DNA of 64,000 nt, from NCBI GenBank assembly GCA_937868765.1, contig CALMNL010000006.1:124001-188000 (forward strand), in the 5' to 3' direction. The translations under genes were made by a program, and so were the position numbers. Positions 1 to 64,000 of the stretch are shown piece by piece (the first letter of the stretch is position 1; every line of letters begins with the position of its first letter). The notes beneath the pieces are model-generated. The model worked only from the letters and a program-made list of their open reading frames with translations, was not told the origin of the DNA and searched no databases. The DNA is from an uncultured Desulfatitalea sp. (GTDB lineage Bacteria; Desulfobacterota; Desulfobacteria; Desulfobacterales; Desulfosarcinaceae).

Positions 1-82
1 GACGCCGACACGTAATGTACCATAAGGGAAAGTGGATCTTCCTGTTCAGCCCTAATTTTCCAATCAGAAAAGGAGCAAGGTC

Positions 83-1882
83 GTGGCACGCAAGTATGTC
101 AGCAAACGCAACCTGGAGTTCATGCTCTATGAAGTCTTCGACGCACCCAGCCTGACGCGATACCCGTATTACGCGCACCACAACAAGAAGGTGTTCGACA
201 TGACCCTGGCCGCGGCCCTCAAGCTGGGCAAGGATCTGCTCAACCCCATCTTCGAGGAGATGGATCGCAAGGCCCCCTATCTGGAAAACGGCAAGGTCAA
301 GGTGCATCCGACGGTGCGCGCCATCATGCAGCAGTTCGGGGAAGGGGGCTGGATCGCGGCCAAGTTCGATGAAATGCACGACGGGGCCCGGCTGCCTTAC
401 CTCATCGCCGACTGCTGCCAGTTCATCTTCACCGCCGCCAATTACTCGGCCAGCGTCTTTCCGGGGCTGACGGCCAAGGCCGCGCGCCTGATCACTTCGT
501 TTGGCAGCCCGGAGCAGATCGCCACCTATGTGCCCAAAATGCTCTCCGGCGAGTGGCAGGGCACCATGGCCTTGACCGAACCCCAGGCCGGTAGTTCCCT
601 GGCCGACATCGCCACTACCGCCGTGCCCACGGACAAAGGCTACTATCTCATGCGCGGGCAGAAGATCTTTATCTCCGCCGGCGATCATGACGGCGTGGAC
701 AACGTGGTCCAGATGATGCTCGCCAAGATCGAAGGGGCGCCGGCCGGGGTCAAGGGCATCTCCCTGTTCATCGTGCCCAACCGTCGGCCCACAAGCGACG
801 GCGGTCTCGAGTCCAACGATGTCACCGTGACCCAGGTCTACCACAAGATGGGCTATCGCGGGGCGCCCATCACCGAGCTGAGCATCGGCGAGAAGAACGA
901 CTGCCGGGGCTACCTGGTGGGCCAGGCCCACAACGGGCTGGCCTATATGTTCCAGATGATGAACGGCTCGCGCCTGAGCGTGGGCATGGCCGCCATCGGC
1001 ATCTCCACGGCCGCTTACTATGCGGCCCAGGAGTACGCCCGCCAGCGGCCCCAGGGGCGTCTGACCCCTGATCCAACCGGTCCCCAGGTGCCGATCATCG
1101 AGCACGCCGACATCCGGCGTCTGCTGCTTTACCAGCGCGCTTTCGTGGAGGGCGCTTTTGCGCTCGCCATGCAGTGCTGTCTCTATGCCGATCTGGAAAA
1201 CGCGCTGGAGGGCGAAGGAAAAGAAAAGGCCGCCTTGCTGCTGGACCTGCTGATTCCGGTGGTCAAGACCTATCCGGCCGAGACCAGCATCCGTTCGACC
1301 AGTCAGGCGATTCAGATCTTCGGTGGCTACGGCTACTGCGAAGACTTTCCTGTGGAACAGCACTTCCGGGACACCCGCATCCACACCATCCACGAAGGCA
1401 CCACCGGCATCCAGGGCATGGACATCCTGGGCCGCAAGGTGCGCATGAAAAACGGCAAGGCTTTCTCCCTTTACCTGGAAGAGGTGGCGCTCGCCATCGA
1501 ACAGGCCCGTCCCATCGAATCGCTGAAACCTTACGCCGATCGGCTGGCCGCATCCCTGGAAGAATTGCGCACGGTCACGGCCGCTTTGATTGCGCGCGGC
1601 GAAGAGAAGGGCAACCGGGACATGCTGGCCGATGCCACACTCTACCTGGATTACTTCTCGTTGATCGCTGCGGCCTGGCAGTGGCTGCTGCAGGCCGTCA
1701 CGGCCGAAAAGGCCCTTGCCGGGAATCCATCCAAGGCCAATCGCAACTTCTACCAGGGCAAAGTGATCACGGCGCGTTACTTTTTTCACTACGAGCTGCC
1801 CAAGACCCTGGGCCTGGCCCAGCGCCTGTTGGAGACGGACGGTCTGACGCTGACGATGGAAACCGATTATTTTCTGGATTAG
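83..1882 (+). CDS. acyl-CoA dehydrogenase, large (~600 aa) type
   Basis: FAD-dependent oxidation of an acyl-CoA thioester to the enoyl-CoA, probably in beta-oxidation or organic acid degradation in the cytoplasm. The protein has 599 residues. It shows the acyl-CoA dehydrogenase signature TEPQAGSSLAD near residue 172 and the C-terminal FGGYGY...IHEGTTGIQ block, whose Glu is the expected catalytic base. The extra ~130-residue C-terminal domain matches the large subfamily that includes DmdC-like enzymes, so the substrate cannot be named. The start is GTG, chosen because AGGAG lies at 71-75. The 82 bases before it show no complete gene. Family assignment is secure; substrate is unknown. Confidence 0.93.
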   Translation: MARKYVSKRNLEFMLYEVFDAPSLTRYPYYAHHNKKVFDMTLAAALKLGKDLLNPIFEEMDRKAPYLENGKVKVHPTVRAIMQQFGEGGWIAAKFDEMHDGARLPYLIADCCQFIFTAANYSASVFPGLTAKAARLITSFGSPEQIATYVPKMLSGEWQGTMALTEPQAGSSLADIATTAVPTDKGYYLMRGQKIFISAGDHDGVDNVVQMMLAKIEGAPAGVKGISLFIVPNRRPTSDGGLESNDVTVTQVYHKMGYRGAPITELSIGEKNDCRGYLVGQAHNGLAYMFQMMNGSRLSVGMAAIGISTAAYYAAQEYARQRPQGRLTPDPTGPQVPIIEHADIRRLLLYQRAFVEGAFALAMQCCLYADLENALEGEGKEKAALLLDLLIPVVKTYPAETSIRSTSQAIQIFGGYGYCEDFPVEQHFRDTRIHTIHEGTTGIQGMDILGRKVRMKNGKAFSLYLEEVALAIEQARPIESLKPYADRLAASLEELRTVTAALIARGEEKGNRDMLADATLYLDYFSLIAAAWQWLLQAVTAEKALAGNPSKANRNFYQGKVITARYFFHYELPKTLGLAQRLLETDGLTLTMETDYFLD

Positions 1883-1949
1883 CCGGGGATTGCGGTCCGC
1901 CCCCCAATGGACCTCTTTCGTTGGAGCGACCGGTGCCTTGTGCGCGGGC

Positions 1950-2567
1950 TTATCGGCCCGGTGCCATTCCCCTGTTGTCGGTCGGGGGCAGCCGCAGGCT
2001 TATCACATCGCCGAGAGCACGCCGTATTTTACTGACAGTGATGTGAGGCCTTTCCTGGGGTAGGCCCCAGTCGGCGCACAGCATCTGGGTTACATCCGGC
2101 TGATTGGAGGAACTCAACTCCATGATGGCCGCTACCGTCTTGTATTCCGTTCCGTTCCGGGTTTCGAAATCGGCTTGCATGCCCGGCTGCCATTGGGCGG
2201 CGGTGAGTTGGATGCCGCTCGGCGGTTCCGGCGCGCGAACCTCCTTGAAAAACAGCTCCGTGTAGGATTTATTGACCATGAAGGTATCCCGCTGGATCCG
2301 ACGCTCGGTATCCTTTTTGGCCGACAGCTTCAACGTGCAGTAGGGCAGATAGGCGTTGACCCCGCCCCAATGCTTGATCCGGCCCTCCTGAAAATATACC
2401 TGATCCTGCCACGCCGGCACCTGAAGCGGTTGCTGCAGCACCAGCGCAGTGCCCACCGGAACCAGATAATCGGTTGAATTTTCATCCGGTTGGGAGCCGA
2501 TGCCGGCCGACTGGCAAGCGGCTAGGAACATGGGTAAGACAAGCCAAAGCACTGTTTTTAGCCTCAT
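1950..2567 (-). CDS. putative lipoprotein
   Basis: Unrecognised exported protein of about 205 residues. The ATG at 2567 is preferred over an in-frame start at 2603: it has an AAAGAGG-type ribosome site and places a compact signal peptide directly before a lipobox LAAC (Cys about residue 18). This predicts lipid attachment and anchoring in the inner or outer membrane. The mature part has two further Cys residues and no domain I can name. It is convergent with the acyl-CoA dehydrogenase, ending 67 bases from its stop, and divergent from the SixA-like gene. Lipoprotein status is well supported; function is not. Confidence 0.72.
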   Translation of the reverse strand: MRLKTVLWLVLPMFLAACQSAGIGSQPDENSTDYLVPVGTALVLQQPLQVPAWQDQVYFQEGRIKHWGGVNAYLPYCTLKLSAKKDTERRIQRDTFMVNKSYTELFFKEVRAPEPPSGIQLTAAQWQPGMQADFETRNGTEYKTVAAIMELSSSNQPDVTQMLCADWGLPQERPHITVSKIRRALGDVISLRLPPTDNRGMAPGR

Positions 2568-2624
2568 GGGGCCTCTTTCATGCGGGTTGACGCGCGCAAA
2601 CACAATTTACGGTGGAGAATAGGT

Positions 2625-3260
2625 ATGGCCTCAAACATGCGCAAGACAGCGGCGGCCCCGGAATTGGAATGGGCCCCATCAAACCGCAACAGATTCGGAA
2701 CGAACGGGGTTCATGGCTCGCGGCAGCGGAGCGCGCTTACGGGTGTGTCTTCCGATGCCAGGTGCATCAAAACGCTAACCCTGATTCGCCACGCCAAATC
2801 GAATTGGAAATATCCGGCGCTGGCGGATGCCGACCGCCCGTTGAGCAATCGGGGTCGCCGCGAAGCCGCAGTCATGGGCAGGGTGCTGGCCGAGCGAGGC
2901 TTCAGACCGGATCGCTGGCTCAGCAGTCCGGCCTTGCGCGCCTTGCGCACCACCGAGGTCGTGGCCGGCGCCATCGGGTGGACATTGTCCAGGATCGTGC
3001 TGGAACATCGGCTCTACGAGCACAGCAGCGAACAACTGCTGGCGCTTTTGCGGGCTTTGGAGGATGATGCGACCTGGGTGGTGTGCGTGGGCCACAACCC
3101 TGAGCTCACCGATCTGGCCAATCGGCTGGCCTCTAAAAAACTCGAAAAACTGCCCACATGCGGCGTGTTGGAGATGCGGTTCGCCATGGGCCGGTGGCAG
3201 GTGCTGGGGGAGAGCGAACCTCTATCGGTGATGTTGGACTTCCCCGAGTACCATAACTGA
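2625..3260 (+). CDS. sixA: SixA-type phosphohistidine phosphatase
   Basis: Histidine phosphatase (phosphoglycerate mutase fold). SixA in E. coli dephosphorylates phosphohistidine on the phosphotransfer domain of ArcB and on PTS Ntr proteins. The nucleophile motif LIRHAKSNW lies near residue 55, with the second catalytic block VVCVGHNPEL in the C-terminal half. The ATG at 2625 is chosen for its GGTGGAG site; this gives about 40 residues before the catalytic core, more than usual, so a GTG at 2745 is an alternative start. It lies 23 bases upstream of the CHAD gene. The presence of ptsN and an EIIAMan gene a few kb away makes a PTS-related target plausible, but that is inference. Confidence 0.82.
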   Translation: MASNMRKTAAAPELEWAPSNRNRFGTNGVHGSRQRSALTGVSSDARCIKTLTLIRHAKSNWKYPALADADRPLSNRGRREAAVMGRVLAERGFRPDRWLSSPALRALRTTEVVAGAIGWTLSRIVLEHRLYEHSSEQLLALLRALEDDATWVVCVGHNPELTDLANRLASKKLEKLPTCGVLEMRFAMGRWQVLGESEPLSVMLDFPEYHN

Positions 3261-3283
3261 ACCTTTCTGCATAAGCTTCGGAA

Positions 3284-4261
3284 ATGAATTGGCAAAATGG
3301 TCTTATGAAGCTTCAAGCCCAATACCAGCTGACCTCTGAAATGACCGTCGCTGAAGGCGCCCGGATCATCTTCGGTCATTTGATGGCGGTGATGCGCCAC
3401 AACGAGGCGGGCATCCAGGAGGATCAGGATATCGAGTGCCTCCATGACTTCCGAGTGGCGGTACGCCGGTCGCGCTCCCTGCTAACGATGCTGAAAAGGG
3501 ACCTTGATCCAGCGTTTCTGCCAGATCTCAGGAAGGGCCTGCAGGTCCTGGGGCAGGCCACCAACGCCTTGCGCGACCTGGACGTCTACATGGCGCAGCG
3601 GCCGCACTATGAAAAGATGCTGCCTGCCGTTCTGCGGCCGGCCATCGCCCCTTGGTTCGAAGCCCTGGGGCGCCGGCGCGAGCGGGAAGCCATCAGTGTG
3701 AAACGTTTTCTGACCTCCAGAACCTATGGGCGCATCATGGACGACCTGGCGCGCTTTGCGGCCGGTGAAGTCGGAACAGGATCGACCCCCAATGCCTATA
3801 CCAGGCCTCTCATCGAGGTGGCCCGGAAGGCAATCGACAGAAGCTTCGCCCGGAGCCTGCGCATCGGCCGCCGAATCAGTGCCGCCTCGCCCGACGATCT
3901 CCTGCATCGTCTGCGTATCCAGAGCAAGCAGTTGCGTTACGCATTGGAATTTTTCCGCGATCTGTTTCCTCCGGGTCCGGCAGGCGTTGCGATCCGGCAG
4001 GTCAAGGCACTCCAGGAGTGCTTAGGCATTTACAACGATCGGTCAGTCCAGCAGCAATTCCTCTTCGATTATCTGAAAGGTATCCCGGCGCCCTACGGTC
4101 CCCGCCGCATCGCCCTGGCGGCGGCTATCGGCGCATTGATCGGCCTGCTTTTTCTGGAAAAGGTGCGGCAGCGCAAAGGTTTCGAAGAAGTGTTCGCACG
4201 TTTCAGCGACCCGGTCCAGGTCCGGCGATTCCGCAAGCTGTTCGCTCAGGACGGGAGTTAA
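3284..4261 (+). CDS. CHAD domain protein
   Basis: CHAD domains are alpha-helical, His-rich modules known to bind inorganic polyphosphate. The 325-residue protein has both conserved basic helices: LHDFRVAVRRSRSLL near residue 50 and HRLRIQSKQLRYALEFF near residue 210. It has no attached CYTH domain, so it is a stand-alone CHAD protein. A hydrophobic stretch AALAAAIGALIGLLF near residue 280 may be a membrane or buried helix. It probably forms an operon with the SixA-like gene upstream, a common pairing. The start may instead be the internal ATG at 3305, since neither has a strong ribosome site. Confidence 0.85.
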   Translation: MNWQNGLMKLQAQYQLTSEMTVAEGARIIFGHLMAVMRHNEAGIQEDQDIECLHDFRVAVRRSRSLLTMLKRDLDPAFLPDLRKGLQVLGQATNALRDLDVYMAQRPHYEKMLPAVLRPAIAPWFEALGRRREREAISVKRFLTSRTYGRIMDDLARFAAGEVGTGSTPNAYTRPLIEVARKAIDRSFARSLRIGRRISAASPDDLLHRLRIQSKQLRYALEFFRDLFPPGPAGVAIRQVKALQECLGIYNDRSVQQQFLFDYLKGIPAPYGPRRIALAAAIGALIGLLFLEKVRQRKGFEEVFARFSDPVQVRRFRKLFAQDGS

Positions 4262-4352
4262 ACGTTTCCCTGCGCTTGCTTATCTGCGCAGAATAGATAA
4301 ACCAGCAGTTCAACCATGGTTGAGGGGTGAGCTTTTCAGACTGCCCAACGCC

Positions 4353-4381
4353 TTGACAGTTGTTCACTTTGCCTTTAGGCT
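4353..4381 (+). promoter_or_regulatory. sigma-70 type promoter candidate
   Basis: TTGACA at 4353-4358 is followed by a 17-base spacer and TAGGCT at 4376-4381. It lies 49 bases before the ATG at 4430 and is the best promoter-like sequence in the gap after the CHAD gene. The -35 is perfect; the -10 matches three of six consensus bases. Confidence 0.45.
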
Positions 4382-4429
4382 CTTGCTCATAACACACCGC
4401 AATTAAAAATGAATGATAAGGAGCCTCGG

Positions 4430-4945
4430 ATGTTTGCCATCGAAGACTGGAGTAAAGAGAAGGTCCACTCGGTGATGCGGGAAGTGCTTTTCAGCTTCAA
4501 CTACATGTGGTTCCTGATGGAGGCCTGGGCCAGGCAGAATTGTCCGGAAAAAGCCCAGGGTGAGGATTTTATGCGGCTGAATGACGAGTTCGGGCGCCAC
4601 CAGGCGCAGCGCCTGGGAAAGGTCGTCGATGACAAGCTGACCGGCGTGGCGCGCCTGGTGGCATTCGTGCGCCATTCCCACTGGTGCGCCTTCGAGGAGA
4701 TCGAGTTGACCCCGCTCTCGGACCAGCGCCTGCGCATGCGAACCATAGGCTGCACAGCCCAAAAAGCCGCGCGCAAGTGGGGTATGTCCCATTACGATTG
4801 CGGCCAGAGCGGGTTGCGGCTGCGCACAGGATTTTTCAAGGAGGTTATTCCCACCGCCCAGGTAGAGCGCATCTTTACCCCGCCGGAGGAGAAACCGGCC
4901 GGAGCTCCTGACCAGGCGGCCTGCGAATGGATCATCACGATCTGA
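4430..4945 (+). CDS. conserved hypothetical, helical N-terminus and Cys-containing core
   Basis: I do not recognise this protein with certainty; it resembles a family of uncharacterised deltaproteobacterial proteins (possibly DUF6125). The ATG at 4430 is chosen because AAGGAG sits six bases before it, giving 171 residues; an in-frame ATG at 4409 has no such site. The N-terminal half reads as aromatic helices, the centre as beta strands (FEEIELTPLSDQRLRMR), followed by a GCTAQKAARKWG...YDCGQSG segment with two Cys that could bind a metal or cofactor. There is no signal peptide or membrane segment. A promoter candidate lies just upstream, so it is probably monocistronic. Confidence 0.6.
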   Translation: MFAIEDWSKEKVHSVMREVLFSFNYMWFLMEAWARQNCPEKAQGEDFMRLNDEFGRHQAQRLGKVVDDKLTGVARLVAFVRHSHWCAFEEIELTPLSDQRLRMRTIGCTAQKAARKWGMSHYDCGQSGLRLRTGFFKEVIPTAQVERIFTPPEEKPAGAPDQAACEWIITI

Positions 4946-5030
4946 CCCGCACTTTGCAAGGTATCCGAGATCCTGCGCGGATGCATGATATGGGAAGCGG
5001 GAAGGGGCGGAACCGAACTCGGTGGTTTCA

Positions 5031-5068
5031 ACCAAAAACAAAAGCCTGCTGTTTTTGCAGCAGGCTTT
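5031..5068 (-). terminator. Rho-independent terminator after tRNA-Leu
   Basis: A perfect 11-base stem (5041-5051 with 5058-5068, AAAGCCTGCTG) closes a 6-base loop. Read on the minus strand it is followed by TTTTGTTTTTGG. It lies a few bases after the tRNA-Leu 3' end and probably ends the whole tpiA-secG-tRNA transcript. Confidence 0.85.
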
Positions 5069-5076
5069 AAGGTTTT

Positions 5077-5162
5077 TGGTGCCGAAGGCGGGATTTGAAC
5101 CCGCATGGCTCGCGCCGCTACCCCCTCAAGATAGTGTGTCTACCAAATTCCACCACTTCGGC
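5077..5162 (-). tRNA. tRNA-Leu (anticodon GAG)
   Basis: Folded by eye on the minus strand. The acceptor stem is GCCGAAG/CTTCGGC, with a long D-loop. The anticodon stem CTATC/GGTAG closes the loop TTGAGGG, giving anticodon GAG for CUC/CUU leucine codons. A class II long variable arm (CGGCGCGAGCC region) is present, as expected for leucine, and the T arm is GCGGG-TTCAAAT-CCCGC. CCA is encoded at 5077-5079. It sits 11 bases after secG and is followed at once by a terminator, so it is probably processed from the secG transcript. Confidence 0.95.
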
Positions 5163-5172
5163 AAAAAGGCTT

Positions 5173-5616
5173 CTATGGATTGGCCTTTTCCGGTTTCTCG
5201 GACGGCGCCGTGTTGCTCTGGGGCGCTGGAGCCGGGGCCGCCGGTGGGGCGGCGGGCTGTCCTTCGCTCGGTTGGGCCTGGGCTGCGGGCGCTTTCTGTT
5301 CGGTGGCCGCAGCCGGTGCTGTTTGCTGCGCCGGGGTTGTCTGGCTCGGGGCCGGCGGGGTATCTGTTACAAGATCCGACTCCTGCCGGGTGCCGGCCAT
5401 GTAGGCCAGCGAGAGCGACGTGAGCATGAATACGATGGCAGCGGCGGTGGTGGCCTTGCTCAAAAATGTGGAGGCGCCGGTGGCGCCGAACAGCGTCTGG
5501 CTGGCGCCGCCGCCGAAGGCCGCTCCCATATCCGCGCCTTTGCCCGTCTGCAGCAAGACGATCATGATCAGCGCGATACAAACGATCACATGAATGATGA
5601 CAATCAAGATAGACAT
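5173..5616 (-). CDS. secG: preprotein translocase subunit SecG
   Basis: Small inner-membrane subunit of the SecYEG protein export channel. The 147-residue protein has the expected two transmembrane helices (about residues 3-22 and 55-75). Between them lies the conserved loop with LLQTGKGADMGAAFGGG and SQTLFGATGASTFLSK. The C-terminal ~65 residues are a low-complexity Ala/Pro/Gln tail, common in proteobacterial SecG. It lies between tpiA (12 bases upstream) and tRNA-Leu, a frequent arrangement. Confidence 0.95.
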   Translation of the reverse strand: MSILIVIIHVIVCIALIMIVLLQTGKGADMGAAFGGGASQTLFGATGASTFLSKATTAAAIVFMLTSLSLAYMAGTRQESDLVTDTPPAPSQTTPAQQTAPAAATEQKAPAAQAQPSEGQPAAPPAAPAPAPQSNTAPSEKPEKANP

Positions 5617-5628
5617 GTTGTACCCGTA

Positions 5629-6393
5629 TCAGCCTCGATAGTGCGCCAGCTGGCTAAATGTTTCCGGGTCGAGACTGGCACCGCCCACCAGGGCGCCGTC
5701 CACATCCGGCATGGCCATCAACTCCTTGATGTTGGATGGCTTGACGCTGCCTCCGTACAGGATCCTCACTAGTCGGGCGAAACCGTCGTCCACGATGCCG
5801 GCAAGTTGCCGGCGGATGTAAGCGTGTGCTTCCTGGGCCTGTTCTTTGGTGGCGGTTTTTCCGGTGCCGATGGCCCAGACCGGTTCATAGGCCACTACCA
5901 GGGTCTTCAGATCCTGTAAAACAAAGCTCTCTAAACCTTTTTGAATCTGTTTGTCAAGCACAGAAAACGTCTGTCCGGATTCCCGTTCGGCTTCGGTTTC
6001 ACCGATGCACATCACAGGTCGCAATCCGGCGGCGACCGCCGCCCGGATCTTGCGCTGGACCGTCTGGTCGGTTTCTCCGAAATACTGACGACGTTCCGAA
6101 TGGCCGACGATGGCATAGCGGCAGCCGGCGTTGACCAGCATGGCGGCGGAAATTTCACCGGTGAAGGCGCCCTGGTTCTCCCAGTGCAGGTTCTGGGCGC
6201 CAAGGGCGATGTTGCTGCCGGCAAGGACGGCTGCCACCTGGGAAAGCGCCGTGAAGGTCGGGGCGATCATGATTTCCACCCCGACGGCCTTGGCCGTGAG
6301 TTCCTTGAGATGTTTGGCGGCCTGGACCGCTTCGTCGCCGGTCTTGTGCATCTTCCAATTGCCGGCGATCAGGGGAAGGCGGGTCTCCATCAT
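5629..6393 (-). CDS. tpiA: triose-phosphate isomerase
   Basis: Interconverts dihydroxyacetone phosphate and glyceraldehyde 3-phosphate in glycolysis and gluconeogenesis. The 254 residues form a standard single TIM barrel. Visible catalytic residues are Lys14 in GNWKMH, His98 in VGHSERR and Glu170 in AYEPVWAIGTG, plus the phosphate loop YGGSVKP near the end. Two adjacent ATGs (6393, 6390) follow an AAGGAG site; the second has the better spacing. The pgk gene usually found between gap and tpiA is not here. The 146-base gap to gap contains a strong hairpin at 6500-6530. Confidence 0.97.
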   Translation of the reverse strand: MMETRLPLIAGNWKMHKTGDEAVQAAKHLKELTAKAVGVEIMIAPTFTALSQVAAVLAGSNIALGAQNLHWENQGAFTGEISAAMLVNAGCRYAIVGHSERRQYFGETDQTVQRKIRAAVAAGLRPVMCIGETEAERESGQTFSVLDKQIQKGLESFVLQDLKTLVVAYEPVWAIGTGKTATKEQAQEAHAYIRRQLAGIVDDGFARLVRILYGGSVKPSNIKELMAMPDVDGALVGGASLDPETFSQLAHYRG

Positions 6394-6499
6394 GGTTCTC
6401 CTTCCAGTCTATATTGTTCAAATCAATTCGAATGGGACCGGTTCAAGCCCAGCGGAAAGGTTGCGAATCGACGTTTGAAGCAAAGGTGTTGTGCCGATC

Positions 6500-6530
6500 G
6501 GGGTGCCTCGGGAAAAGGCCAAGGCACCCC
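6500..6530. other. 9-bp stem-loop between gap and tpiA
   Basis: GGGGTGCCT (6500-6508) pairs perfectly with AGGCACCCC (6522-6530) over a 13-base loop. No T tract follows on either strand, so it is not a standard terminator. It starts 10 bases after the gap stop codon on the transcribed minus strand and may protect or partly attenuate the gap mRNA. Confidence 0.45.
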
Positions 6531-6539
6531 ATCTGATGA

Positions 6540-7544
6540 TCAGAGCGTGCTTCCCACCAGTGCCGCCAGATCCACCATACGATGGGAGTACCCGGTTTCG
6601 TTGTCGTACCAGGAGAGAACCTTCACGGTTTTGTCGATGACATAGGTGTTGCCGCCATCCACCACCGAGGAAAGGGTACTGCCGTTGAAGTCCGAAGAGA
6701 CCAGCGGCAGTTCGGTGTAGCCCAAGATGCCGGAAAGGGGGCCTTCGGCCGCGGCCTTCAAGGCCTCGTTGACATTGGACACCGTCACACCGCCCTTGTT
6801 GATGTTGACCACCACGTCCACCAGTGAGACGTTGGGGGTGGGCACGCGGATGGCCAGGCCGTTCAGTTTTCCGGCCAGTTCGGGCAGCACCAGGGAAACG
6901 GCCTTGGCTGCGCCGGTGGTGGTGGGAATCATGGAAAGGGCCGCGGCCCGGGCGCGCCGCAGATCCTTGTGGGGGAAATCCAACAGCCGCTGGTCGCCGG
7001 TGTACGAGTGAATGGTGGTCATCAGGCCGTTCTGAATACCGAAACTCTCCATCAATACCTTTGCCACCGGCGCCAGGCAGTTGGTGGTGCACGAGGCGTT
7101 GGAGAGGACATGATGCTTTTTGGGATCGTAGGTGGTGTGGTTGACCCCCATGACGATGGTGGCATCCGGTTCCTTGGCCGGTGCCGAAATGATCACCTTG
7201 CGGGCGCCGGCGGTCAAATGTTTGGAAGCGTTGGCCCGATCTACGAACAAGCCGGTACACTCCAGGACGATGTCGACGCCCATGGATTGCCAGGGCAGTT
7301 CGGCCGGGTCTTTATAGGCAGTGTAGGCGATTTTTCGCCCGTCCACATAGATGGCTTTGTCTTCGGCGCGGACCTCTTTGTCGAGCTTGCCGTGAACCGA
7401 GTCGTAGGTAAGCAGGTGGGCCATGGTTGCCGCGCTGGTGAGGTCGTTGATGGCCACCACCTGGATGTTGGGGTTTTTCAAGGCAGCTCTGAAAACGACG
7501 CGTCCGATTCTGCCAAATCCGTTGATTGCTACTTTGATGCTCAT
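6540..7544 (-). CDS. gap: glyceraldehyde-3-phosphate dehydrogenase, type I
   Basis: Phosphorylating NAD(P)-dependent oxidation of glyceraldehyde 3-phosphate in the cytoplasm. The 334-residue protein has the Rossmann motif INGFGRIGR at the N-terminus and the catalytic Cys152 in [12 protein letters not shown]. The catalytic His lies in the following HSYTGDQ segment, and the C-terminal WYDNETGYS is typical. The start follows a good AAGAAGGGAG-type site. Asp at residue 34 (AINDL) favours NAD use. It lies between the EIIAMan gene and tpiA on the same strand. Confidence 0.97.
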
Positions 7545-7594
7545 CTTTTCTCCCTTCTTGATGATTATGAGACCTTTTGCAAGATCCGGTGGTT

Positions 7595-8014
7595 TTATCC
7601 CTGGCTGCGCTTGTTGCCTTTGAGAATGCCGCTTGCCAGGGAGATGCTTTTTTTGCCGAACCCTTCCAGCGATTCCGCCAGTTCGGTCAATCCCTTGGAA
7701 TTGCGCAGGCCGATGGCTTTGATCACCATGGGCAGGTTGACGCCCGAGAGCACTTCGATATGGCCCTCTTCCAGGAAGGCGTAGCTCAAGTTGGAAGGGG
7801 TTCCACCGAACATATCTGTCAGGATCAACACCCCTTTTCCGTTGTCAACCTGTTTGATTCCCTTTTCGATTTTAGTTCGCAGATCAGCGGCATTTTCCCG
7901 CAGGTCGATGGAGATGGCCGCCAGCGAGGCCGGCTTTTCATTCAAGATGAACTCGACGCAATCGATCAGTGCGTCTCCCAGTTGCCGATGACTGACGATG
8001 AGGATTCCGATCAT
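7595..8014 (-). CDS. PTS mannose-type EIIA protein
   Basis: Single-domain EIIA of the mannose/fructose PTS family, 139 residues. The phosphorylated His is His9 in [13 protein letters not shown]; the conserved [13 protein letters not shown] block follows near residue 66. No EIIB, EIIC or EIID gene is nearby, so it is more likely a signalling EIIA linked to the adjacent PTS-Ntr genes (rapZ, ptsN) than a sugar transporter. This orphan arrangement is common in deltaproteobacteria. Confidence 0.92.
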
Positions 8015-8107
8015 GTTAGGTTGTCGTCCTTTTTCATTGGGCTCGGCTCGAAGCTTCGCTTTGGGTTCGTGGCGTCCGCACCGCCCTTCACCTCCCGGGC
8101 ACCGATC

Positions 8108-8983
8108 TCAGGTGAGTTGAATGTCCCGGTGGATCAGACGCACCGTGGGTTGGGTGCGCTGGATATGGTCAAAGATTTTCTGGGCGATGACCACCGAGCG
8201 ATGGCGCCCACCGGTGCATCCGATGGCAATGGTCAAATAGGCTTTGCCTTCCTTTTCGTATAAAGGGATCAAATGGTCGAGCAGCTTTAAATATGCATCC
8301 AAAAACATTTGCGTTTCCGGGTCCTTGAGGACGAATTGCTGGACCTCCAGGGATTCTCCGTCCAGCGCCTTGAGCTCGGGCACGAAATAGGGGTTGGCCA
8401 GGAAACGCACATCCATCATCAGATCGGCTTCGGCCGGATTGCCGTGCTTGAACCCGAAAGAGACCACGTTGATGGCCATGCCGGTGATGGCCGTGTGCCG
8501 CCGCGCAATATTGAGAATGGCGAATTTGAGTTCGTGGATGCTGTAGCGCGAGGTGTCGATGGAGTAGGCGGCGGCGTCGCGCAGGGGACGCAGCTCCCTT
8601 TTTTCTTCGCGGATGGCGTCCAGCAGGCTGCCCCGGCGTCCTAGGGGGTGGTGCCGACGGGTTTGATTGTAACGCCGCAGCAGGACCTGCTCGTCGGCAT
8701 CCAGGAAAACCGTTTTTATCAGATAGCCCTGCCGATCCAGATCGGCCATCAAGGTGCCGTAGTGGTGCAGCAGGCTCTTGTCGCGCAGATCCATGCCCAG
8801 CACCCATCCGGCGGTGTCATCCTCTTCGGACACCGGTGGCGGCGTGCGCAAAAAATGCGGTACCACCTGGATGGGCATGTTGTCGATGCAATAGAAACCG
8901 GCATCTTCGAAGGCGGCCAGTGCCGTGGTTTTACCGGAGCCGGAGGTGCCGGTCACGATGATGATGGGCCGCTGTTTCATCAC
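8108..8983 (-). CDS. rapZ: RNase adapter / nucleotide-binding protein RapZ
   Basis: In E. coli RapZ binds GlmZ sRNA and controls amino-sugar synthesis; homologues (YvcJ) are P-loop nucleotide-binding proteins. The 291-residue protein has the Walker A TGTSGSGKT at residues 11-19, the FYCIDNMP motif, and the C-terminal IGCTGGRHRSV signature. The start is either GTG at 8983, which overlaps the ptsN stop, or ATG at 8980, which I prefer. The overlap implies coupling to ptsN. Confidence 0.95.
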   Translation of the reverse strand: MMKQRPIIIVTGTSGSGKTTALAAFEDAGFYCIDNMPIQVVPHFLRTPPPVSEEDDTAGWVLGMDLRDKSLLHHYGTLMADLDRQGYLIKTVFLDADEQVLLRRYNQTRRHHPLGRRGSLLDAIREEKRELRPLRDAAAYSIDTSRYSIHELKFAILNIARRHTAITGMAINVVSFGFKHGNPAEADLMMDVRFLANPYFVPELKALDGESLEVQQFVLKDPETQMFLDAYLKLLDHLIPLYEKEGKAYLTIAIGCTGGRHRSVVIAQKIFDHIQRTQPTVRLIHRDIQLT

Positions 8984-9441
8984 TAGAAGGGTTCATCCTT
9001 TTCCTGGATGATCTCTAAGATTTCTTCGGGGCTTTTGGCGTGCCTGAGCTGGGATTTGAACTCGTCGTTCTTCAGCAGTCTGGATAAGCGTGCCAGTAGT
9101 TTGAGGTGCAGCCCGGCCGAATCCTCCGGCGTGAGCAACAGGAAGAAAAGATGCGTGGGCCTCCCATCCATCGAGTCGAAATCCACGCCCTTGCGGCTCA
9201 ACCCGAATCCCAGAATCAAGGACGGCAGGTTCTTGAGCTTGCCATGGGGAATGCCGATACCACCGCCGATGCCTGTGCTGCCCAGGCGCTCGCGCTCCAG
9301 CAGCACCTTGACGAGCGCTTCTGGTTCGGCGCCCGTCAGCCGTGCTACGGGCGCCGCCATTTCATCCAGAACGCCTTTTTTGTCCGTGGCTTTGAGATCA
9401 GGGCAGATGGTCTCTTTATGCAACACATCCAGGATCTTCAT
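8983..9441 (-). CDS. ptsN: nitrogen-regulatory PTS EIIA (PtsN)
   Basis: EIIANtr phospho-acceptor of the nitrogen PTS, acting as a regulator rather than a transporter. The 152-residue protein carries the active-site His66 in GIGIPHGKL and the typical LFFLLLTPEDSAGLHLKLLARLSRLL region. It lies between hpf and rapZ and overlaps rapZ by about one base. EI and HPr/NPr are not in the window. Confidence 0.95.
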   Translation of the reverse strand: MKILDVLHKETICPDLKATDKKGVLDEMAAPVARLTGAEPEALVKVLLERERLGSTGIGGGIGIPHGKLKNLPSLILGFGLSRKGVDFDSMDGRPTHLFFLLLTPEDSAGLHLKLLARLSRLLKNDEFKSQLRHAKSPEEILEIIQEKDEPF

Positions 9442-9519
9442 GCTATTTCACCGCTGTCTCGGCCCTTTCGCCACGCTTGCGTTAGATTCGCCACTCTCGT
9501 TCCCGTTGTGCGTCCCGGT

Positions 9520-10047
9520 TTAGGGGTTGGGCTGAATCAACCCGTAATGGCCATCTTTGCGGCGGTAAAGGACGTTAACGCGATCCGAGCGCGCGTTGGT
9601 AAAGACCAGAAAATTGTCCTCCACCAGATCCATCTGCATGATGGCTTCGTCCACATCCATGGGTTTGTACTCGATGTTTTTGATCATGACCCGGCGCTCG
9701 CCCTCATCTTCGAGGCCTTCCGCCTGACCCGGAGCCCCCTTGGCCTTGCCTTTGCCGGGCCGGTGGTCGCGGATCTTCTGCTTGTTTTTCTTGATTTGCT
9801 TGTCCAGCTTGTCCAGGACCATGTCGATGGCCGCGTACATATCCTCGGTCTCTTCCCTGCCGTTGATCGTCAGGCGGTCGCCGGTGATGTTGACTTCGGC
9901 GATATGTCTGAACTTTTCCACCGACAGCACCACATTGGCTTCGCCCGGGTTGTGAAAATATTTGTCGAAACGGTTCAATTTGTCACTGACATAGGAACGG
10001 ATACGATCGGAGGGGTCAAGGTTCTTGAAAGTGACCGATGTTTGCAT
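9520..10047 (-). CDS. hpf: ribosome hibernation promoting factor, long form
   Basis: Binds the 30S decoding region of idle ribosomes and, in the long form, drives 100S dimer formation. The N-terminal ~100 residues match the short HPF/YfiA domain (VTFKNLDPSDRIRSYVSDKL...). A charged linker follows, then the C-terminal dimerisation domain from residue ~118 (RVMIKNIEYKPMDVDEAI...YGLIQPNP). The length of 175 residues fits the long form. It follows rpoN with a 120-base gap, the classic rpoN-hpf arrangement. Confidence 0.95.
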   Translation of the reverse strand: MQTSVTFKNLDPSDRIRSYVSDKLNRFDKYFHNPGEANVVLSVEKFRHIAEVNITGDRLTINGREETEDMYAAIDMVLDKLDKQIKKNKQKIRDHRPGKGKAKGAPGQAEGLEDEGERRVMIKNIEYKPMDVDEAIMQMDLVEDNFLVFTNARSDRVNVLYRRKDGHYGLIQPNP

Positions 10048-10167
10048 AGAGGATGCCTCCCTGGGGTAAGTGGATCGATAAGTTTTTTAAGATGATTGCC
10101 GGCGTCCATATGGGCACGCTGAAAATAATCCTTTTCGGGTGGAAAACAATGTTCGCATGGGCAATGG

Positions 10168-11604
10168 CTACGAGTACCGTTTGCGTTTGCTCGACGGCAG
10201 CACCCCCATCATTTCACGATACTTGGCGACCGTACGCCGGGCGATGTCGATGTTTTCAGCCTTGAGCATTTCGGCCATCTTGCTGTCGGACAGGGGCCGG
10301 CGGGAATCTTCGGCTTCGATCATACGCCGGATCTTTTCCTGAACGCTGGCCGAGGCAATGGCTTCACCATGGACGCGCTTGATAGAGCTGTTGAAGAAGT
10401 ATTTGAGCTCGAAGATGCCTTGGGGCGTGTGGGCGTATTTGTTGGTGGTGACGCGGCTGATGGTCGATTCGTGCATGCCGATATCCTCGGCCACGTCCCG
10501 CAGGACCATGGGTTTCAGGTGCGCAATGCCCTTGTCGAAAAAATCCCGCTGATATTTAAGGATGCTCTCCATGACCTTGTAGATGGTCTTCTGGCGCTGG
10601 TGGATGCTGCGGATCAGCCAGGCCGCCGAGCGCAGCTTGTCCTGGATATAGTTGCGGGCATTGCCGCCTACTTCCTTGTCCCGGGTGATGGCTTGCTTGT
10701 AGAAGGAGTTCACCCTGAGTTTGGGCAGGCCGTCGTCGTTGATCACGATGGCATAGTCGTCTTCGGTCTTGTAGACGTAAATGTCGGGGGTGATGTATTG
10801 CGGTTCATCTTCGCTGTATTGCCGGCCGGGTTTGGGCTCCATGGCGGTGATGATCTCCACCGCAGCGATCACTTCGTCCAGACCCACCTTCAGCGCCCGG
10901 CAGATGGCCTTGTAATTTTTATTTTCCAGGTGGTTGAGGTGTTCCTGGATGATTTTGGTCACCAGGGTGTCCTGCAGGCCCAGGGTCTTGGCCTGGAGCA
11001 TCAGGCATTCGGTCAGGTCACGGGCACACACGCCGGTGGGATCGAAGCTCTGCAGCAGGAAGAGCACCTCTTCGATGTCCTCGACGGTCACCCCCCCCTG
11101 CTGGCCCAGCTCCTCGAGGGTGACCTGCAGGTAGCCGTCCTTGTCCAGGTTGCCGATGATCAGACTGCCGATCCGTTTTTCCTCGGGCGTCGGTCTGGAC
11201 ATCAGCAGCTGCCACAGCAGGTGATCGCTGAGGGACTCTTTGTGGGAGATGAAGGCTTCGTACTGGGGGCTGTCGCGATCTTCGGTTTCGAGGCGGGTAC
11301 GGCCGGGGGCGCCGTAATCGTCTATATAGTTGCTCCAGTCGATATCACTGGGGATCTTTTCATCGATGGTGACCTCTTGGGGCTTTTCGACCTCTGGCAA
11401 CTGGACCGGCTCCTCCGGGCTGAGGGCATCCCGGGTGAGGGTCTCCTGGGTCTCTTCCAGGGTGGGGTTCTCCTCCAGCTCCTGGCGGATGGCATCCATC
11501 AGCTCGAGGCGGGACAACTGCAGCAGCTTGATCGCCATCTGCAGTTGTGGCGTCATGATGAGCTGCTGGGTCAGTTTGAGTTGTTGTCGCAGTTCGATGG
11601 CCAT
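10168..11604 (-). CDS. rpoN: RNA polymerase sigma-54 factor
   Basis: Alternative sigma factor for -24/-12 promoters, which need an AAA+ enhancer-binding protein. The 478-residue protein begins with the Gln/Leu-rich activator-interacting region I, then an acidic region II, the core-binding domain, a helix-turn-helix (EDIGMHESTISRVTTNKY) and the RpoN box ARRTVAKYRE at residues 455-464. It starts one base after the lptB stop region, so it is in the same operon. A candidate target promoter lies in this window at 16829-16845. Confidence 0.97.
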   Translation of the reverse strand: MAIELRQQLKLTQQLIMTPQLQMAIKLLQLSRLELMDAIRQELEENPTLEETQETLTRDALSPEEPVQLPEVEKPQEVTIDEKIPSDIDWSNYIDDYGAPGRTRLETEDRDSPQYEAFISHKESLSDHLLWQLLMSRPTPEEKRIGSLIIGNLDKDGYLQVTLEELGQQGGVTVEDIEEVLFLLQSFDPTGVCARDLTECLMLQAKTLGLQDTLVTKIIQEHLNHLENKNYKAICRALKVGLDEVIAAVEIITAMEPKPGRQYSEDEPQYITPDIYVYKTEDDYAIVINDDGLPKLRVNSFYKQAITRDKEVGGNARNYIQDKLRSAAWLIRSIHQRQKTIYKVMESILKYQRDFFDKGIAHLKPMVLRDVAEDIGMHESTISRVTTNKYAHTPQGIFELKYFFNSSIKRVHGEAIASASVQEKIRRMIEAEDSRRPLSDSKMAEMLKAENIDIARRTVAKYREMMGVLPSSKRKRYS

Positions 11605-11605
11605 T

Positions 11606-12328
11606 TTATAACCTGAACTCTTCTCCCAGGTAAAAGCGCCGTGCCACGGGGCTGTCCGCGATGGCTTGGGGCGGCCCTTTTTCGATCACCTCTCCGTCGG
11701 CCAGAATAAATGCTTCGTCACACACTTCCAGAGTTTCGCGCACATTGTGATCCGAGATCAAGATGCCGATGTTGCGCTTTTTCAAATGGCCGATGATCTT
11801 TTTGATATCGGCCACCGCCAGCGGATCGATCCCGGCAAAAGGTTCATCCAGCAAAATGAAGGCTGGATTGGTGGCCAGGGCCCGGCTGATCTCCAGGCGC
11901 CGCCGTTCACCCCCCGAAAGCACGCTGGCCCGCTGCGCCCCCAGGTGCCGGATGCCCAGTTCGTCCAAAAGCGCCGCAGCCCGCTCTTTCTGTTCGGACC
12001 TGGCCAGGGGCATCGTTTCCAGGATCGCCAGGATGTTCTGCTCCACGGTCAGCTTGCGGAATATGGAGGCTTCCTGGGGCAGATACCCCAATCCCTTGCG
12101 CGCCCGGATATACATGGGAAATTGGGTGATATCCTCATCGTCCAGGCGAACCCGGCCGGCATCCGGCCGCACCATCCCCACGGCCATGTAAAAGGTGGTG
12201 GTCTTGCCGGCACCGTTGGGCCCCAGCAGTCCGATGACCTGTCCCGAGGTCACCGACAGGCTCACGGTCTTCACCACCTGGCGTCTGTTGTAACTTTTTG
12301 CCAAATTTTCAATGGCCAAGATCGCCAT
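11606..12328 (-). CDS. lptB: LPS export ABC transporter ATPase LptB
   Basis: Cytoplasmic ATPase of the LptB2FGC machine that extracts lipopolysaccharide from the inner membrane. It has 240 residues, Walker A GPNGAGKTT near residue 36, the signature LSGGERRRLEI, and Walker B FILLDEPFAGIDP. LptB rather than another ABC ATPase is supported by its position directly after lptC and lptA and before rpoN. lptF and lptG are not in the window. Confidence 0.96.
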   Translation of the reverse strand: MAILAIENLAKSYNRRQVVKTVSLSVTSGQVIGLLGPNGAGKTTTFYMAVGMVRPDAGRVRLDDEDITQFPMYIRARKGLGYLPQEASIFRKLTVEQNILAILETMPLARSEQKERAAALLDELGIRHLGAQRASVLSGGERRRLEISRALATNPAFILLDEPFAGIDPLAVADIKKIIGHLKKRNIGILISDHNVRETLEVCDEAFILADGEVIEKGPPQAIADSPVARRFYLGEEFRL

Positions 12329-12376
12329 AGGGTTCCCAATAAACGGTGGACGAGCAGGTATAACAGCTCGTCGGGT

Positions 12377-12931
12377 TCAGTTCAAGCCCCTTTGATCCGA
12401 GCGGATAATCGCTTTCACCTGACCGACCATTTCCACCTTCCCGCTTTCACGAAAGAAGGTGATGGTGCCGCCCTCGATCACATCCAAACCGCTGGTAATC
12501 TGCGCGCCGGGTCCGGAAAGGACCAACTTTCTGTCGCTGGTAGTATAGACGGCCTTTTCGCCCAGGGCAACTCTGTTGTCCAGGGCGATGCGTACATGGC
12601 CGGTGGCTTCGATGGTATCGATGCTGTCGGCGCCGGGCTGCCCTGTGCTGGCGCCGTCGCCTTTTTTGTAGGAGAGCTTCATCCGGTCGGCGGTGATGGT
12701 GGTTGTCCCCTGCACCACTTTGACGTTGCCGATGAACTCCGCCGTGCGCTGAGCGGTATCCGACACCAGTCGGTCGGCGCTGATGTGGATGGGGCTCGCC
12801 GATTCAGGCGCAACCGGTCTGTCTTGCGCCGACACGCTCGGCGGGCCCAGGGCATAGCCCACCAGCACCACAAGGCAATATATCCAGAGACGGCAGCGTC
12901 TGCGGCCGATGTCAGAAATCGAATCCTGCAT
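12377..12931 (-). CDS. lptA: LPS export periplasmic bridge protein LptA
   Basis: Periplasmic beta-jellyroll protein that carries LPS from LptC to LptD. The ATG at 12931 is chosen because an AAGGG-type site precedes it; an in-frame start at 12955 lies further inside lptC. The N-terminus is a signal peptide (LWIYCLVVLVGYALG...VSAQD). The OstA/LptA fold follows from about residue 45 (IHISADRLVSDTAQRTAEFIGNV). It overlaps the 3' end of lptC by about 20 bases, implying translational coupling. Confidence 0.92.
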   Translation of the reverse strand: MQDSISDIGRRRCRLWIYCLVVLVGYALGPPSVSAQDRPVAPESASPIHISADRLVSDTAQRTAEFIGNVKVVQGTTTITADRMKLSYKKGDGASTGQPGADSIDTIEATGHVRIALDNRVALGEKAVYTTSDRKLVLSGPGAQITSGLDVIEGGTITFFRESGKVEMVGQVKAIIRSDQRGLN

Positions 12932-13484
12932 TGAGATTCCCTTCCACGCGCCCATCGAAATAGGCCCGGTTTTCCTCGAGATTATATGTCATTCGATCGG
13001 CGCGCAAGTCCAGGGAGGGGCCGATGACCCGAACCGGGGTCTTGCTGTTGAGCACTCGTTCCTTGTGCTGGTACTTCAGGTTATCGGTCTGCAATTCATA
13101 CTGGTCGTTGCGCAAGCGGACCTCCCCACGCGCCGTCATATCGTTGGTGCGAGTGTTGAGCACTCCTTTGCGGGCCGTCAGGTGGATCTGGCCCCCGTCC
13201 GCCATGATGAAATCCACTCTGGGGCCGGTGAGGATCATGCGGCCGTTTTCGGTTTCCAGTTGGGCCGAATCGGCATCCAATTCCCATTGGACCTTGCCCT
13301 CTTTGGTGGCGGTCTGATGGACACCCACCAGGGTCATGAGAGCGTCCGAAGCGATTTCTTTGGCGCTGGGAAGGGGCGCGCCGAGATGATTGCGGAGGCG
13401 GGGCCAGCGGATGGCCACGGTGGCGGCCATCACCAGCAGGACTCCGATGATCAGGTATTTGAAGAGGTTTTTATGGTCAACCAT
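12912..13484 (-). CDS. lptC: LPS export protein LptC
   Basis: Bitopic inner-membrane protein that receives LPS from LptB2FG and passes it to LptA. The 190-residue protein has one N-terminal transmembrane helix (about residues 8-26), then a periplasmic beta-jellyroll domain with repeated strand patterns. It overlaps kdsC by 8 bases upstream and lptA by about 20 bases downstream. Identity rests on architecture and this context, since LptC sequences diverge strongly. Confidence 0.9.
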   Translation of the reverse strand: MVDHKNLFKYLIIGVLLVMAATVAIRWPRLRNHLGAPLPSAKEIASDALMTLVGVHQTATKEGKVQWELDADSAQLETENGRMILTGPRVDFIMADGGQIHLTARKGVLNTRTNDMTARGEVRLRNDQYELQTDNLKYQHKERVLNSKTPVRVIGPSLDLRADRMTYNLEENRAYFDGRVEGNLNAGFDF

Positions 13485-13998
13485 GGAACAGTTTCTGGAC
13501 CAGCTCGTCCCAACGGCCCTGGGCTTTGAGGATTGCGTCGCTCACTTCGCGCACCGCGCCCCGACCGCCTCCGGCGCGGGTTATCAGGTGGGCCACGCCG
13601 CGCACGGCTTCATGGGCATCGGCCACGGCCACGGCCAGGCCGACCTTCTTCATGACGGCCAGATCGGGCAAATCGTCTCCCACGAAAGCGGCGGCCTCTG
13701 CAGACAGGCCGGTGTGGGCCAGTACCTGATCCAAGACTTTGGTTTTGTCGCGGGTGCCGTCGAACACCAGGTCGATGCCCAGGTTGGCGCAACGATGGCG
13801 CAAGGCCTGGCCGCTGCGGCCGGTGATGATCCCCACCTGGATGCCGGCGGCCTTGAGCATGCGGATGCCCACACCGTCTTTGACATCGAAGACTTTGAAC
13901 TGCTCGCCGCTGTCACCGTAAATGATCTCGCCCGCGGTCAGGACGCCGTCCACATCGAGCAATACCAGGCGGATCGCCTTGAGTCGTTCCAGCGTCAT
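13477..13998 (-). CDS. kdsC: Kdo-8-phosphate phosphatase (KdsC)
   Basis: HAD-family phosphatase releasing Kdo from Kdo 8-phosphate for LPS inner-core synthesis. The 173-residue protein lacks a cap domain, as expected for this tetrameric group. The nucleophile motif LLDVDGVLT gives Asp15 and Asp17, and the metal-binding FVGDDLPDLAVM lies in the C-terminal part. It overlaps kdsA by 4 bases (ATGA type) and lptC by 8 bases. Confidence 0.96.
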   Translation of the reverse strand: MTLERLKAIRLVLLDVDGVLTAGEIIYGDSGEQFKVFDVKDGVGIRMLKAAGIQVGIITGRSGQALRHRCANLGIDLVFDGTRDKTKVLDQVLAHTGLSAEAAAFVGDDLPDLAVMKKVGLAVAVADAHEAVRGVAHLITRAGGGRGAVREVSDAILKAQGRWDELVQKLFHG

Positions 13999-14831
13999 GG
14001 CGTGCCGGTTTCCGCGATGACCACCTCGCGGATGGTTTTAAGCTGTTTCAGGAGCAATTCCAGGCCGGCGGTGGGCAAAGAGTTGGGGCCGTCGCACAGG
14101 GCATGGTCGGGGTCGGGGTGCACCTCCATGAAAACCGCGTCGGCGCCGGCCGCCACGGCCGCCCGGGCCAGCACCGGCGCGTATTGGCGTTGGCCGCCCG
14201 AGCTTTTGCCGGCCCCGCCGGGCAGCTGCACGCTGTGGGTGGCGTCGAAGACCACCGGGTATCCGGTGGCGCCCATGATGGGAATGGCACGCATGTCCAC
14301 CACCAGGTTGTTGTAGCCGAAGGTCGCGCCCCGCTCGGTGAGCAGGATCCGCCGGTTGCCCACCGAGGCGATTTTTTCCACGATATTGGCCACATCCCCT
14401 GGGGCCAGGAACTGCCCCTTCTTGATGTTGAGGGCCTTGCCGGTGCGGGCCGCTTCCAGGATGAAATCGGTCTGGCGGCACAGAAAAGCCGGGATCTGAA
14501 GCACATCCAGCACCCGTGCCGCCGGTTCCACCTGGCGGATATCGTGGACGTCGGAGATCAGCGCGATGCCCAGTTCGGTCTTGATCCGGCCCAGGAGGGC
14601 CAGTCCCTTTTCCAGGCCCGGTCCCCGGTAGGCATCGATGGAGGTGCGGTTGGCCTTGTCGAAGGAGGCCTTGAAGATCAGGGGCAGGCCCAATTCGTCG
14701 GTGAGCCGCTTGAGCGTGGCGGCGATGCCGAAGGTCGTCTCCGGGGTCTCGATGACGCACGGACCTGCGATGACGGCCAGGGGGAGTCCTCGGCCGATGC
14801 GTAAATTGTCTATCTGGACGATGATTTGCAT
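13995..14831 (-). CDS. kdsA: Kdo-8-phosphate synthase (KdsA)
   Basis: Condenses arabinose 5-phosphate with phosphoenolpyruvate to give Kdo 8-phosphate. The 278-residue protein shows IAGPCVIE near the N-terminus, the KASFDKANR motif, CRQTDF and the VFDATHSVQ metal-site region. It is the first gene of the kds-lpt-rpoN block. No ribosome site is visible before the ATG at 14831, and a TTGACT -35-like element lies only about 30 bases upstream, so a very short or absent leader is possible. Confidence 0.96.
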   Translation of the reverse strand: MQIIVQIDNLRIGRGLPLAVIAGPCVIETPETTFGIAATLKRLTDELGLPLIFKASFDKANRTSIDAYRGPGLEKGLALLGRIKTELGIALISDVHDIRQVEPAARVLDVLQIPAFLCRQTDFILEAARTGKALNIKKGQFLAPGDVANIVEKIASVGNRRILLTERGATFGYNNLVVDMRAIPIMGATGYPVVFDATHSVQLPGGAGKSSGGQRQYAPVLARAAVAAGADAVFMEVHPDPDHALCDGPNSLPTAGLELLLKQLKTIREVVIAETGTP

Positions 14832-15289
14832 GCCGCAGAACTATCCCGGCCAGGTGCAAAAGTCAAGGCGGGGCCCAGGTTTGAATTGATTCTTCTTCTC
14901 CGCAGTGTTAATTTGCGAAATCCGTCCGTAGCACCAGGCCGTTGATACCATCACCGGATCCCAAGCAGAACAGGCGTGTTGTTTGTGACCCCAATCACAT
15001 CCTGCTGAAAATGCCTGAGGATGATACCCGCGTGTCGCGCCGGGGTTTGTGACAGATGCGGATATCGGGTTCTCTTTTCTGAGTCACCCAACTGGGCGTA
15101 CATCCTCTCGGGACGGATTTTCCTGTCGGGCAAATATCCTTTAACCGGAATTACAACCTTCCATCGGAATCCAAGACGGAGCGGGTTACCGTTGCAGATG
15201 CCGGGCATAAATTACCTGTTTCGCTGACTGGATGCAGTGGATTTCATAAGCAGGCAGAGGTCCGAAGGAGGTTGGTCAGGAGGAGTGCC
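14832..15289. other. 458-base divergent intergenic region
   Basis: No convincing gene is visible. It separates kdsA (minus) from the sigma-54 activator (plus) and should hold both promoters. The clearest element is a CRP/FNR-type palindrome at 14984-14999. A short minus-strand frame of 85 codons (14951-15208) has no recognisable domain and was not called. Confidence 0.5.
14984..14999. promoter_or_regulatory. CRP/FNR-family (HcpR-like) palindromic operator candidate
   Basis: A perfect TGTGA-N6-TCACA inverted repeat. With the preceding base the left half reads TTGTGA, as described for CRP and for HcpR in sulfate reducers. It is about 150 bases upstream of kdsA and 290 bases upstream of the sigma-54 activator, so the regulated gene is not clear. 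Confidence 0.5.
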
Positions 15290-16615
15290 ATGATTTCCCT
15301 GATTTTGCTGGCCGGAATGGATGAACTGGAGGTTGAGAAAATCGTCGATGGGGTTTCGTCGACCCAGTCAAAAATCGTGCGGCTTTCGGCCATGGAAGCC
15401 GCCGGCAGTCAGATCGATCGCCTGAAGCCCCGCCTGGTGTTGCTGGGCACCCGGGGGGCGGATATCGATGAAGGCCTTGCCCTGGTGCGCGCGATCAAGT
15501 CTTCGCACCCGAATCTGCCGGTCGTCCTGATCAGCCGGACCAGTTGCGAAGCCCGTGCGGTCGCGGCCTTCCGGGCCGGTGTGGATGACTACTTCACTCC
15601 TTCGCTGCCTGCGGATGGACTGTCCAGATTCCTGAACCCTGTGCCTTCCAAAGCCGCTTCCGCGAGAGCCATGCCGCGGCCGGCGGGGAGCGGTCGCGGC
15701 CGGGACATGATCGGCGAAAGCAGGCCCATGGCGTCCATCAAAGCCCATCTGGCCCGCATCGCCGCAACCACCAGCACGGTGTTGCTGACCGGGGAGACCG
15801 GCACCGGCAAAGATCTGGCCGCCGAGATAATCCATTGGCGCAGCCGCCGATGCGGCCAACCCTTTGTGCGTGTCAACTGTGCCGCATTGCCGGAAAACCT
15901 GTTGGAAAGCGAGCTCTTCGGACACAAGAAGGGGGCCTTTACGGGGGCCGTGGCCGACCGGAAGGGCACCTTCGAGATCGCTTCCGGCGGCACCCTTTTC
16001 CTGGACGAAATCGGCGATATGAGCCCCTCCTGCCAGGCCAAGATGCTGCTGAGCATCGAGCACAAGTGGGTCTATCCGCTGGGGGCGCGTGCGGCCGTGC
16101 CCGCGGATGTCCGCATCGTGGCGGCTACCAACCAGGAACTGGAAACGCTGGTCGATGAAGGCCGTTTCAGGCCGGACCTTTACTACCGCCTGAATGTGGC
16201 CCGGGTGCATTTGCCTCCGTTGCGGGAACGCAAGGAAGATATCCCCCAATTGATCGCGCACATGATCGACCGCCTCAACCGACAGTTCGACGGCCACATC
16301 GAAGGCGTTGCCCCCGAGGCCATGACGGCGCTGCTCGGGCACCGGTGGCCGGGCAACGTCAGGGAGTTACACAATACTTTGGAATCGGCCTTTATCAACT
16401 GCAGTTCCCGGAAGATCCAGTTCGGCGACCTGCCGCCCGCCATGGCCAAGAAGCTCGATTTCGTCGACGATCCGCAACTCAACGAGCGGGATAAACTGCT
16501 GACCGTGCTGACCGCGGCCCAGGGGAACAAGAGCATGGCCGCCAAGCAGCTGAAGTGGAGCCGGATGCGGGTCTACCGGGTGCTCAAGCGTTACAGCCTG
16601 GAAGACAACCTGTAA
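15290..16615 (+). CDS. sigma-54 dependent transcriptional activator with degenerate receiver-like domain
   Basis: Bacterial enhancer-binding protein of 441 residues. The N-terminal ~115 residues look like a response-regulator receiver, but the expected phospho-acceptor Asp after the third strand is replaced by Gly53 (RLVLLGTRG). It is therefore probably not controlled by normal phosphorylation. The AAA+ domain has Walker A GETGTGKD at 168-175, the sigma-54 contact loop GAFTGA at 215-220 and a Walker B FLDEIGD. A Fis-type helix-turn-helix (NKSMAAKQLKWSRMRVYRVL) ends the protein. AGGAGGAG before 15290 sets the start. It lies directly upstream of a -24/-12 promoter and the injection-system operon, so it is the likely activator of that operon. 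Confidence 0.92.
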   Translation: MISLILLAGMDELEVEKIVDGVSSTQSKIVRLSAMEAAGSQIDRLKPRLVLLGTRGADIDEGLALVRAIKSSHPNLPVVLISRTSCEARAVAAFRAGVDDYFTPSLPADGLSRFLNPVPSKAASARAMPRPAGSGRGRDMIGESRPMASIKAHLARIAATTSTVLLTGETGTGKDLAAEIIHWRSRRCGQPFVRVNCAALPENLLESELFGHKKGAFTGAVADRKGTFEIASGGTLFLDEIGDMSPSCQAKMLLSIEHKWVYPLGARAAVPADVRIVAATNQELETLVDEGRFRPDLYYRLNVARVHLPPLRERKEDIPQLIAHMIDRLNRQFDGHIEGVAPEAMTALLGHRWPGNVRELHNTLESAFINCSSRKIQFGDLPPAMAKKLDFVDDPQLNERDKLLTVLTAAQGNKSMAAKQLKWSRMRVYRVLKRYSLEDNL

Positions 16616-16728
16616 CCATGCGGACGTCTCCTGCGGTCCGGGCATAGACCCAGGCAATTCAGCCATCGGGGGCGCTTGGCCTCTGCACCTTCCCTTCTCT
16701 CCTCTCCGGAGGCGTTACAATCGGCCGT

Positions 16729-16743
16729 GACACCCGGGCTGTC
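16729..16743. promoter_or_regulatory. weak candidate upstream activator site
   Basis: GACA and TGTC half-sites flank a CCCGGGC centre, about 100 bases before the -24/-12 promoter, a usual distance for an enhancer-binding protein site. Only one copy was found and the arms are short, so this is tentative. Confidence 0.2.
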
Positions 16744-16828
16744 GAAGCGCCGGCCGGTACGCCCCTGGAAGTATAAAATGCGTAACGATTTCATGCCGCT
16801 GCCAGTATGATCGATATTCCCTCCTGCC

Positions 16829-16845
16829 TTGGTATTCTTCTTGCT
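16829..16845 (+). promoter_or_regulatory. sigma-54 (-24/-12) promoter for the injection-system operon
   Basis: TTGG at 16829-16832, exactly ten bases, then GC at 16843-16844 within TTGCT, matches the invariant GG-N10-GC and most of the wider sigma-54 consensus. The predicted start is near 16856, giving a leader of about 40 bases to the ATG at 16896. A sigma-54 activator gene ends 213 bases upstream, and rpoN itself is in this window. Confidence 0.72.
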
Positions 16846-16895
16846 CGGTCCGGTTTCAGGCTTCCTTTCAGGCCTCTCAAACAAGCGAGGAAAGG

Positions 16896-17180
16896 ATGAA
16901 CCAGAAGGCCCGCTTCTCCCCAGGCGCCGACAACGTCGAAGGGCGTTATGTCAATTATTTCATGATCGGTTACAACACGGATGTCTTCGTCATCGACTAT
17001 TTTCAGCATTTTCCCGAGGATCCCGAAGCCTGTGGGCGGCCGCAACCGCCCGACGAGCCCAAACTGCGTCTGATCACCAGCCCGTCGGACGCCCGCATGC
17101 TGCTGAACAGCCTGCGGGCCGCCATCAAGAAGTATGAAGCGGCCTACGGCCCGATCCAGAAGAGCAGGGTCGGGAAGTAA
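16896..17180 (+). CDS. DUF3467-like small protein, first gene of the injection-system operon
   Basis: A 94-residue soluble protein resembling the DUF3467 family: an N-terminal YVNYFMIGYNTDVFVIDYFQ strand region and a C-terminal ITSPSDARMLLNSLRAAIKKYEAAYG helix. The family has no established biochemical role. The start has a GAGGAAAGG ribosome site. It is the first gene after the sigma-54 promoter, 112 bases before the next gene, so it is probably co-transcribed with the tail genes; whether it is structural or regulatory is unknown. Confidence 0.65.
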   Translation: MNQKARFSPGADNVEGRYVNYFMIGYNTDVFVIDYFQHFPEDPEACGRPQPPDEPKLRLITSPSDARMLLNSLRAAIKKYEAAYGPIQKSRVGK

Positions 17181-17292
17181 AAAGATCAGTGCCGTGAACA
17201 AAAGCGAACAGGCTTTTAAAACTGTTGAAAAAACATGCATGGAATCGACCATGCGGAGCTATGCGCTGGCAAAATAACCACAGGAGGCTGAC

Positions 17293-17553
17293 ATGGATAT
17301 CATCGTTCAAAACACGGGCCGCTTCGGCTATTGGCTGACCCTTTCGGACGGCCGATCCGTGGAATTGTCGCCCAAGGCCGGGCCCGTAACCCTTCCCCAG
17401 AGGGAACTGGAGGTCAACGGCGCCTTGCAGAAGATGCTGGAGCGCGGGCTGGTCCGCAGGCTGGAGCCCGGCAAGACCGCTTCGAAGAAAACCAAGAGCG
17501 AAGCCCAGGCCGGGGCTGCCGGGAAGAAGTCGACCGGCAAAGCAAAGCCGTAG
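17293..17553 (+). CDS. small hypothetical protein with basic tail, injection-system operon
   Basis: An 86-residue protein I cannot assign. Residues 1-60 alternate hydrophobic and polar residues as in a small beta domain (IIVQNTGRFGYWLTLSDGRSVEL) and end in a short helix LQKMLERGLVRRLEP. The last 25 residues are a Lys/Ala/Gly tail, probably disordered. It has an AGGAGG ribosome site and is 37 bases before the sheath gene, so an accessory or chaperone role in tail assembly is possible but unproven. Confidence 0.6.
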   Translation: MDIIVQNTGRFGYWLTLSDGRSVELSPKAGPVTLPQRELEVNGALQKMLERGLVRRLEPGKTASKKTKSEAQAGAAGKKSTGKAKP

Positions 17554-17590
17554 AAGGGCTCATCACCCGCTTCAAGGAAGGAGAAAACAA

Positions 17591-19579
17591 ATGGCGACAG
17601 TTTCATATCCGGGCGTTTATGTCGAGGAGATCCCTGGCGGCGCCAAGCCCATCGAAGCGGCCAGCACCTCCACCGCCGCGTTCGCGGGCGAGTCCCAGAA
17701 AGGGCCGGGCACCTACGCCAGGCGCATCACCAGCTGGGAGGAATACCTCAAATACTACGGCACGTTCATTGCCGGCAGCAGCCTGGCCGAGAGCGTTTTC
17801 CAGTTCTTCAACAACGGCGGCCGCCAGTGCTACATCGCCCGCGTGCTGCGCTCCGGCGCCGGCATCGCCTCGGTCTCGGTCAACAACCGCGCGGGAACGC
17901 CCGTTGCCGATGCGATCACCTTCAGCGCCAAAAACCAAGGCGAATGGGGCAACTATCTCTACCTCGCCATCGAAGCCCCCGGCAGCGAGCCGGGCAACCG
18001 CTTCAAGGTCAGCGTGCGCCGCCAGACCGCGGCCGCCGAGATTCCCACCGGTGCAGAGGTCCCACCGCCCCTGGAGGTCTTCGACAATCTGAGCATGGAC
18101 CCCGATTCCCCCGATTTCTGCCAGACCGTGATCAACCGGGATTCGGATTACATCGACATCGAGGTGGAAGCGGCCAACAATTCCATCCAGTCGGGTTTCA
18201 TCCAGGGCGGCGCGATCACCCTGGCCGATGCGGCGGTGCCCGCCATCGTGGGCCGCCGATTTGAAATCAATATCGATGAGGACGGCTTTCAGCAGGTGAC
18301 CCTGGCGGACAGCGCCTTTGCCTCCACGGTGGAAGTATTGCGCGCCACCATCCAGACCGCCGTGCGGGCCCTGACGGCCAGGCGGGCCAGGACCCCGGCG
18401 GCCGCTTTCACGGCCGCGACCTGCACCGTGGCCGCCGTCACCGGCGGCCAGATCCGCTTCACCCTCATCTCGGGCACCAATGCGGGCCTCACGGCCAGCA
18501 CCCAGGCCGGCGCCACCCCCCGTTCGTCGGTGCGCATACGGCCGGCTGCGGCCGGCGACGTAGCCGCTACCCTCGGCTTCCGGGCCAGCGACAACCCCGT
18601 CTGTTCCGATGCCCTGGCGCCCCGCCGTCCGGCGCTTTTCGACGCGCTGCAGATCGGCGACAATGCGGTAGCCGGCAATGTGACCAGTGCCACGGCGGGT
18701 ACCGACGGCACCGGCGCCCTGCAATCCTCCCACTTCGAGACCGCCTTCCATCTGCTGGACGACCTTTCGGACGTGAGCCTGCTGGCCGCGCCGGGCATCG
18801 GCACCACCTGGATCGTGGATGCCGGCATGAGCTACTGCGAAGGGAGGGAATTGAAGGACATCTTCTTCATCGGCGAGACCGGGCTGGTGGATGACCAGCC
18901 CGCCGAAGCCGAAGCGTTCCGCAAGAATCTGACCAAGGCCAATTCCTACGGTGCCGTCTACTACCCCTGGATCCTGGCCAACGATCCCGCCGGCCGTTCC
19001 AGCGTGCCGATTCATCTGCCGCCTTCGGGCTACATCGCCGGCCTCTATGCCCGCATCGACAACACCCGGGGGGTGTGGAAGGCGCCGGCCGGCACCGAAG
19101 CCAGCCTCAGCGGGGCCGTGGGACTTACCTACACCTTGAGCGATACCGAGCAGGGCAACCTCAATCCCATCAATGTCAACTGCCTGCGCCGTTTCGACCT
19201 CTCCGGGCTGGTCTCCTGGGGGGCGCGTACCATATCTTCCGATCCGGAGTGGAAGTACGTCCCGGTGCGGCGCACGGCGATCATGTTGCGCAAGAGCATC
19301 TACAACGGCATCCAGTGGGCCGTGTTCGAGCCCAACGACGAGCGATTGTGGTCCTCCCTGCGGTTGAATATCGGCTCGTTCATGAACGGTCTCTTCCGGG
19401 CCGGTGCCTTCCAGGGCGTCAAGGCTTCGGACGCCTACTTTGTCCGCTGCGGCCTGGGGGACACCATGACCCAGGGCGACATCGACCGCGGCCAGGTGAT
19501 CGTGCTGGTCGGTTTTGCACCGCTGAAGCCGGCTGAATTCGTCATTGTCCGCATTCAACAAAAAGCCGGTCAGCAATAG
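17591..19579 (+). CDS. contractile tail sheath protein (Afp2/Pvc2-like)
   Basis: Forms the contractile outer sheath that drives the inner tube into a target. The 662-residue protein begins with the sheath signature YPGVYVEEIPGG...IEAASTSTAAFAGESQKGPG. It ends in the conserved C-terminal sheath domain (RRTAIMLRKSIYNGIQWAVFEPNDERLW...DRGQVIVLVGFAPLKPAEFVIVRI). The middle (about residues 150-330) is an Ala/Thr-rich insertion likely exposed on the sheath surface. Only one sheath gene is present, whereas Afp and PVC carry three. AAGGAG precedes the ATG. Confidence 0.95.
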   Translation: MATVSYPGVYVEEIPGGAKPIEAASTSTAAFAGESQKGPGTYARRITSWEEYLKYYGTFIAGSSLAESVFQFFNNGGRQCYIARVLRSGAGIASVSVNNRAGTPVADAITFSAKNQGEWGNYLYLAIEAPGSEPGNRFKVSVRRQTAAAEIPTGAEVPPPLEVFDNLSMDPDSPDFCQTVINRDSDYIDIEVEAANNSIQSGFIQGGAITLADAAVPAIVGRRFEINIDEDGFQQVTLADSAFASTVEVLRATIQTAVRALTARRARTPAAAFTAATCTVAAVTGGQIRFTLISGTNAGLTASTQAGATPRSSVRIRPAAAGDVAATLGFRASDNPVCSDALAPRRPALFDALQIGDNAVAGNVTSATAGTDGTGALQSSHFETAFHLLDDLSDVSLLAAPGIGTTWIVDAGMSYCEGRELKDIFFIGETGLVDDQPAEAEAFRKNLTKANSYGAVYYPWILANDPAGRSSVPIHLPPSGYIAGLYARIDNTRGVWKAPAGTEASLSGAVGLTYTLSDTEQGNLNPINVNCLRRFDLSGLVSWGARTISSDPEWKYVPVRRTAIMLRKSIYNGIQWAVFEPNDERLWSSLRLNIGSFMNGLFRAGAFQGVKASDAYFVRCGLGDTMTQGDIDRGQVIVLVGFAPLKPAEFVIVRIQQKAGQQ

Positions 19580-19599
19580 CCGGGTGAAGGAGAGCGAAT

Positions 19600-20109
19600 A
19601 TGGCGGCACCCATGTTTCCGGTCAACGCGCATCGCTTTGACCCCTATCGGACCTTTAAGTTTCAAGTGATCATCGACGGCAAGCCGGTGGCCGGCCTGCG
19701 CAAGATGACGGCCCTGAAGAAGACCACCGAGGTGGCGGCGTGGCGGACCGGCGGCGATCCGAGCCACGAGCGCAAACTGCCCGGGGGCACCAAGTACGAA
19801 CCGGTGACCCTGGAGCAGGGGCTCACCCATGACCCGGTTTTCGAAAAGTGGGCCAACCTGGTCAACAACATCCAGGGAGATGCGGCCATGTCCCTGGTCA
19901 ACTTCCGCAAGGATATCGTGATCAATGTCCTCAATTTGCAGGGCAACGTGGCCATCTCCTACAAGCTCTTCCGGGCCTGGGTGGCCGAATTCCAGGCCCT
20001 GCCCGACCTGGATGCCGGCACCACCAATACCGTGGGCATCCAGTCTATCAAACTCGAGCATGAGGGCTGGGAGCGCGACACCTCGGTCACCGAACCCAGC
20101 GAGTCCTGA
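19600..20109 (+). CDS. inner tail tube protein (Afp1/Pvc1-like)
   Basis: Forms the hexameric rings of the inner tube inside the sheath. The 169-residue protein matches the phage T4 gp19-like tube family: FDPYRTFKFQVIIDGKPVAGLRKMTALKKTTEVAAWRTGG, then LEQGLTHDPVFEKWANLV and a C-terminal YKLFRAWVAEFQALPDLDAG strand pair. It follows the sheath gene by 20 bases with a GGAG site. Only one tube gene is seen; many related systems have a second one for the tube-baseplate junction. Confidence 0.93.
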   Translation: MAAPMFPVNAHRFDPYRTFKFQVIIDGKPVAGLRKMTALKKTTEVAAWRTGGDPSHERKLPGGTKYEPVTLEQGLTHDPVFEKWANLVNNIQGDAAMSLVNFRKDIVINVLNLQGNVAISYKLFRAWVAEFQALPDLDAGTTNTVGIQSIKLEHEGWERDTSVTEPSES

Positions 20110-20119
20110 TAGCCGATAG

Positions 20120-20953
20120 ATGCACAGCGACCTCCAGACCTTCGACCTGCCCGGCGGCCTTTTCGACGGCCGGCGGGTTTACCGGCAAGCGCGCTTCGTG
20201 CCGCTTACCGGCCATATCGAGGCTCGCATCGCCGCCCTGGGCCAGCGCCCGCTGCCGGACCTCGAGCGCAGCATCGAGATTCTGGGCTGCGCCGTCGGTC
20301 TGGGGCCGGAACTCAAACCCGACCCCGGGATGGCGCGGCTGCTCTGCCTGGGGGACCGACAGTTCCTGATGCTCTGCCTTTCAAGCCTCGCCGGCGGTGA
20401 AGCGGTCTGGTTCCATCCCCAATGCGCCGGTTGCGGCCGCCATTTCGATATTCAAGTCCGGTGGTCGCAAGTTCCAGTGAAACCTGGTGGCGCCGGATAT
20501 CCTTTGACTCAGGTGCAGTGCGGGGAGGAAATGCTTCGCTTCCGGATCCCCAACGGCCTGGACGAAGCCAGCATCCGGGGCCAGGCCTATGAACAAGCGG
20601 TGGCAATCTTGCTGATGCGCTGCCTGGTCGTCGATTCCGATAAACAGGACGCCGCGGCGGTCATCCGCAGCCTGACGCCGGCACAGATCGAAAAGATCGA
20701 GCAGTCCTTGGACACGGCGGCACCGGATGTGGGTTCCCGGGTGGATACCCAATGCCCGGAATGCGGCCGCCCCCAGGTGGTCGTCATCCCCATCGATCGT
20801 CCGCCGGAGGTGGCCCCGCTGGTCCTGTACAAAGAGATCCACCTTTTGGCCCAGCAATACGGCTGGCGCGAATCCGATATCCTGGCCCTGCCGTCCTGGC
20901 GCCGCAAGCTCTATATCGGTATAATCGAACAGGCCCGAGGTTTTCATGGCTGA
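20120..20953 (+). CDS. baseplate hub assembly chaperone-like protein with four-Cys zinc site
   Basis: A 277-residue protein of the T4-type baseplate hub/assembly chaperone group found in phage-tail-like operons. Two CxxC pairs, Cys102/Cys105 (CAGC) and Cys212/Cys215 (CPEC), can form one zinc site. The C-terminus has the family-typical KEIHLLAQQYGWRESDILALPSWRRKLYIGII. It overlaps the next gene by 8 bases. A direct structural role is an alternative to a chaperone role. Confidence 0.72.
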   Translation: MHSDLQTFDLPGGLFDGRRVYRQARFVPLTGHIEARIAALGQRPLPDLERSIEILGCAVGLGPELKPDPGMARLLCLGDRQFLMLCLSSLAGGEAVWFHPQCAGCGRHFDIQVRWSQVPVKPGGAGYPLTQVQCGEEMLRFRIPNGLDEASIRGQAYEQAVAILLMRCLVVDSDKQDAAAVIRSLTPAQIEKIEQSLDTAAPDVGSRVDTQCPECGRPQVVVIPIDRPPEVAPLVLYKEIHLLAQQYGWRESDILALPSWRRKLYIGIIEQARGFHG

Positions 20954-22256
20954 TTCCTCCAACGCCCGCCCCGGCGGCTATTTCCACCGGATCGTCGCCA
21001 GCTCGAATTCCGGGGCGAGATCTGATAGGGTAGAAAATCGGTCTTCGGGACTGCCGGTGATCGGGTTGTTCGAGTCCCTGGTACCGCCTTGGCTGCCGGC
21101 GACGGAGATGACCAGCGACTGGCGTCAGACAAACGCCCCATCATCCCCGGCACCTGATGAGGGGGTGCGGCCTCAAGACGTTGATGTTACCAATCCTTCA
21201 CTCGGTTGGGGGGAGGAAGGCCCTTTGTCCGGGGGGCGCCCCGGCTTGCATGCAAGTGCGGTTTACTTCGGTGAACCGGCTTTTCCCCGGTCCGATCCTA
21301 AGGCGGTCGGTAGCGCAAGCGAGAGTTCCTGCGATACACATGTCGAAGGCATAGGGCATACGGAGGTTGTTCACGCGAGTGGGCCTACAGCGCCTTCCTC
21401 AACTGACTGTATTGAATCCGGTGTTTCGAAAAGGCCTGAGTCACATCAGGTTTTGCTGAATGGCAGTAAGGTCGAAAGGTACGTCGATGCTAAGGACCGG
21501 AGGCAGCCAGCGGCGTTATCCCGCGACCGCGATCCCAGCGGTCCGGGCCGCAGCGGCCTGGGTAACGACCGCGCGGGCCTTCCTCCCCCATCCTCTTTAG
21601 AAAATCCCTTGGTCGAAGCCCCATCGGTCACCCTGCCGGAGGCGGTTCGGGCCCTTGCGCCGCAGGTGTCCGGGGGGGCGCAGGCATCCAGCCCGCCGAA
21701 ACAACGAGCGGCCGAAAGGCAATCGGCCCCGGGTGAAACGGTGGCGGCGCCCCACCGGCATCCAGGTGTCGCATCTGCCCTCAGCCGGTCGCCATCCGGC
21801 GATCGGGACCCCTCGGTAGGGGATAGGGTAGCCGTTGATGCGGGGCCGAACCAAACCCCTTCAGGCGCAGGGCCGGATTCTCTGGTAAAGCCGATTCGGC
21901 CGAACGCATCGGCCCAAACGCCGCCATCTTCCTACGCCCCCGAAAGGGTGCACGCCGCGCCGCCGGCTTTGGCGGCCGCCGTTCCCAACGCGCCAAGACC
22001 CGAGCCGCCACCAACGATACCGCTGGTCGGCCCTGTCTTGAAAGCCGAACCGCTCCGGCCTTTACCCCGAGACGACCGGCCGCGTTGGGGCCGCGCCGAT
22101 GCTCGGCAGGCGCCCGAACCGGCCAGCGAGCCCCAGGTCCGCATCGGCTGCATCGATGTCATCATCGAAAGCCCGCCGGCGCCCCCCCAGGCCGCCCCGC
22201 CATCGTCCCACGGCACCTTCGGCATGGCCAGCCGCTATTACTTGAAGGGACTGTAA
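20946..22256 (+). CDS. long disordered Pro/Ser-rich protein of the injection system
   Basis: A 436-residue protein with no recognisable globular domain over most of its length; the centre is Pro/Ala/Ser/Gly-rich with less constrained codon use than its neighbours. Short ordered-looking ends remain: RPGGYFHRIVAS near the N-terminus and VRIGCIDVIIESPPAP...SRYYLKGL at the C-terminus. It sits between the baseplate chaperone and the tube-cap gene, overlapping the former and touching the latter. A tether, plug or length-setting role is possible; no recognisable tape measure exists elsewhere in the operon. Confidence 0.65.
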   Translation: MADSSNARPGGYFHRIVASSNSGARSDRVENRSSGLPVIGLFESLVPPWLPATEMTSDWRQTNAPSSPAPDEGVRPQDVDVTNPSLGWGEEGPLSGGRPGLHASAVYFGEPAFPRSDPKAVGSASESSCDTHVEGIGHTEVVHASGPTAPSSTDCIESGVSKRPESHQVLLNGSKVERYVDAKDRRQPAALSRDRDPSGPGRSGLGNDRAGLPPPSSLENPLVEAPSVTLPEAVRALAPQVSGGAQASSPPKQRAAERQSAPGETVAAPHRHPGVASALSRSPSGDRDPSVGDRVAVDAGPNQTPSGAGPDSLVKPIRPNASAQTPPSSYAPERVHAAPPALAAAVPNAPRPEPPPTIPLVGPVLKAEPLRPLPRDDRPRWGRADARQAPEPASEPQVRIGCIDVIIESPPAPPQAAPPSSHGTFGMASRYYLKGL

Positions 22257-22257
22257 C

Positions 22258-23307
22258 ATGGAACCCAACGCCATTTCCATCGCGGCGAGAAACCTGCGTG
22301 CCTACCTGGCCGACCGGCTCGCGCTCAGCGAAGACAACCTGCTCATCGGCCACCCCCTGGTCGCCGCGGCCATCGCCGATGCCAATCCGGGCGACCAGTT
22401 CATCAACCTCTTTTTCTTCCGGGTGGCTTACGGCGGATATCCGCCCGATGGAAGCAGCACGGAACCCTTCTACATCCGCATCTACTGCCTGATCACCGCC
22501 TTCGGCAACAACGAGACCGGCGATGACGGCACCATCACCCTCAGTGCCGGCGAAAACGACCTGCGCCTCATGGGTGGCGTCATGGCCCACCTGCACGCAG
22601 AACCCGTGCTGGCGGTCCAGGACGCTCAAGCGCAGACGGTGGCCCGCCTGCAGATCGTTTTAAGCCCCCTGGAGATCAGCGACATCAACAATCTCTGGTC
22701 CACCCAGGCCGACACGCCCTACCGGCTGTCGGTGGCCTATGAACTGGCCATGGCGCCCATTCCCCTGGCCATGGCCCGCGATACCACCAAGCGAGTGGCG
22801 CAGATCGGCGTGAATGCGGTCCCCGAAATGAAACAGCCCCTGCTGACCACCCAGGGCCTGGAGATCCCGGCCCGCGCCACATCCGTGGGCCGGGTGCGTA
22901 TCGATACCGACCAGGCCGCCTGGGCGCCTCATTTGGTTCTGCTGGACGCGGACCAGCGGCCGGTCCACGCGCTCTTGTTCGAGGCCGGCGCAGTGCCGGC
23001 CCAGGTGGCGCTCATCGGCCTGGGAGAGAAGGATGCATCGGTCTCCCTGGTCTGGGAGCAATGGCATGCCCAGCAGGGCTGGCGAGCAGTCGCGCTCACG
23101 CCGGTGCCCACCGTGACCCTGACCGGCCCCCTCTTCGACCCGGCCGATTTCGATCCCGGCGAGGCGGTCTCCGTGGCGCTGCCGACCACCGCCCCGGGCC
23201 AGCTGATGCTGCACGCCGTGCGGCGGGTCGTCCTGCCCGGCGGCCGGGAACTGACCTTGCGCAGCAATCCGCTGCTGGTCACCATCTTCGCGGGAAATGG
23301 CCCATGA
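22258..23307 (+). CDS. DUF4255 tail terminator/cap protein (Afp16/Pvc16-like)
   Basis: DUF4255 proteins cap the tube and sheath end of Afp and PVC particles and fix particle length. The N-terminal ~190 residues fit that domain (ISIAARNLRAYLADRL...QFINLFFFRVAYGG...FYIRIYCLITAFG...YRLSVAYELAMAPIPLA). About 160 further residues form a beta-rich C-terminal extension (VSLVWEQWHAQQGW...LMLHAVRRVVLPGGRELTLRSNPLLVTI). It ends in an ATGA overlap with the AAA+ gene. Confidence 0.88.
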   Translation: MEPNAISIAARNLRAYLADRLALSEDNLLIGHPLVAAAIADANPGDQFINLFFFRVAYGGYPPDGSSTEPFYIRIYCLITAFGNNETGDDGTITLSAGENDLRLMGGVMAHLHAEPVLAVQDAQAQTVARLQIVLSPLEISDINNLWSTQADTPYRLSVAYELAMAPIPLAMARDTTKRVAQIGVNAVPEMKQPLLTTQGLEIPARATSVGRVRIDTDQAAWAPHLVLLDADQRPVHALLFEAGAVPAQVALIGLGEKDASVSLVWEQWHAQQGWRAVALTPVPTVTLTGPLFDPADFDPGEAVSVALPTTAPGQLMLHAVRRVVLPGGRELTLRSNPLLVTIFAGNGP

Positions 23308-24626
23308 GCCCGTCGTCGCTATCACCGGAATGGCAGCGCATCGACCTGCTGTGCGGCTTCATTCAGAAAACCCGCCAGGGGCTCGGCATCGACGGCGATC
23401 AGAAGCAAATGCTGATCCGCCTGCAGCACCAGGTGCGGGCCGTCCGCCGGCAGCTGCCCTGGGAGGAATTGATCCAGGTCCACGGCCTGAGCGATCTCGA
23501 CCAGGATATCATCGCCTGTGTGCTGGCGCCCGAGGCCCGCTCCCGGGTGGGATGGCGCTACCAGGAGTTTCAACCGGGCATCGCCTCGGCCTACCCGACC
23601 CCGGCTTTGCTGCAGGAACTGCTTTTCCTCGATGAACCCGGCACCGCCCTGCTGAACACGCGTCTGGGCGCCGGTGCGCCCATCGTCCGCAGCGGCTTGC
23701 TGGCCGAGTTGCCGGCCGGCACCTATCGGCCGCTCCTTCCCAGCGACAAGGCCCGGCGCCTGCTTCTGGGGCAGGCGCCCCTGGCGCCGGCCTCGCCCCC
23801 CGGCACCGTGGCGATCCAACCCTCGGCGCGCTGGGAAGATCTCGTACTGCCCAAGTACTGCCTGCGCAAGCTTCAGGAGTTTTTGCTCTGGATCACCCAT
23901 AAGTCCTATGTGGTCCGCCAGTGGGGTGCGTACGTTCCCAGCGGGCCCGTGGCGCTCTTCACGGGTCCTTCGGGCACCGGCAAGACGTTCGCGGCCGAGG
24001 CCATCGCCGGCGAGATGGGGCTGCGCCTCTACCGGGTGGATCTGGGGCTGCTGGTCAGCAAGTACATCGGCGAAACCGAAAAGAACCTCAACGCGCTCTT
24101 CGAGGCCGTTGCCGGCAGCGATGGCATCCTGCTGTTCGACGAGGCCGACAGCCTCTTCGGCAAGCGCGGGGATATCAAGGATGCCCGGGACCGATACGCC
24201 AACATGGAGGTCAGCCATCTGCTGACGCGCATCGAGCGCCATGACGGGCCGTGCATCCTGACCAGCAACCTGCGCCACCACCTGGACCCGGCCTTTGCCC
24301 GGCGCTTTCAGATAGTGGTGGAGTTCCCCAAGGCCGCCGCCGCCGCCCGCATCCTGTTGTGGCGCAAGTACCTGCCGCCCCGGGCGCCCCTGGCCGGGGA
24401 GGTGGATCTGGACCTCATCGGCGCCGCCATCGATTTGACGCCCGGTCAGATCCGCAACGCCGCGCTGCACGCGGCCTTCCTGGCCGCCGGTGACGGCATG
24501 CCCATCGCCCTGAAGCACATTGCCGGCGCCGTCTGGAATGAGTTCGCCAAGGAGGGCCGCGAAATCATGCGTTCCAAGCTGGGCCCGCTGGCGGCCCACC
24601 ACCCCCAGGGAGAAAAAGATGATTAA
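23304..24626 (+). CDS. AAA+ ATPase of the contractile injection system (Afp15/Pvc15-like)
   Basis: Cytoplasmic AAA+ ATPase conserved in nearly all eCIS loci, proposed to load or prepare cargo or act in assembly; it is not part of the mature particle. The ATG at 23304 is chosen because it overlaps the preceding stop as ATGA, giving 440 residues. An N-terminal helical domain (1-200) precedes Walker A GPSGTGKT at 221-228 and Walker B ILLFDEADSLFG near 275. The sensor region ILTSNLRHHLDPAFARRF follows. This ATPase is a hallmark separating eCIS from phage tails. Confidence 0.93.
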   Translation: MSPSSLSPEWQRIDLLCGFIQKTRQGLGIDGDQKQMLIRLQHQVRAVRRQLPWEELIQVHGLSDLDQDIIACVLAPEARSRVGWRYQEFQPGIASAYPTPALLQELLFLDEPGTALLNTRLGAGAPIVRSGLLAELPAGTYRPLLPSDKARRLLLGQAPLAPASPPGTVAIQPSARWEDLVLPKYCLRKLQEFLLWITHKSYVVRQWGAYVPSGPVALFTGPSGTGKTFAAEAIAGEMGLRLYRVDLGLLVSKYIGETEKNLNALFEAVAGSDGILLFDEADSLFGKRGDIKDARDRYANMEVSHLLTRIERHDGPCILTSNLRHHLDPAFARRFQIVVEFPKAAAAARILLWRKYLPPRAPLAGEVDLDLIGAAIDLTPGQIRNAALHAAFLAAGDGMPIALKHIAGAVWNEFAKEGREIMRSKLGPLAAHHPQGEKDD

Positions 24627-24864
24627 GATCGAACGCATCACCCTTCGCATCCGCGGCGGAAAACCCCTCGATGTGCACCAGGGGGTGCGCCTGGCCCGGG
24701 CCGTGGGCGAATCCCTGGCCGGCACGCCCGCCGAGCGACCAACGAACATCGAATCGAACCTCGGCCGCATCGGCCTCACCCAGCCGGCGCCGCCACTCCC
24801 GCAACCCGAAGCCCTGGGCAGCCGCATCGGCGGCCGCATCCTTTCCCGAATCACAAGGCGGTAA
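24619..24864 (+). CDS. small injection-system protein
   Basis: An 81-residue protein between the ATPase and the LysM-type baseplate genes; I do not recognise a family. It has an N-terminal beta-like segment (IKIERITLRIRGG), a short helix and a Pro-rich C-terminus ending ALGSRIGGRILSRITRR, which is basic. The ATG at 24619 has AGGGAG upstream and overlaps the ATPase stop by 8 bases. The position matches small, poorly conserved eCIS genes such as afp6. Confidence 0.6.
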   Translation: MIKIERITLRIRGGKPLDVHQGVRLARAVGESLAGTPAERPTNIESNLGRIGLTQPAPPLPQPEALGSRIGGRILSRITRR

Positions 24865-24867
24865 GCT

Positions 24868-25500
24868 ATGCCGGACGGCAACTGGTCCCGCCTCCATGTC
24901 CAGAAAGGGGTTTTGCGCGAGTACACCAGCGCGCCATCCCCCCTGCGGCTGGAGTTCGAATTCAATCCCACCACCATCTCCCGGACCCGCAGCATCACCC
25001 TGCAGACCGGCGCCAGCCAGGCCACCCAGGGCGGTTACGATTTCGAGAACGAATCCGAAGTGCCTCGGGCGGCCCAGGGTATCAACGTCAATGCCGAGAG
25101 CTTCACCGTAAAGATCCTGCTGGACGCCACCGACCGCATGAACGCCGACGACCGCACCGCCACCGCCGAAGGGGTGCAGCCCGAGTTGGACCTCATCCGC
25201 AGCATGCTCGAGCCCAAGCTGCAGACCCCCCAGGGCTCGCGGACCCTCTCGGCCCTGGGGGAAGGGGATATCCGCGCCTTCTCCCGGCAGCAGTTCGCTT
25301 CGGTGCTGGTCTTCGAATGGGGGGTGCACCAGTTGCCGGTGTTCATGACCCAGGCCCAGATCGACATCAAGGAGTTCCTGCCCACCCTGAAACCCTATCG
25401 GGCCGAGGCCACGCTCACCCTGCAGATCATCGAGAGCAACAACCCCTTCTACCGGGAAGAGCTGCGGCGTCAATTCCGCGGGGCGGGCCAACAGGTATGA
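24868..25500 (+). CDS. baseplate/tube adaptor protein (Afp7/Pvc7-like, CIS tube domain)
   Basis: Links the inner tube to the spike hub in the baseplate. The 210-residue protein has the NPTTISRTRSITLQ strand pair and long beta segments (FEFNPTT...FTVKILLDATDRM...YRAEATLTLQII) typical of the N-terminal domain of Pvc7/gp53-like proteins. The LysM part that is usually fused at the C-terminus is here a separate gene 10 bases downstream. Confidence 0.82.
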   Translation: MPDGNWSRLHVQKGVLREYTSAPSPLRLEFEFNPTTISRTRSITLQTGASQATQGGYDFENESEVPRAAQGINVNAESFTVKILLDATDRMNADDRTATAEGVQPELDLIRSMLEPKLQTPQGSRTLSALGEGDIRAFSRQQFASVLVFEWGVHQLPVFMTQAQIDIKEFLPTLKPYRAEATLTLQIIESNNPFYREELRRQFRGAGQQV

Positions 25501-25510
25501 GAGGCGTGTT

Positions 25511-25810
25511 ATGGCAGTAAAGTCGCGTTACGCAAACGTCCGGCCATTCGCTTACGAGGCCGGCGAAACCGCGGTTTTCCGCGGCGTCCGGTCGCGGGAG
25601 ATCATCACGGCCGACGGGGTGCTCGAACACGTCGTGCGCCAGGGCGAGCGGCTGGATCTGATCTCCTTGTATTACTACAACGATACCCGCATGTGGTGGC
25701 GCATCCTGGACGCCAACCCGGATATTCTTTACGGCGGCGAACTCTCCCTGGCGCCCTGGGTCGGCCAGGTGATCCTCATTCCCCGCATGGAAGAGAGGGG
25801 AGGGCGATAG
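25511..25810 (+). CDS. LysM-like baseplate protein
   Basis: A 99-residue protein resembling the LysM/gpX-type tail domain: EHVVRQGERLDLISLYYYNDTRMWWRILDANPDI...GQVILIPRM. In Afp7/Pvc7 this module is attached to the preceding tube-adaptor domain; here it is separate, and together the pair equals one Pvc7. It clamps the tube-hub junction in related structures. The next gene starts one base after its stop codon. Confidence 0.82.
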   Translation: MAVKSRYANVRPFAYEAGETAVFRGVRSREIITADGVLEHVVRQGERLDLISLYYYNDTRMWWRILDANPDILYGGELSLAPWVGQVILIPRMEERGGR

Positions 25811-26938
25811 ATGCCCGAGCAGCAGAGCCCACAGCTCAGGGACCCGGTGGAATGCGTCATCGTCGTCGACGATGAGGAGACCACCGCGCTCTATCCCTAT
25901 CTTCGGGAAGCATGGATCAGCATTTCCCGTTCGGCTGCCGGCGCAGGCAGGCTGACCTTCGAATCGGTGCGCACCGAAGGCGGCGACTGGACCATTCAGG
26001 ACGCGGGCGTCTTCGCCCCCTGGAAAGCCATCCGCATCGATGCCCGTTTCGGAAACTACAGCGAAGAGATCCTGCGGGGCTACATCAAGGAAGTCAACGC
26101 CGACTATCCGCAGCAGATGGGCGCGGCCACGGTTACGGTGGTATTCCAGGACGAATCGATACTCCTGGATCGGGAGCATATCAAACGCGTCTGGTCCGCC
26201 GAGGAAGAACCCATGAGCGACGGCGAGATCGCCCGCCAGGTGGCCGGCGACCACGGCCTGGACGCCGATGCCCAGGACGGTTTGACCAACACCAGCCTGA
26301 ACAGCGACGGCACCAGCATCAAGCTGCTCCAGGACCGCGCCCAGGCCAACGGCTTCGAACTCTACGTGCGCCGGGGAACACTGCACTTCAAGCCCCCCGA
26401 ATTGGCGGGCACGCCCCAGCCGGCCATTATGGTTTATGCCGGCGATGCCTCCAACTGTCTGAACTTCTCCGTGCGCTACGACGGCCATGCACCCGATGAG
26501 ATCCAGGTGGTGCGGGCCGCCGAAACCGGCACCGGGCTCGAAGACCACACCGTGGCGCCGGACCTGCCCCTGTTGGGAGAAAATGCCGCGGAGAGCGCCG
26601 GCCGGGGCCTCTCCCCCTTCGTATGGGCCATGCCCCAGCCCGCCGGCGCCACCCTGGCCGAGGTCCAGGCCCGGGCCCAGGCCAAGGCCAACGAACTGGC
26701 CTGGAAGATCGTCGCCACGGGCGAGCTGGACGGCGCCCGTTACGAACACGTGCTCTACACCCATCAGACCGTGAATGTGGACGGCATCGGCGATTACTAC
26801 GGCGGCACCTATTACGTGGACGAAGTTCAGCATCGCTTTGCCGGCGAAGGGTACCGCCAGAAATTCAAGCTGCTGCGCAACGCCACCGGCCAGGGCCAGC
26901 AGAGCAGCGGCGCAGACCCTCTGGCCGCGGTGAGGTGA
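25811..26938 (+). CDS. baseplate hub protein (gp27/GpD-like, N-terminal half of Afp8/Pvc8)
   Basis: Trimeric hub on which the tube polymerises. The 375-residue protein fits the phage late-control gene D/T4 gp27 fold: N-terminal tube-like barrel (VECVIVVDDEETTALYPYLREAWISISRSAAGAGRLTFE split around residue 40), SDGEIARQVAGDHGLDADA, NGFELYVRRGTLHFKPP, and a C-terminal HRFAGEGYRQKFKLLRN. In PVC and Afp this is fused to the spike; here the spike is the next gene, four bases downstream. Confidence 0.85.
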   Translation: MPEQQSPQLRDPVECVIVVDDEETTALYPYLREAWISISRSAAGAGRLTFESVRTEGGDWTIQDAGVFAPWKAIRIDARFGNYSEEILRGYIKEVNADYPQQMGAATVTVVFQDESILLDREHIKRVWSAEEEPMSDGEIARQVAGDHGLDADAQDGLTNTSLNSDGTSIKLLQDRAQANGFELYVRRGTLHFKPPELAGTPQPAIMVYAGDASNCLNFSVRYDGHAPDEIQVVRAAETGTGLEDHTVAPDLPLLGENAAESAGRGLSPFVWAMPQPAGATLAEVQARAQAKANELAWKIVATGELDGARYEHVLYTHQTVNVDGIGDYYGGTYYVDEVQHRFAGEGYRQKFKLLRNATGQGQQSSGADPLAAVR

Positions 26939-26942
26939 AGCC

Positions 26943-27761
26943 ATGGAAGAGACCGTCCTGCGGCTGGCCCGGCAGGTGGAGACCAGGCGTTACGGCAAAC
27001 ACCGGGGCACCGTGGCGGACAACCAGGACCCGCATAGGCTCGGCCGGCTCAAACTCCGGATTCCCTCGGTGCTGGGCGACCAGGCCAGTGATTGGGCCCT
27101 GCCTTGCCTGCCCTTTGGCGGCAGTGCCAACGTCGGCTTCTTCGCCGTTCCGGAGGTGGATGCGGCCGTATGGGTGGAGTTCGAGGAAGGAGACATCCAC
27201 CGGCCCATCTGGACCGGCACCTTCTGGCAGCAGGGGGCCGACGTGCCTGCGGAGGCGGCCAAGCAAGACCCCACCACCCGGCTGATCCGCACCCCGTCGG
27301 GCCACGTGCTGCAGTTCGACGACGCCGACGGCGAAGAACAGTTCCGCCTGCGCCACCCCAGCGAGGCCGAGGTGCTCATCGACCGCAACGGGTCGATCAC
27401 CCTCACCGACGCCGGCGACAATACCGTGCGCCTGGACGCCAGCGGGACCACCGTGGTGGTGGAGGATGCCAACGGCAACGTCCTCCATATGAGCAGCTCC
27501 GGCGTGACCGTCGAGGATGCCAACGGCAACAAGATCGAGATGGCTGCCGCGGGCATCAAGGTGGAGGGGCAGATGGTGACCCTCCAGGGCAGCGTGGTCA
27601 ACCTGGGTGGTTCGGGGGGTGAACCGGTGATCAAGGGGACCACCTTTCTGGCCCTGTTCGCCACCCACATCCACACCAGCACACCCCTGGGAGGGCCCAC
27701 ATCGCCCCCTATTCCCCAAGGGGAGATGAGTTCGCTTTCCACCAAGGTGATGGCGACCTGA
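26943..27761 (+). CDS. baseplate spike protein with OB fold, beta-helix and HxH apex
   Basis: Cell-puncturing spike. Residues ~18-100 form the gp5/VgrG-type OB fold (RLGRLKLRIPSVLG...GFFAVPEVDAAVWVEFEEGD..RPIWTG). Residues ~115-230 show repeated strand patterns (VVVEDANGNVLHM, VTVEDANGNKIEM) of a triple-stranded beta-helix. The C-terminus has HIH at 242-244 followed by a PLGGPTSPPIP segment, as in iron-bound apices of P2 gpV-like spikes. No separate PAAR tip gene was found, so this apex may be the tip. Confidence 0.86.
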   Translation: MEETVLRLARQVETRRYGKHRGTVADNQDPHRLGRLKLRIPSVLGDQASDWALPCLPFGGSANVGFFAVPEVDAAVWVEFEEGDIHRPIWTGTFWQQGADVPAEAAKQDPTTRLIRTPSGHVLQFDDADGEEQFRLRHPSEAEVLIDRNGSITLTDAGDNTVRLDASGTTVVVEDANGNVLHMSSSGVTVEDANGNKIEMAAAGIKVEGQMVTLQGSVVNLGGSGGEPVIKGTTFLALFATHIHTSTPLGGPTSPPIPQGEMSSLSTKVMAT

Positions 27762-27781
27762 AAGCCTGAAAGGAGGCTGAC

Positions 27782-28168
27782 ATGCGACGGCTGGTCGATC
27801 CCAAATACATGCAATTCCCCTTTCGCATCGAGGCCGGTGGAGCGGCGGCCTCCGACCGGCAGGCCCATATCCGCGAGCAGATCGAGCAGGTGCTGTTCAC
27901 CAACCCCGGTGAACGGGTGTTCCGGCCATACTTCGGCGGCGGCCTGCGCCAGATCATCTTCGAGCCCAATAACCCGCGGCTTACGGACCTGGTGAAGAAG
28001 CGGCTCGTCTCCAGCCTCACCGAGGCCCTCCACGGCGAAGTGGATCCGAGCAGCCTGGAGGTGGCGGTCTCCGCTGAAGAAGAGACGCTCGCGATCACCA
28101 TCTGCTACCAGCTGGCCACCATCGGACGGTCCGAAGCCTACACCATCGCGCTGGCGCCGGAAGGATAA
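27782..28168 (+). CDS. gp25-like baseplate wedge protein (Afp9/Pvc9)
   Basis: Lysozyme-related gp25/GpW family component that initiates sheath assembly at the baseplate. The 128-residue protein has the conserved pattern IREQIEQVLFTNPGERVFRPYFGGGLRQIIFEPNN followed by a C-terminal beta sheet (LEVAVSAEEETLAITICYQLA). It has a strong AAAGGAGG site. It is eight bases upstream of the first wedge J-like gene. Confidence 0.92.
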   Translation: MRRLVDPKYMQFPFRIEAGGAAASDRQAHIREQIEQVLFTNPGERVFRPYFGGGLRQIIFEPNNPRLTDLVKKRLVSSLTEALHGEVDPSSLEVAVSAEEETLAITICYQLATIGRSEAYTIALAPEG

Positions 28169-28175
28169 TCGCACC

Positions 28176-29366
28176 ATGGCCGAGCTATCGCCCCCCCAAC
28201 TGGTATTCGATCAGGACGGCTGCCCGGACTGCGGCCAGCGCCGCATCGACCTGCCCGCCGCGCTGCCGGCGGTGGGGGATGACTTCACCTGGGCGCTGCG
28301 GGACTACGACGATTTCCGCATCATGATGCTCGAAGAACTGGCCGCGCGCTTTCCCGAGCGCAAGCGCTGGACGGCCGGCGATCTCGAGGTGGTCCTGGTG
28401 GAAGCCCTGGCGGCACTCCTGGATCAGCTGTCGGACATGCTCGACCGGGTGGCGGCCGAAGCCTATCTGGAGACGGCCCGGCGGCCCGAATCGGTCCTCA
28501 AGCTGCTCGCGCTGATCGGCTACGACGCCGTGGAACAGGCTCCCGAGACGGCCCCGGCGGACGATACGCTTTCCCGGGCCCAGCGCGAGGAAATACTGCT
28601 CGGCCTGTGGCGCACCGAGCCGGCCAAAATGGAGGCGGCCAAGCAGGCCGGTCCCCGCTCGATCCACACCCAGAAGCGGCTGGTTTCGCTGGGCGACTTC
28701 GATGTGCTCTTCGCCCGGCACCCCCTTGTCTACCGGGCCCATGCCTGGCGGGAGTGGGGCGGCTCCTGGCCGGTGATCCGGGTGGCCCTCAGCCTGTGGG
28801 ACAACCAGCCCCTGGACAACAGCGAAGACCAGGCGGTGGACTATCCCCTCGATTTGCGCAACCGCATCAACCGCTTCCACGCCGAACAGGGGTTGCGGCC
28901 CATCGATTGGCAGCGCACGCCCAATCCTTCCATCCGCACCATTCTGAGGATCCTGATGGCGCGTTACCGCCTGGTGGGCCAGGAGGTGGTGCTCGAAGGC
29001 GCCCAGTTCGTGGGCATTGTCCTTTCCTTGTCCATCAGCGTCAGGGCCAACTACTTCCAATCCGAAATGCGCCGGGCGGTGGAGCACGCGCTGGGCCGCG
29101 GGCCCGAAGGGTTTTTCCGGCCCGGGCGCCTCGATTTCGGCGAAGATCTGTACGCCAGCGATATCTTCGAGACCCTGATGAAGCTGGAAGGGGTGGAGAA
29201 TGTCTGTCTCAACCGCTTCAAACGGGTGGGCGGGCACTTTCCGGATCAGACCGCCAAAGGCGTCATCGTCCTGAGCGGGTTGGAAGTGGCGGTCTGCGAC
29301 AATCGTCCGACTGCACCCGAACGGGGCTACTATCACTTGAAACTGCTGGGAGGGCGCCGAGGATGA
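28176..29366 (+). CDS. baseplate wedge protein, J/gp6-like (first copy)
   Basis: A 396-residue protein consistent with the first of two baseplate wedge proteins (Afp11/Afp12-like). The N-terminal half is helical with RWTAGDLEVVLVEALAALLDQLSDMLDRVAAEAYLETARRPESVLKLLALIGY, a pattern typical of these proteins. A CPDC pair near residue 16 may join a zinc site. The C-terminus is beta-rich (GVENVCLNRFKRVGG..AKGVIVLSGLEVAVCDN). It ends in an ATGA overlap with the larger copy. Confidence 0.82.
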   Translation: MAELSPPQLVFDQDGCPDCGQRRIDLPAALPAVGDDFTWALRDYDDFRIMMLEELAARFPERKRWTAGDLEVVLVEALAALLDQLSDMLDRVAAEAYLETARRPESVLKLLALIGYDAVEQAPETAPADDTLSRAQREEILLGLWRTEPAKMEAAKQAGPRSIHTQKRLVSLGDFDVLFARHPLVYRAHAWREWGGSWPVIRVALSLWDNQPLDNSEDQAVDYPLDLRNRINRFHAEQGLRPIDWQRTPNPSIRTILRILMARYRLVGQEVVLEGAQFVGIVLSLSISVRANYFQSEMRRAVEHALGRGPEGFFRPGRLDFGEDLYASDIFETLMKLEGVENVCLNRFKRVGGHFPDQTAKGVIVLSGLEVAVCDNRPTAPERGYYHLKLLGGRRG

Positions 29367-32317
29367 CCCCGTTGGCCATGGATCTGACCCGCTGGAACCG
29401 CGCCGGCCTCAACCGCTTCCGTTATATCCAGGGCAATGCGGCGGAGTACCTGGAGACCCTGCGTTCCCTGCTGGCCGCCCGGTTTCCCCAGTGGGAAAAG
29501 GTCCAGACCCTGGGCGGCGCCGGCGCAGAAGCGGTGGGCGACAGCGGCATCGATCCGGAGAACCAGGAGAGCGACCGCCTGGCGCGGGTGCTTTCGCAGT
29601 ACCACGATGCGCGACGGGACTGGGCCTGGGAGATCTGCCGGAGCTTCGCCCGGGCCTGCCATGTCCTCACCGAACACATCGACGCCTGCGCCAACGAAGC
29701 CTGCCTGGGCACGGCCACCCAATGGGAGAACGTGCGCAAGTTGGTGGAGATGCTGGGCTACCACCCGGCCCCGCCGGCCTCGGCCGCCACCCGCCTGGTG
29801 CTCACCGCCAAGGCCGGCCAGGCCGGAATGGTGCAGAAGGGCTTCCAGGTGAAGCACAAGCCGCCCCAGGGAGGCCCGGCAATCATCTTCGAAACCCTGG
29901 AAGATATGGCCGTGGATGCGGCCTTGAACGAACTGCGGCTCAAGGATTGGGACCGGTCGCCGGCTGCCGTCGGGGGTGATTCCCTCTGGCTCGAAGGACG
30001 CCTGGAAGATCTCGGCCTGGGCGATCCCGTGGTGCTGGAAGAAGAACGGCGGGACGGCGCTCCGGGCTTTTGCCAGGCGCGGCTCATCACCGGCATCGCC
30101 CTGGAAGCGGATCGCACCCGCATCGACCTCTCCCAGCCGGTGGGCGGCGGGCACACCTATCAGCGCGGGTGGACCTGGGTCCATCTCAAACCCAAAGAGA
30201 AGCTCGGGGTGCTGGGTCCGGCCATGTCGGGCGTCCGGGAGCCGGGGCAGGCGTCGGCCCAGAGCGACCTTTACATGCTGCGCCTGGCCGACGCGCCCAC
30301 GGCGCTGAACGCCGGCGATATCGTCTGCATTTCCGACAGCGACCGCGCCTATTACCGCCGTGTGGAGAAGATCTACGGGCGGCGCATCTATCTCAATGCC
30401 GCGGTGGGGTCCTTGGACCTGGAAAGGGCCTACGTCTCCCGCGCCCGCCACCTGCCGGTGGTCTCCCTGGTGGCGCGCGATCCCAAGCGCGACGACGCCG
30501 ATATCTTCGCCCTGAAGGTCTGGGGGGACCTGTCGTACCTGCAGCATTCCCGCGTGGCCGACGTGCGCACCATCGTCCACATCACCGACGGGAAGAAGAT
30601 GCGCCAGAAAGAGATCCCCGATTTCATCGTCCGGGATGCCGCCTACACCCAGCCCGGGGAGACCGGCGGGGGGTATACCATCCTCAAACTGCTCGACAGC
30701 GCACATCGCCTGGTCAACCCCCAGGCCATCGTGGTCATGCCCGTGGCCAGGGAGTGGCGCCTGGACAGCTACCTCGAGAACGATGTCCGGCAGCCCTTTG
30801 CGACCACCCTGGTCACCGCGGCGCCCAGGAAGATCCATGTGGGCGACTTCGCCGTGGCGATCTCCGGCCGCCAGTATGCCTGGGGCCGCATCGAAACGGT
30901 CTGCGTGGATGCGGCGCAGAAGTCGGCCGGATTGACCGTCGCCCGCTGGTATCACCAGGGCGGCGGCCGCTACTACCTGACGGAAACCCGCCTCTGGGGA
31001 CACTTCGCGGCGAAGGTCCGCCTGGCCGGCTGGCAGGAGAACGTCACGGCCGTGGGCGACTCCCGCCTGCCCCTGGGTGCGGTGCCCGCGGCCCTCACCC
31101 AGGGTAGGTCGCTGATCCTGGAACAGTGGGCGGACGAGCGACGCGTGGCGGCCCTGGAGGCCAAGGTCAAGGCGGTCGGCGCCGACCACCTGGTGATCGA
31201 CCAGGATCTCTCGGGCAAAGGGTTCACCCGTCACAACACCGTGATCCGGGGCAACGTGGTCCCGGCCGGTCATGGCGAGCGCAAACCGGTCAAGGTATTG
31301 GGAAGCGGCCGCGCCACCCTGGCCAATCAGGTGTTCCCCCTGGAAGTAGGCGAGGTCTCTTTCATCGCCGATGCCACCCAGTCCGCGGGGGTGCGGGCGG
31401 ACATCGCGGTGCAGGTGGGCGACCAGACCTGGGAGCAGGCCTCCACCCTGGACGACGCGTCGCCCACCCAGGCCCACTATGTGGTGCGAATGACCGAAGA
31501 CGGCTTCATCCGCATCGGCTTTGGCGACGGGGTCAACGGCCGTCGGGTGCCCTCGGGCAGCAACAACGTGCGCGTCAGCTACCGCGTGGGAGTGGGGCTG
31601 GGCGGCAATGTGGCCGCCGGCAGCCTGGTCAAGGCGGTGAAGCCCCACCCGCTGATCGCAGCGGTGGATCAACCGCTGGACGCCACCGGTGGCAACGACA
31701 TGGAGGACAAAGCCTCCTTGCGGCAAACGGCGCCCGCCACGCTGCTGACCCTCGAGCGGGCCGTCTCCCTGAAGGATTTCGCCGATCTCACGGCCGGCCA
31801 CAGCAGCGTGTGGCAGGCCCGGGCCTTCAAGCGGCCGGTGCGCCACGGCTATCTCGAGGTGGTGGACATCGTCGTGGTGCCGGCCGACGGCACCGCCCTG
31901 GGCGATCTGGAGAAGACCCTCACCGACTTCGTCCAGGCCCACGCCGCGCCCCACGTCAAGGTGCGCATCCTCGCGTTTGAGCTGGCGTGGTTGAATGTGA
32001 GTGTTCAGGCGAACATCGATGCCCAGTCCTTCGACCTCCAGAAGGTGAAAAAGGAGATCGCCGCCGCCCTGCTGAACACCTTTTCCCTCAAGAAGCGCAA
32101 GATCGGTCAGGCCCTCTACCTCGGCGAGGTTTACAGCATCGTAGAATCGGTGACCGGCGTGACCCAGTCGATCTGCACCATCGCCGTGGGCGGTTATACA
32201 GGCCCGACTGCGCCCAGGGCGGTTCAGGGCAGCGGCCATCAGGTGACTTTGATCCAGCCGGACAAGGGTCAGGTGTTTATTCTGGATCCGCTGCGCTCGA
32301 CGATCCTCGTCCAATGA
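29363..32317 (+). CDS. baseplate wedge protein, J/gp6-like (large, Afp11/Pvc11-type)
   Basis: Main wedge component linking the hub to the fibres, 984 residues. The ATG at 29363 is set by the ATGA overlap with the preceding gene. The N-terminal ~135 residues are helical and parallel those of the preceding protein (TATQWENVRKLVEMLGYHPAP). The centre is beta-rich. The baseplate-J domain is visible near residues 700-950 (EDGFIRIGFGDGVNGRRVPSG split; LTLERAVSLKDFADLTAGHSS; KVKKEIAAALLNTFSLKKRKIGQAL split; LYLGEVYSIVESVTGV). Length is normal for putative baseplate assembly proteins. Confidence 0.88.
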   Translation: MTPLAMDLTRWNRAGLNRFRYIQGNAAEYLETLRSLLAARFPQWEKVQTLGGAGAEAVGDSGIDPENQESDRLARVLSQYHDARRDWAWEICRSFARACHVLTEHIDACANEACLGTATQWENVRKLVEMLGYHPAPPASAATRLVLTAKAGQAGMVQKGFQVKHKPPQGGPAIIFETLEDMAVDAALNELRLKDWDRSPAAVGGDSLWLEGRLEDLGLGDPVVLEEERRDGAPGFCQARLITGIALEADRTRIDLSQPVGGGHTYQRGWTWVHLKPKEKLGVLGPAMSGVREPGQASAQSDLYMLRLADAPTALNAGDIVCISDSDRAYYRRVEKIYGRRIYLNAAVGSLDLERAYVSRARHLPVVSLVARDPKRDDADIFALKVWGDLSYLQHSRVADVRTIVHITDGKKMRQKEIPDFIVRDAAYTQPGETGGGYTILKLLDSAHRLVNPQAIVVMPVAREWRLDSYLENDVRQPFATTLVTAAPRKIHVGDFAVAISGRQYAWGRIETVCVDAAQKSAGLTVARWYHQGGGRYYLTETRLWGHFAAKVRLAGWQENVTAVGDSRLPLGAVPAALTQGRSLILEQWADERRVAALEAKVKAVGADHLVIDQDLSGKGFTRHNTVIRGNVVPAGHGERKPVKVLGSGRATLANQVFPLEVGEVSFIADATQSAGVRADIAVQVGDQTWEQASTLDDASPTQAHYVVRMTEDGFIRIGFGDGVNGRRVPSGSNNVRVSYRVGVGLGGNVAAGSLVKAVKPHPLIAAVDQPLDATGGNDMEDKASLRQTAPATLLTLERAVSLKDFADLTAGHSSVWQARAFKRPVRHGYLEVVDIVVVPADGTALGDLEKTLTDFVQAHAAPHVKVRILAFELAWLNVSVQANIDAQSFDLQKVKKEIAAALLNTFSLKKRKIGQALYLGEVYSIVESVTGVTQSICTIAVGGYTGPTAPRAVQGSGHQVTLIQPDKGQVFILDPLRSTILVQ

Positions 32318-32336
32318 CCCGTGACAGGTGACTTGC

Positions 32337-33983
32337 ATGCCATCCGACGCTTCCCAATTCATCGCACGCCAGCTCTGGCAGCTGCTGCCGGAAGTCTACC
32401 GCAACCGCGACCGTGACCGCGGGGACCTGGGCAAATTCGTCGCCTGCTGCGGCGACCTGCTCCAGCAGATACACGCCACCCTCGGTCAGCGGCTGGCGGA
32501 CGCCTTCCCCGATACCTGCCAGACCTGGTTGATTCCCTATTTTGCCCAACTGCTGGATGTGCGCCTGGTGTCGCCCCTGCTCGACGGCCAGCGCAAGGAG
32601 GTGGCCAACGGCGTGGCCTGGCGCCAGCGCAAGGGCACGGCCCACGGACTGGAGCAGATCGCCAAGGATGTGGGCCAGATGGAGGTGGAGCTGCAGGAGG
32701 GGTGGCGGCGCGTGGCTGTCACCCGGCGCCTGAACATGCCCCTGCTGCCGGTGGATGCCCTGGGGCAGCAGAAGCCCCCCGAGATGGGCAATCCCCTGGA
32801 GGCGGTGAAGCATCCCGGGCTTGAAAGCGCCTTCGTCGATTTTCGCCGGGCCTCCAGGGCCCGCAAAGCCAGCGTGGAGACGGCGGTCACCCATGAAACC
32901 AGCTTCGGCGGCCAGTCGATCCTCTGGCGTCAGGTCCATCCGGGGGGCGTGCCCTGTTTTCCGGATCACTACGAGGATGTGAGCAAGCGCACCGTGGATC
33001 TGCGGGCGCCCGACTGGCGCCGGGGTCATTATCATCCCAAGCGCGTGCTGCTCTATACGCCGCCGCCGGCCGGCTTCTTTCCACCCGACCAGGAAAGCCT
33101 GGCCTGGCTGGACCGGTTGGCGCATACTGATCAATTCGTCGAGATGGAAGAACGCGCAGTCGACGCAACTTATGTGGAAAACGGAGAAAGCATTCAAAGA
33201 ATCGAACGGGTCTACCGCCGGCCGGCCGCCTTCGACCGCTTCGAGGAAGTATGGCGGCGCGACCGCTTCGAAAACGGGACCGTGCGCATGACCCGCACCT
33301 TCCGGGGGCTGCGGCCGGGGTCGCCGTTGAAGGTCACCGGAACGGTGCAATTCATGGATGCGCCGCCCGCCGGCGAAGAGATGGTCTACCGTTTCGAAGA
33401 CATCTACCTGAGCGACACCATCACCGTGAAATACGGCCGCCTGGAATTCCAACGGGTGGCCGCCTTTTACGCCTGGGTCCAGAATGCGGATAAAATCCGG
33501 CCGGTATTTACTGCCACCGACAGCCTGATGCAGCGCATCCGCGTGGCCCGGGGCCTCTGCCAGTTGGCGTACTGCACGGTCCTGGGCGACATGACCATCG
33601 AAAAACTCCAGGCCAGCGACTGCATCTTGATGGCGCGGTTCGAGAAAGACCTGGCGACGACACCCTTGTCCGAGGTGGTCTGCGTGCGCTACTGCGCCGT
33701 GGCCGAAGGCCTGAGCGCCATCCCCGGGGCCTACCGCTGCACGGAAAAACAACCGTTGTTCTTCAGCCAGATCTTGGACACTCCCGGCTGCGGCGTCTTG
33801 AAGCCCGGAGCCCCGCGGCAGATCTGCTTCGGCGCCGAAGACGGCAGTGAAATGGGCGCGTTCCACCACCGCCACCATTGCATCGGCGCCATCGCCGTCA
33901 GCGACAAACTGGAAGATTTCCTGCCCGTGGGCATCACTCCGGTGATCATCCCCGACCCGCGCCTGTGGGTTGCGCCCCCTTGA
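32337..33983 (+). CDS. gpI-like baseplate/tail protein (Afp12/13 region)
   Basis: A 548-residue protein whose N-terminal ~130 residues match the phage tail gpI family (ARQLWQLLPEVYRNRD...WLIPYFAQLLDVRLVSPLLDG..EVANGVAWRQRKGTAHGLEQIAKDVG). This part normally connects the wedge to fibres. The remainder is beta-rich and contains a long hydrophilic C-terminus of unknown role (YCAVAEGLSAIPGAYRC). The ATG at 32337 has AGGTGA five bases before it and is preferred over an upstream GTG at 32328. Confidence 0.75.
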   Translation: MPSDASQFIARQLWQLLPEVYRNRDRDRGDLGKFVACCGDLLQQIHATLGQRLADAFPDTCQTWLIPYFAQLLDVRLVSPLLDGQRKEVANGVAWRQRKGTAHGLEQIAKDVGQMEVELQEGWRRVAVTRRLNMPLLPVDALGQQKPPEMGNPLEAVKHPGLESAFVDFRRASRARKASVETAVTHETSFGGQSILWRQVHPGGVPCFPDHYEDVSKRTVDLRAPDWRRGHYHPKRVLLYTPPPAGFFPPDQESLAWLDRLAHTDQFVEMEERAVDATYVENGESIQRIERVYRRPAAFDRFEEVWRRDRFENGTVRMTRTFRGLRPGSPLKVTGTVQFMDAPPAGEEMVYRFEDIYLSDTITVKYGRLEFQRVAAFYAWVQNADKIRPVFTATDSLMQRIRVARGLCQLAYCTVLGDMTIEKLQASDCILMARFEKDLATTPLSEVVCVRYCAVAEGLSAIPGAYRCTEKQPLFFSQILDTPGCGVLKPGAPRQICFGAEDGSEMGAFHHRHHCIGAIAVSDKLEDFLPVGITPVIIPDPRLWVAPP

Positions 33984-34045
33984 CGCCCATGAGTTCCCCA
34001 TGATTGCAAAGATCCCGAAAACCGATTGATTGTGGAGCGAAAGTC

Positions 34046-36694
34046 ATGAAAACCCAGATCTCGAGGGACAGTTTCCATGCCGACAAGCGCTATTCCGGCA
34101 TCTACCAGCAACAGGGCCGCATGCTGGTGGACGCGGACTGGAACGAGCTGGTGGACCTCGTCAAGAACCGGCTGGACGAGGCCCTGGCCGACGTGATCCG
34201 CCAGGGCGCACCGCGCAGTGGCGGCGTGCTCGATTTCTCCACCGTCCCGCCCCGCATCCGTTGGGGGCGGCTCTATGCCGACGGCATTCAGGCCGAGCTG
34301 CGGCCGCGGGTGACGCCCGGCACGCCGACGCCGGTGACTTTCGATTTCACCCGGCAGCAGGATTTCCCCGGCGTGGAGGCCATCGTCCCTTCGGGCAACT
34401 ATATCCTTTACGCCGATCTGTGGGAGCGGCCGGTCATTTCCCTGGAAGATGAGACCCTGCGCGACCCGGGCCTGCACGGCGCCGATACCTGCACCCGCAC
34501 CCGGACCATGACCCAGGTCAAATGGTGTCCGGTGGCCGTCGACCCGGAGAACGCCGCCCAGAATCCCACGATCGGCACCGCCGGCCTGGACCTCTCGTTG
34601 CGCCAGACCGGCACCGGCGACGAGGCGGGCGATCCGTGCGGCGGCACCGCCGGGGTGCTGGACCTGAAAACCGGCAACTATCTCTTCCGGGTGGAAGTCC
34701 ACCATGTGGCCGGTGCCGCCGCCAACCCGGACGCCGTCGTGCTCAAATGGTCTGCGGAAAACGGCGCGGAGCAGCACCTGGTGCGGGCCGACGGGGCGCT
34801 GGTGGACACGGTGCCGCCCGAATTCAAGTCGGGCGACTGGGTTTATGAATTATACAGCGGCATCAGCGAGACCCACCTGGGGGTCCAGCATGCCGCGGCT
34901 GCCGGTTTCCCCGCCCGGTTCGACCTGATCGCCGACGGCTATCCGGCCGTGATCCCCAACGCCGCCCAGTACGTCCGCCGATGGGACGGCTATTGCCGGC
35001 TGACCCGCGTCGGCACCGTCTGGTCGGCCGCCGGCAAGGACGGCGCCGTGGCGTTGACCCAGGTTTCTTCGAGCACCGGCGACGACATCGCCACCCACGG
35101 CGATGTGAAGTTCGAAGCCGGCGGGGTGAAGATCTTCCTGAACAACATGATCCTGTCCCTGGCGCTGGACGGCCGGACCTTCCTGGCCGGCGACTTCTGG
35201 CAGGCCATGGTGCGCGACAACACGGCGGATGGGGACCAGGTGCAGTTGTACTCCCGGGAGCCCATGGGCATCCGCCACCACTACATCACCCTGGCCCGTT
35301 TCCAGGCCGGCGCCATGGTGGGGCCGGACAGCACCGCCGTTCGCCGATTGAGCTTCCCCCCCTTGGGCAATCTCACCGCCGACAGGGTCGGCTACGATCC
35401 GGCCGCCGTCCAGGCCCGTTGGACCGACATCCACGACAACCCGGCCACCCCCATGCCGCTGACCGTCCAGGCGGCCATCGACGACCTGGTGCAAAACCTG
35501 GAGAGCAGCGACATTGCCTACCCCCTGCCGGGCTGCATTCCCGCGCTCGCCGTTCGGCGTCTGCTGCCGGCCCTCCAGGCCGTTGCCGACGGGACCCGCC
35601 TTAGCATCGACACGATCCTGACCGCGTTGCTCTGCGAGCTGCGCGCCACCACGCTGCCGTGCAGCGACGGCGGCGCGGACATCACCACCCAGGCCGCCCT
35701 GGACAACCGGGTGCACAAGACCGGCGACACCATGAGCGGCAAGCTCACCATCCAGTCGGACCTGGAGGTCAGCCAGAATATAGGCATCGGCACCGCCACT
35801 CCGGCGACCCGCCTGCACATCCTGTCCGGGACCGATACCAGCCCGACCACCCCCGGGCTGATGGTGCTGGGCCGCATCGACGGCACCAACATCTCCATGG
35901 ACGACAACGAAATCATGGCCCGCAACAACAATGCCGTGGCCCCGCTGCATTTGAATCACGAAGGCGGCCAGGTGATCGTCAACGGCAGCGGCAACGGCAG
36001 CCTCAGCATAGGCAGCAGCGATTTCGAAGCGCGGCTCAACGTGAACGGCACGGCCAAGATGGCCGGCTTCAAGATGACCACCGGCCCCCAGAGCGACTAC
36101 GTGCTCACCTCCGATGCCAACGGGGTCGGCACCTGGCGGCCGGCAACGCCTTTCGGGTGGCGGGTGGTAAACAACAACCTGGTTTTAAACAGCGATCAAA
36201 TCACGGGAAATGTGGGCATCGGAACCAACGATCCCCAGGCAAAGCTCTATGTGAACGGCAATGCAGGCGTCAGCGGCACCCTGTATGCCACCCGGGTGTT
36301 CCGGGACAACCTTTTGGATAGTGTCAATTTCTACATCGAGCCGACCACCACCAGCACTTCGTTTGTGGAAATTGCCGGCTGGAGCGCCACGGTGGCCGTG
36401 CCCGGGCCTTCGCGGCTGCGCGTGGTGCTGGAGATCTCGGAATTTTCCGTCAACGGCGGCACCTTTTCTCCGGGGACGGCCAGGAACGCCTACATCCAAA
36501 TGCGCATCGACACCACCCCAGTCCCCCTGTGGGGACACAGCCAGCTGGGCAACTGGACCCTGCAGAATCTGACCATCAGCCAGGAATTCCCCATTACTGC
36601 CGGTACGCACACCCTGCGGATCGATTGGCGGGTCAATCTGCCGCAATATACCGGAACTTTGAAGTCCAACCAGAGAAGGTTCGAAACCGCTTAG
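34046..36694 (+). CDS. DUF6519 baseplate domain fused to tail-fibre-like stem
   Basis: An 882-residue protein. Residues 1-~200 match the DUF6519-type domain seen in eCIS loci (SRDSFHADKRYSGIYQQQGRMLVDADWNE split around residue 20). From about residue 575 come fibre-stem motifs of the NIGIGTATPATRLHI and GNVGIGTNDPQAKLYVNG type (near 577 and 720), as in phage tail fibres. The last ~125 residues form a separate beta-rich domain that could bind the target surface. The ATG at 34046 has a GGAG site; an upstream start at 34004 is weaker. This is the best candidate for the target-recognition fibre. Confidence 0.78.
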   Translation: MKTQISRDSFHADKRYSGIYQQQGRMLVDADWNELVDLVKNRLDEALADVIRQGAPRSGGVLDFSTVPPRIRWGRLYADGIQAELRPRVTPGTPTPVTFDFTRQQDFPGVEAIVPSGNYILYADLWERPVISLEDETLRDPGLHGADTCTRTRTMTQVKWCPVAVDPENAAQNPTIGTAGLDLSLRQTGTGDEAGDPCGGTAGVLDLKTGNYLFRVEVHHVAGAAANPDAVVLKWSAENGAEQHLVRADGALVDTVPPEFKSGDWVYELYSGISETHLGVQHAAAAGFPARFDLIADGYPAVIPNAAQYVRRWDGYCRLTRVGTVWSAAGKDGAVALTQVSSSTGDDIATHGDVKFEAGGVKIFLNNMILSLALDGRTFLAGDFWQAMVRDNTADGDQVQLYSREPMGIRHHYITLARFQAGAMVGPDSTAVRRLSFPPLGNLTADRVGYDPAAVQARWTDIHDNPATPMPLTVQAAIDDLVQNLESSDIAYPLPGCIPALAVRRLLPALQAVADGTRLSIDTILTALLCELRATTLPCSDGGADITTQAALDNRVHKTGDTMSGKLTIQSDLEVSQNIGIGTATPATRLHILSGTDTSPTTPGLMVLGRIDGTNISMDDNEIMARNNNAVAPLHLNHEGGQVIVNGSGNGSLSIGSSDFEARLNVNGTAKMAGFKMTTGPQSDYVLTSDANGVGTWRPATPFGWRVVNNNLVLNSDQITGNVGIGTNDPQAKLYVNGNAGVSGTLYATRVFRDNLLDSVNFYIEPTTTSTSFVEIAGWSATVAVPGPSRLRVVLEISEFSVNGGTFSPGTARNAYIQMRIDTTPVPLWGHSQLGNWTLQNLTISQEFPITAGTHTLRIDWRVNLPQYTGTLKSNQRRFETA

Positions 36695-36720
36695 CAGCCT
36701 ATTCGAAAAGGAGCGTTCGC

Positions 36721-37284
36721 ATGCACGTGGTCAGAGAGAAAAAGAGCGGGCAGGTGCTCTTCATCGACTATTCCAGCAGCGGCAAACCCAGGGCGGCCAA
36801 GAGCGTTTACCCCCTGTTCGACCCCTCCAAGATGGAGTTGGGATGGACCAGAGAGCGCCACATCCCGGCCGATTTCGACATCGACGAAAAAGGTCGGATC
36901 GTTCCGATTCCGGTGGAACGGTTGGTCTCAGAGGGACGGGTGACGCCGGCGCCGGACCAAAAGGTGGTCAACGGGCGGATCGTTGGCAAGAGCATCGCGG
37001 AGCTGGTGACCGGCGGACTGCTCTCCCTGGAAGAAGTGAAGAAAGGCTACCTCGAGCGCTTCTCCCATGAGGCATTTCTCTTCAGGCAGCAGCTCATTCC
37101 GGATTACAAACTTCAGAACGCCGCCCTGGGCGTGTATGACGAGCAGACCGCCGAAAGCTTCAAGAGAACCATCGCCGCCTTTCGCCAGGAATTCTACCGC
37201 CTCAAGGAGGCCGTGGAAAAGGCGGCGTCGGTGGCGGAACTGGAGGCCATCGCGCCCAATTTTCCCGCTGCGCCGATTCCCTAA
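36721..37284 (+). CDS. hypothetical protein following the fibre gene
   Basis: A 187-residue protein with no firm family. The first ~90 residues are beta-like (HVVREKKSGQVLFIDYSSSGKP..) and the rest helical, ending LKEAVEKAASVAELEAIAPNFPAAPIP. The arrangement resembles phage tail-fibre assembly proteins or small attachment proteins encoded after fibres. AAGGAG lies before the ATG, 26 bases after the fibre gene. A fibre chaperone or fibre-tip partner is the most likely role, inferred only from position and shape. Confidence 0.6.
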   Translation: MHVVREKKSGQVLFIDYSSSGKPRAAKSVYPLFDPSKMELGWTRERHIPADFDIDEKGRIVPIPVERLVSEGRVTPAPDQKVVNGRIVGKSIAELVTGGLLSLEEVKKGYLERFSHEAFLFRQQLIPDYKLQNAALGVYDEQTAESFKRTIAAFRQEFYRLKEAVEKAASVAELEAIAPNFPAAPIP

Positions 37285-37315
37285 TCGGCCATTTTGTCGA
37301 AGGCTGCCACCTGAA

Positions 37316-40300
37316 ATGAAGACCCCTTCGTCCAAAGAACCGCCCGCATCGCGCCCCCATATCAAGGGGACCTCCGGCGCCAGGGGCCAGGTCCAGCGCA
37401 AGCGGAATGCGGAGGCCATCGCCGCCATCGGTTCGATCCTGTGCCCTTCGTCCACCCAGCGCAAGACCGTGGTCAACCCACCCGACGATCCTTTCGAGCG
37501 GGAGGCCGATGCCGTGGCCGACCACGTGGTGGCCGGGCGGTCGGCGCTGCCGATCTCCAGGCTGCCGGCGGCGGGTGCCGGCGGTGCCGTCATGGGCAAA
37601 TCGAAGGAAGAACTCGAGGAGCCGGTCCAGCGCAAGTCCAAAGAGCAAGACGAGGAGCGGCTCCAGACCCACACCCTCCAGAAGAAGCGCGAAGAGGAAG
37701 AAGAGAAGCCCCTCCAGCGCAAAGAGAAGGAGGAGGAAGAAGAGATCCTGCAACCCAAGGCCATCGGCCTGTCGCCCTCGCTCCTGGCCGACCGGATTCT
37801 CGACAGCAAAGATGCCGGTGCCCCCCTGGCGCCGGCCACCCGTTCCCGCCTGGAATCCGGCATGGGGGTGGATCTCAGCGCCGTGCGGGTCCACCAGGAC
37901 CGCCGGGCCCACCAGGCGGCCCGCGACCTGAACGCCCGGGCTTTCACCCATCGCAACGATATCTGGCTGGGGGCGGGCGAGTCCCAGGCCGACACCCACC
38001 TCATGGCCCACGAGGCCGCCCATGTGGTGCAGCAACAATCCGGGCTGGTGCAGCGGGTGGTGCAGCGGACCAACGGCGATACGGCTCCGGCCCCCGCCGC
38101 AGCGACGCCCGCCGCGACGGCCGCCGCGACGGCCGCCGGGGCGGCCGCCGAAACCGAAGCGGTCCCCGATCCCCGGGAGCTGCCCCTGGAAACCGGGCGG
38201 CTCAATCCGGACACCAACACCATCACCTTCTCCGAGATCGATATCCCCCGGTTCAAGATGGCGGCCCATCGCGGCGAACACTACAATGCCCACAAACCCT
38301 TGAAGCGCAAGCGCGGCTACGACCGCGGCAATCCGGATCAACGGGAGAAGTGGAAGAACGAAGTCAGCAAAGCCACCATCCGCACCATCCTGGAAGACAA
38401 GGTCAAACGGGCCCATCACGTGGAGACCGTCGACCCGGCCCTGACCTATGTTTTCGAAGTGCCCGTGCGCGGTTCGGGCGCGCGGCCGTTTGTCTTCGGC
38501 GACCTGGAGACGGTCTCCCGCGAACTGACGACGCCCATGTGGGGCGGCACGGCCCGTCGCAATCCGCCGCTGGTCTTCTTCCAGGTCGACCACATCGTCG
38601 AATTGCAGTTGGCCAACTGGAACACCGAGACCTGGGCCAATGAATTGGCCAACATGGAACTGCTCGAAGGCGCGGTGAACGAACAATCCGGCACCGATAT
38701 CCGCGGCAACATCATCGACAAGGCCAACCAGTTCAACCAGGCGACCCACAACCGCTACGGGGCCGGCGCGGCCGACATCAAGGCCAACTACGATCTCGAA
38801 TTTCTCACCCCCGTGGCCCGCGGCGGTACGGCCAATGTCACCCGTACCCAATATTGGAAGCGCAGTGAAATCGAAGCGGGCGATCACCTCAACGCGGTGC
38901 AGGCCAGAGATCCCTCGGTGCTGGGGGGGGACGGCATCGTGCGGGTTTTTTCCACCACCACCGGCGGGCTGGGCAAGTCTTTCCGCTGGCCCGGCGCCTT
39001 GACCCCCGAGGAGCGGCGCTGGCTCAAGCCCTTCGTCATCACCGAAAAGAATTTCACCACCGAGGGGGAGAGTGTCGAACAGACCCCGCAGCTCGGCGCC
39101 TTCCAAGTGAACGTGCCGGCGGACGATCCCGACTGGCGGCCCTTCACGGCCGATGCGCCGGTCCCCATCGACCGTATCCCCGGGGCTCGTTATGCCGGCG
39201 CCATCCGCAAGCAGTCGGTGCTGAGCCAGCTGCGCGGCCTGCGGCACAAGAAGATGAGCCCCATCGTGGTGGATCAGTTCGATCTGCTGCCGGACCAGGG
39301 CATCGTGGTCACCGGCCGGGTGATGCCCGAAATCACCCTGCTCGGCTCAAGTGGCCTGGGCTTCGAGCTGAGCAACGGCCGTCTGCGATTGTACAAGGAG
39401 TTCGCAGGCGAAGCGCTGAATGCGCCGGCACCCTTCGCCATCCGGCGTTCGTCGCTGACCATTTTTGCCGATACGGCTGCCGGTCTGGGGGTGAGCGGTC
39501 GGGTGGATTTCGGCATCGACCGGGTGGGCGAAGGTTTCCTGGGCGGATCGGTGAGCACCGGCGGCGGGTTGGCCTTCGAAGGCGGTTTCGATTTCGATTC
39601 ACGGCTTTTCGACCCGGCCCGGGTGGAGATCCATTACCAGGACGGACGGGTCAGCGGCACCGGAGATATCGGCATTCCCGAAGGCAAGGTCCCGGGCGTC
39701 AAGTCGGCCAACCTCCATCTTGAAATCGGCGAAGAGCGCATCGCCGGCACCGGGACCGTCGAGCCGGCCATCAATGCCATCCGCCAGGGAACCGTCACCT
39801 TCGCCTACAGCCCCCAAGAGGGGGTGGTCATCGGCGGGTCGCTGGAATTGGCGGACAACCTGCCCAATGTCAGCGGCGGTTCGGTGGAAGCCCGCATCCG
39901 CCAACGGCCGGACAGCGATGCCTACGAATTGAGCGCCGGCGGCGAGATCCAGGCGGCCATGGCCGGTATCACGGCCACCTTGAGGGCCGACTACGAAAAC
40001 GGACGCTTCACCGTGGAAGGCGAGGGCAACTACGCGCGGGGCATGCTCTCCGGTTCCCTGCGCATCGGCGTCACCAACCGCGCGGTGGGCGCCGACGGCC
40101 AATTGGGGGAAGAGGCCACGGACCGGATCATCGCCTACGGCGGCGGCACGATGACCGTCCGGATCGCCCCGTGGCTGCAGGGCACGGTGGGGGTGCGCCT
40201 GCTGCCCAACGGCGAGATCGAACTCTCCGGTGCCATCGGCCTGCCCGATGTGCTGGAGATCTTCCCGGAAAAGCGGCTGGACCGGAACATCTTCTCCATC

Positions 40301-40939
40301 AGCCTCGATATTCCCATCATCGGCTTCGCCGTGGCCGGCCAGCGGGTGGGCATCTTCGCCAGCATCGGCGGCGGCCTGGACCTGAGCGCCGGCATCGGCC
40401 CGGGCCAGTTGCGGGAACTGGGCCTGGGCATCACCTACAACCCCGACCACGAGGACCAGACCCGGGTCACCGGCGGGGCGCGCCTGGTGATTCCCGCCCA
40501 GGCCGGGCTGCGGCTCTATATCCGCGGCAGCCTGGGGGCGGGCATCCCCATCGTCAGCGCCGAACTGGGCCTGGAGGTCGGTGGCCGCCTGGGGCTGGAG
40601 GGGGCGGTGGAGGCCGGCGTGCAGGTGGAGTGGAGCCCGACCCGGGGACTGGTGCTCGATGCCGAGGGCGAAATCTACGTCCAGCCCCAGTTCCGCTTCG
40701 ACCTCACCGGTTTCGCCGAGGTCACCGCCGACCTCTTCATCACCGAGATCACCCTCTACGAGCGGCGCTGGGAGCTGGTCGCCTTCGAAACCGGGCCGGA
40801 CCTGCGCTTCGGCGTCCGCTTTCCCATCCATTACGAAGAGGGGCAGCCCTTCGACATCTCCTGGAACGATGTCCGGTTCGAGGTGCCGCCAATTAACACG
40901 CGCGAACTGATGGGCGATCTCATCGATCGCATCATATGA
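37316..40939 (+). CDS. DUF4157 protein, putative injection-system cargo with nuclease-like segment
   Basis: A 1207-residue protein. Residues ~165-245 are a DUF4157 domain with a zinc-protease-like HEAAH at 232-236 (MAHEAAHVVQQQSG); DUF4157 is strongly associated with eCIS toxins. Before it lies a Glu/Lys/Gln charged stretch (residues ~95-145) with QRK repeats, then an Ala-rich linker after it. Residues ~415-480 contain QVDHIVELQL and an ELANMELLEGAVNEQ block resembling HNH/endonuclease VII-type toxins. The last ~560 residues are Gly-rich beta repeats (VRIAPWLQGTVGVRLLPNGEIEL), suggesting a barrel or adhesin-like fold. No immunity gene is obvious. Cargo status is inference. Confidence 0.75.
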   Translation: MKTPSSKEPPASRPHIKGTSGARGQVQRKRNAEAIAAIGSILCPSSTQRKTVVNPPDDPFEREADAVADHVVAGRSALPISRLPAAGAGGAVMGKSKEELEEPVQRKSKEQDEERLQTHTLQKKREEEEEKPLQRKEKEEEEEILQPKAIGLSPSLLADRILDSKDAGAPLAPATRSRLESGMGVDLSAVRVHQDRRAHQAARDLNARAFTHRNDIWLGAGESQADTHLMAHEAAHVVQQQSGLVQRVVQRTNGDTAPAPAAATPAATAAATAAGAAAETEAVPDPRELPLETGRLNPDTNTITFSEIDIPRFKMAAHRGEHYNAHKPLKRKRGYDRGNPDQREKWKNEVSKATIRTILEDKVKRAHHVETVDPALTYVFEVPVRGSGARPFVFGDLETVSRELTTPMWGGTARRNPPLVFFQVDHIVELQLANWNTETWANELANMELLEGAVNEQSGTDIRGNIIDKANQFNQATHNRYGAGAADIKANYDLEFLTPVARGGTANVTRTQYWKRSEIEAGDHLNAVQARDPSVLGGDGIVRVFSTTTGGLGKSFRWPGALTPEERRWLKPFVITEKNFTTEGESVEQTPQLGAFQVNVPADDPDWRPFTADAPVPIDRIPGARYAGAIRKQSVLSQLRGLRHKKMSPIVVDQFDLLPDQGIVVTGRVMPEITLLGSSGLGFELSNGRLRLYKEFAGEALNAPAPFAIRRSSLTIFADTAAGLGVSGRVDFGIDRVGEGFLGGSVSTGGGLAFEGGFDFDSRLFDPARVEIHYQDGRVSGTGDIGIPEGKVPGVKSANLHLEIGEERIAGTGTVEPAINAIRQGTVTFAYSPQEGVVIGGSLELADNLPNVSGGSVEARIRQRPDSDAYELSAGGEIQAAMAGITATLRADYENGRFTVEGEGNYARGMLSGSLRIGVTNRAVGADGQLGEEATDRIIAYGGGTMTVRIAPWLQGTVGVRLLPNGEIELSGAIGLPDVLEIFPEKRLDRNIFSISLDIPIIGFAVAGQRVGIFASIGGGLDLSAGIGPGQLRELGLGITYNPDHEDQTRVTGGARLVIPAQAGLRLYIRGSLGAGIPIVSAELGLEVGGRLGLEGAVEAGVQVEWSPTRGLVLDAEGEIYVQPQFRFDLTGFAEVTADLFITEITLYERRWELVAFETGPDLRFGVRFPIHYEEGQPFDISWNDVRFEVPPINTRELMGDLIDRII

Positions 40940-40949
40940 GGATTCCGCC

Positions 40950-41927
40950 ATGAAAAAGAAGAGAAATACCGTTTCCATGCCGACGACAGAAGAGGGCGCC
41001 GTTGGTGGGCCGGGCGCCAAAGAGCTGGTCAGCCAGGGGGCCGTGCTGCAGATGAGCGGCGACCTGCAGGCGGCCAAAGCGGCCTATATCTGTGCCCTGG
41101 ACAAGGACCCTCGCAACGTTACCGCCCTGAACAACCTGGGTTTCTGTCATGCCCAGGAGGGGGACTACGCCCAGGCCATGGCCTTATACGCCCAGGCCCT
41201 GGCGATCGATCCTTCGCGGAGCATGGCCCTGGCCAACATGGGCGGCGCCCAGGCGGCCCTGGGCCAGATGGACGCGGCCATCCGTTCTTTCGAGAAGGCG
41301 GTGGAAATGGATCAACGCAACGCCCTGGCCTGGGAGAACCTGGGCAAACTCTACCTCGCCGCCGGCCGCTGCGGCGACGCCGAGGCCACCTGGCGTTCGG
41401 CCCTGGCCCTGTTCCCGGTGAACGCCGCCCTGCACACCGCCCTGGGCACGGTGCTGGCCGCTCAGAACCGGCTGGACGACGCCGTGGCTTGTTTTCAAAA
41501 AGCGCTCTCCCTGGACCCGGACCACACCAAGGCCTGGGTGCAGCTGGGCATCGTGCTTTTCATGCGCCGCGATCTGGGATCGGCGGCCGTGGCCATGAAA
41601 CGGGCCCTGGCCCTGGCGCCCGAGGACACCGGGGCCCGGCACCATCTGGCGATGATCGCCATGGCCAAGGGCGACGCCGCCGAAGCCGCCCGGGAACTTT
41701 CGCGCATCCTGATACTGGCGCCCAAGCATGCCAGGGCCCGCCTGGACCTTGGGGTTCTGGCGCTCTCCCAGCGGCGGTACCTGAAAGCCTTTGAGGATTT
41801 TCAGCAGGTTCTGGAAAACGACCCCGGCAATGAAAAGGCCAAGTACTACCGCTGCCTGGCTTCGGAGCTGCTGGGGCGGCGGGACCAGAGTCCCCCCCCG
41901 CAATTCAAGAAAGGAGAAAAACCATGA
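40950..41927 (+). CDS. TPR repeat protein
   Basis: A 325-residue soluble protein built from eight consecutive 34-residue tetratricopeptide repeats, from about residue 26 to 297, each with the A/G-x-A and NN-D-P spacing (GDLQAAKAAYICALDKDPRN, GDYAQAMALYAQALAIDPSR, and so on). There is no signal peptide. TPR arrays bind partner proteins. It begins 10 bases after the DUF4157 gene and overlaps the caspase-like gene as ATGA, so it is likely to act with that protease, as a scaffold or control subunit. Confidence 0.88.
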   Translation: MKKKRNTVSMPTTEEGAVGGPGAKELVSQGAVLQMSGDLQAAKAAYICALDKDPRNVTALNNLGFCHAQEGDYAQAMALYAQALAIDPSRSMALANMGGAQAALGQMDAAIRSFEKAVEMDQRNALAWENLGKLYLAAGRCGDAEATWRSALALFPVNAALHTALGTVLAAQNRLDDAVACFQKALSLDPDHTKAWVQLGIVLFMRRDLGSAAVAMKRALALAPEDTGARHHLAMIAMAKGDAAEAARELSRILILAPKHARARLDLGVLALSQRRYLKAFEDFQQVLENDPGNEKAKYYRCLASELLGRRDQSPPPQFKKGEKP

Positions 41928-42739
41928 AACGCTCGCTTCACATCGGCATCAACAACTACCCGGGGACCGAAATGGATCTGTCCGGGTGCGTCAACGACGC
42001 CAACGATTGGCGCGCGGCCCTCGAAGCTCGGGGATTTACGGCCGTCTCCCTGCTCGACACCAATGCCACCAAGAGCAACATGGTGGCGGCCATCACCCGC
42101 ATCGTCCAAGAGAGCGGGGGCAACGACATCGCCGTGATCACCTATTCCGGCCACGGCACCTGGGTGCCCGACACCGACGACGACGAAGCCGACGGCCGGG
42201 ACGAAGCCTTGTGTCCCCACGACATCACCGAAGGGAAGATCCTCAAGGACGACGAGCTGTATGAAATCTTCAGCGAACGCCACCGGGGCGCCCGGATCAT
42301 CCTGATCAGCGACTCCTGCCACTCCGGCACGCTGACGCGCGCCTGCCGGGTGATGCCGGGCGCCGAGGAGGACACCTGGGTATTCCAGAAAACCCGGTTC
42401 CTGGCGCCGGAATTCTATATCCGCGGCGACGAAAAGCTGCTCCGGCGCGCCCGCAGCGTGGAAAAGATCCGCGCCGCCGGCAAAATCCGGGCGGCGGCCC
42501 TCCTCATATCCGGCTGCAAGGACGATGAATACAGCTACGACGCCTGGTTCAACCAGAGGCCCAACGGCGCCTTCACCTTCGCCGCGCTGCAGGCCCTGAA
42601 GAACCTGCCGCCCACCGCCACATACCGGGATTGGCACAGGGCGATCCGCAAGATACTGCCCCATGTCAACTACCCGCAAACGCCGCAGCTTTCCGGCTCG
42701 TGGAGCCAATACGCCAAGTGGAAGGTTTTCCAGGAGTAG
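41924..42739 (+). CDS. caspase-like (peptidase C14/metacaspase) protease
   Basis: A 271-residue caspase-fold protein with the catalytic dyad visible as His77 in YSGHGTW and Cys132 in SDSCHSG. The DGRDEALCPHD acidic loop between them is typical of metacaspases. No prodomain, signal peptide or membrane segment is present, so it is an isolated protease domain. It is the last gene of the operon, translationally coupled to the TPR gene and followed by a terminator. It could be injected cargo, a processing enzyme for the DUF4157 protein, or a self-killing effector; sequence cannot decide. Confidence 0.9.
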   Translation: MKRSLHIGINNYPGTEMDLSGCVNDANDWRAALEARGFTAVSLLDTNATKSNMVAAITRIVQESGGNDIAVITYSGHGTWVPDTDDDEADGRDEALCPHDITEGKILKDDELYEIFSERHRGARIILISDSCHSGTLTRACRVMPGAEEDTWVFQKTRFLAPEFYIRGDEKLLRRARSVEKIRAAGKIRAAALLISGCKDDEYSYDAWFNQRPNGAFTFAALQALKNLPPTATYRDWHRAIRKILPHVNYPQTPQLSGSWSQYAKWKVFQE

Positions 42740-42771
42740 GTCCAACGCGGTCCGCATGATTCGGCAAAACC

Positions 42772-42807
42772 AAAGCCCTGTCGATTTCGGCAGGGCTTTT
42801 TTGTTTT
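42772..42807 (+). terminator. Rho-independent terminator ending the injection-system operon
   Basis: AAAGCCCTG (42772-42780) pairs perfectly with CAGGGCTTT (42791-42799) over a 10-base loop, followed by TTTGTTTTGTG. It lies 32 bases after the caspase-like gene and marks the operon end. Confidence 0.85.
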
Positions 42808-42869
42808 GTGCCTTGGCCTGAAAAGGGACTGACCGCCTGCCGAAAGGCCCTTGGTCAGGGGCAAAATCG

Positions 42870-42914
42870 TTGACAGGCCAACTAATTTCCGATAAATAGT
42901 TGGCTATGCAACCA
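42870..42914. promoter_or_regulatory. marR promoter with overlapping palindromic operator
   Basis: TTGACA at 42870-42875 is a good -35 element; the -10 in the ATAAATAG region near 42892-42898 is poor. GCCAACTA (42877-42884) and TAGTTGGC (42897-42904) form a perfect 8-base inverted repeat with a 12-base spacer covering the promoter. A second, shorter repeat GTTG-N6-CAAC lies at 42899-42912. Both are plausible autoregulation sites for the MarR protein. Confidence 0.5.
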
Positions 42915-42929
42915 ATTGGAGGAAGGATC

Positions 42930-43385
42930 ATGGGCGCTGACCGGCATTTTACCTTCAACCGCTTCATCTCGATCATCAGCCGATGCGGCCAGATCTATCT
43001 GGATCGTGAGCTGGCGCCGCTTAAGATCGGTTCCGGCCAGGTGCGCATCTTGAAAGCCCTCGGTGTCCAGGACGGCATCAGCCAGGAGCGCATCCGGCTG
43101 CTTTTTCATCTGGACAAGGCCACCGTGGCCAAGGCGGTCAAACCCTTGCTCCGCGAAGGATATATCACGCGCGAAAGGCAGGTTGAGGACAAACGGGCGT
43201 ACCGGGTCTGTCTCACCGACAAAGGCCGGGGCATCCTGCCGCGGCTCGATGAGATCCTGCAGGCGTGGGCGCAGATTCTCACCGCCGGTTTGACCGCCGC
43301 CGAAAAACGGGCGGTCGATGCGCTCCTGGCGCGGATGTCTGAAAACGCCCGCAGGCAATGGCGCGACCATCGTTCGACCGAATAG
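42930..43385 (+). CDS. MarR-family transcriptional regulator
   Basis: A 151-residue winged-helix repressor/activator. The recognition helix region is QERIRLLFHLDKATVAKAVKPLLREGYITRERQVEDKRAYRVCLTDKG, with the typical D-KRAY beta wing. The ATG at 42930 has a GGAGGAAGG site; an ATG at 42906 upstream would lie inside the operator-like palindrome. Nine bases separate it from the FUSC gene, so it probably controls that exporter and its own promoter. Confidence 0.9.
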   Translation: MGADRHFTFNRFISIISRCGQIYLDRELAPLKIGSGQVRILKALGVQDGISQERIRLLFHLDKATVAKAVKPLLREGYITRERQVEDKRAYRVCLTDKGRGILPRLDEILQAWAQILTAGLTAAEKRAVDALLARMSENARRQWRDHRSTE

Positions 43386-43394
43386 GGGGAGGCC

Positions 43395-44570
43395 ATGAAG
43401 TCGTGCGATGCAGAATCGGGCGTCTGTCTCGCGAACGGCGGGGAGAAGTCCCCGCCGGAATCGGAGCCCCTGCGGCGCGGGAAAAGCTGGGTGCGCAGCT
43501 CCCTGGAACGCTGCCTCGCCTGGTCCGGCGAGCATACGGCGCCGGTTCCACGAATCGCTGCCGCAGCCCTGGGGATGGCCGTCCCGGTGGCCGTCGGTAC
43601 CTTCGCCGGCCGACCGGGCGTCGGCATGCTCGCTGCCATGGGCGGCCTGGCCCTCAGTGGTGCCGGTGGCGGTCAAACGCAGCACGAGCAAGGGTCGCGT
43701 CTGGCTTACACGCTGCTGTCGGGAAGCGCCGCCATGCTGGCGGGGGCCTGCCTGTCCGGCCTGGGCACATTGGCGATGCTGCTTTTTCCCGTCATGGCGG
43801 GTCTCGTCGCCCGTGCGGGCAGCATCAGCCGCCCCATGGCCCGGACGGCGCCTCATTTCATTCTCTACACCATCATCGCCATGCACTACGACCTCAAGGG
43901 GCTGTCGCCCATGGGGCTGATGTTGTTATTCATGGCAGGCGCCGGCTGGTACGCCGCGATCGCGATGGTCTTCAACACCTGGATGACTGGGAGGCGACGG
44001 CCGCCGCACAGCCGTCCGAGCCCGGTGCCGACTTACACCGCCAGGCAACTGCTGCGCAGGTGGAGCCGCACCCTGGGGCACCTGCGCGGGTGGCGGTATG
44101 CCCTGCGCATGACGATCTGTCTGGCCGCGGCCGAATCATACCAATGGATCTGGCCGCACCATCACGGCTACTGGGCGCTGATCACGGTGGTCGTCGTCCT
44201 GCAGCGCGACGTGCAGGCCATGCCGGCGAAGATGCGCCAACGTTCGGTGGGTACGCTCGCGGGGGCCTTGATCGCGGGCGTGCTCTTCTTGGGAGCGTGG
44301 CCCGCCTATGCCGCGGTGGCGCTCATCGGCCTGCTGGCGGCCGGTCGCGTGGCCCTGCGGGAGGTCAACTATACCGCATACACCGTCGTCATGACCGTTC
44401 TGATCATCATCCTGCTCGACTTCGGCAGCGCCCCGTCCGTCATGACCGGCGTCGACCGCTTCCTCGCAACGCTTGCAGGGTGCGTGGTCTCTACACTCTT
44501 AGGGTATTTGCCCTGGGGGGTCTTGGATGGGACAGAAGCCGGAGCTCGGCCACCGGTCAAACCGCGCTGA
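43395..44570 (+). CDS. FUSC-type integral membrane exporter
   Basis: A 391-residue inner-membrane protein with two clusters of hydrophobic helices (about residues 55-195 and 240-385) separated by a basic cytoplasmic segment (MTGRRRPPHSRPSP...LLRRWSRTLGHLRGWR). This is the two-module layout of the fusaric acid resistance/aromatic acid exporter family. The second module has the family-typical YWALITVVVVLQRD and RSVGTLAGALIAGVL. It lacks the large soluble domain of full AaeB. The MarR gene just upstream suggests induction by a small aromatic or toxic compound; the substrate is unknown. Confidence 0.82.
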   Translation: MKSCDAESGVCLANGGEKSPPESEPLRRGKSWVRSSLERCLAWSGEHTAPVPRIAAAALGMAVPVAVGTFAGRPGVGMLAAMGGLALSGAGGGQTQHEQGSRLAYTLLSGSAAMLAGACLSGLGTLAMLLFPVMAGLVARAGSISRPMARTAPHFILYTIIAMHYDLKGLSPMGLMLLFMAGAGWYAAIAMVFNTWMTGRRRPPHSRPSPVPTYTARQLLRRWSRTLGHLRGWRYALRMTICLAAAESYQWIWPHHHGYWALITVVVVLQRDVQAMPAKMRQRSVGTLAGALIAGVLFLGAWPAYAAVALIGLLAAGRVALREVNYTAYTVVMTVLIIILLDFGSAPSVMTGVDRFLATLAGCVVSTLLGYLPWGVLDGTEAGARPPVKPR

Positions 44571-44636
44571 TTTTCTACGTTTCTTTTTCGAATCGCCCGG
44601 TCGGGAGCGGCGGACTGCCCGCTCAGCCGGCAAACG

Positions 44637-45011
44637 CTAGGACGGGTTTTCGCTGAGAAGTCTTTGGACACAGGCCTTCAGATCGCTGATTTTGACCGGC
44701 TTGGCGAAGAAATCGTTGGCATTTCTGCGGAATGCTTCCACAGCGGCATCCAGGCTGGCAAAAGCGGTGATCATGATCACTTTGATGTCCGGCGATTCGC
44801 TCTTGATGGCCTTGAGAACTTCCATGCCGTCCATATCCTTCATCTTCAAATCCGTGATGACGACATCGAACGTTTCTTCTTTCAGCCTTGCCAGCGCCGG
44901 CTTCGGGTTGAGAAAGGTCTCGACGCTGTACCCGTCGTGCTCGAAGGTGGCCTTGATCATCTTGCCGACTATGTTCTCATCGTCAATGACCATTATCCTT
45001 TTCTTGTTCAT
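44637..45011 (-). CDS. single-domain response regulator (receiver)
   Basis: A 124-residue CheY-like receiver with phospho-acceptor Asp54 in VVITDLKMKDMDG, the N-terminal acidic pair VIDDEN, the conserved Thr in MITAFAS and Lys in FFAKPV. It has no output domain. The ATG at 45011 is chosen because AAGGAGG is six bases before it; the ATG at 45017 is too close. It overlaps the 3' end of the histidine kinase gene by 29 bases and is the likely partner of that kinase. Confidence 0.92.
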   Translation of the reverse strand: MNKKRIMVIDDENIVGKMIKATFEHDGYSVETFLNPKPALARLKEETFDVVITDLKMKDMDGMEVLKAIKSESPDIKVIMITAFASLDAAVEAFRRNANDFFAKPVKISDLKACVQRLLSENPS

Positions 45012-46413
45012 CGTCATCCTCCTTCTGTCGTAAAGGTAAATGTATCACGAAGGTCGTCCCCTGTCCAAGCCGGCTTTGGACTTCGATTTTACCCCCATGG
45101 TTTTTGATGATGCTGTAGCTGATCGACAGCCCCAGCCCAGTCCCGTCGGTCCCTTTGGTGCTGAAAAAGGGATCGAAAACGTTGGCAATAAATTCCGGAG
45201 CGATGCCCTCGCCGGTGTCTTGTACTTCCAGGGTTACGCAGTCGCCGTCGGGGCAAAGCCTGGTGCGCAAGAAGATGGTGCCCCCGCAAGACATGGCATG
45301 CACGGCGTTGGTCAGCAGGTTCACGATCACCTCTTCGATTTTATTTTTATCGAGCAGCACCAGCGGCAGGTCCTCCTCCAGTTCCAGTTCGCTTTGGATG
45401 CAGCTGATGTCGAACATATTCTGCACCAGCTTCAGCGAGTTGCGCAGCAGTTGATTCAGGTCCGTCAGGTCGAAATCGGCTTTCTTGGGCTTGGAAAAGT
45501 CCAACAGGCCCTGCACGATCAAGCGGATGCGTTCACATTCCTGAAGTACGGTTTTCATGTAATCGATCCGGTCTTCATCCCCCAGGTGCGCATACAATTC
45601 GATAAAATTCTGGGCCAGCATGGAGATGTTGTTCAAGGGATTGCCCAGTTCATGGGCCACGCCGGCAGTGAGGGTGCCCAGCGAACTGAGTTTCCTGGCT
45701 TGAATCAGCTGTTCGTGCCGGGTGCCCAGTTCTTCGGACATTGAGTTGATGGCCCGCATCACCGACCCCAGTTCGTCGTTGGACAGATTGCCCTTGATCT
45801 TCTTGAATCGGCCCGCCGAGATGGTATTGGCGGTTTTTTCGATCTTTCGCAGGGACCTGAACATCTTGGAGAAGAAGAGATAACTCGAGGTGAGGGCCAC
45901 CACCAGTACGATCCCGAAGAAATAGGCCAACGTCCTGCGCGCATCGGTGATCAATCTATTGACCGCATCTCTTTCGAGCCGCAGCATGCTGTCGGATTGC
46001 ATCCGCAATTTCTGCCCGGCCTCACGCAACGATTCCTCCATTTCCCTGGTATAAGTCGCGGCCGTTTCCAGGCGATCGATTTCAAGCTCATAAGCTTTGA
46101 GACTCGATTCCAGCTTGTCGAAATTCTTTGCGCCGATGTCCCGGACGATATCCCGTTTGGCGGTGGTGATGGCGACGGCGCTTTTGATCAGGTCCTTGCG
46201 GATAAGAAGCAGATCCGAATTGTCTTTGTACAAGAAATAGTTTTTCTCCGAGAGCCGCATCTGGAGCAAAGTGGCGTTGAGACTGTCGGCAATCTCGACA
46301 TAGTTGAGTTTGTCCAGCAGCAGGTCGAACTTCTGATGGGAGAAAAGATAAACCAGGGCGATGAACATCATTGCCAGAACATTGCCCAGAATGATTTTAT
46401 GGACCATTTTCAT
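44983..46413 (-). CDS. membrane sensor histidine kinase
   Basis: A 476-residue kinase with two transmembrane helices (about 6-24 and 163-182) bounding a mainly helical periplasmic sensor of ~135 residues. A HAMP domain (to ~235), the phospho-accepting His254 in GVAHELGNPLNN (HisKA), and an ATPase domain with NLLTNAVHA, DTGEGI and GTGLGLSIS motifs follow. The acidic C-terminus (QKEDDDEQEKD) is encoded over the overlap with the receiver gene. The ligand is unknown. Confidence 0.93.
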   Translation of the reverse strand: MKMVHKIILGNVLAMMFIALVYLFSHQKFDLLLDKLNYVEIADSLNATLLQMRLSEKNYFLYKDNSDLLLIRKDLIKSAVAITTAKRDIVRDIGAKNFDKLESSLKAYELEIDRLETAATYTREMEESLREAGQKLRMQSDSMLRLERDAVNRLITDARRTLAYFFGIVLVVALTSSYLFFSKMFRSLRKIEKTANTISAGRFKKIKGNLSNDELGSVMRAINSMSEELGTRHEQLIQARKLSSLGTLTAGVAHELGNPLNNISMLAQNFIELYAHLGDEDRIDYMKTVLQECERIRLIVQGLLDFSKPKKADFDLTDLNQLLRNSLKLVQNMFDISCIQSELELEEDLPLVLLDKNKIEEVIVNLLTNAVHAMSCGGTIFLRTRLCPDGDCVTLEVQDTGEGIAPEFIANVFDPFFSTKGTDGTGLGLSISYSIIKNHGGKIEVQSRLGQGTTFVIHLPLRQKEDDDEQEKDNGH

Positions 46414-46530
46414 GGTATTTTTGCTCCCTTCATATCCATCCGTTCCGGGCGTCGAGGGCGCAGCCCGGTTGCCGATAAAAGCGATGGCCGGTCCGACGGC
46501 CCGAACCGCGCTCGAGCCCCTGAAGCAACA

Positions 46531-47754
46531 TCAGGGGCGGGGATGGATCACATATTCGGGAATTTCAGCCTGCTCCTTTCGGGCGGGAAGATACCACAGC
46601 GCCCCATCGACGATCATCGCCAGGGCTCCGATCACCAGGACAAGGTCGAATCCGGTCAGCAGGCTGAAGCCGAAGTAGCGCATCAGGCCGATGCCCACCG
46701 CCAGAAACGAAACACCGGTACGGATGAACGACAACCCCGTACGGGCGCGTGAATACACGGTGCGGTAGCATGCCGCGATGGTCCGTTGCGCGGATTGCAG
46801 GTTGCGTTCATGGGCCAGATAGGAGCGTTTCCTGTTGTCCAGGGACTGGTCGATGACCACCTCATGATTCAGTGGCAGCTCCGCCAGGCGCGCCAGCATG
46901 GTCCGGCGCATTGGCGCCTGCTCACCACGCCGTTCTACGAATTGATAGTTTTCCAGAAAGTAAAGCGTGGCCGCCGTGACTTCCACCACGGTCTGATGCC
47001 GGGGCGGCTTCAAGACGTGCCGTTTGATGCGCACGTAATGGTAGAGGCCAGTCGCCACCAGTGCCAGCCCCATGGCGATGATGCCCTGATAAAAGTATGG
47101 CCGGCCCTGAACGGATCCGACCTGCAGGTGCGCCAGAGCCCTGCCGATGGCGATCAACCCCATGCCCCCGCCCAGCAAGCCTAAATTAGTTCTGACTTTG
47201 GCGAACTCCGTGCGATAACAGGAAAGTCGGGTTCGCCAGCGCGCCATGGTGTTACGCCACAGTGCCAGGCTGGTCCTTTCATTGCCGATCAGATGGCGGG
47301 GATCGCTGCTGAGAAAGTCTTCGATGAATGCTTGGATATCTTCCGGCAGCGCCACCCGAAATTCGTAGGCATCGGCGCATAGGCGGGCATGCACCGTGGC
47401 CCGCAAATCTGCATCCTGGGGGTTTACGGCGGCGATCACCGCCGTCGATCCGTCCTTGGCCACCGGGAACCATTGGTAGGCGCCGATGCCTTCGGTTCCG
47501 AGCCGGTCCAGAAACTCGAACGGTATGGGCAGCCGCTCGTCGTACTCCACCCAGGGGCAATCAAAATAGGCGGAAAGCGACTCCAGGAGTTTGCGGCGCG
47601 GCACATGGTATTCATGACGCAGGATTTTTTCGAGGCCGATCCCCCGATACGCCGCTCCCTCGATCGCCTCGGCCAGAGCGGCCTCCGGCAGCGCCCCGCT
47701 TTCGACCAGGCGCCTGAATTTGGCTGATAGCTGCCGTGCGGGTTCACAATTCAT
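46531..47754 (-). CDS. GspE/MshEN-like N-terminal domain with DUF202-type membrane repeats (protein B)
   Basis: A 407-residue protein. Residues ~10-150 resemble the N-terminal domain of type II secretion/pilus ATPases (LPEAALAEAIEG..GIGLEKILRHEYHVPRRKLLESLSAYFDCPWVEYD), which in MshE-like proteins binds cyclic di-GMP. Two DUF202-like units follow, each with Arg-Thr rich helices before hydrophobic segments (LALWRNTMARWRTRLSCYRTEFAKVRTNLGLL split; ARTGLSFIRTGVSFLAVGIGLM). There is no ATPase domain. The ATG at 47754 lies inside the end of the upstream homologue, giving coupling. Function is unknown. Confidence 0.78.
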   Translation of the reverse strand: MNCEPARQLSAKFRRLVESGALPEAALAEAIEGAAYRGIGLEKILRHEYHVPRRKLLESLSAYFDCPWVEYDERLPIPFEFLDRLGTEGIGAYQWFPVAKDGSTAVIAAVNPQDADLRATVHARLCADAYEFRVALPEDIQAFIEDFLSSDPRHLIGNERTSLALWRNTMARWRTRLSCYRTEFAKVRTNLGLLGGGMGLIAIGRALAHLQVGSVQGRPYFYQGIIAMGLALVATGLYHYVRIKRHVLKPPRHQTVVEVTAATLYFLENYQFVERRGEQAPMRRTMLARLAELPLNHEVVIDQSLDNRKRSYLAHERNLQSAQRTIAACYRTVYSRARTGLSFIRTGVSFLAVGIGLMRYFGFSLLTGFDLVLVIGALAMIVDGALWYLPARKEQAEIPEYVIHPRP

Positions 47755-49405
47755 GATGGCTGAAAACCACCTTTTTCCAAGACGATGTCGGCTTTGAATA
47801 GTCGGGGAAAAGAATCTCCATGTCGGCCGAACAGTATGGGAACAATGCTTTGATCCTTTCCGCCGGAACATGCCAGTAGAAGCCGTCCGCGATGCAAATC
47901 AGTCCGGCCGCCATCATGGCGGCATAACAGATCAGCCAAAGCGTATTGCCCGAGCCGAAATAGACCAGAAGCCCCAGGCCCACGGAGAAAATCTTGGTGC
48001 CGGTGCGGATAAAGGCCATGCCGGTTCGCGAGCGGGCCAGGGTGGTGCGAAACCGTGCCTTGACATTGCGTCTTTCGGCGATGAGCGAGCGCTCCAAGGC
48101 CAACCCGGTGGTGCCCCATATGCCGGGCGAGTGGGAATCCTTGATGAACAAGGCGGCCGGCAACTCCCCGGCGCTGAGTTGATCGCGGAACAACGTAAAC
48201 ATGAAGTCCCAGATGGATTGGTTCTGGTGGGCTTTGCGGATCAGTCGCAGGCCCTCATTGCCGGCCCGCCGGCCGGGTATGTACCAGTGAAAGCCTTCCA
48301 GGGCCATGGCGCTGCCGAGCAAAATGAAGATCATGTTGAAAACGGCCCACTGGCTCAGTGGAAACTGCCGCAACAATGCCATCCCCACACCGATCAGGGC
48401 GATTCCGGTCCGCATGAAGGCCAGGCCGGTGCGTGCCCGGGCCATGGACGTGCGGTAGGACGCCAGAATCGTTCGCTCTTCGGCATGGTCCGTACGGTCG
48501 ATGGCCAGGAACCGGCGCTTCATCACCGGAGAGAGCCGGTTCCAGCCGGTCCGCAGGGCTTCGGCGCCCTCGACAGGCCCTTTTCGGGTAAAGGCCAGTT
48601 TCTCTCCTTGGCCGCTCATTTCGAGAAAGGTGCTGCCGAAAGTGGGTTCGGAGGGCTTGTAGGCGGGTGCCTCCCGGGCTGTCTTGCGGGTGGGCAGGTA
48701 CCAACGCAGCCCTTCGACGGCAAGCGCCAGGCCGCCGAGCAGCAGCAGGCTGTCGGGGATGGCCGCATAACCGAAGCCGAACACCTGGAGCATGGCCAGG
48801 GCGATGGCGTTGAAGGATAAACCGGTGCGCATCATGGCCAGGCCCGTGCGCCCCTTGGCCAGGGAGGTTCGGTGAAAGGCCAGGTTGGTTCGCAAACGGG
48901 TCAGGGCATTGCGCGTTTGCGCCAGGCGGGTGCGGCCGGCAGAGGCCGGGTAGCCTGGATTGGCGTCCTGCAGGTGTTGGATGAGCCGGACCAGATCAGA
49001 TGCAAGGATGCAGTGTTTTTTGAGATCCGCCACGCCCAGCGTCTGTTTGATCTCTTCGTCCAGCGTGCCGTCCATGGGGTTGCAGAGCAAGACGTCGGCG
49101 CCAGCTCCCGCCACGCTCAGCGGAAACCATAGGCGTTGTTTCAGCCGCTCCAGATCCAGGCCGGCGGTAAGATCGTCCGGGGGCAGCTGGTTTTCGCTGA
49201 ATTCGACGAAGGGCAGGCGGTAGAATTCGGTCAGACACCGCAGGATTTCATGCTTGGGTATGCCCGCCTGCATCAGCGTCAGTTCCGGGGGCGCCCCATC
49301 CTGTGCCAGAATGAACCTCAAGCGCTCCTCCGGCAGCAGGCCGCGGTCCACCAGGCCGTCGAAAAGGTTTTGGCGCTGAGGGCGCCAGGTGGGGATGCTT
49401 TCCAT
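47744..49405 (-). CDS. GspE/MshEN-like N-terminal domain with three DUF202-type membrane repeats (protein A)
   Basis: A 553-residue homologue of the next gene. The N-terminal ~150 residues again look GspE_N/MshEN-like (GLLPEERLRFILAQDG...GIPKHEILRCLTEFYRLPFVEFSENQLPPDDL). Three DUF202-like units follow near residues 165-225, 305-375 and 430-500, each with the RTSLAKGRTGLAMMRTG-type Arg-Thr pattern, two hydrophobic helices and a W-Y-(L/I/V)-P motif. It is a membrane protein with possible cyclic di-GMP sensing; no ATPase or enzymatic motif is seen. It overlaps protein B by 11 bases. Confidence 0.78.
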   Translation of the reverse strand: MESIPTWRPQRQNLFDGLVDRGLLPEERLRFILAQDGAPPELTLMQAGIPKHEILRCLTEFYRLPFVEFSENQLPPDDLTAGLDLERLKQRLWFPLSVAGAGADVLLCNPMDGTLDEEIKQTLGVADLKKHCILASDLVRLIQHLQDANPGYPASAGRTRLAQTRNALTRLRTNLAFHRTSLAKGRTGLAMMRTGLSFNAIALAMLQVFGFGYAAIPDSLLLLGGLALAVEGLRWYLPTRKTAREAPAYKPSEPTFGSTFLEMSGQGEKLAFTRKGPVEGAEALRTGWNRLSPVMKRRFLAIDRTDHAEERTILASYRTSMARARTGLAFMRTGIALIGVGMALLRQFPLSQWAVFNMIFILLGSAMALEGFHWYIPGRRAGNEGLRLIRKAHQNQSIWDFMFTLFRDQLSAGELPAALFIKDSHSPGIWGTTGLALERSLIAERRNVKARFRTTLARSRTGMAFIRTGTKIFSVGLGLLVYFGSGNTLWLICYAAMMAAGLICIADGFYWHVPAERIKALFPYCSADMEILFPDYSKPTSSWKKVVFSHHEL

Positions 49406-49509
49406 TTTCTGCTACCCAGGCAGTCGAAGAAACTGGAGAGGCGTCGCCTCGTATAGCCACGCCGTGAGTCTGAAAGCATTATTCTTTAGGTGGCAATATT
49501 GCAAGCGTG

Positions 49510-49535
49510 TCCGTAGGTGTCAATAGACCTACGGA
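49510..49535. other. 9-bp perfect stem-loop between divergent genes
   Basis: TCCGTAGGT (49510-49518) pairs perfectly with ACCTACGGA (49527-49535) over an 8-base loop. It lies in the 255-base divergent region between the DUF202 gene and the M23 peptidase gene, without a T tract, so an operator palindrome or an mRNA leader element is more likely than a terminator. A second short hairpin (GGCGTT/AACGCC) lies near 49624-49642, just before the peptidase gene. Confidence 0.4.
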
Positions 49536-49660
49536 AGGGCGCGACTTTCCATCCAGTGCAGGAATCCAGGGGAAAGCGCCAGAAACTTTGCCTTGATAAC
49601 CCCTTATAGAGCTGGTATGGTTCGGCGTTACTTCGCAACGCCAAAGGGGGACCTAACCCA

Positions 49661-51034
49661 TTGAATCCTAAAAAGAATAACTTCAGGCTGGGAATTTTTA
49701 TCCTGCCACTGCTGATATTTGTGGGCGCGGTGGGATTTTTCCTGTTCAAACGCATGGAGGGCGCGCCGCCCACCGTGAACCTGGCCTTGGCGTCGTCGTC
49801 GCTGGGGGCCAGCCAGAATATCCCGCTGACGGTGGCCGATCCCAAGAGCGGCATCCGCAGCGTGTGGGTGGCGCTTTTGAAGGATGGCAAGGAGACGGTG
49901 CTGCTGGACAAGACCTTCGCTTCTGCGGGGTTGCTCACCGGCGGCGTGACGCGGGAGGAGCGTCTGGAGATCCCCTTCGAACCCAGGAGCAAAGGCATCG
50001 GCGACGGCAAAGGGTTGCTGCGTCTGAAGGTGCAGGATTACTCCTGGCGTCGCTGGGGCAAGGGCAACCTGACCTACCAGGAGCAGGAGGTGATGATCGA
50101 CACCCGGCCGCCGGTCATCGAGGTGCTCAGCGGCCCCCACTATTTTGCCCAGGGCGGCGCGGGGGTGGTGATCTACAAGCTCTCCGAGATCTGCCCCAAG
50201 ACCGGGGTGCAGGTGGGCGACCAGTTCTATCCGGCCCAATCCGGATATTTCAAGGATCCGGCGATTTACATGACCATGGTGGCCATCGGCTGGCAACAGG
50301 GGCCGGGGACCCCCATTCACGTGGTGGCCAACGACCTGGCCGGCAACCAGACCCGCAGCGGCCTGTCCCACCTGATCAATGCCCGCACCTTCAAGCGGGA
50401 CGAGATCGAAATCAGCGACAGTTTCCTGGATTGGAAGATGCCCGAATTCGTGCAGCAGGTGGCGGCCCCGCCGGGGGCTTCCAATCTCGATATTTTTCTC
50501 AAGGTGAATGGCGAACTGCGCCGGGCCAATTATGAGGTCTTGAAAAAGGTGACGGCCAAATCGGACAATCAAATCTACTGGCAGGGCGAATTCCTGCGGC
50601 TGCCCAATGCGGCCCCCCGGGCCGGCTTCGCCGACACCCGTTCCTACATGTACAAGGGCAAGAAGATCGACGAACAGACCCACCTGGGAGCGGATCTGGC
50701 CTCACTGGAGCAGTCGCCGGTGCCGGCCGGCAATGGTGGCAAGGTGGTTTTCGCCGAAAACCTGGGTATCTATGGCCAATCGGTGATCCTCGACCACGGC
50801 ATGGGGCTGTTCAGCATGTACTCCCACCTGAGCCACATCGGCGTCAGCGTCGGCCAGATGGTGGCCAAGGGGGACCCCCTCGGCAAGACCGGGAAGACCG
50901 GCCTGGCCGGCGGCGACCATCTGCATTTCAGCATCTTGATTTACCACACCTTCGTCAACCCGGTGGAATGGTGGGATGCCACATGGATCAAGAACAACAT
51001 CACCGCCAAGATAGATGCCGTGAAGCAGCCGTAG
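49661..51034 (+). CDS. membrane-anchored M23-family metallopeptidase (LytM domain)
   Basis: Peptidoglycan endopeptidase, 457 residues. An N-terminal signal anchor (LGIFILPLLIFVGAVGFFLF split at residue 20) places the rest in the periplasm. A ~300-residue beta-rich region precedes the C-terminal LytM domain, with THLGADLA, MYSHLSHIGV and GDHLHFSI giving the HxxxD and HxH zinc ligands, so it should be catalytically active. The start is TTG at 49661, with AAAGGGGG about 12 bases before it. It probably remodels the cell wall. Confidence 0.88.
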   Translation: MNPKKNNFRLGIFILPLLIFVGAVGFFLFKRMEGAPPTVNLALASSSLGASQNIPLTVADPKSGIRSVWVALLKDGKETVLLDKTFASAGLLTGGVTREERLEIPFEPRSKGIGDGKGLLRLKVQDYSWRRWGKGNLTYQEQEVMIDTRPPVIEVLSGPHYFAQGGAGVVIYKLSEICPKTGVQVGDQFYPAQSGYFKDPAIYMTMVAIGWQQGPGTPIHVVANDLAGNQTRSGLSHLINARTFKRDEIEISDSFLDWKMPEFVQQVAAPPGASNLDIFLKVNGELRRANYEVLKKVTAKSDNQIYWQGEFLRLPNAAPRAGFADTRSYMYKGKKIDEQTHLGADLASLEQSPVPAGNGGKVVFAENLGIYGQSVILDHGMGLFSMYSHLSHIGVSVGQMVAKGDPLGKTGKTGLAGGDHLHFSILIYHTFVNPVEWWDATWIKNNITAKIDAVKQP

Positions 51035-51045
51035 GAGAATAGGAA

Positions 51046-52227
51046 ATGGCCGGCAAACCGGTTCAGAAAACGATTCAGGAGATCAACGCCCGCATCAAGA
51101 GCGGCGAAGTGGTGGTGGTGACCGCCGAGGAGATGACCGACATCGTGCGCCGCAAGGGGCCCGCGGCGGCCGCCCGGGAAGTGGACGTGGTGACCACCGG
51201 CACCTTCGCGCCCATGTGTTCGTCCGGGGCCATGATCAACTTCGGCCACAGCGTGCCCGGCATCAAGGCCTCTCAGGTATTGATCAACAATGTGCCGGCG
51301 TACGGCGGCCTGGCGGCTGTGGATTGCTACCTGGGCGCCACCGAACCGTGCCTGGACGACCCGCTGAACAAAGTCTACCCCGGCGAGTTCAACTACGGCG
51401 GCGGTCACGTGATCCAGGACCTGCTGGCCGGCAAGCCGGTCTACCTGAAAGCCACGGCCTACGGCACCGATTGCTATCCCAACCGCCAGGTGGAGAAGAA
51501 GATCACCCTGGCCGAAATGCCTAACGCCATCTTGTGCAACCCGCGCAACGGCTACCAGAATTACAATGTGGCGGTCAACTCCACCAAGACCACCATCTAC
51601 ACCTACATGGGCACCCTGAAGCCCAAGATGGGCAACGCCAATTACTGCAGCGCCGGCCAGCTCAGCCCGCTTTTCAACGATCCGTACTACCGCACCATCG
51701 GGCTGGGCACGCGCATCTTCCTGGGCGGCGGGGTGGGCTATGTCACCTGGCATGGCACCCAGCACCGGCCCGGCGTGCCCCGGGCGGAGAACGGCACGCC
51801 TTTGCGGCCGGCCGGCACCCTGTGGGTCATGGGCGACCTGAAGCAGATGAGCCCCCGCTGGCTGGTGGGGGTGAGCATGCAGGGCTACGGCTGTTCCCTG
51901 TCCGTGGGGCTGGGGGTGCCCATTCCCATCCTGGACGAGGAGATGGCGCGTTTCACCGGCGTTGGCGACGAGGAACTGTTCACCCAGGTGATCGATTACG
52001 GGGTCACCTATCCTACGGGCGGTTCGGAAACGCTGGGGCAGGTGAGCTACGCCGAACTCAAGAGCGGCCAGATCACCATCCAGGGCAAGACCATTCCGAC
52101 GGTGCCGCTGTCGAGCATGGTGCGCGCCCGGGAGATCGCGGCCATCCTCAAGGATTGGATCCGCAAAGGCTCTTTTTTCTTGGGCGAGCCGCAGTTCACC
52201 TTGCCCGTTGAAGCCGCGCCCCAATAA
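51046..52227 (+). CDS. DUF39 homocysteine biosynthesis protein (aspartate-semialdehyde sulfurtransferase type)
   Basis: A 393-residue protein of the DUF39 family. In Methanosarcina and sulfate reducers it makes homocysteine from aspartate semialdehyde and a sulfide or persulfide source, avoiding acyl-homoserine. Typical features are GTFAPMCSSGAMINFGHS near residue 52, CYLGATEP, NAILCNPRNGYQNYNVAVN and several Cys that could carry sulfur. The CBS and ferredoxin-like parts present in some archaeal forms are absent here. It follows the M23 gene by 11 bases. Confidence 0.88.
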   Translation: MAGKPVQKTIQEINARIKSGEVVVVTAEEMTDIVRRKGPAAAAREVDVVTTGTFAPMCSSGAMINFGHSVPGIKASQVLINNVPAYGGLAAVDCYLGATEPCLDDPLNKVYPGEFNYGGGHVIQDLLAGKPVYLKATAYGTDCYPNRQVEKKITLAEMPNAILCNPRNGYQNYNVAVNSTKTTIYTYMGTLKPKMGNANYCSAGQLSPLFNDPYYRTIGLGTRIFLGGGVGYVTWHGTQHRPGVPRAENGTPLRPAGTLWVMGDLKQMSPRWLVGVSMQGYGCSLSVGLGVPIPILDEEMARFTGVGDEELFTQVIDYGVTYPTGGSETLGQVSYAELKSGQITIQGKTIPTVPLSSMVRAREIAAILKDWIRKGSFFLGEPQFTLPVEAAPQ

Positions 52228-52247
52228 TGCAATAGAAAGATAATTCC

Positions 52248-52808
52248 ATGCGCGCCTTCATCGCCTTCGAACTGCCGCCCGAGGTGCTGCAGCTGGCGGC
52301 CGACCTGCAGGCGCGTCTGCAGCGCCAGGGGCTGAAAATGCGTTGGGTGCGGCCGGGCAACATGCATCTGACCCTCCGCTTCCTGGGCGAAATCCCTCCC
52401 GCCCAGACGGCCGCGCTGGCCGAGGCCATGCGCACGGCGGCCCGGGGGAGCACTCCGCTCCAGCTCAGCGCCCAGGGCATGGGGGTCTTTCCGGGCCTGC
52501 GCAAGCCGCGGGTGATGTGGATCGGCCTGGGTGGCCAGACCGACCGGCTTGAGCGGCTGGCGGAAGAATTGGCGGCGGCACTGATGCCGCTGGGCATTCC
52601 CCGGGAAGAGCGGCCTTTCAAGGCCCATCTGACCCTGGCGCGGATTCAGACCGCCCCGGACGCCCGGCTGCTGCAGGGGGCTCTCGAGAGTTGCGGGGCC
52701 TACGCCCCCCAGCCGTTTCCGGCTGCCGAAATGGTCCTCTTTCAAAGCGATTTGCGGCCCCAGGGGCCGATTTACACACCCCTTGCCAGAGCGGCGCTGG
52801 GTGAATAA
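52248..52808 (+). CDS. thpR: RNA 2',3'-cyclic phosphodiesterase (ThpR)
   Basis: 2H-phosphoesterase of 186 residues that opens 2',3'-cyclic phosphates on RNA in the cytoplasm; formerly called 2'-5' RNA ligase. Both catalytic HxTL motifs are visible: HLTLRFLGE near residue 42 and HLTLARIQ near residue 126. It starts 20 bases after the DUF39 gene and ends 22 bases before recA, so it is likely in one operon with recA. Confidence 0.94.
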
Positions 52809-52830
52809 TAGATTTGTACGGGAGGTCAGC

Positions 52831-53868
<1,038 letters not shown>

Positions 53869-53936
53869 GGCAAGACGGCTGACGGATGAAGGAAGACGCG
53901 AGCGCTGCAGGGCGCAGCAAGGATGGTAACGTCGAC

Positions 53937-56564
53937 ATGACAGGCAATGAAATTCGCAAGATCTTTCTCGACTACTTCGAGAAGCACAACCACCGGGTGG
54001 TGCGCAGTTCTTCGCTGGTGCCCCAGGACGACCCGACGCTGCTGTTCACCAATGCCGGCATGGTGCAGTTCAAGCGCACCTTCATGGGCGAAGAAAAGCG
54101 CGACTACCTGCGCGCCGCCACCTCCCAGAAATGCGTGCGCGCCGGCGGAAAGCACAACGACCTGGACAACGTGGGCTACACCGCCCGGCACCATACCTTC
54201 TTCGAAATGCTGGGCAACTTCTCTTTCGGCGATTACTTCAAGGAGAAGGCCGTGGAGTTCGCCTGGGATCTTATGACCAACGGCTACGGCTTGCCCGCCG
54301 ACAAGCTCTGGGCTTCGGTCTACACCGACGACGACGAGGCCTACGACCTGTGGCACAAGAAGATCGGCATTCCCGCCGAGCGCATGGTGCGTCTGGGCAA
54401 GAAGGATAACTTCTGGGCCATGGGCGACACCGGACCTTGCGGTCCGTGCAGCGAGATCCACATCGATCGCGGCGCGGCCTTCGGCTGCGGCAAACCCGAC
54501 TGCGGCGTGGACTGCGACTGCGATCGCTTCCTGGAGATCTGGAACCTGGTCTTCATGCAGTTCAACCAGGATGCCGACGGCATGACCCCGCTGCCCAAGC
54601 CGAGCATCGACACCGGCATGGGCCTGGAGCGCCTGGCTTCCATTCTCCAGAAGAAGCCCACCAACTACGACACCGACCTGATCCGGCCGATCATCGCCCG
54701 CGCCGAGGAACTGGCCCAGCGCCCCTTCGGCCAGGATGCGGCCGTGGATGTGGCCATGAAGGTGATCGCCGACCACAGCCGGGCCGCCGCCTTTCTCATC
54801 GGCGACGGGGTGCTGCCCTCCAACGAGGGTCGCGGCTACGTGCTGCGGCGTATCATGCGCCGGGCCATCCGCTACGGCCGCAACATCGGCCTGGCCAAGC
54901 CCTTCCTGCACGAGACCGCCGCCACGGTTTTCGAGGTTATGAAGCCGGCCTACCCCGAGCTGAGCGAATCGTCGGCCTTCATCCGCAACGTGATCCTCAA
55001 CGAAGAGCAGCGCTTCATGGAGACCCTGGACAACGGGCTCAAACTGCTCAATGAGAGCCTGGCCGATCTGCGGGCCAAGGGCCGGAAGGAGATTCCCGGC
55101 GATTTGATCTTCAAGCTCTACGACACCTTCGGCTTTCCCGTGGACATCGTCCAGGACGTGGTGCGCGACACCGGCATGACCGTCGATCTCAAGGGCTTCG
55201 AGACCCACATGGAGGCCCAGCGCACCCGCAGCCGCGCCAAAGTCTCGTTCGATGCCATCGGCGATGCTTACAAGGGCCTGGCCGCCCAGGCGGTGAAGCC
55301 GGAATTCACCGGGTACCGCGGGCTGGAGGCGGCTTCCCAGGTATTGCTGCTGGCGCGGGACGGCCAGGAACTGCCCGAGGCCCTGGCCGGCGAGCAGGTG
55401 GAGGTGGTCACCGCCGCCACACCGTTCTACGGTGAAGCCGGCGGCCAGGTGGGCGATCAGGGCACGATCAAGGCCCAGGGCTTGACCCTGGCGGTGAACC
55501 GCACCATCAAGGACCCCACCGGCATGATTATCCACAAAGGCACCGTGGTCAGCGGCCGCATCGCCAAAGGCCAGACGGTCACCCTGAACGTGGATGCGGA
55601 CAAGCGCAAGGCCACGGCCTGCAACCACACCGCCACGCATCTGCTGCATGCGGCCCTGCGCCAGGTGCTGGGCGATCATGTCAAACAGGCCGGCTCGCTG
55701 GTGGCGCCCGACCGTTTGCGGTTCGACTTTTCCCACTTCGCCCAGGTGGCGCCCGAAAGCCTGGAGCGCATCGAAGCCATGGTCAATGCCGGCATCCGGG
55801 CCAACGTGCCGGTGGAAACCGTGGAGATGGACGCCGATGAAGCCCTGCAGTCCGGCGCCATGGCACTCTTCGAAGAGAAGTACGGCGACCGGGTGCGCGT
55901 GGTATCGCTGGCCGGCCTGAGCAAGGAGCTGTGCGGCGGGACCCATGTGAACCGCACGGGCGACATCGGACTGTTCAAGATCATCGCCGAAACCAGTGTG
56001 GCCGCCGGAGTACGGCGCATCGAGGCCCTGACCGGCGACGCGGCCCTGTCCCACGTCCAGGAAGCGGTGCGACAGATCCAGCAGGTGGGCCAGTTGCTGC
56101 GGGTCAAGCCCGAGGAGGCGGTGACCCGGGTACAACAGGTGATCAGCGGGCAGAAGGCCGCTGAAAAGGAGATCGAGAAGCTCAAGGCCTCCTTGGCCGA
56201 TACCAAGGCCCAGTCCGGTGAAGATGCGCCGCGCATGATCGACGGCGTGGCCGTGCTGGTCAAGCGCGTGGCCGTGGATTCGCCGGCGGCCCTGCGCGAT
56301 CTGGCCGACCGTTTCAAGGACCGGATCAAATCGGGGGTGGTGGTATTGGGCAGCGCGGCCGGAGAAAAGGCCCTGCTCATCGTCGGCGTCACCAAGGACC
56401 TGGAGAAACGCTTCCACGCCGGCCAGATCGTCAAGACCCTTTCGGCCCTGGTGGGCGGCGGCGGCGGCGGACGTCCCGACATGGCCCAGGCCGGCGGCAC
56501 CCAGCCGGAGAATCTGGATATGGCCCTGGAAAAAGCGTACGAGATAATTGGAGGCAACAAATAG
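53937..56564 (+). CDS. alaS: alanyl-tRNA synthetase
   Basis: Charges tRNA-Ala, 875 residues, matching the usual length. The class II catalytic domain starts with RKIFLDYFEKHNHRVV and contains FTNAGMVQFKRTF and the GLERLASIL motif 3. The editing domain has the HxxxH zinc ligands in CNHTATHLLHAAL and CGGTHV. The C-terminal glycine-rich GGGGGGRPDMAQAGG motif ends the C-Ala domain. The ATG at 53937 (residues beginning TGNEIRK) is preferred over an upstream ATG at 53886. It follows recA as in many bacteria. Confidence 0.97.
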   Translation: MTGNEIRKIFLDYFEKHNHRVVRSSSLVPQDDPTLLFTNAGMVQFKRTFMGEEKRDYLRAATSQKCVRAGGKHNDLDNVGYTARHHTFFEMLGNFSFGDYFKEKAVEFAWDLMTNGYGLPADKLWASVYTDDDEAYDLWHKKIGIPAERMVRLGKKDNFWAMGDTGPCGPCSEIHIDRGAAFGCGKPDCGVDCDCDRFLEIWNLVFMQFNQDADGMTPLPKPSIDTGMGLERLASILQKKPTNYDTDLIRPIIARAEELAQRPFGQDAAVDVAMKVIADHSRAAAFLIGDGVLPSNEGRGYVLRRIMRRAIRYGRNIGLAKPFLHETAATVFEVMKPAYPELSESSAFIRNVILNEEQRFMETLDNGLKLLNESLADLRAKGRKEIPGDLIFKLYDTFGFPVDIVQDVVRDTGMTVDLKGFETHMEAQRTRSRAKVSFDAIGDAYKGLAAQAVKPEFTGYRGLEAASQVLLLARDGQELPEALAGEQVEVVTAATPFYGEAGGQVGDQGTIKAQGLTLAVNRTIKDPTGMIIHKGTVVSGRIAKGQTVTLNVDADKRKATACNHTATHLLHAALRQVLGDHVKQAGSLVAPDRLRFDFSHFAQVAPESLERIEAMVNAGIRANVPVETVEMDADEALQSGAMALFEEKYGDRVRVVSLAGLSKELCGGTHVNRTGDIGLFKIIAETSVAAGVRRIEALTGDAALSHVQEAVRQIQQVGQLLRVKPEEAVTRVQQVISGQKAAEKEIEKLKASLADTKAQSGEDAPRMIDGVAVLVKRVAVDSPAALRDLADRFKDRIKSGVVVLGSAAGEKALLIVGVTKDLEKRFHAGQIVKTLSALVGGGGGGRPDMAQAGGTQPENLDMALEKAYEIIGGNK

Positions 56565-56654
56565 AGTGATTTTAGGCTTCAGGTGTCAGGTTTTAAGTGG
56601 TGGATGGGGGCGATTCAAAACAAAAGAGGTCAGTCGGTCCCGCGAAAATAGAAA

Positions 56655-56692
56655 TAGAAAAAGGCGCTCGCAAGAGCGCCTTTGCTTTTTCA
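56655..56692. terminator. bidirectional terminator between alaS and cheX
   Basis: AAAGGCGCTC (56660-56669) and GAGCGCCTTT (56674-56683) form a perfect 10-base stem with a GCAA tetraloop. CTTTTTC follows on the plus strand and TTTTTCTATTTC on the minus strand, so it can end both the alaS and the convergent cheX transcripts. Confidence 0.9.
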
Positions 56693-56708
56693 GGAAGGGG
56701 AAACGCGC

Positions 56709-57167
56709 CTACTCTTTGACTTTCAGGGCCACTTCGATGATCATTTCGCCTTTGTCGGTGGTGCAGGGGATGGTGATGATGGGGATGCCCGAGGGGTAGC
56801 TCACCTTGTGCTTGCCCACCACCACGCTGGGCACCGAAATGGCGTTGTCGTTGCTGGGAAAGTCGGTCTTGGCATTGCCGGCGATCATGTTGGCGATTTC
56901 GCCGATGGCATCGGTGCATACCTCGTCCAACTCTTGAACTTCTTCTCCGATGAGCACCGAAACCAGTTGAAAGGCCACGGCCTGGGAGAGGCTGATGACC
57001 ACGCAACCGCTTACGTTGCCCGACAGGCCGATGATGCTGCTGATCTCATGGGGGACTTCGTTGTCCTTTTTCAAGATCGGCTTGCCCAGGGAAAAGGGGA
57101 CGGTGATCATGGTCTCGAAGACCCGTTTGACCGCCACCACGAACGGTTTGATATAGTTTGGATCCAT
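56709..57167 (-). CDS. cheX: CheX-like chemotaxis phosphatase / phosphatase-fold protein
   Basis: A 152-residue protein of the CheX/CheC/FliY family, which dephosphorylates CheY-P. The conserved ExxN active-site pattern lies in DAIGEIANMIAGNAKTDF near residue 90; only one such helix is present, as in CheX. No chemotaxis genes surround it, so the partner receiver may be elsewhere, such as a single-domain receiver. It is convergent with alaS across the terminator. The 229-base gap upstream to dapB shows no gene. Confidence 0.88.
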   Translation of the reverse strand: MDPNYIKPFVVAVKRVFETMITVPFSLGKPILKKDNEVPHEISSIIGLSGNVSGCVVISLSQAVAFQLVSVLIGEEVQELDEVCTDAIGEIANMIAGNAKTDFPSNDNAISVPSVVVGKHKVSYPSGIPIITIPCTTDKGEMIIEVALKVKE

Positions 57168-57396
57168 GCTTTAGGTACCTCTGCCTTCGCTTTTCTGCTG
57201 ATACAACCACTCCCTGGTCGGGAGTTGCCGCGTCCATGGCACTCTGCTCACGGCGCCAGGCGCCGCGTCACAGCTATCATCGGCATATAAAATGCAGACT
57301 TTACCCCCATACGTCTCTTTTTTCGCTGACAAGGGGTTCCGGCTGCCGACAGCCGCCATGGCGGGTGCCGCATGGGCGAGGTCATCCCTGCGGCGG

Positions 57397-58236
57397 TCAG
57401 AGGGCGGCACCGGCCTTGAGCACGTCGATCATCGAGAAGGCCTTGCCCCGAATTCCCTGGGCGATCTTGTCGGCCAGAAAACAGACCGCATCCTTGGTGC
57501 CGTCGCCATAGACATCCCGTCCGTTGACATTATGGGTGAATTCGAAGCGCACGGTGCTGTCGGGCGAAACCAGGGCATAGGTGTGCCAGGCATGGCCGGA
57601 CAGATGGGAGGGCGGCACGCCCCAGAGGTTGAGCTGGCGCTCGGGGTCGCGCTCCTTCTCGATCTGGTCGGGTCCGAAGGGGATGCCCATGCGGTTGAAG
57701 CAGGTGACCATGGCCTTGGCCGTTCCGCTGGTATCGGCCTTGCCGGCCTGGTGGCTCTCGCGGATGGTGAGCCGGTAGCCTTTGAACAGGTTGGGGAAGT
57801 TTTCGGCGGCGTAGGTCATCATGGCCTGGAAGCCCACGATCTGCTTGGCCATGTTGGGAGCGATGACAGCTACGTTGTCGCTCGCCACCACGCTGGCCAG
57901 CAGCCGCTCGCGGTCGCCGCCCGTGGTGCCCATCACGAAGGGCAGTTTGTGACGGCAGTAGAATTCGGCATTGGCGTTCACGGCCGTGGGGTGGGTGAAG
58001 TCCACGGTGATGAAGGGCGGCTGGGCGGCAATGATGGCCGCCATGCGCACCTCCCGTGCTTCCGGCCGGATCAATTCAATGGTGAGCGAATCCACCACGA
58101 CCTCTTTGGCATCGATATCCGGCCCGGTGAAGGCGTACGGCAACACCTTGAAGCGGCCGTCGGCGATGAAGTGCCGGGCGATGACTGTGGTTACGTTACC
58201 GGGCAATCCGTTGATCATGACGTGGATGGTGGACAT
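57397..58236 (-). CDS. dapB: 4-hydroxy-tetrahydrodipicolinate reductase, plant-type DapB
   Basis: NAD(P)H-dependent step of lysine/diaminopimelate synthesis. The 279-residue protein starts at ATG 58236, which has a GGGAGG site. The N-terminal cofactor loop is NGLPGNV rather than the usual GxxGRMG, but TVDFTHPTAVNANAEF, VMGTTGGD and RESHQAGKADTSGTAKA match the plant-type DapB group, including the catalytic Lys in the KADTSGT segment. It follows the MurU-AmgK gene by 47 bases. Confidence 0.9.
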   Translation of the reverse strand: MSTIHVMINGLPGNVTTVIARHFIADGRFKVLPYAFTGPDIDAKEVVVDSLTIELIRPEAREVRMAAIIAAQPPFITVDFTHPTAVNANAEFYCRHKLPFVMGTTGGDRERLLASVVASDNVAVIAPNMAKQIVGFQAMMTYAAENFPNLFKGYRLTIRESHQAGKADTSGTAKAMVTCFNRMGIPFGPDQIEKERDPERQLNLWGVPPSHLSGHAWHTYALVSPDSTVRFEFTHNVNGRDVYGDGTKDAVCFLADKIAQGIRGKAFSMIDVLKAGAAL

Positions 58237-58283
58237 GGGAAACCTCCCTCGTTGGGGTGCCGGCCAGGCCGGGACCCGGATGG

Positions 58284-59978
58284 TCAAGCGTTAGCGCGTC
58301 GTGTCGCTTCGGTCGCCACCTCGGTCAGGCGGGGCAGGGGCACACCTGCTTCGGACAGCCGGCGGTTCAGGGTGGCCAGGGCCTGGGGGATATGCGTCTC
58401 GAATCCTCGTTTGCCTTTGACTCGGCTCAGAAAACCGAAGGCCCCCAGCATCTGCAGGTTGCGCGTCAGGGCGCAGTATTCGTAGCCCCGCAGGAAAGCC
58501 TGGACATCCAGGCCTGTCCGTCCGGCCAGGACCTTCACGGCGTAGGCCAGCAACCGCTCCTGCTCGGCCGGGCCCAGGGCCACGTAGGGGTCGATGAGCA
58601 ACGAGGCCAGGTCGTACTGTAGCGGCCCCAGCCGGCCGCCCTGGAAATCGATGAAGCAGATCCGGTCGCCCTGGAGCATGATGTTGCGCGACTGCAGGTC
58701 GCGGTGCATGAATCCCATCCGGCCGAAACGCAGGGCCCCCACGGCCAGTTGCTCGAATTCGGAGGCCAGTTCGTCATAGGAGGCCTTCTGTGCCAGGTAT
58801 CCGTTGAGAAAGGCCTCCACGAAATAACGGCACTCCCTTTCCAGGATCACGCCGCGGTCATAATGGGCGGTCTGCCAGGTCCAGGCCGTGTCAAATTCTT
58901 TTGCGCCTTCCAGGGCCATGGGCATCCAGGCGTCGATCACCTTGCGGTAGAGTGCCTGCCGCGCCTCGGGGGCCGCTGTCCGGGCTGCATCCTGCAAGTG
59001 CAGATTGCCCAGATCCTCCAGGAAGACCAGTCCGGCAAAGGTGTCATGGAGATAGATGCGCGGCACCGAAACCCCTCTGGCGTGCAGGTGGCGACCGATA
59101 TGCACGAAAGCGTCGGCCTCCTGGCGGCCGTCCGGCTGGGCGCAGATGCCATGGTCGGCCAGGATCAGGCTCCGGCCCCCAGCTTCCAGCCGATGCCAGT
59201 GCCGGTCCGAGCCGTCCCCCTGGAGCGGCTGCACTTCCGCCGGGGCGTTTGGCCGGCGGCCAAAGGCGGTTTCGAAGGCAATGGGCACCATGTGATCCAG
59301 GGCCGTGCGCCGATAGCTTTCAGGGGTACCAATATCTTGCCAGTAATGGTCGCGGACAATCAAGGCTTTTATGCCGAGGCCGGCTCGCAGCATGGCGCCA
59401 TATGTGTCGATGATATGGGCGGGTCCCGCAGGCGGTAGGAAGTCGAGCACCCGGGAGGAGACCACATGGATGCCGGTGAAGGCCAGCAGGCGGTGGTCGG
59501 CGCCGCTGGGCCGGGAGGGATCGAAGCCCCGGACCCAATCGGCCGGATCTACGAACACCGAATTGAAACGGGCAAAGTCGTGCATCACCATGGTCACGGC
59601 GCCGCCGTGGGTACCGTGGAAGGCAAACACCCGGGCCAGATCGATGTCGGTAACGATGTCGCTGTTGACCACCAGCAGCGGGCCTTCGTCCTGCCAGAAA
59701 TCGGCCACGTTGCGGATGGCCCCGCCGGTGCCCAATATTTCGGGTTCATGGCGTGTCGATACGGGGATGGCGTAGGATCGGCCGGCCAGGAAGCGCTCGA
59801 TCTGCTCGGGGTGATAGTGCGTGTTGATCATCACCGCCCGGCAGCCGGCCTGGCGGAGTCGCTCCACCGTGAGGTCCAGAACCGGGCGGCCATTGAGCGT
59901 GAACAAGGGTTTGGGGGTGTGCCGGGTGTACGGCAGCAGGCGCGTGCCCAGTCCGGCGGCAAGTATCAAGGCCTTCAT
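58284..59978 (-). CDS. fused MurU-like nucleotidyltransferase and AmgK-like sugar kinase
   Basis: A 564-residue two-domain protein. Residues 1-~230 are a sugar-1-phosphate nucleotidyltransferase (LAAGLGTRLLPYTRHTPKPL, VVNSDI, YWQDIGTPESYRR). Residues ~250-564 are an aminoglycoside phosphotransferase-fold kinase with HRDLQSRN at 425-432 and the metal-binding IDFQ near 448. In Pseudomonas, AmgK and MurU are separate proteins that phosphorylate N-acetylmuramic acid and convert it to UDP-MurNAc in a cell-wall recycling bypass. The fusion of both steps strongly supports that role, but other sugars are possible. Confidence 0.85.
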   Translation of the reverse strand: MKALILAAGLGTRLLPYTRHTPKPLFTLNGRPVLDLTVERLRQAGCRAVMINTHYHPEQIERFLAGRSYAIPVSTRHEPEILGTGGAIRNVADFWQDEGPLLVVNSDIVTDIDLARVFAFHGTHGGAVTMVMHDFARFNSVFVDPADWVRGFDPSRPSGADHRLLAFTGIHVVSSRVLDFLPPAGPAHIIDTYGAMLRAGLGIKALIVRDHYWQDIGTPESYRRTALDHMVPIAFETAFGRRPNAPAEVQPLQGDGSDRHWHRLEAGGRSLILADHGICAQPDGRQEADAFVHIGRHLHARGVSVPRIYLHDTFAGLVFLEDLGNLHLQDAARTAAPEARQALYRKVIDAWMPMALEGAKEFDTAWTWQTAHYDRGVILERECRYFVEAFLNGYLAQKASYDELASEFEQLAVGALRFGRMGFMHRDLQSRNIMLQGDRICFIDFQGGRLGPLQYDLASLLIDPYVALGPAEQERLLAYAVKVLAGRTGLDVQAFLRGYEYCALTRNLQMLGAFGFLSRVKGKRGFETHIPQALATLNRRLSEAGVPLPRLTEVATEATRRANA

Positions 59979-60062
59979 CGGCTATTCCTGGTCCCGGTGC
60001 GGTGCCGGGCATTCAAGGGGTGTCCGTCCAGTGGTCGCGCAGGTCCGTCCTGCCGGCCTTGA

Positions 60063-62702
60063 TTACTGTCTTATCACCTGCATGAAGTTGCGGATATCGT
60101 TTTCATAGGGCTCGATTTTTCCGACGTTCTCGGCGCCCCGGATGCCGTGGCTGGTGAAATAGCTGATGCCGTTCTCGTAGTTGATCTTGGAGAGCGATTC
60201 GCTCAACGCCAGCTCATGTTGCTTGAGCATGGCGCGGCCCAGGTTCTGGATCTTCTTCATACGGTCCTCGCCGCCGGCGTCCGCCCGGGGGGTCTGTTTG
60301 AAAAAATGGAGCACCACCCAGTAGGACTCGAAATAGGTCAGCAGAAAACGGGCGAAGAGTTTGAGCTTACGGAAGCCCACCGATGTCAGTTGATAGGTGT
60401 CCGGCAAGGTGGGGTGAGGGATCAGGATAGCGTCGTCGATGAAAGATTTGATGTTCCGGCGCACGGAACGCTCGGCCGGCACGCCCAGATCGAAGGCGAA
60501 TTCGTACTTGAACAGATCCTGCAGGTAGCGGTAGCGGTCGTGCAGGCAGGCCGAAGAGAACTGGAAGGCGTCCTTCTCCAGGATGGCGGCAGCGACCAGG
60601 GCCGCCGGTATGAAATATGCGACTGCATTGTTCTTGTAGTACTCCAGCTGCAAGCGTTTCTGGGCCGGCAACGCGTACTGGGCCGTTTCCGCCGGCACGT
60701 TCTTCTCGCTGCCGGGCAGCTCGATGATCTTGCGCTGGATGTAATCTTCCAGGGCATGCTGGCAGGCCCGCTGGGGGTCTATGAGCAGGGTGTCGGTCAG
60801 CTTGGCGTTCTGGGACGCGAGCAGGGTCGTGTAGGTTTCCACGTTCTGCATCAGATCTTCGCTGGTAAAGCGCGGGGTCGCGCAGTTGAGGGCCGCGGAG
60901 GCCACCAGGGCATGGGGGGTGACCACGCTCATCTGGTCAATGGCGTTGATGATGCGCCAGCCCAGGTTGCGGCACAAAGCGTTCTGCTCCTTGGTGGGCA
61001 TCTCCTCCAGGGTGGTGTCGTTCTCCGCCAGCAGTTCCTTGAGCGAAATGGGCTCGTGGAAATTGATGTAGATCTTGCCATAGCGTCGCTTGAGGAAGCG
61101 GCGCGCACGCAGCACCTGGGAGATGTTCTCCGGCTCCTTCTTGCCGCCGGTGACCTCCTGCAGGTAGGCGGTCTCCTCCAGCACGCGGTCGTAACCGATG
61201 AAGACCGGTACAAAGATCATGTCCGGACAGGCGTGCTCCTTGTAGGCGTTGAAGAGCAGGGTCAGCAGGCCGAGCTTGGGCATCAACAGCTTGCCCGTGC
61301 GGCTGCGGCCGCCTTCGATGAACAGCTCGATGTTGAACCCTTCTTCCAGCAGTTTGTAGATATACTCCGCGAACACCTTGGCGTAGACCACGGCACCGCT
61401 GAACGAGCGGCGCACGAAGAACGCTCCGCCGGCCCGGAACATCGGGCCCATGGGCCAGAAAGAAAGATTCTTGCCGGCGGCGGTGTGCGGTGCCGGCATG
61501 TTGTTGATGGAGAAGATGTAAGAGAGGATCAGGTAATCCATATGGCTTTTATGGCAGGGGATCAGAATGAGCGGCCCCTTGAGGGATTGGGCCTTGAGCC
61601 GCTGAAGGCCCTCTTTGTCCACCATGACCCCGTCGAACATCGTGTCCAGCAGCCAGCTGACCGGTTTGGCGGCGCAGCCGACGAAAAAGTGGTTGTACTT
61701 GGCGGCGATTTCGTCCAGGTAGCTGTCGGCCTGCTTGCGCACCTCGTGCAGGGGCAATTTTCGGCTTTCGGAATGCTGGGTGAGAAATTGCCGCAGACGC
61801 TGACTGGAAAGAATGCTCTCCTTGAACTCTTCGTGGGATTTGATCACCGGGCCGGTGATGCTCTGACGGTGACGGTTGTGCTGGGTGAGCAGCTGGCGTC
61901 GCAGCATGAGGGCCTGGTACTCCGTGCTCTCCTCCGACTTCTGGGCCACCTCGATGAAGCGCCGCAGATCCAGCGGTTGGGAGACTTCCACGAAAACCTT
62001 GTTCGGCGTGCTGAACAGGATCAGCAGGCGTCGGATCAGGCCGGGCCGCTGCTCGGACCCCAGGAAGAGATCACGAAGGCGCGGGTACGGCGGCGCCGGG
62101 TTTTTGCTGAAGAACATCAGATGGGGGATCAGAAAAATCGGGCGATCGCTGGCTTTCTGCAGCTCGATGAGGAACCGCAGCGGGTCTCGCTGGGCTTTGA
62201 CGAAACGCCGGTAGAAACCGTGTTTTTCCACCAGGGGCAAAATGGCTGCCCGGCCGTCGAGCAACTGTTCCTGCCAGAAACCGTTCTCGTAAGGATCGAG
62301 CCATTTGCGTCGGGTGATGAGCCAGTCCAGGTGGGCCAGAAGGCAGCGCGCGACCCGGCTCAAGGGCTGCAGCAGCCAGGGACGCAGGCCGAAGCCGAGC
62401 TCGGGCACCGGCACTTTCTCCTGCTGATAGCGGGTATGGTAGAACAGGTACTCGAAGTGACTGCGGAACTTGATCGTATAGATCAACACCGCCTGGGCCG
62501 GCAATTGACGCAGGATTTCCAGGTGGGGCCGCTCCATGGTGATGCCGTTGAAGAAGCGCTTGAGCAGCCAGCCTGCCAGCCCGCTGCGCGGGGGAAGTTG
62601 AAACAGAAAATGGTTGTGGCTGCCCTTGAGCAGTCGCGATATGAATTTGCGCCAGCGGTCTCCCAAGGAGGCCTGGCCCGGAGAATTCGGTGTGGTGGAC
62701 AT
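60063..62702 (-). CDS. plsB: glycerol-3-phosphate 1-O-acyltransferase (PlsB)
   Basis: Membrane-associated first step of phospholipid synthesis, acylating sn-1 of glycerol 3-phosphate. The protein has 879 residues, slightly longer than E. coli PlsB. The acyltransferase blocks are clear: HKSHMDYL (HX4D) near residue 385, FIEGGRSRTGK and VPVFIGYDRVLEE. The ATG at 62702 is chosen for an AAGG site and because it gives the usual N-terminus; an in-frame start at 62792 is weaker. It begins the minus-strand plsB, MurU-AmgK, dapB run. Confidence 0.95.
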   Translation of the reverse strand: MSTTPNSPGQASLGDRWRKFISRLLKGSHNHFLFQLPPRSGLAGWLLKRFFNGITMERPHLEILRQLPAQAVLIYTIKFRSHFEYLFYHTRYQQEKVPVPELGFGLRPWLLQPLSRVARCLLAHLDWLITRRKWLDPYENGFWQEQLLDGRAAILPLVEKHGFYRRFVKAQRDPLRFLIELQKASDRPIFLIPHLMFFSKNPAPPYPRLRDLFLGSEQRPGLIRRLLILFSTPNKVFVEVSQPLDLRRFIEVAQKSEESTEYQALMLRRQLLTQHNRHRQSITGPVIKSHEEFKESILSSQRLRQFLTQHSESRKLPLHEVRKQADSYLDEIAAKYNHFFVGCAAKPVSWLLDTMFDGVMVDKEGLQRLKAQSLKGPLILIPCHKSHMDYLILSYIFSINNMPAPHTAAGKNLSFWPMGPMFRAGGAFFVRRSFSGAVVYAKVFAEYIYKLLEEGFNIELFIEGGRSRTGKLLMPKLGLLTLLFNAYKEHACPDMIFVPVFIGYDRVLEETAYLQEVTGGKKEPENISQVLRARRFLKRRYGKIYINFHEPISLKELLAENDTTLEEMPTKEQNALCRNLGWRIINAIDQMSVVTPHALVASAALNCATPRFTSEDLMQNVETYTTLLASQNAKLTDTLLIDPQRACQHALEDYIQRKIIELPGSEKNVPAETAQYALPAQKRLQLEYYKNNAVAYFIPAALVAAAILEKDAFQFSSACLHDRYRYLQDLFKYEFAFDLGVPAERSVRRNIKSFIDDAILIPHPTLPDTYQLTSVGFRKLKLFARFLLTYFESYWVVLHFFKQTPRADAGGEDRMKKIQNLGRAMLKQHELALSESLSKINYENGISYFTSHGIRGAENVGKIEPYENDIRNFMQVIRQ

Positions 62703-63037
62703 GAGCGTTCGCCTTATCGATGCATGTGTGCCGCCGGGATGGGGCCGATTCCAGCGGCACCGAAAACTATCAGAATCGATCCTCATTTGCAAATGGGGAT
62801 CGGCCGGGGCCGACGGGTGGGGTTTACTGCATAAAACCCGCTGTTTTCAAGATTAAAACCACGTCTCGGGCGGCTAAAAATAGACTTGCGCCGACCAGGG
62901 GCTTATGGTAATCCGAACACTCCGATAGCGATCCGCCGTAGGCTTCGAGCGCGGTCAAGACATCGGTGTTGACTTTTTTCCGGGGATTTTTTCCGTAACC
63001 TTAATGATATAGGCAAACAAAAGGAGGTGGGTGGTTT
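62703..63037. other. 335-base divergent intergenic region
   Basis: Separates plsB (minus) and the small membrane protein gene (plus). No gene or clear RNA was found. A TTGACT at 62969-62974 could be a -35 element, but no good -10 follows at the right spacing. AAAGGAGG at the right end serves the next gene. Confidence 0.4.
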
Positions 63038-63310
63038 ATGAAAACTTTGATAGGTGGCGCAGTCGCGGCAGTCCTCGGCCTTATCGGCCTGACCGTATGG
63101 TTCCCCGCATTTCTTCAGCTTCTGGCCGGTGCCATTCCCATCATGCTCTTGCTCGGTGGCGGACTTGCCATTTACCTGGGATTCGACGAACTGAAGGATT
63201 CCTGGAAGAAGGAAGATAGCGGCGCGGCCGAAAGCGCGGACGATCCGGGAAAATACAAACAAGAGATCGATGAGCTGAAAAAAGAGATCGAGACCCTGAA
63301 GAAGGCCTAA
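63038..63310 (+). CDS. small membrane protein with C-terminal coiled coil
   Basis: A 90-residue protein of unknown family. Two hydrophobic helices (about residues 5-24 and 27-47) end at a FDELKDSWKKED charged turn, then a ~25-residue coiled coil (YKQEIDELKKEIETLKKA) follows. A strong AAAGGAGG site and a downstream terminator show it is expressed alone. It may be a small membrane scaffold; no further role can be assigned. Confidence 0.75.
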   Translation: MKTLIGGAVAAVLGLIGLTVWFPAFLQLLAGAIPIMLLLGGGLAIYLGFDELKDSWKKEDSGAAESADDPGKYKQEIDELKKEIETLKKA

Positions 63311-63339
63311 GAAGCCGGCTTCAGCCCATAGCTCTTTAG

Positions 63340-63380
63340 AACCCCTTGCACCGAACGCCGTCCGGGCAGGGGGTTTTTTT
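63340..63380 (+). terminator. Rho-independent terminator
   Basis: AACCCCTTGC (63340-63349) pairs with GCAGGGGGTT (63366-63375), with one wobble pair and a 16-base loop, followed by TTTTTTT. It lies 30 bases after the small membrane protein gene. Confidence 0.75.
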
Positions 63381-63419
63381 ATCCCGGCGGCCGTTTGGAC
63401 GGCAGTTTCCACCCTTTGT

Positions 63420-64000
63420 TCAGGCCCCATTCTCAATTGCCTGGACGGCCAGACGGTCGGCCCGTTCGTTGTCCGGGTGGCCGGCATGTCCCTTGACCTT
63501 CACGAAGCGCAGTTTCGCAAAAGAGGCCGCCAGGCGGCGGATCTCCTCTACCAACTCTGTATTCTTCTTGGCCTTCCACCCCTGGCTGAGCAGGCCAAGG
63601 GCATAACTGCTGTCGCTGAAAAGGATCACCGGCAACTTGCGGTTTTTAACCGCCAGCAACCCGTGGCGAATGGCCTCCAGTTCGGCGATGTTATTGGTGG
63701 CGGTGCCGAGGGCGCGCGAAATTTCCTTGTGTTTTTCTTTGTACCGCAGCACGATGCCGATACCTGCCGGGCCCGGGTTGCCGGAACAGGCGCCGTCCGT
63801 ATAGATGCAGATCGCTTCGGCGCAAGCCTCGGGGGTGACGTCGGCGGCCGATGCGGCCTTGGCGCTTCCGGTCCTGCTTTTTTTCACCGCCGGAGACTGG
63901 GGCGGTGTCTGGGATGTCCCCACCGGCGCCACGCTCTTGGGCAGCACCCGGTATTCATGGGGCTGGTCCAGCTGGTATTTGATCAGCGCCTTTCCATTCT
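63420..64000 (-). CDS. rnhA: ribonuclease HI, 5' end outside the window
   Basis: Cleaves RNA in RNA-DNA hybrids. The catalytic domain occupies the last ~130 residues: IYTDGACSGNPGPAG (first Asp), NIAELEAI (Glu), FSDSSYAL (Asp) and VKGHAGHPDNERAD (His and last Asp), so all active-site residues are present. The frame stays open upstream of a possible GTG at 63947 to the window edge, coding a segment (KYQLDQPHEYRVLP) that looks real. The gene therefore probably starts outside and has an N-terminal domain plus a Ser/Pro/Ala linker before the RNase H domain. Confidence 0.92.
   Translation of the reverse strand, partial: NGKALIKYQLDQPHEYRVLPKSVAPVGTSQTPPQSPAVKKSRTGSAKAASAADVTPEACAEAICIYTDGACSGNPGPAGIGIVLRYKEKHKEISRALGTATNNIAELEAIRHGLLAVKNRKLPVILFSDSSYALGLLSQGWKAKKNTELVEEIRRLAASFAKLRFVKVKGHAGHPDNERADRLAVQAIENGA

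What the first reader, a model, noticed from the sequence alone, without database searches (positions are those of the whole stretch)
16896..42739. Complete, compact extracellular contractile injection system in a likely Desulfobacterota genome
Eighteen or so consecutive plus-strand genes include sheath, tube, AAA+ ATPase, DUF4255 cap, hub, spike, gp25, two J-like wedges, gpI-like, DUF6519 and DUF4157 proteins, with no capsid, portal, terminase, integrase or lysis genes. The set fits the eCIS group (Afp/PVC/CIS) and not a prophage or T6SS. It differs from Afp/PVC in having one sheath and one tube gene, and in splitting Pvc7 and Pvc8 into separate genes. Family assignments are established knowledge; the organism and extracellular action are inferred.
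Basis: partly seen in the sequence, partly recalled or inferred. Interest (0 to 1): 0.85.

Follow-up and report, generated by a model that had tools for sequence, protein, structure and literature searches.

The report
Phage-tail-like injection particle carrying a caspase
This stretch of a Desulfobacterales bacterium's chromosome encodes a complete phage-tail-like molecular syringe of a known type; its operon is unusual in ending with a caspase-like protease gene and in appearing to be switched on through sigma-54.

Summary
Window 16896-42739 is a + strand operon of 22 genes for an extracellular contractile injection system (eCIS): sheath, tube, Pvc16 cap, AAA ATPase, hub, OB spike, gp25, two wedges, Tail_P2_I, a DUF6519 fibre and an eCIS_core (DUF4157) protein. 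No capsid or terminase family was matched in the operon or in 18 of 37 flanking ORFs. In two same-genus genomes the flanking genes are adjacent, so it lies on a ~34.7 kb island. Tail_P2_I with DUF6519 fits the published eBAP5 group: a new member of a known kind.

All 6 other long eCIS_core copies found are also followed by a TPR gene. The caspase is not general: 0 of 79 eCIS_core loci have one, and of 32 places of its subfamily in 395 phylum genomes only the window's own is known to be at an eCIS. A sigma-54 activator gene and a -24/-12 site lie just upstream; such sites occur in 7 of 8 loci compared, window included. Whether the caspase is injected, processes cargo or kills the producer is undecided.

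The parts
14869..49560 (.). genomic island of about 34.7 kb holding the activator, the eCIS operon, MarR, FUSC, a two-component pair and two MshEN/DUF202 genes
   Evidence: blastn of G008's kdsA/M23 junction: aligns to the window up to 14868 and again from 49561, with 36 bp between in G008; same gene adjacency in G009
15272..16615 (+). sigma-54 enhancer-binding activator (AAA+, GAFTGA, Fis HTH) with a receiver-like N-terminus lacking the phospho-Asp
   Evidence: Sigma54_activat 2.5e-65; alignment of 7 activators, read by eye
16830..16845 (+). putative sigma-54 -24/-12 promoter TGGTATTCTTCTTGCT, 50 bp before the first gene
   Evidence: only perfect match in the window; like sites in 7 of 8 loci, window included
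16896..17180 (+). DUF3467 protein, first gene
   Evidence: PF11950 1.1e-7; homologues in G023, G002, G014, G008 loci
17293..17553 (+). small protein before the sheath
   Evidence: ORF and GC3 only; NifT 0.0089 below cut-off
17591..19579 (+). sheath (single)
   Evidence: PF17482 8.3e-15, PF04984 1.2e-11
19600..20109 (+). inner tube (single gp19-type)
   Evidence: PF06841 1.1e-40
20120..20953 (+). T4_baseplate / DUF6760 protein
   Evidence: PF12322 6.5e-9; DUF6760 2.5e-4 below cut-off
20946..22256 (+). Pro/Ser-rich protein; position conserved, sequence hardly
   Evidence: same slot in G023, G002, G014, G039a, G004 with a short IGx(I/V)(D/E)(V/I/L) motif near the C-terminus, seen by eye
22258..23307 (+). 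Pvc16-like cap/terminator (DUF4255)
   Evidence: PF14065 2.7e-19
23304..24626 (+). AAA+ ATPase (Pvc15-like)
   Evidence: PF00004 1.7e-25 on a longer ORF
24619..24864 (+). 81-aa protein after the ATPase, position conserved
   Evidence: same slot in G023, G002, G014, G039a, weak similarity; no PHROGs or NCBIfam match; not scanned with Pfam
24868..25500 (+). CIS_tube protein (tube initiator, Pvc7 N-half)
   Evidence: PF19266 1.6e-7
25511..25810 (+). LysM-like protein (Pvc7 C-half)
   Evidence: PF05489 6.5e-4, below cut-off
25811..26938 (+). hub (gpD/gp27-like, Pvc8 N-half)
   Evidence: phrog_52 tail protein 7.5e-12, phrog_196 baseplate hub 6.7e-6
26943..27761 (+). OB-fold spike with an HIH motif near its end; no PAAR family matched in the operon
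   Evidence: PF04717 7.2e-23; sequence
27782..28168 (+). gp25 wedge
   Evidence: PF04965 2.4e-11
28176..29366 (+). baseplate wedge J1
   Evidence: TIGR02243 5.9e-23, below cut-off; phrog_10646 wedge 2.8e-6
29363..32317 (+). baseplate wedge J2
   Evidence: TIGR02243 2.9e-36, below cut-off; PF04865 on the longer ORF
32328..33983 (+). Tail_P2_I fibre-adaptor protein
   Evidence: PF09684 5.4e-6
34046..36694 (+). DUF6519 (eBAP5-type) fibre: anchor, GIGT-type repeats, beta-rich tip (repeats and tip by eye)
   Evidence: PF20129 4.1e-16 on an ORF with an earlier start; sequence; eBAP5 = DUF6519 in PMC12923769
36721..37284 (+). 187-aa protein; relative in a Nitrosomonas eCIS_core locus
   Evidence: phmmer 2e-24 to L090; no Pfam match
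37316..40939 (+). eCIS_core (DUF4157) putative effector: charged linker, eCIS_core, DHxVExQ..N..LL..N..SG segment, ~600-aa Gly-rich tail that looks beta-rich
   Evidence: PF13699 3.2e-22; conserved residues
40950..41927 (+). TPR protein, conserved partner of this eCIS_core protein
   Evidence: TPR_2 1.1e-40; next gene in all 7 copies, window included
41924..42739 (+). metacaspase-like cysteine peptidase, last gene, His/Cys pair intact
   Evidence: PF00656 5.1e-29; PDB 3bij 4.8e-34, metacaspase-1 4.7e-24
42772..42799 (+). terminator-like stem of 12 pairs and T tail

Best explanation
The operon makes an eCIS particle: a contractile sheath around a tube, capped by Pvc16, on a baseplate of gp25, two wedges and Tail_P2_I that carries a DUF6519 fibre for target binding. 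Transcription starts at a sigma-54 promoter driven by the adjacent activator, so particles are made on a regulatory cue. The eCIS_core protein is the main cargo or cargo adaptor, perhaps a nuclease, with the TPR protein as its cognate loading partner. The caspase, made in step with the TPR protein, is most likely (about 0.45) a further effector in the usual 3' effector position, handed to the particle by eCIS_core/TPR and acting as a protease in the target. Shown by sequence: gene content, order, overlaps, terminator-like stem, conserved eCIS_core-TPR pairing, promoter-like site, island. Inferred: transcription, assembly, release, fibre binding, nuclease activity, caspase delivery.
For: Structural set and sheath kinship. 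DUF6519 with Tail_P2_I matches published eBAP5 loci, one example being Desulfococcus multivorans (passages). Activator plus -24/-12 site: perfect in the window, within one mismatch in 7 of 8 loci, window included; activator gene within the fetched locus in 6 of 8. The window's and all 6 other long eCIS_core copies found (5 genomes: G039, G113, L060, L061 with two, L062) are followed directly by a TPR gene; the window TPR is by far the best match in its genome to the TPR of G039 (5e-56, next 1e-17). The caspase overlaps the TPR gene by 4 bases and the terminator-like stem follows it after 32 bp. It lies two genes from eCIS_core at the 3' end, a position typical of eCIS toxins (PMC8213781 and PMC11297309, passages).
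Against: The caspase has no N-terminal leader beyond that of its solitary 66%-identical relative in G009. No caspase in 79 eCIS_core loci (best other match E 0.56 in L094). Of 32 subfamily places in 395 genomes, only the window's is known to be at an eCIS, judged by Pvc16_N positions. The published eBAP5 group largely lacks Afp12 homologues, whereas this locus has two wedge genes. The nuclease reading rests on conserved residues and a weak GmrSD_C match (0.055) in 1 of 6 members, beside other weak matches of the same strength; no PDB relative; the predicted model was too poor to use (pLDDT 43). Loose -24/-12 matches over the window are no more than chance (5 against 5.5). Support for eCIS_core/TPR co-divergence is weak: Pearson 0.52, rank correlation about 0. 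Two of the 7 eCIS_core copies are cut by contig ends and lack the eCIS_core domain in what is held.
Confidence: 0.72

Rival explanations
1. The caspase acts in the producer: a cell-death or lysis-promoting protease that frees the particles, since the operon has no recognised holin or endolysin.
For: Last gene, probably co-expressed with the particle, with no added leader; no lysis family matched in the operon. eCIS are released on lysis (PMC8894135, passage).
Against: No caspase in 79 other eCIS_core loci, though those particles presumably must be released too. Bacterial metacaspases are not shown to lyse cells (recalled).
Confidence: 0.25
2. The caspase is a processing protease that matures the eCIS_core protein or its TPR partner, cutting at the Lys/Arg-rich linker before the eCIS_core domain.
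For: Gene adjacency and overlap with the TPR gene; metacaspases prefer Arg/Lys (recalled); the linker is Lys/Arg/Glu-rich.
Against: The same kind of linker exists in G039, whose pair has no caspase next to it.
Confidence: 0.15
3. The caspase is a passenger gene placed behind the TPR gene, with no role in the particle.
For: The subfamily is widespread: 28 of 395 phylum genomes; a 66% relative in the same genus has no eCIS gene beside it.
Against: ATGA overlap, intact catalytic residues and a terminator-like stem right after it.
Confidence: 0.15
4. The locus is a defective prophage or R-type tailocin rather than an eCIS.
For: Sheath, tube and baseplate genes are shared with phage tails.
Against: Pvc16 cap, AAA ATPase and eCIS_core are present; no capsid, terminase or lysis family in the operon (21 of 22 proteins by Pfam, the other by PHROGs and NCBIfam) nor in 18 of 37 flanking ORFs; sheath kinship.
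Confidence: 0.03

Closest known systems
eBAP5 (DUF6519/Tail_P2_I) eCIS group, e.g. Desulfococcus multivorans (PMC12923769, passages seen)
   Same: DUF6519 fibre directly after a Tail_P2_I gene; also known from Desulfobacterales
   Different: Two wedge genes where the group largely lacks Afp12; the eCIS_core-TPR-caspase end and sigma-54 activator do not appear in the passages seen
Afp / PVC (gene set recalled)
   Same: Sheath, tube, Pvc7-, Pvc8-, gp25-, J-, ATPase- and Pvc16-like parts
   Different: One sheath gene, not three; Pvc7 and Pvc8 each in two genes; no PAAR family matched; no Pvc13-type fibre or Pvc14-type tape measure recognised
eCIS of genome G023 (same GTDB family), closest relative by sheath
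   Same: Activator, DUF3467, sheath, tube, cap, ATPase, hub, J2, Tail_P2_I, DUF6519 in the same order; sheath 44% identical over its length (spike, gp25 and J1 were not called there)
   Different: Three other eCIS_core proteins in place of eCIS_core-TPR-caspase
Geobacter GSU0716 (PDB 3bij) and metacaspase-1
   Same: YSGHG and DSCHSG motifs, same family
   Different: The surroundings of those genes were not looked at here

Membership tests
eCIS | contractile sheath and gp19-type tube akin to eCIS ones | tested here: met
eCIS | Pvc15-like AAA ATPase and Pvc16/DUF4255 cap | tested here: met
eCIS | baseplate: tube initiator, hub, spike, gp25, J wedges | tested here: met
   LysM-like and TIGR02243 matches are below cut-offs
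eCIS | PAAR spike tip | tested here: not met
   no PAAR family matched; the spike has an HIH motif near its end instead. Not needed in all contractile tails (recalled)
eCIS | eCIS_core/DUF4157 marker | tested here: met
   PF13699 3.5e-22
eCIS | no capsid, portal or terminase | tested here: met
   operon proteins and 18 of 37 flanking ORFs scanned; 19 flanking ORFs were not
eCIS | tail fibre for target binding | tested here: met
   DUF6519 4e-16; binding itself not testable
eCIS | released extracellular particles | not testable with these tools
   needs microscopy
eBAP5 subgroup | DUF6519 fibre behind a Tail_P2_I gene | tested here: met
eBAP5 subgroup | largely without an Afp12 homologue | tested here: inconclusive
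   two wedge genes, both TIGR02243-like below cut-off; not compared with Afp12
T6SS | membrane complex TssJLM | tested here: not met
   none among the scanned proteins
metacaspase (C14) | His/Cys catalytic pair in YSGHG and DSCHSG | tested here: met
HNH nuclease (eCIS_core middle segment) | HNH motif and fold | tested here: inconclusive
   invariant DH..E..N..N in 6 of 6 aligned; GmrSD_C 0.055 in 1 of 6; no PDB relative; model pLDDT 43
eCIS effector by published criteria | near the operon and within two genes of DUF4157 | tested here: met
   caspase is two genes downstream; criteria from PMC11297309 passages
eCIS effector by published criteria | eCIS N-terminal signal peptide | not tested
   the published score was not run; the caspase has no N-terminal extension over its solitary relative

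The most novel reading that the evidence does not exclude
A caspase-armed eCIS: a sigma-54-switched particle that injects an active metacaspase, loaded through a conserved eCIS_core/TPR pair, so that one cell delivers a ready-made death protease into another.
Probability: 0.3. Interest if true: 0.72.

Novelty: new member of a known kind. Interest (0 to 1): 0.45.

Why it matters
The machine itself is a good, complete Desulfobacterota eCIS. What adds value is (1) a defined eCIS_core/TPR pair that recurs in three phyla and makes the role of DUF4157 proteins in loading testable, (2) a sigma-54 activator and promoter-like site shared by related loci, which offers a handle on when such particles are made, and (3) a candidate caspase in an eCIS operon, which the paper searches did not show to be described.

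Tried and rejected
Second eCIS in the same genome: the other sheath (C6:408 kb) lies in what looks by eye like a contractile prophage. Caspase as common eCIS cargo: rejected, 0 of 79 loci. A first caspase profile was built partly from wrongly cut sequences and was replaced by a motif-checked one of 10 sequences, which found the G039 caspase (E 1.7e-38), not among its seeds, in the same run; both gave 0 of 79. Second supposed case, G039 C1:1907 kb: a caspase in a protein with a lipoprotein-like N-terminus (by eye) about 2 kb behind a minimal CIS; I do not count it as cargo, but it is the only other C14 place near a CIS: of 20 C14 places in 28 genomes with a sheath or cap match, those two lie near one. 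C14 positions in 48 further genomes were not mapped to the eCIS loci and are not used. Fibre-tip relatives in viral contigs: none. Solved relatives of DUF6519 and of the HNH-like segment: none convincing. Target-site duplication: no shared word of 9 to 20 bases in the two flanks compared. Fold of the HNH-like segment: model too poor, so no fold search was run. The Rfam, plasmid and E. coli collections were not searched. Dropped before the count of eCIS_core/TPR pairs: G213, a weak partial match (1.7e-8) whose gene ends at a contig end, so its next gene cannot be seen. The scan behind the 79 loci used two peptide patterns and kept the best 80 of 112, so other copies may exist. One of the three island relatives fetched, G010, is not an empty site: a different gene follows kdsA and the contig ends there.

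Papers: searches for caspase, metacaspase or Peptidase_C14 with eCIS or contractile injection gave nothing relevant by title and abstract (3, 0 and 0 papers; one search mixed terms, 15 of 16 papers listed). RpoN with contractile injection system gave six papers, by title on T6SS or on Xanthomonas, not opened. Tetratricopeptide with eCIS gave one sponge-microbiome paper, not opened. These cover open PMC papers only; supplements were not available. Passages only were seen of PMC8213781, PMC11297309, PMC10553843, PMC12923769, PMC8894135 and PMC13277306.

Full report
Observation. The region is a tight + strand operon of 22 genes with mostly high GC3. Pfam, PHROGs and NCBIfam assign sheath, tube, T4_baseplate, Pvc16 cap, AAA ATPase, CIS_tube, LysM-like, hub, OB spike, gp25, two wedges, Tail_P2_I, DUF6519 and eCIS_core. 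Of the 22 proteins, 21 were scanned with Pfam (a few as longer ORFs); the 81-aa one only with PHROGs and NCBIfam. Several matches are below curated cut-offs (LysM-like, TIGR02243) and are called by position as well.

Not a phage. In PDB, named eCIS sheaths (Pvc2 3e-61, Afp3 3e-50, All3325 7e-45, down to Pvc4 4e-23) score far above pyocin (1e-10) and gp18 (1e-8 to 5e-8); the best three rows are named only phage tail sheath proteins and were not traced. No capsid, terminase or lysis family was matched in the operon or in the 18 flanking ORFs scanned, of 37 listed. Upstream lie kdsA, lptC, lptA, lptB and rpoN; downstream recA and alaS (gene names partly recalled from the families). In G008 and G009, same genus, kdsA is followed directly by the M23 peptidase gene that lies at 49661 in the window. 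The G008 junction aligns to the window up to 14868 and from 49561, so about 34.7 kb is extra here. A third relative, G010, has another gene after kdsA and its contig ends there; the other same-genus genomes were not looked at. No integrase or transposase family was among the matches, and no shared 9-20 base word was found between the compared flanks. Insertion here or loss there cannot be told apart.

Organism. A 475,582-bp contig of same-genus G008 has the length of record JACRDD010000004.1, Desulfobacterales bacterium (L086), and the genome of L086 has its C14 gene at the same coordinates as G008. So the order is very likely Desulfobacterales, phylum Thermodesulfobacteriota in NCBI terms.

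Type. [quoted passage not shown] an eBAP5 fibre is shown for Desulfococcus multivorans (PMC12923769, passages). The window's Tail_P2_I-DUF6519 order fits; its two wedge genes are not explained by that description. A single sheath is also what G023, G002, G014 and G039a have, while G046 and G003 have two. eCIS in sulfate reducers are in print (PMC10553843, passages). Pvc16_N occurs in 17 of 395 phylum genomes, own included; a sheath match in 13 of 60 relatives, own included, some probably prophage but not examined.

Control. A sigma-54 activator gene (15272-16615) precedes the operon. A perfect -24/-12 site lies 50 bp before the first gene. In eight loci, the window included, sites with at most one mismatch occur in seven: window, G008, G046, G003 perfect; G002, G014, G023 one mismatch; G039a none. 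The G023 site was found only after widening the stretch and relaxing the rule, and the G003 site lies 308 bp upstream. In the six loci found, 0 to 4 of 500 base shuffles did as well; G023 was not so tested. Over the whole window, loose matches are no more than chance. Six of seven activators aligned lack the receiver's phospho-Asp, by eye; the exception is L080, from an LCP-89 bacterium. This suggests control by something other than phosphorylation (inference).

The 3' module. The eCIS_core protein has a charged linker, the PF13699 domain, a middle segment with DHxVExQ..N..LL..N..SG invariant in the 6 aligned, and a ~600-residue Gly-rich tail that looks beta-rich. Long relatives were found in G039, G113, Draconibacterium (L060), Maribellus (L062) and a gammaproteobacterium (L061, two copies): 6 copies in 5 genomes, two of them cut by contig ends. 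In all six, and in the window, the next gene is a TPR gene. A weak seventh (G213) could not be judged. In the own-genome search the window TPR is clearly the orthologue. Distances of the two proteins correlate (r 0.52; 48 of 5040 permutations as good) but rank correlation is nil, so this is weak. In Streptomyces a DUF4157 protein is reported to interact with a cargo and is proposed to link it to the baseplate core (PMC13277306, passages), which fits an adaptor role.

The caspase. It overlaps the TPR gene by four bases and is followed after 32 bp by a 12-pair terminator-like stem. Motifs align with metacaspase-1 and with Geobacter GSU0716. Its subfamily has 32 places in 28 of 395 phylum genomes at E 1e-20; of the 17 genomes with Pvc16_N only G000 and G211 are among the 28, and in G211 the two lie on different contigs (taking the two samples of 395 as the same). 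A second copy in this genome (48%) has no eCIS gene beside it. No caspase was found in the 79 eCIS_core loci held, which reach up to 10 kb each side and are often shorter. Among 28 genomes with sheath or cap matches, 2 of 20 C14 places lie near a CIS: the window's and one in G039. Three viral contigs carry 40-41% relatives, and 1 of 50,697 phage records a 32% one. Its N-terminus equals that of the solitary G009 relative. So this looks like an isolated recruitment into an eCIS operon, not a general rule.

Reading. By published criteria, 3' position and DUF4157 within two genes, the caspase would be a candidate effector (PMC8213781, PMC11297309, passages). Lack of a leader leaves room for producer-side roles. 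I put injected effector at about 0.45, producer death or release 0.25, processing 0.15, passenger 0.15. The particle reading itself I hold at about 0.95.

Noticed in passing
genome G000 C6:389000-419000 (L003, L004), outside the window: What looks by eye like a contractile-tailed prophage with its own sheath, tube and a 1301-aa tape-measure-like gene.
   Followed up: partly
window 8108-14831: kdsA, lptC, lptA, lptB, rpoN and rapZ-like genes: sigma-54 itself is encoded about 4 kb from the eCIS activator, just outside the island.
   Followed up: partly
window 42900-49405: Rest of the island: MarR, FUSC, a response regulator and histidine kinase, two MshEN/DUF202 proteins after the eCIS terminator.
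   Followed up: partly
L139, L140, L141 (viral contigs): Caspases 40-41% identical to the window's lie in viral contigs; in L140 the next gene looks like a muramidase and in L141 tail-like genes follow (by eye, not searched).
   Followed up: partly
G039 C1:1896-1911 kb (L044): A second, minimal CIS locus with a caspase-domain protein with a lipoprotein-like N-terminus about 2 kb downstream.
   Followed up: partly
G000 C15:4555-5367 (L007): A second metacaspase gene, 48% identical, with no eCIS gene beside it.
   Followed up: partly
window 26943-27761: Near its end the spike has ATHIHTS; such an HxH could hold the metal of a PAAR-less tip (recalled from phage spikes).
   Followed up: no
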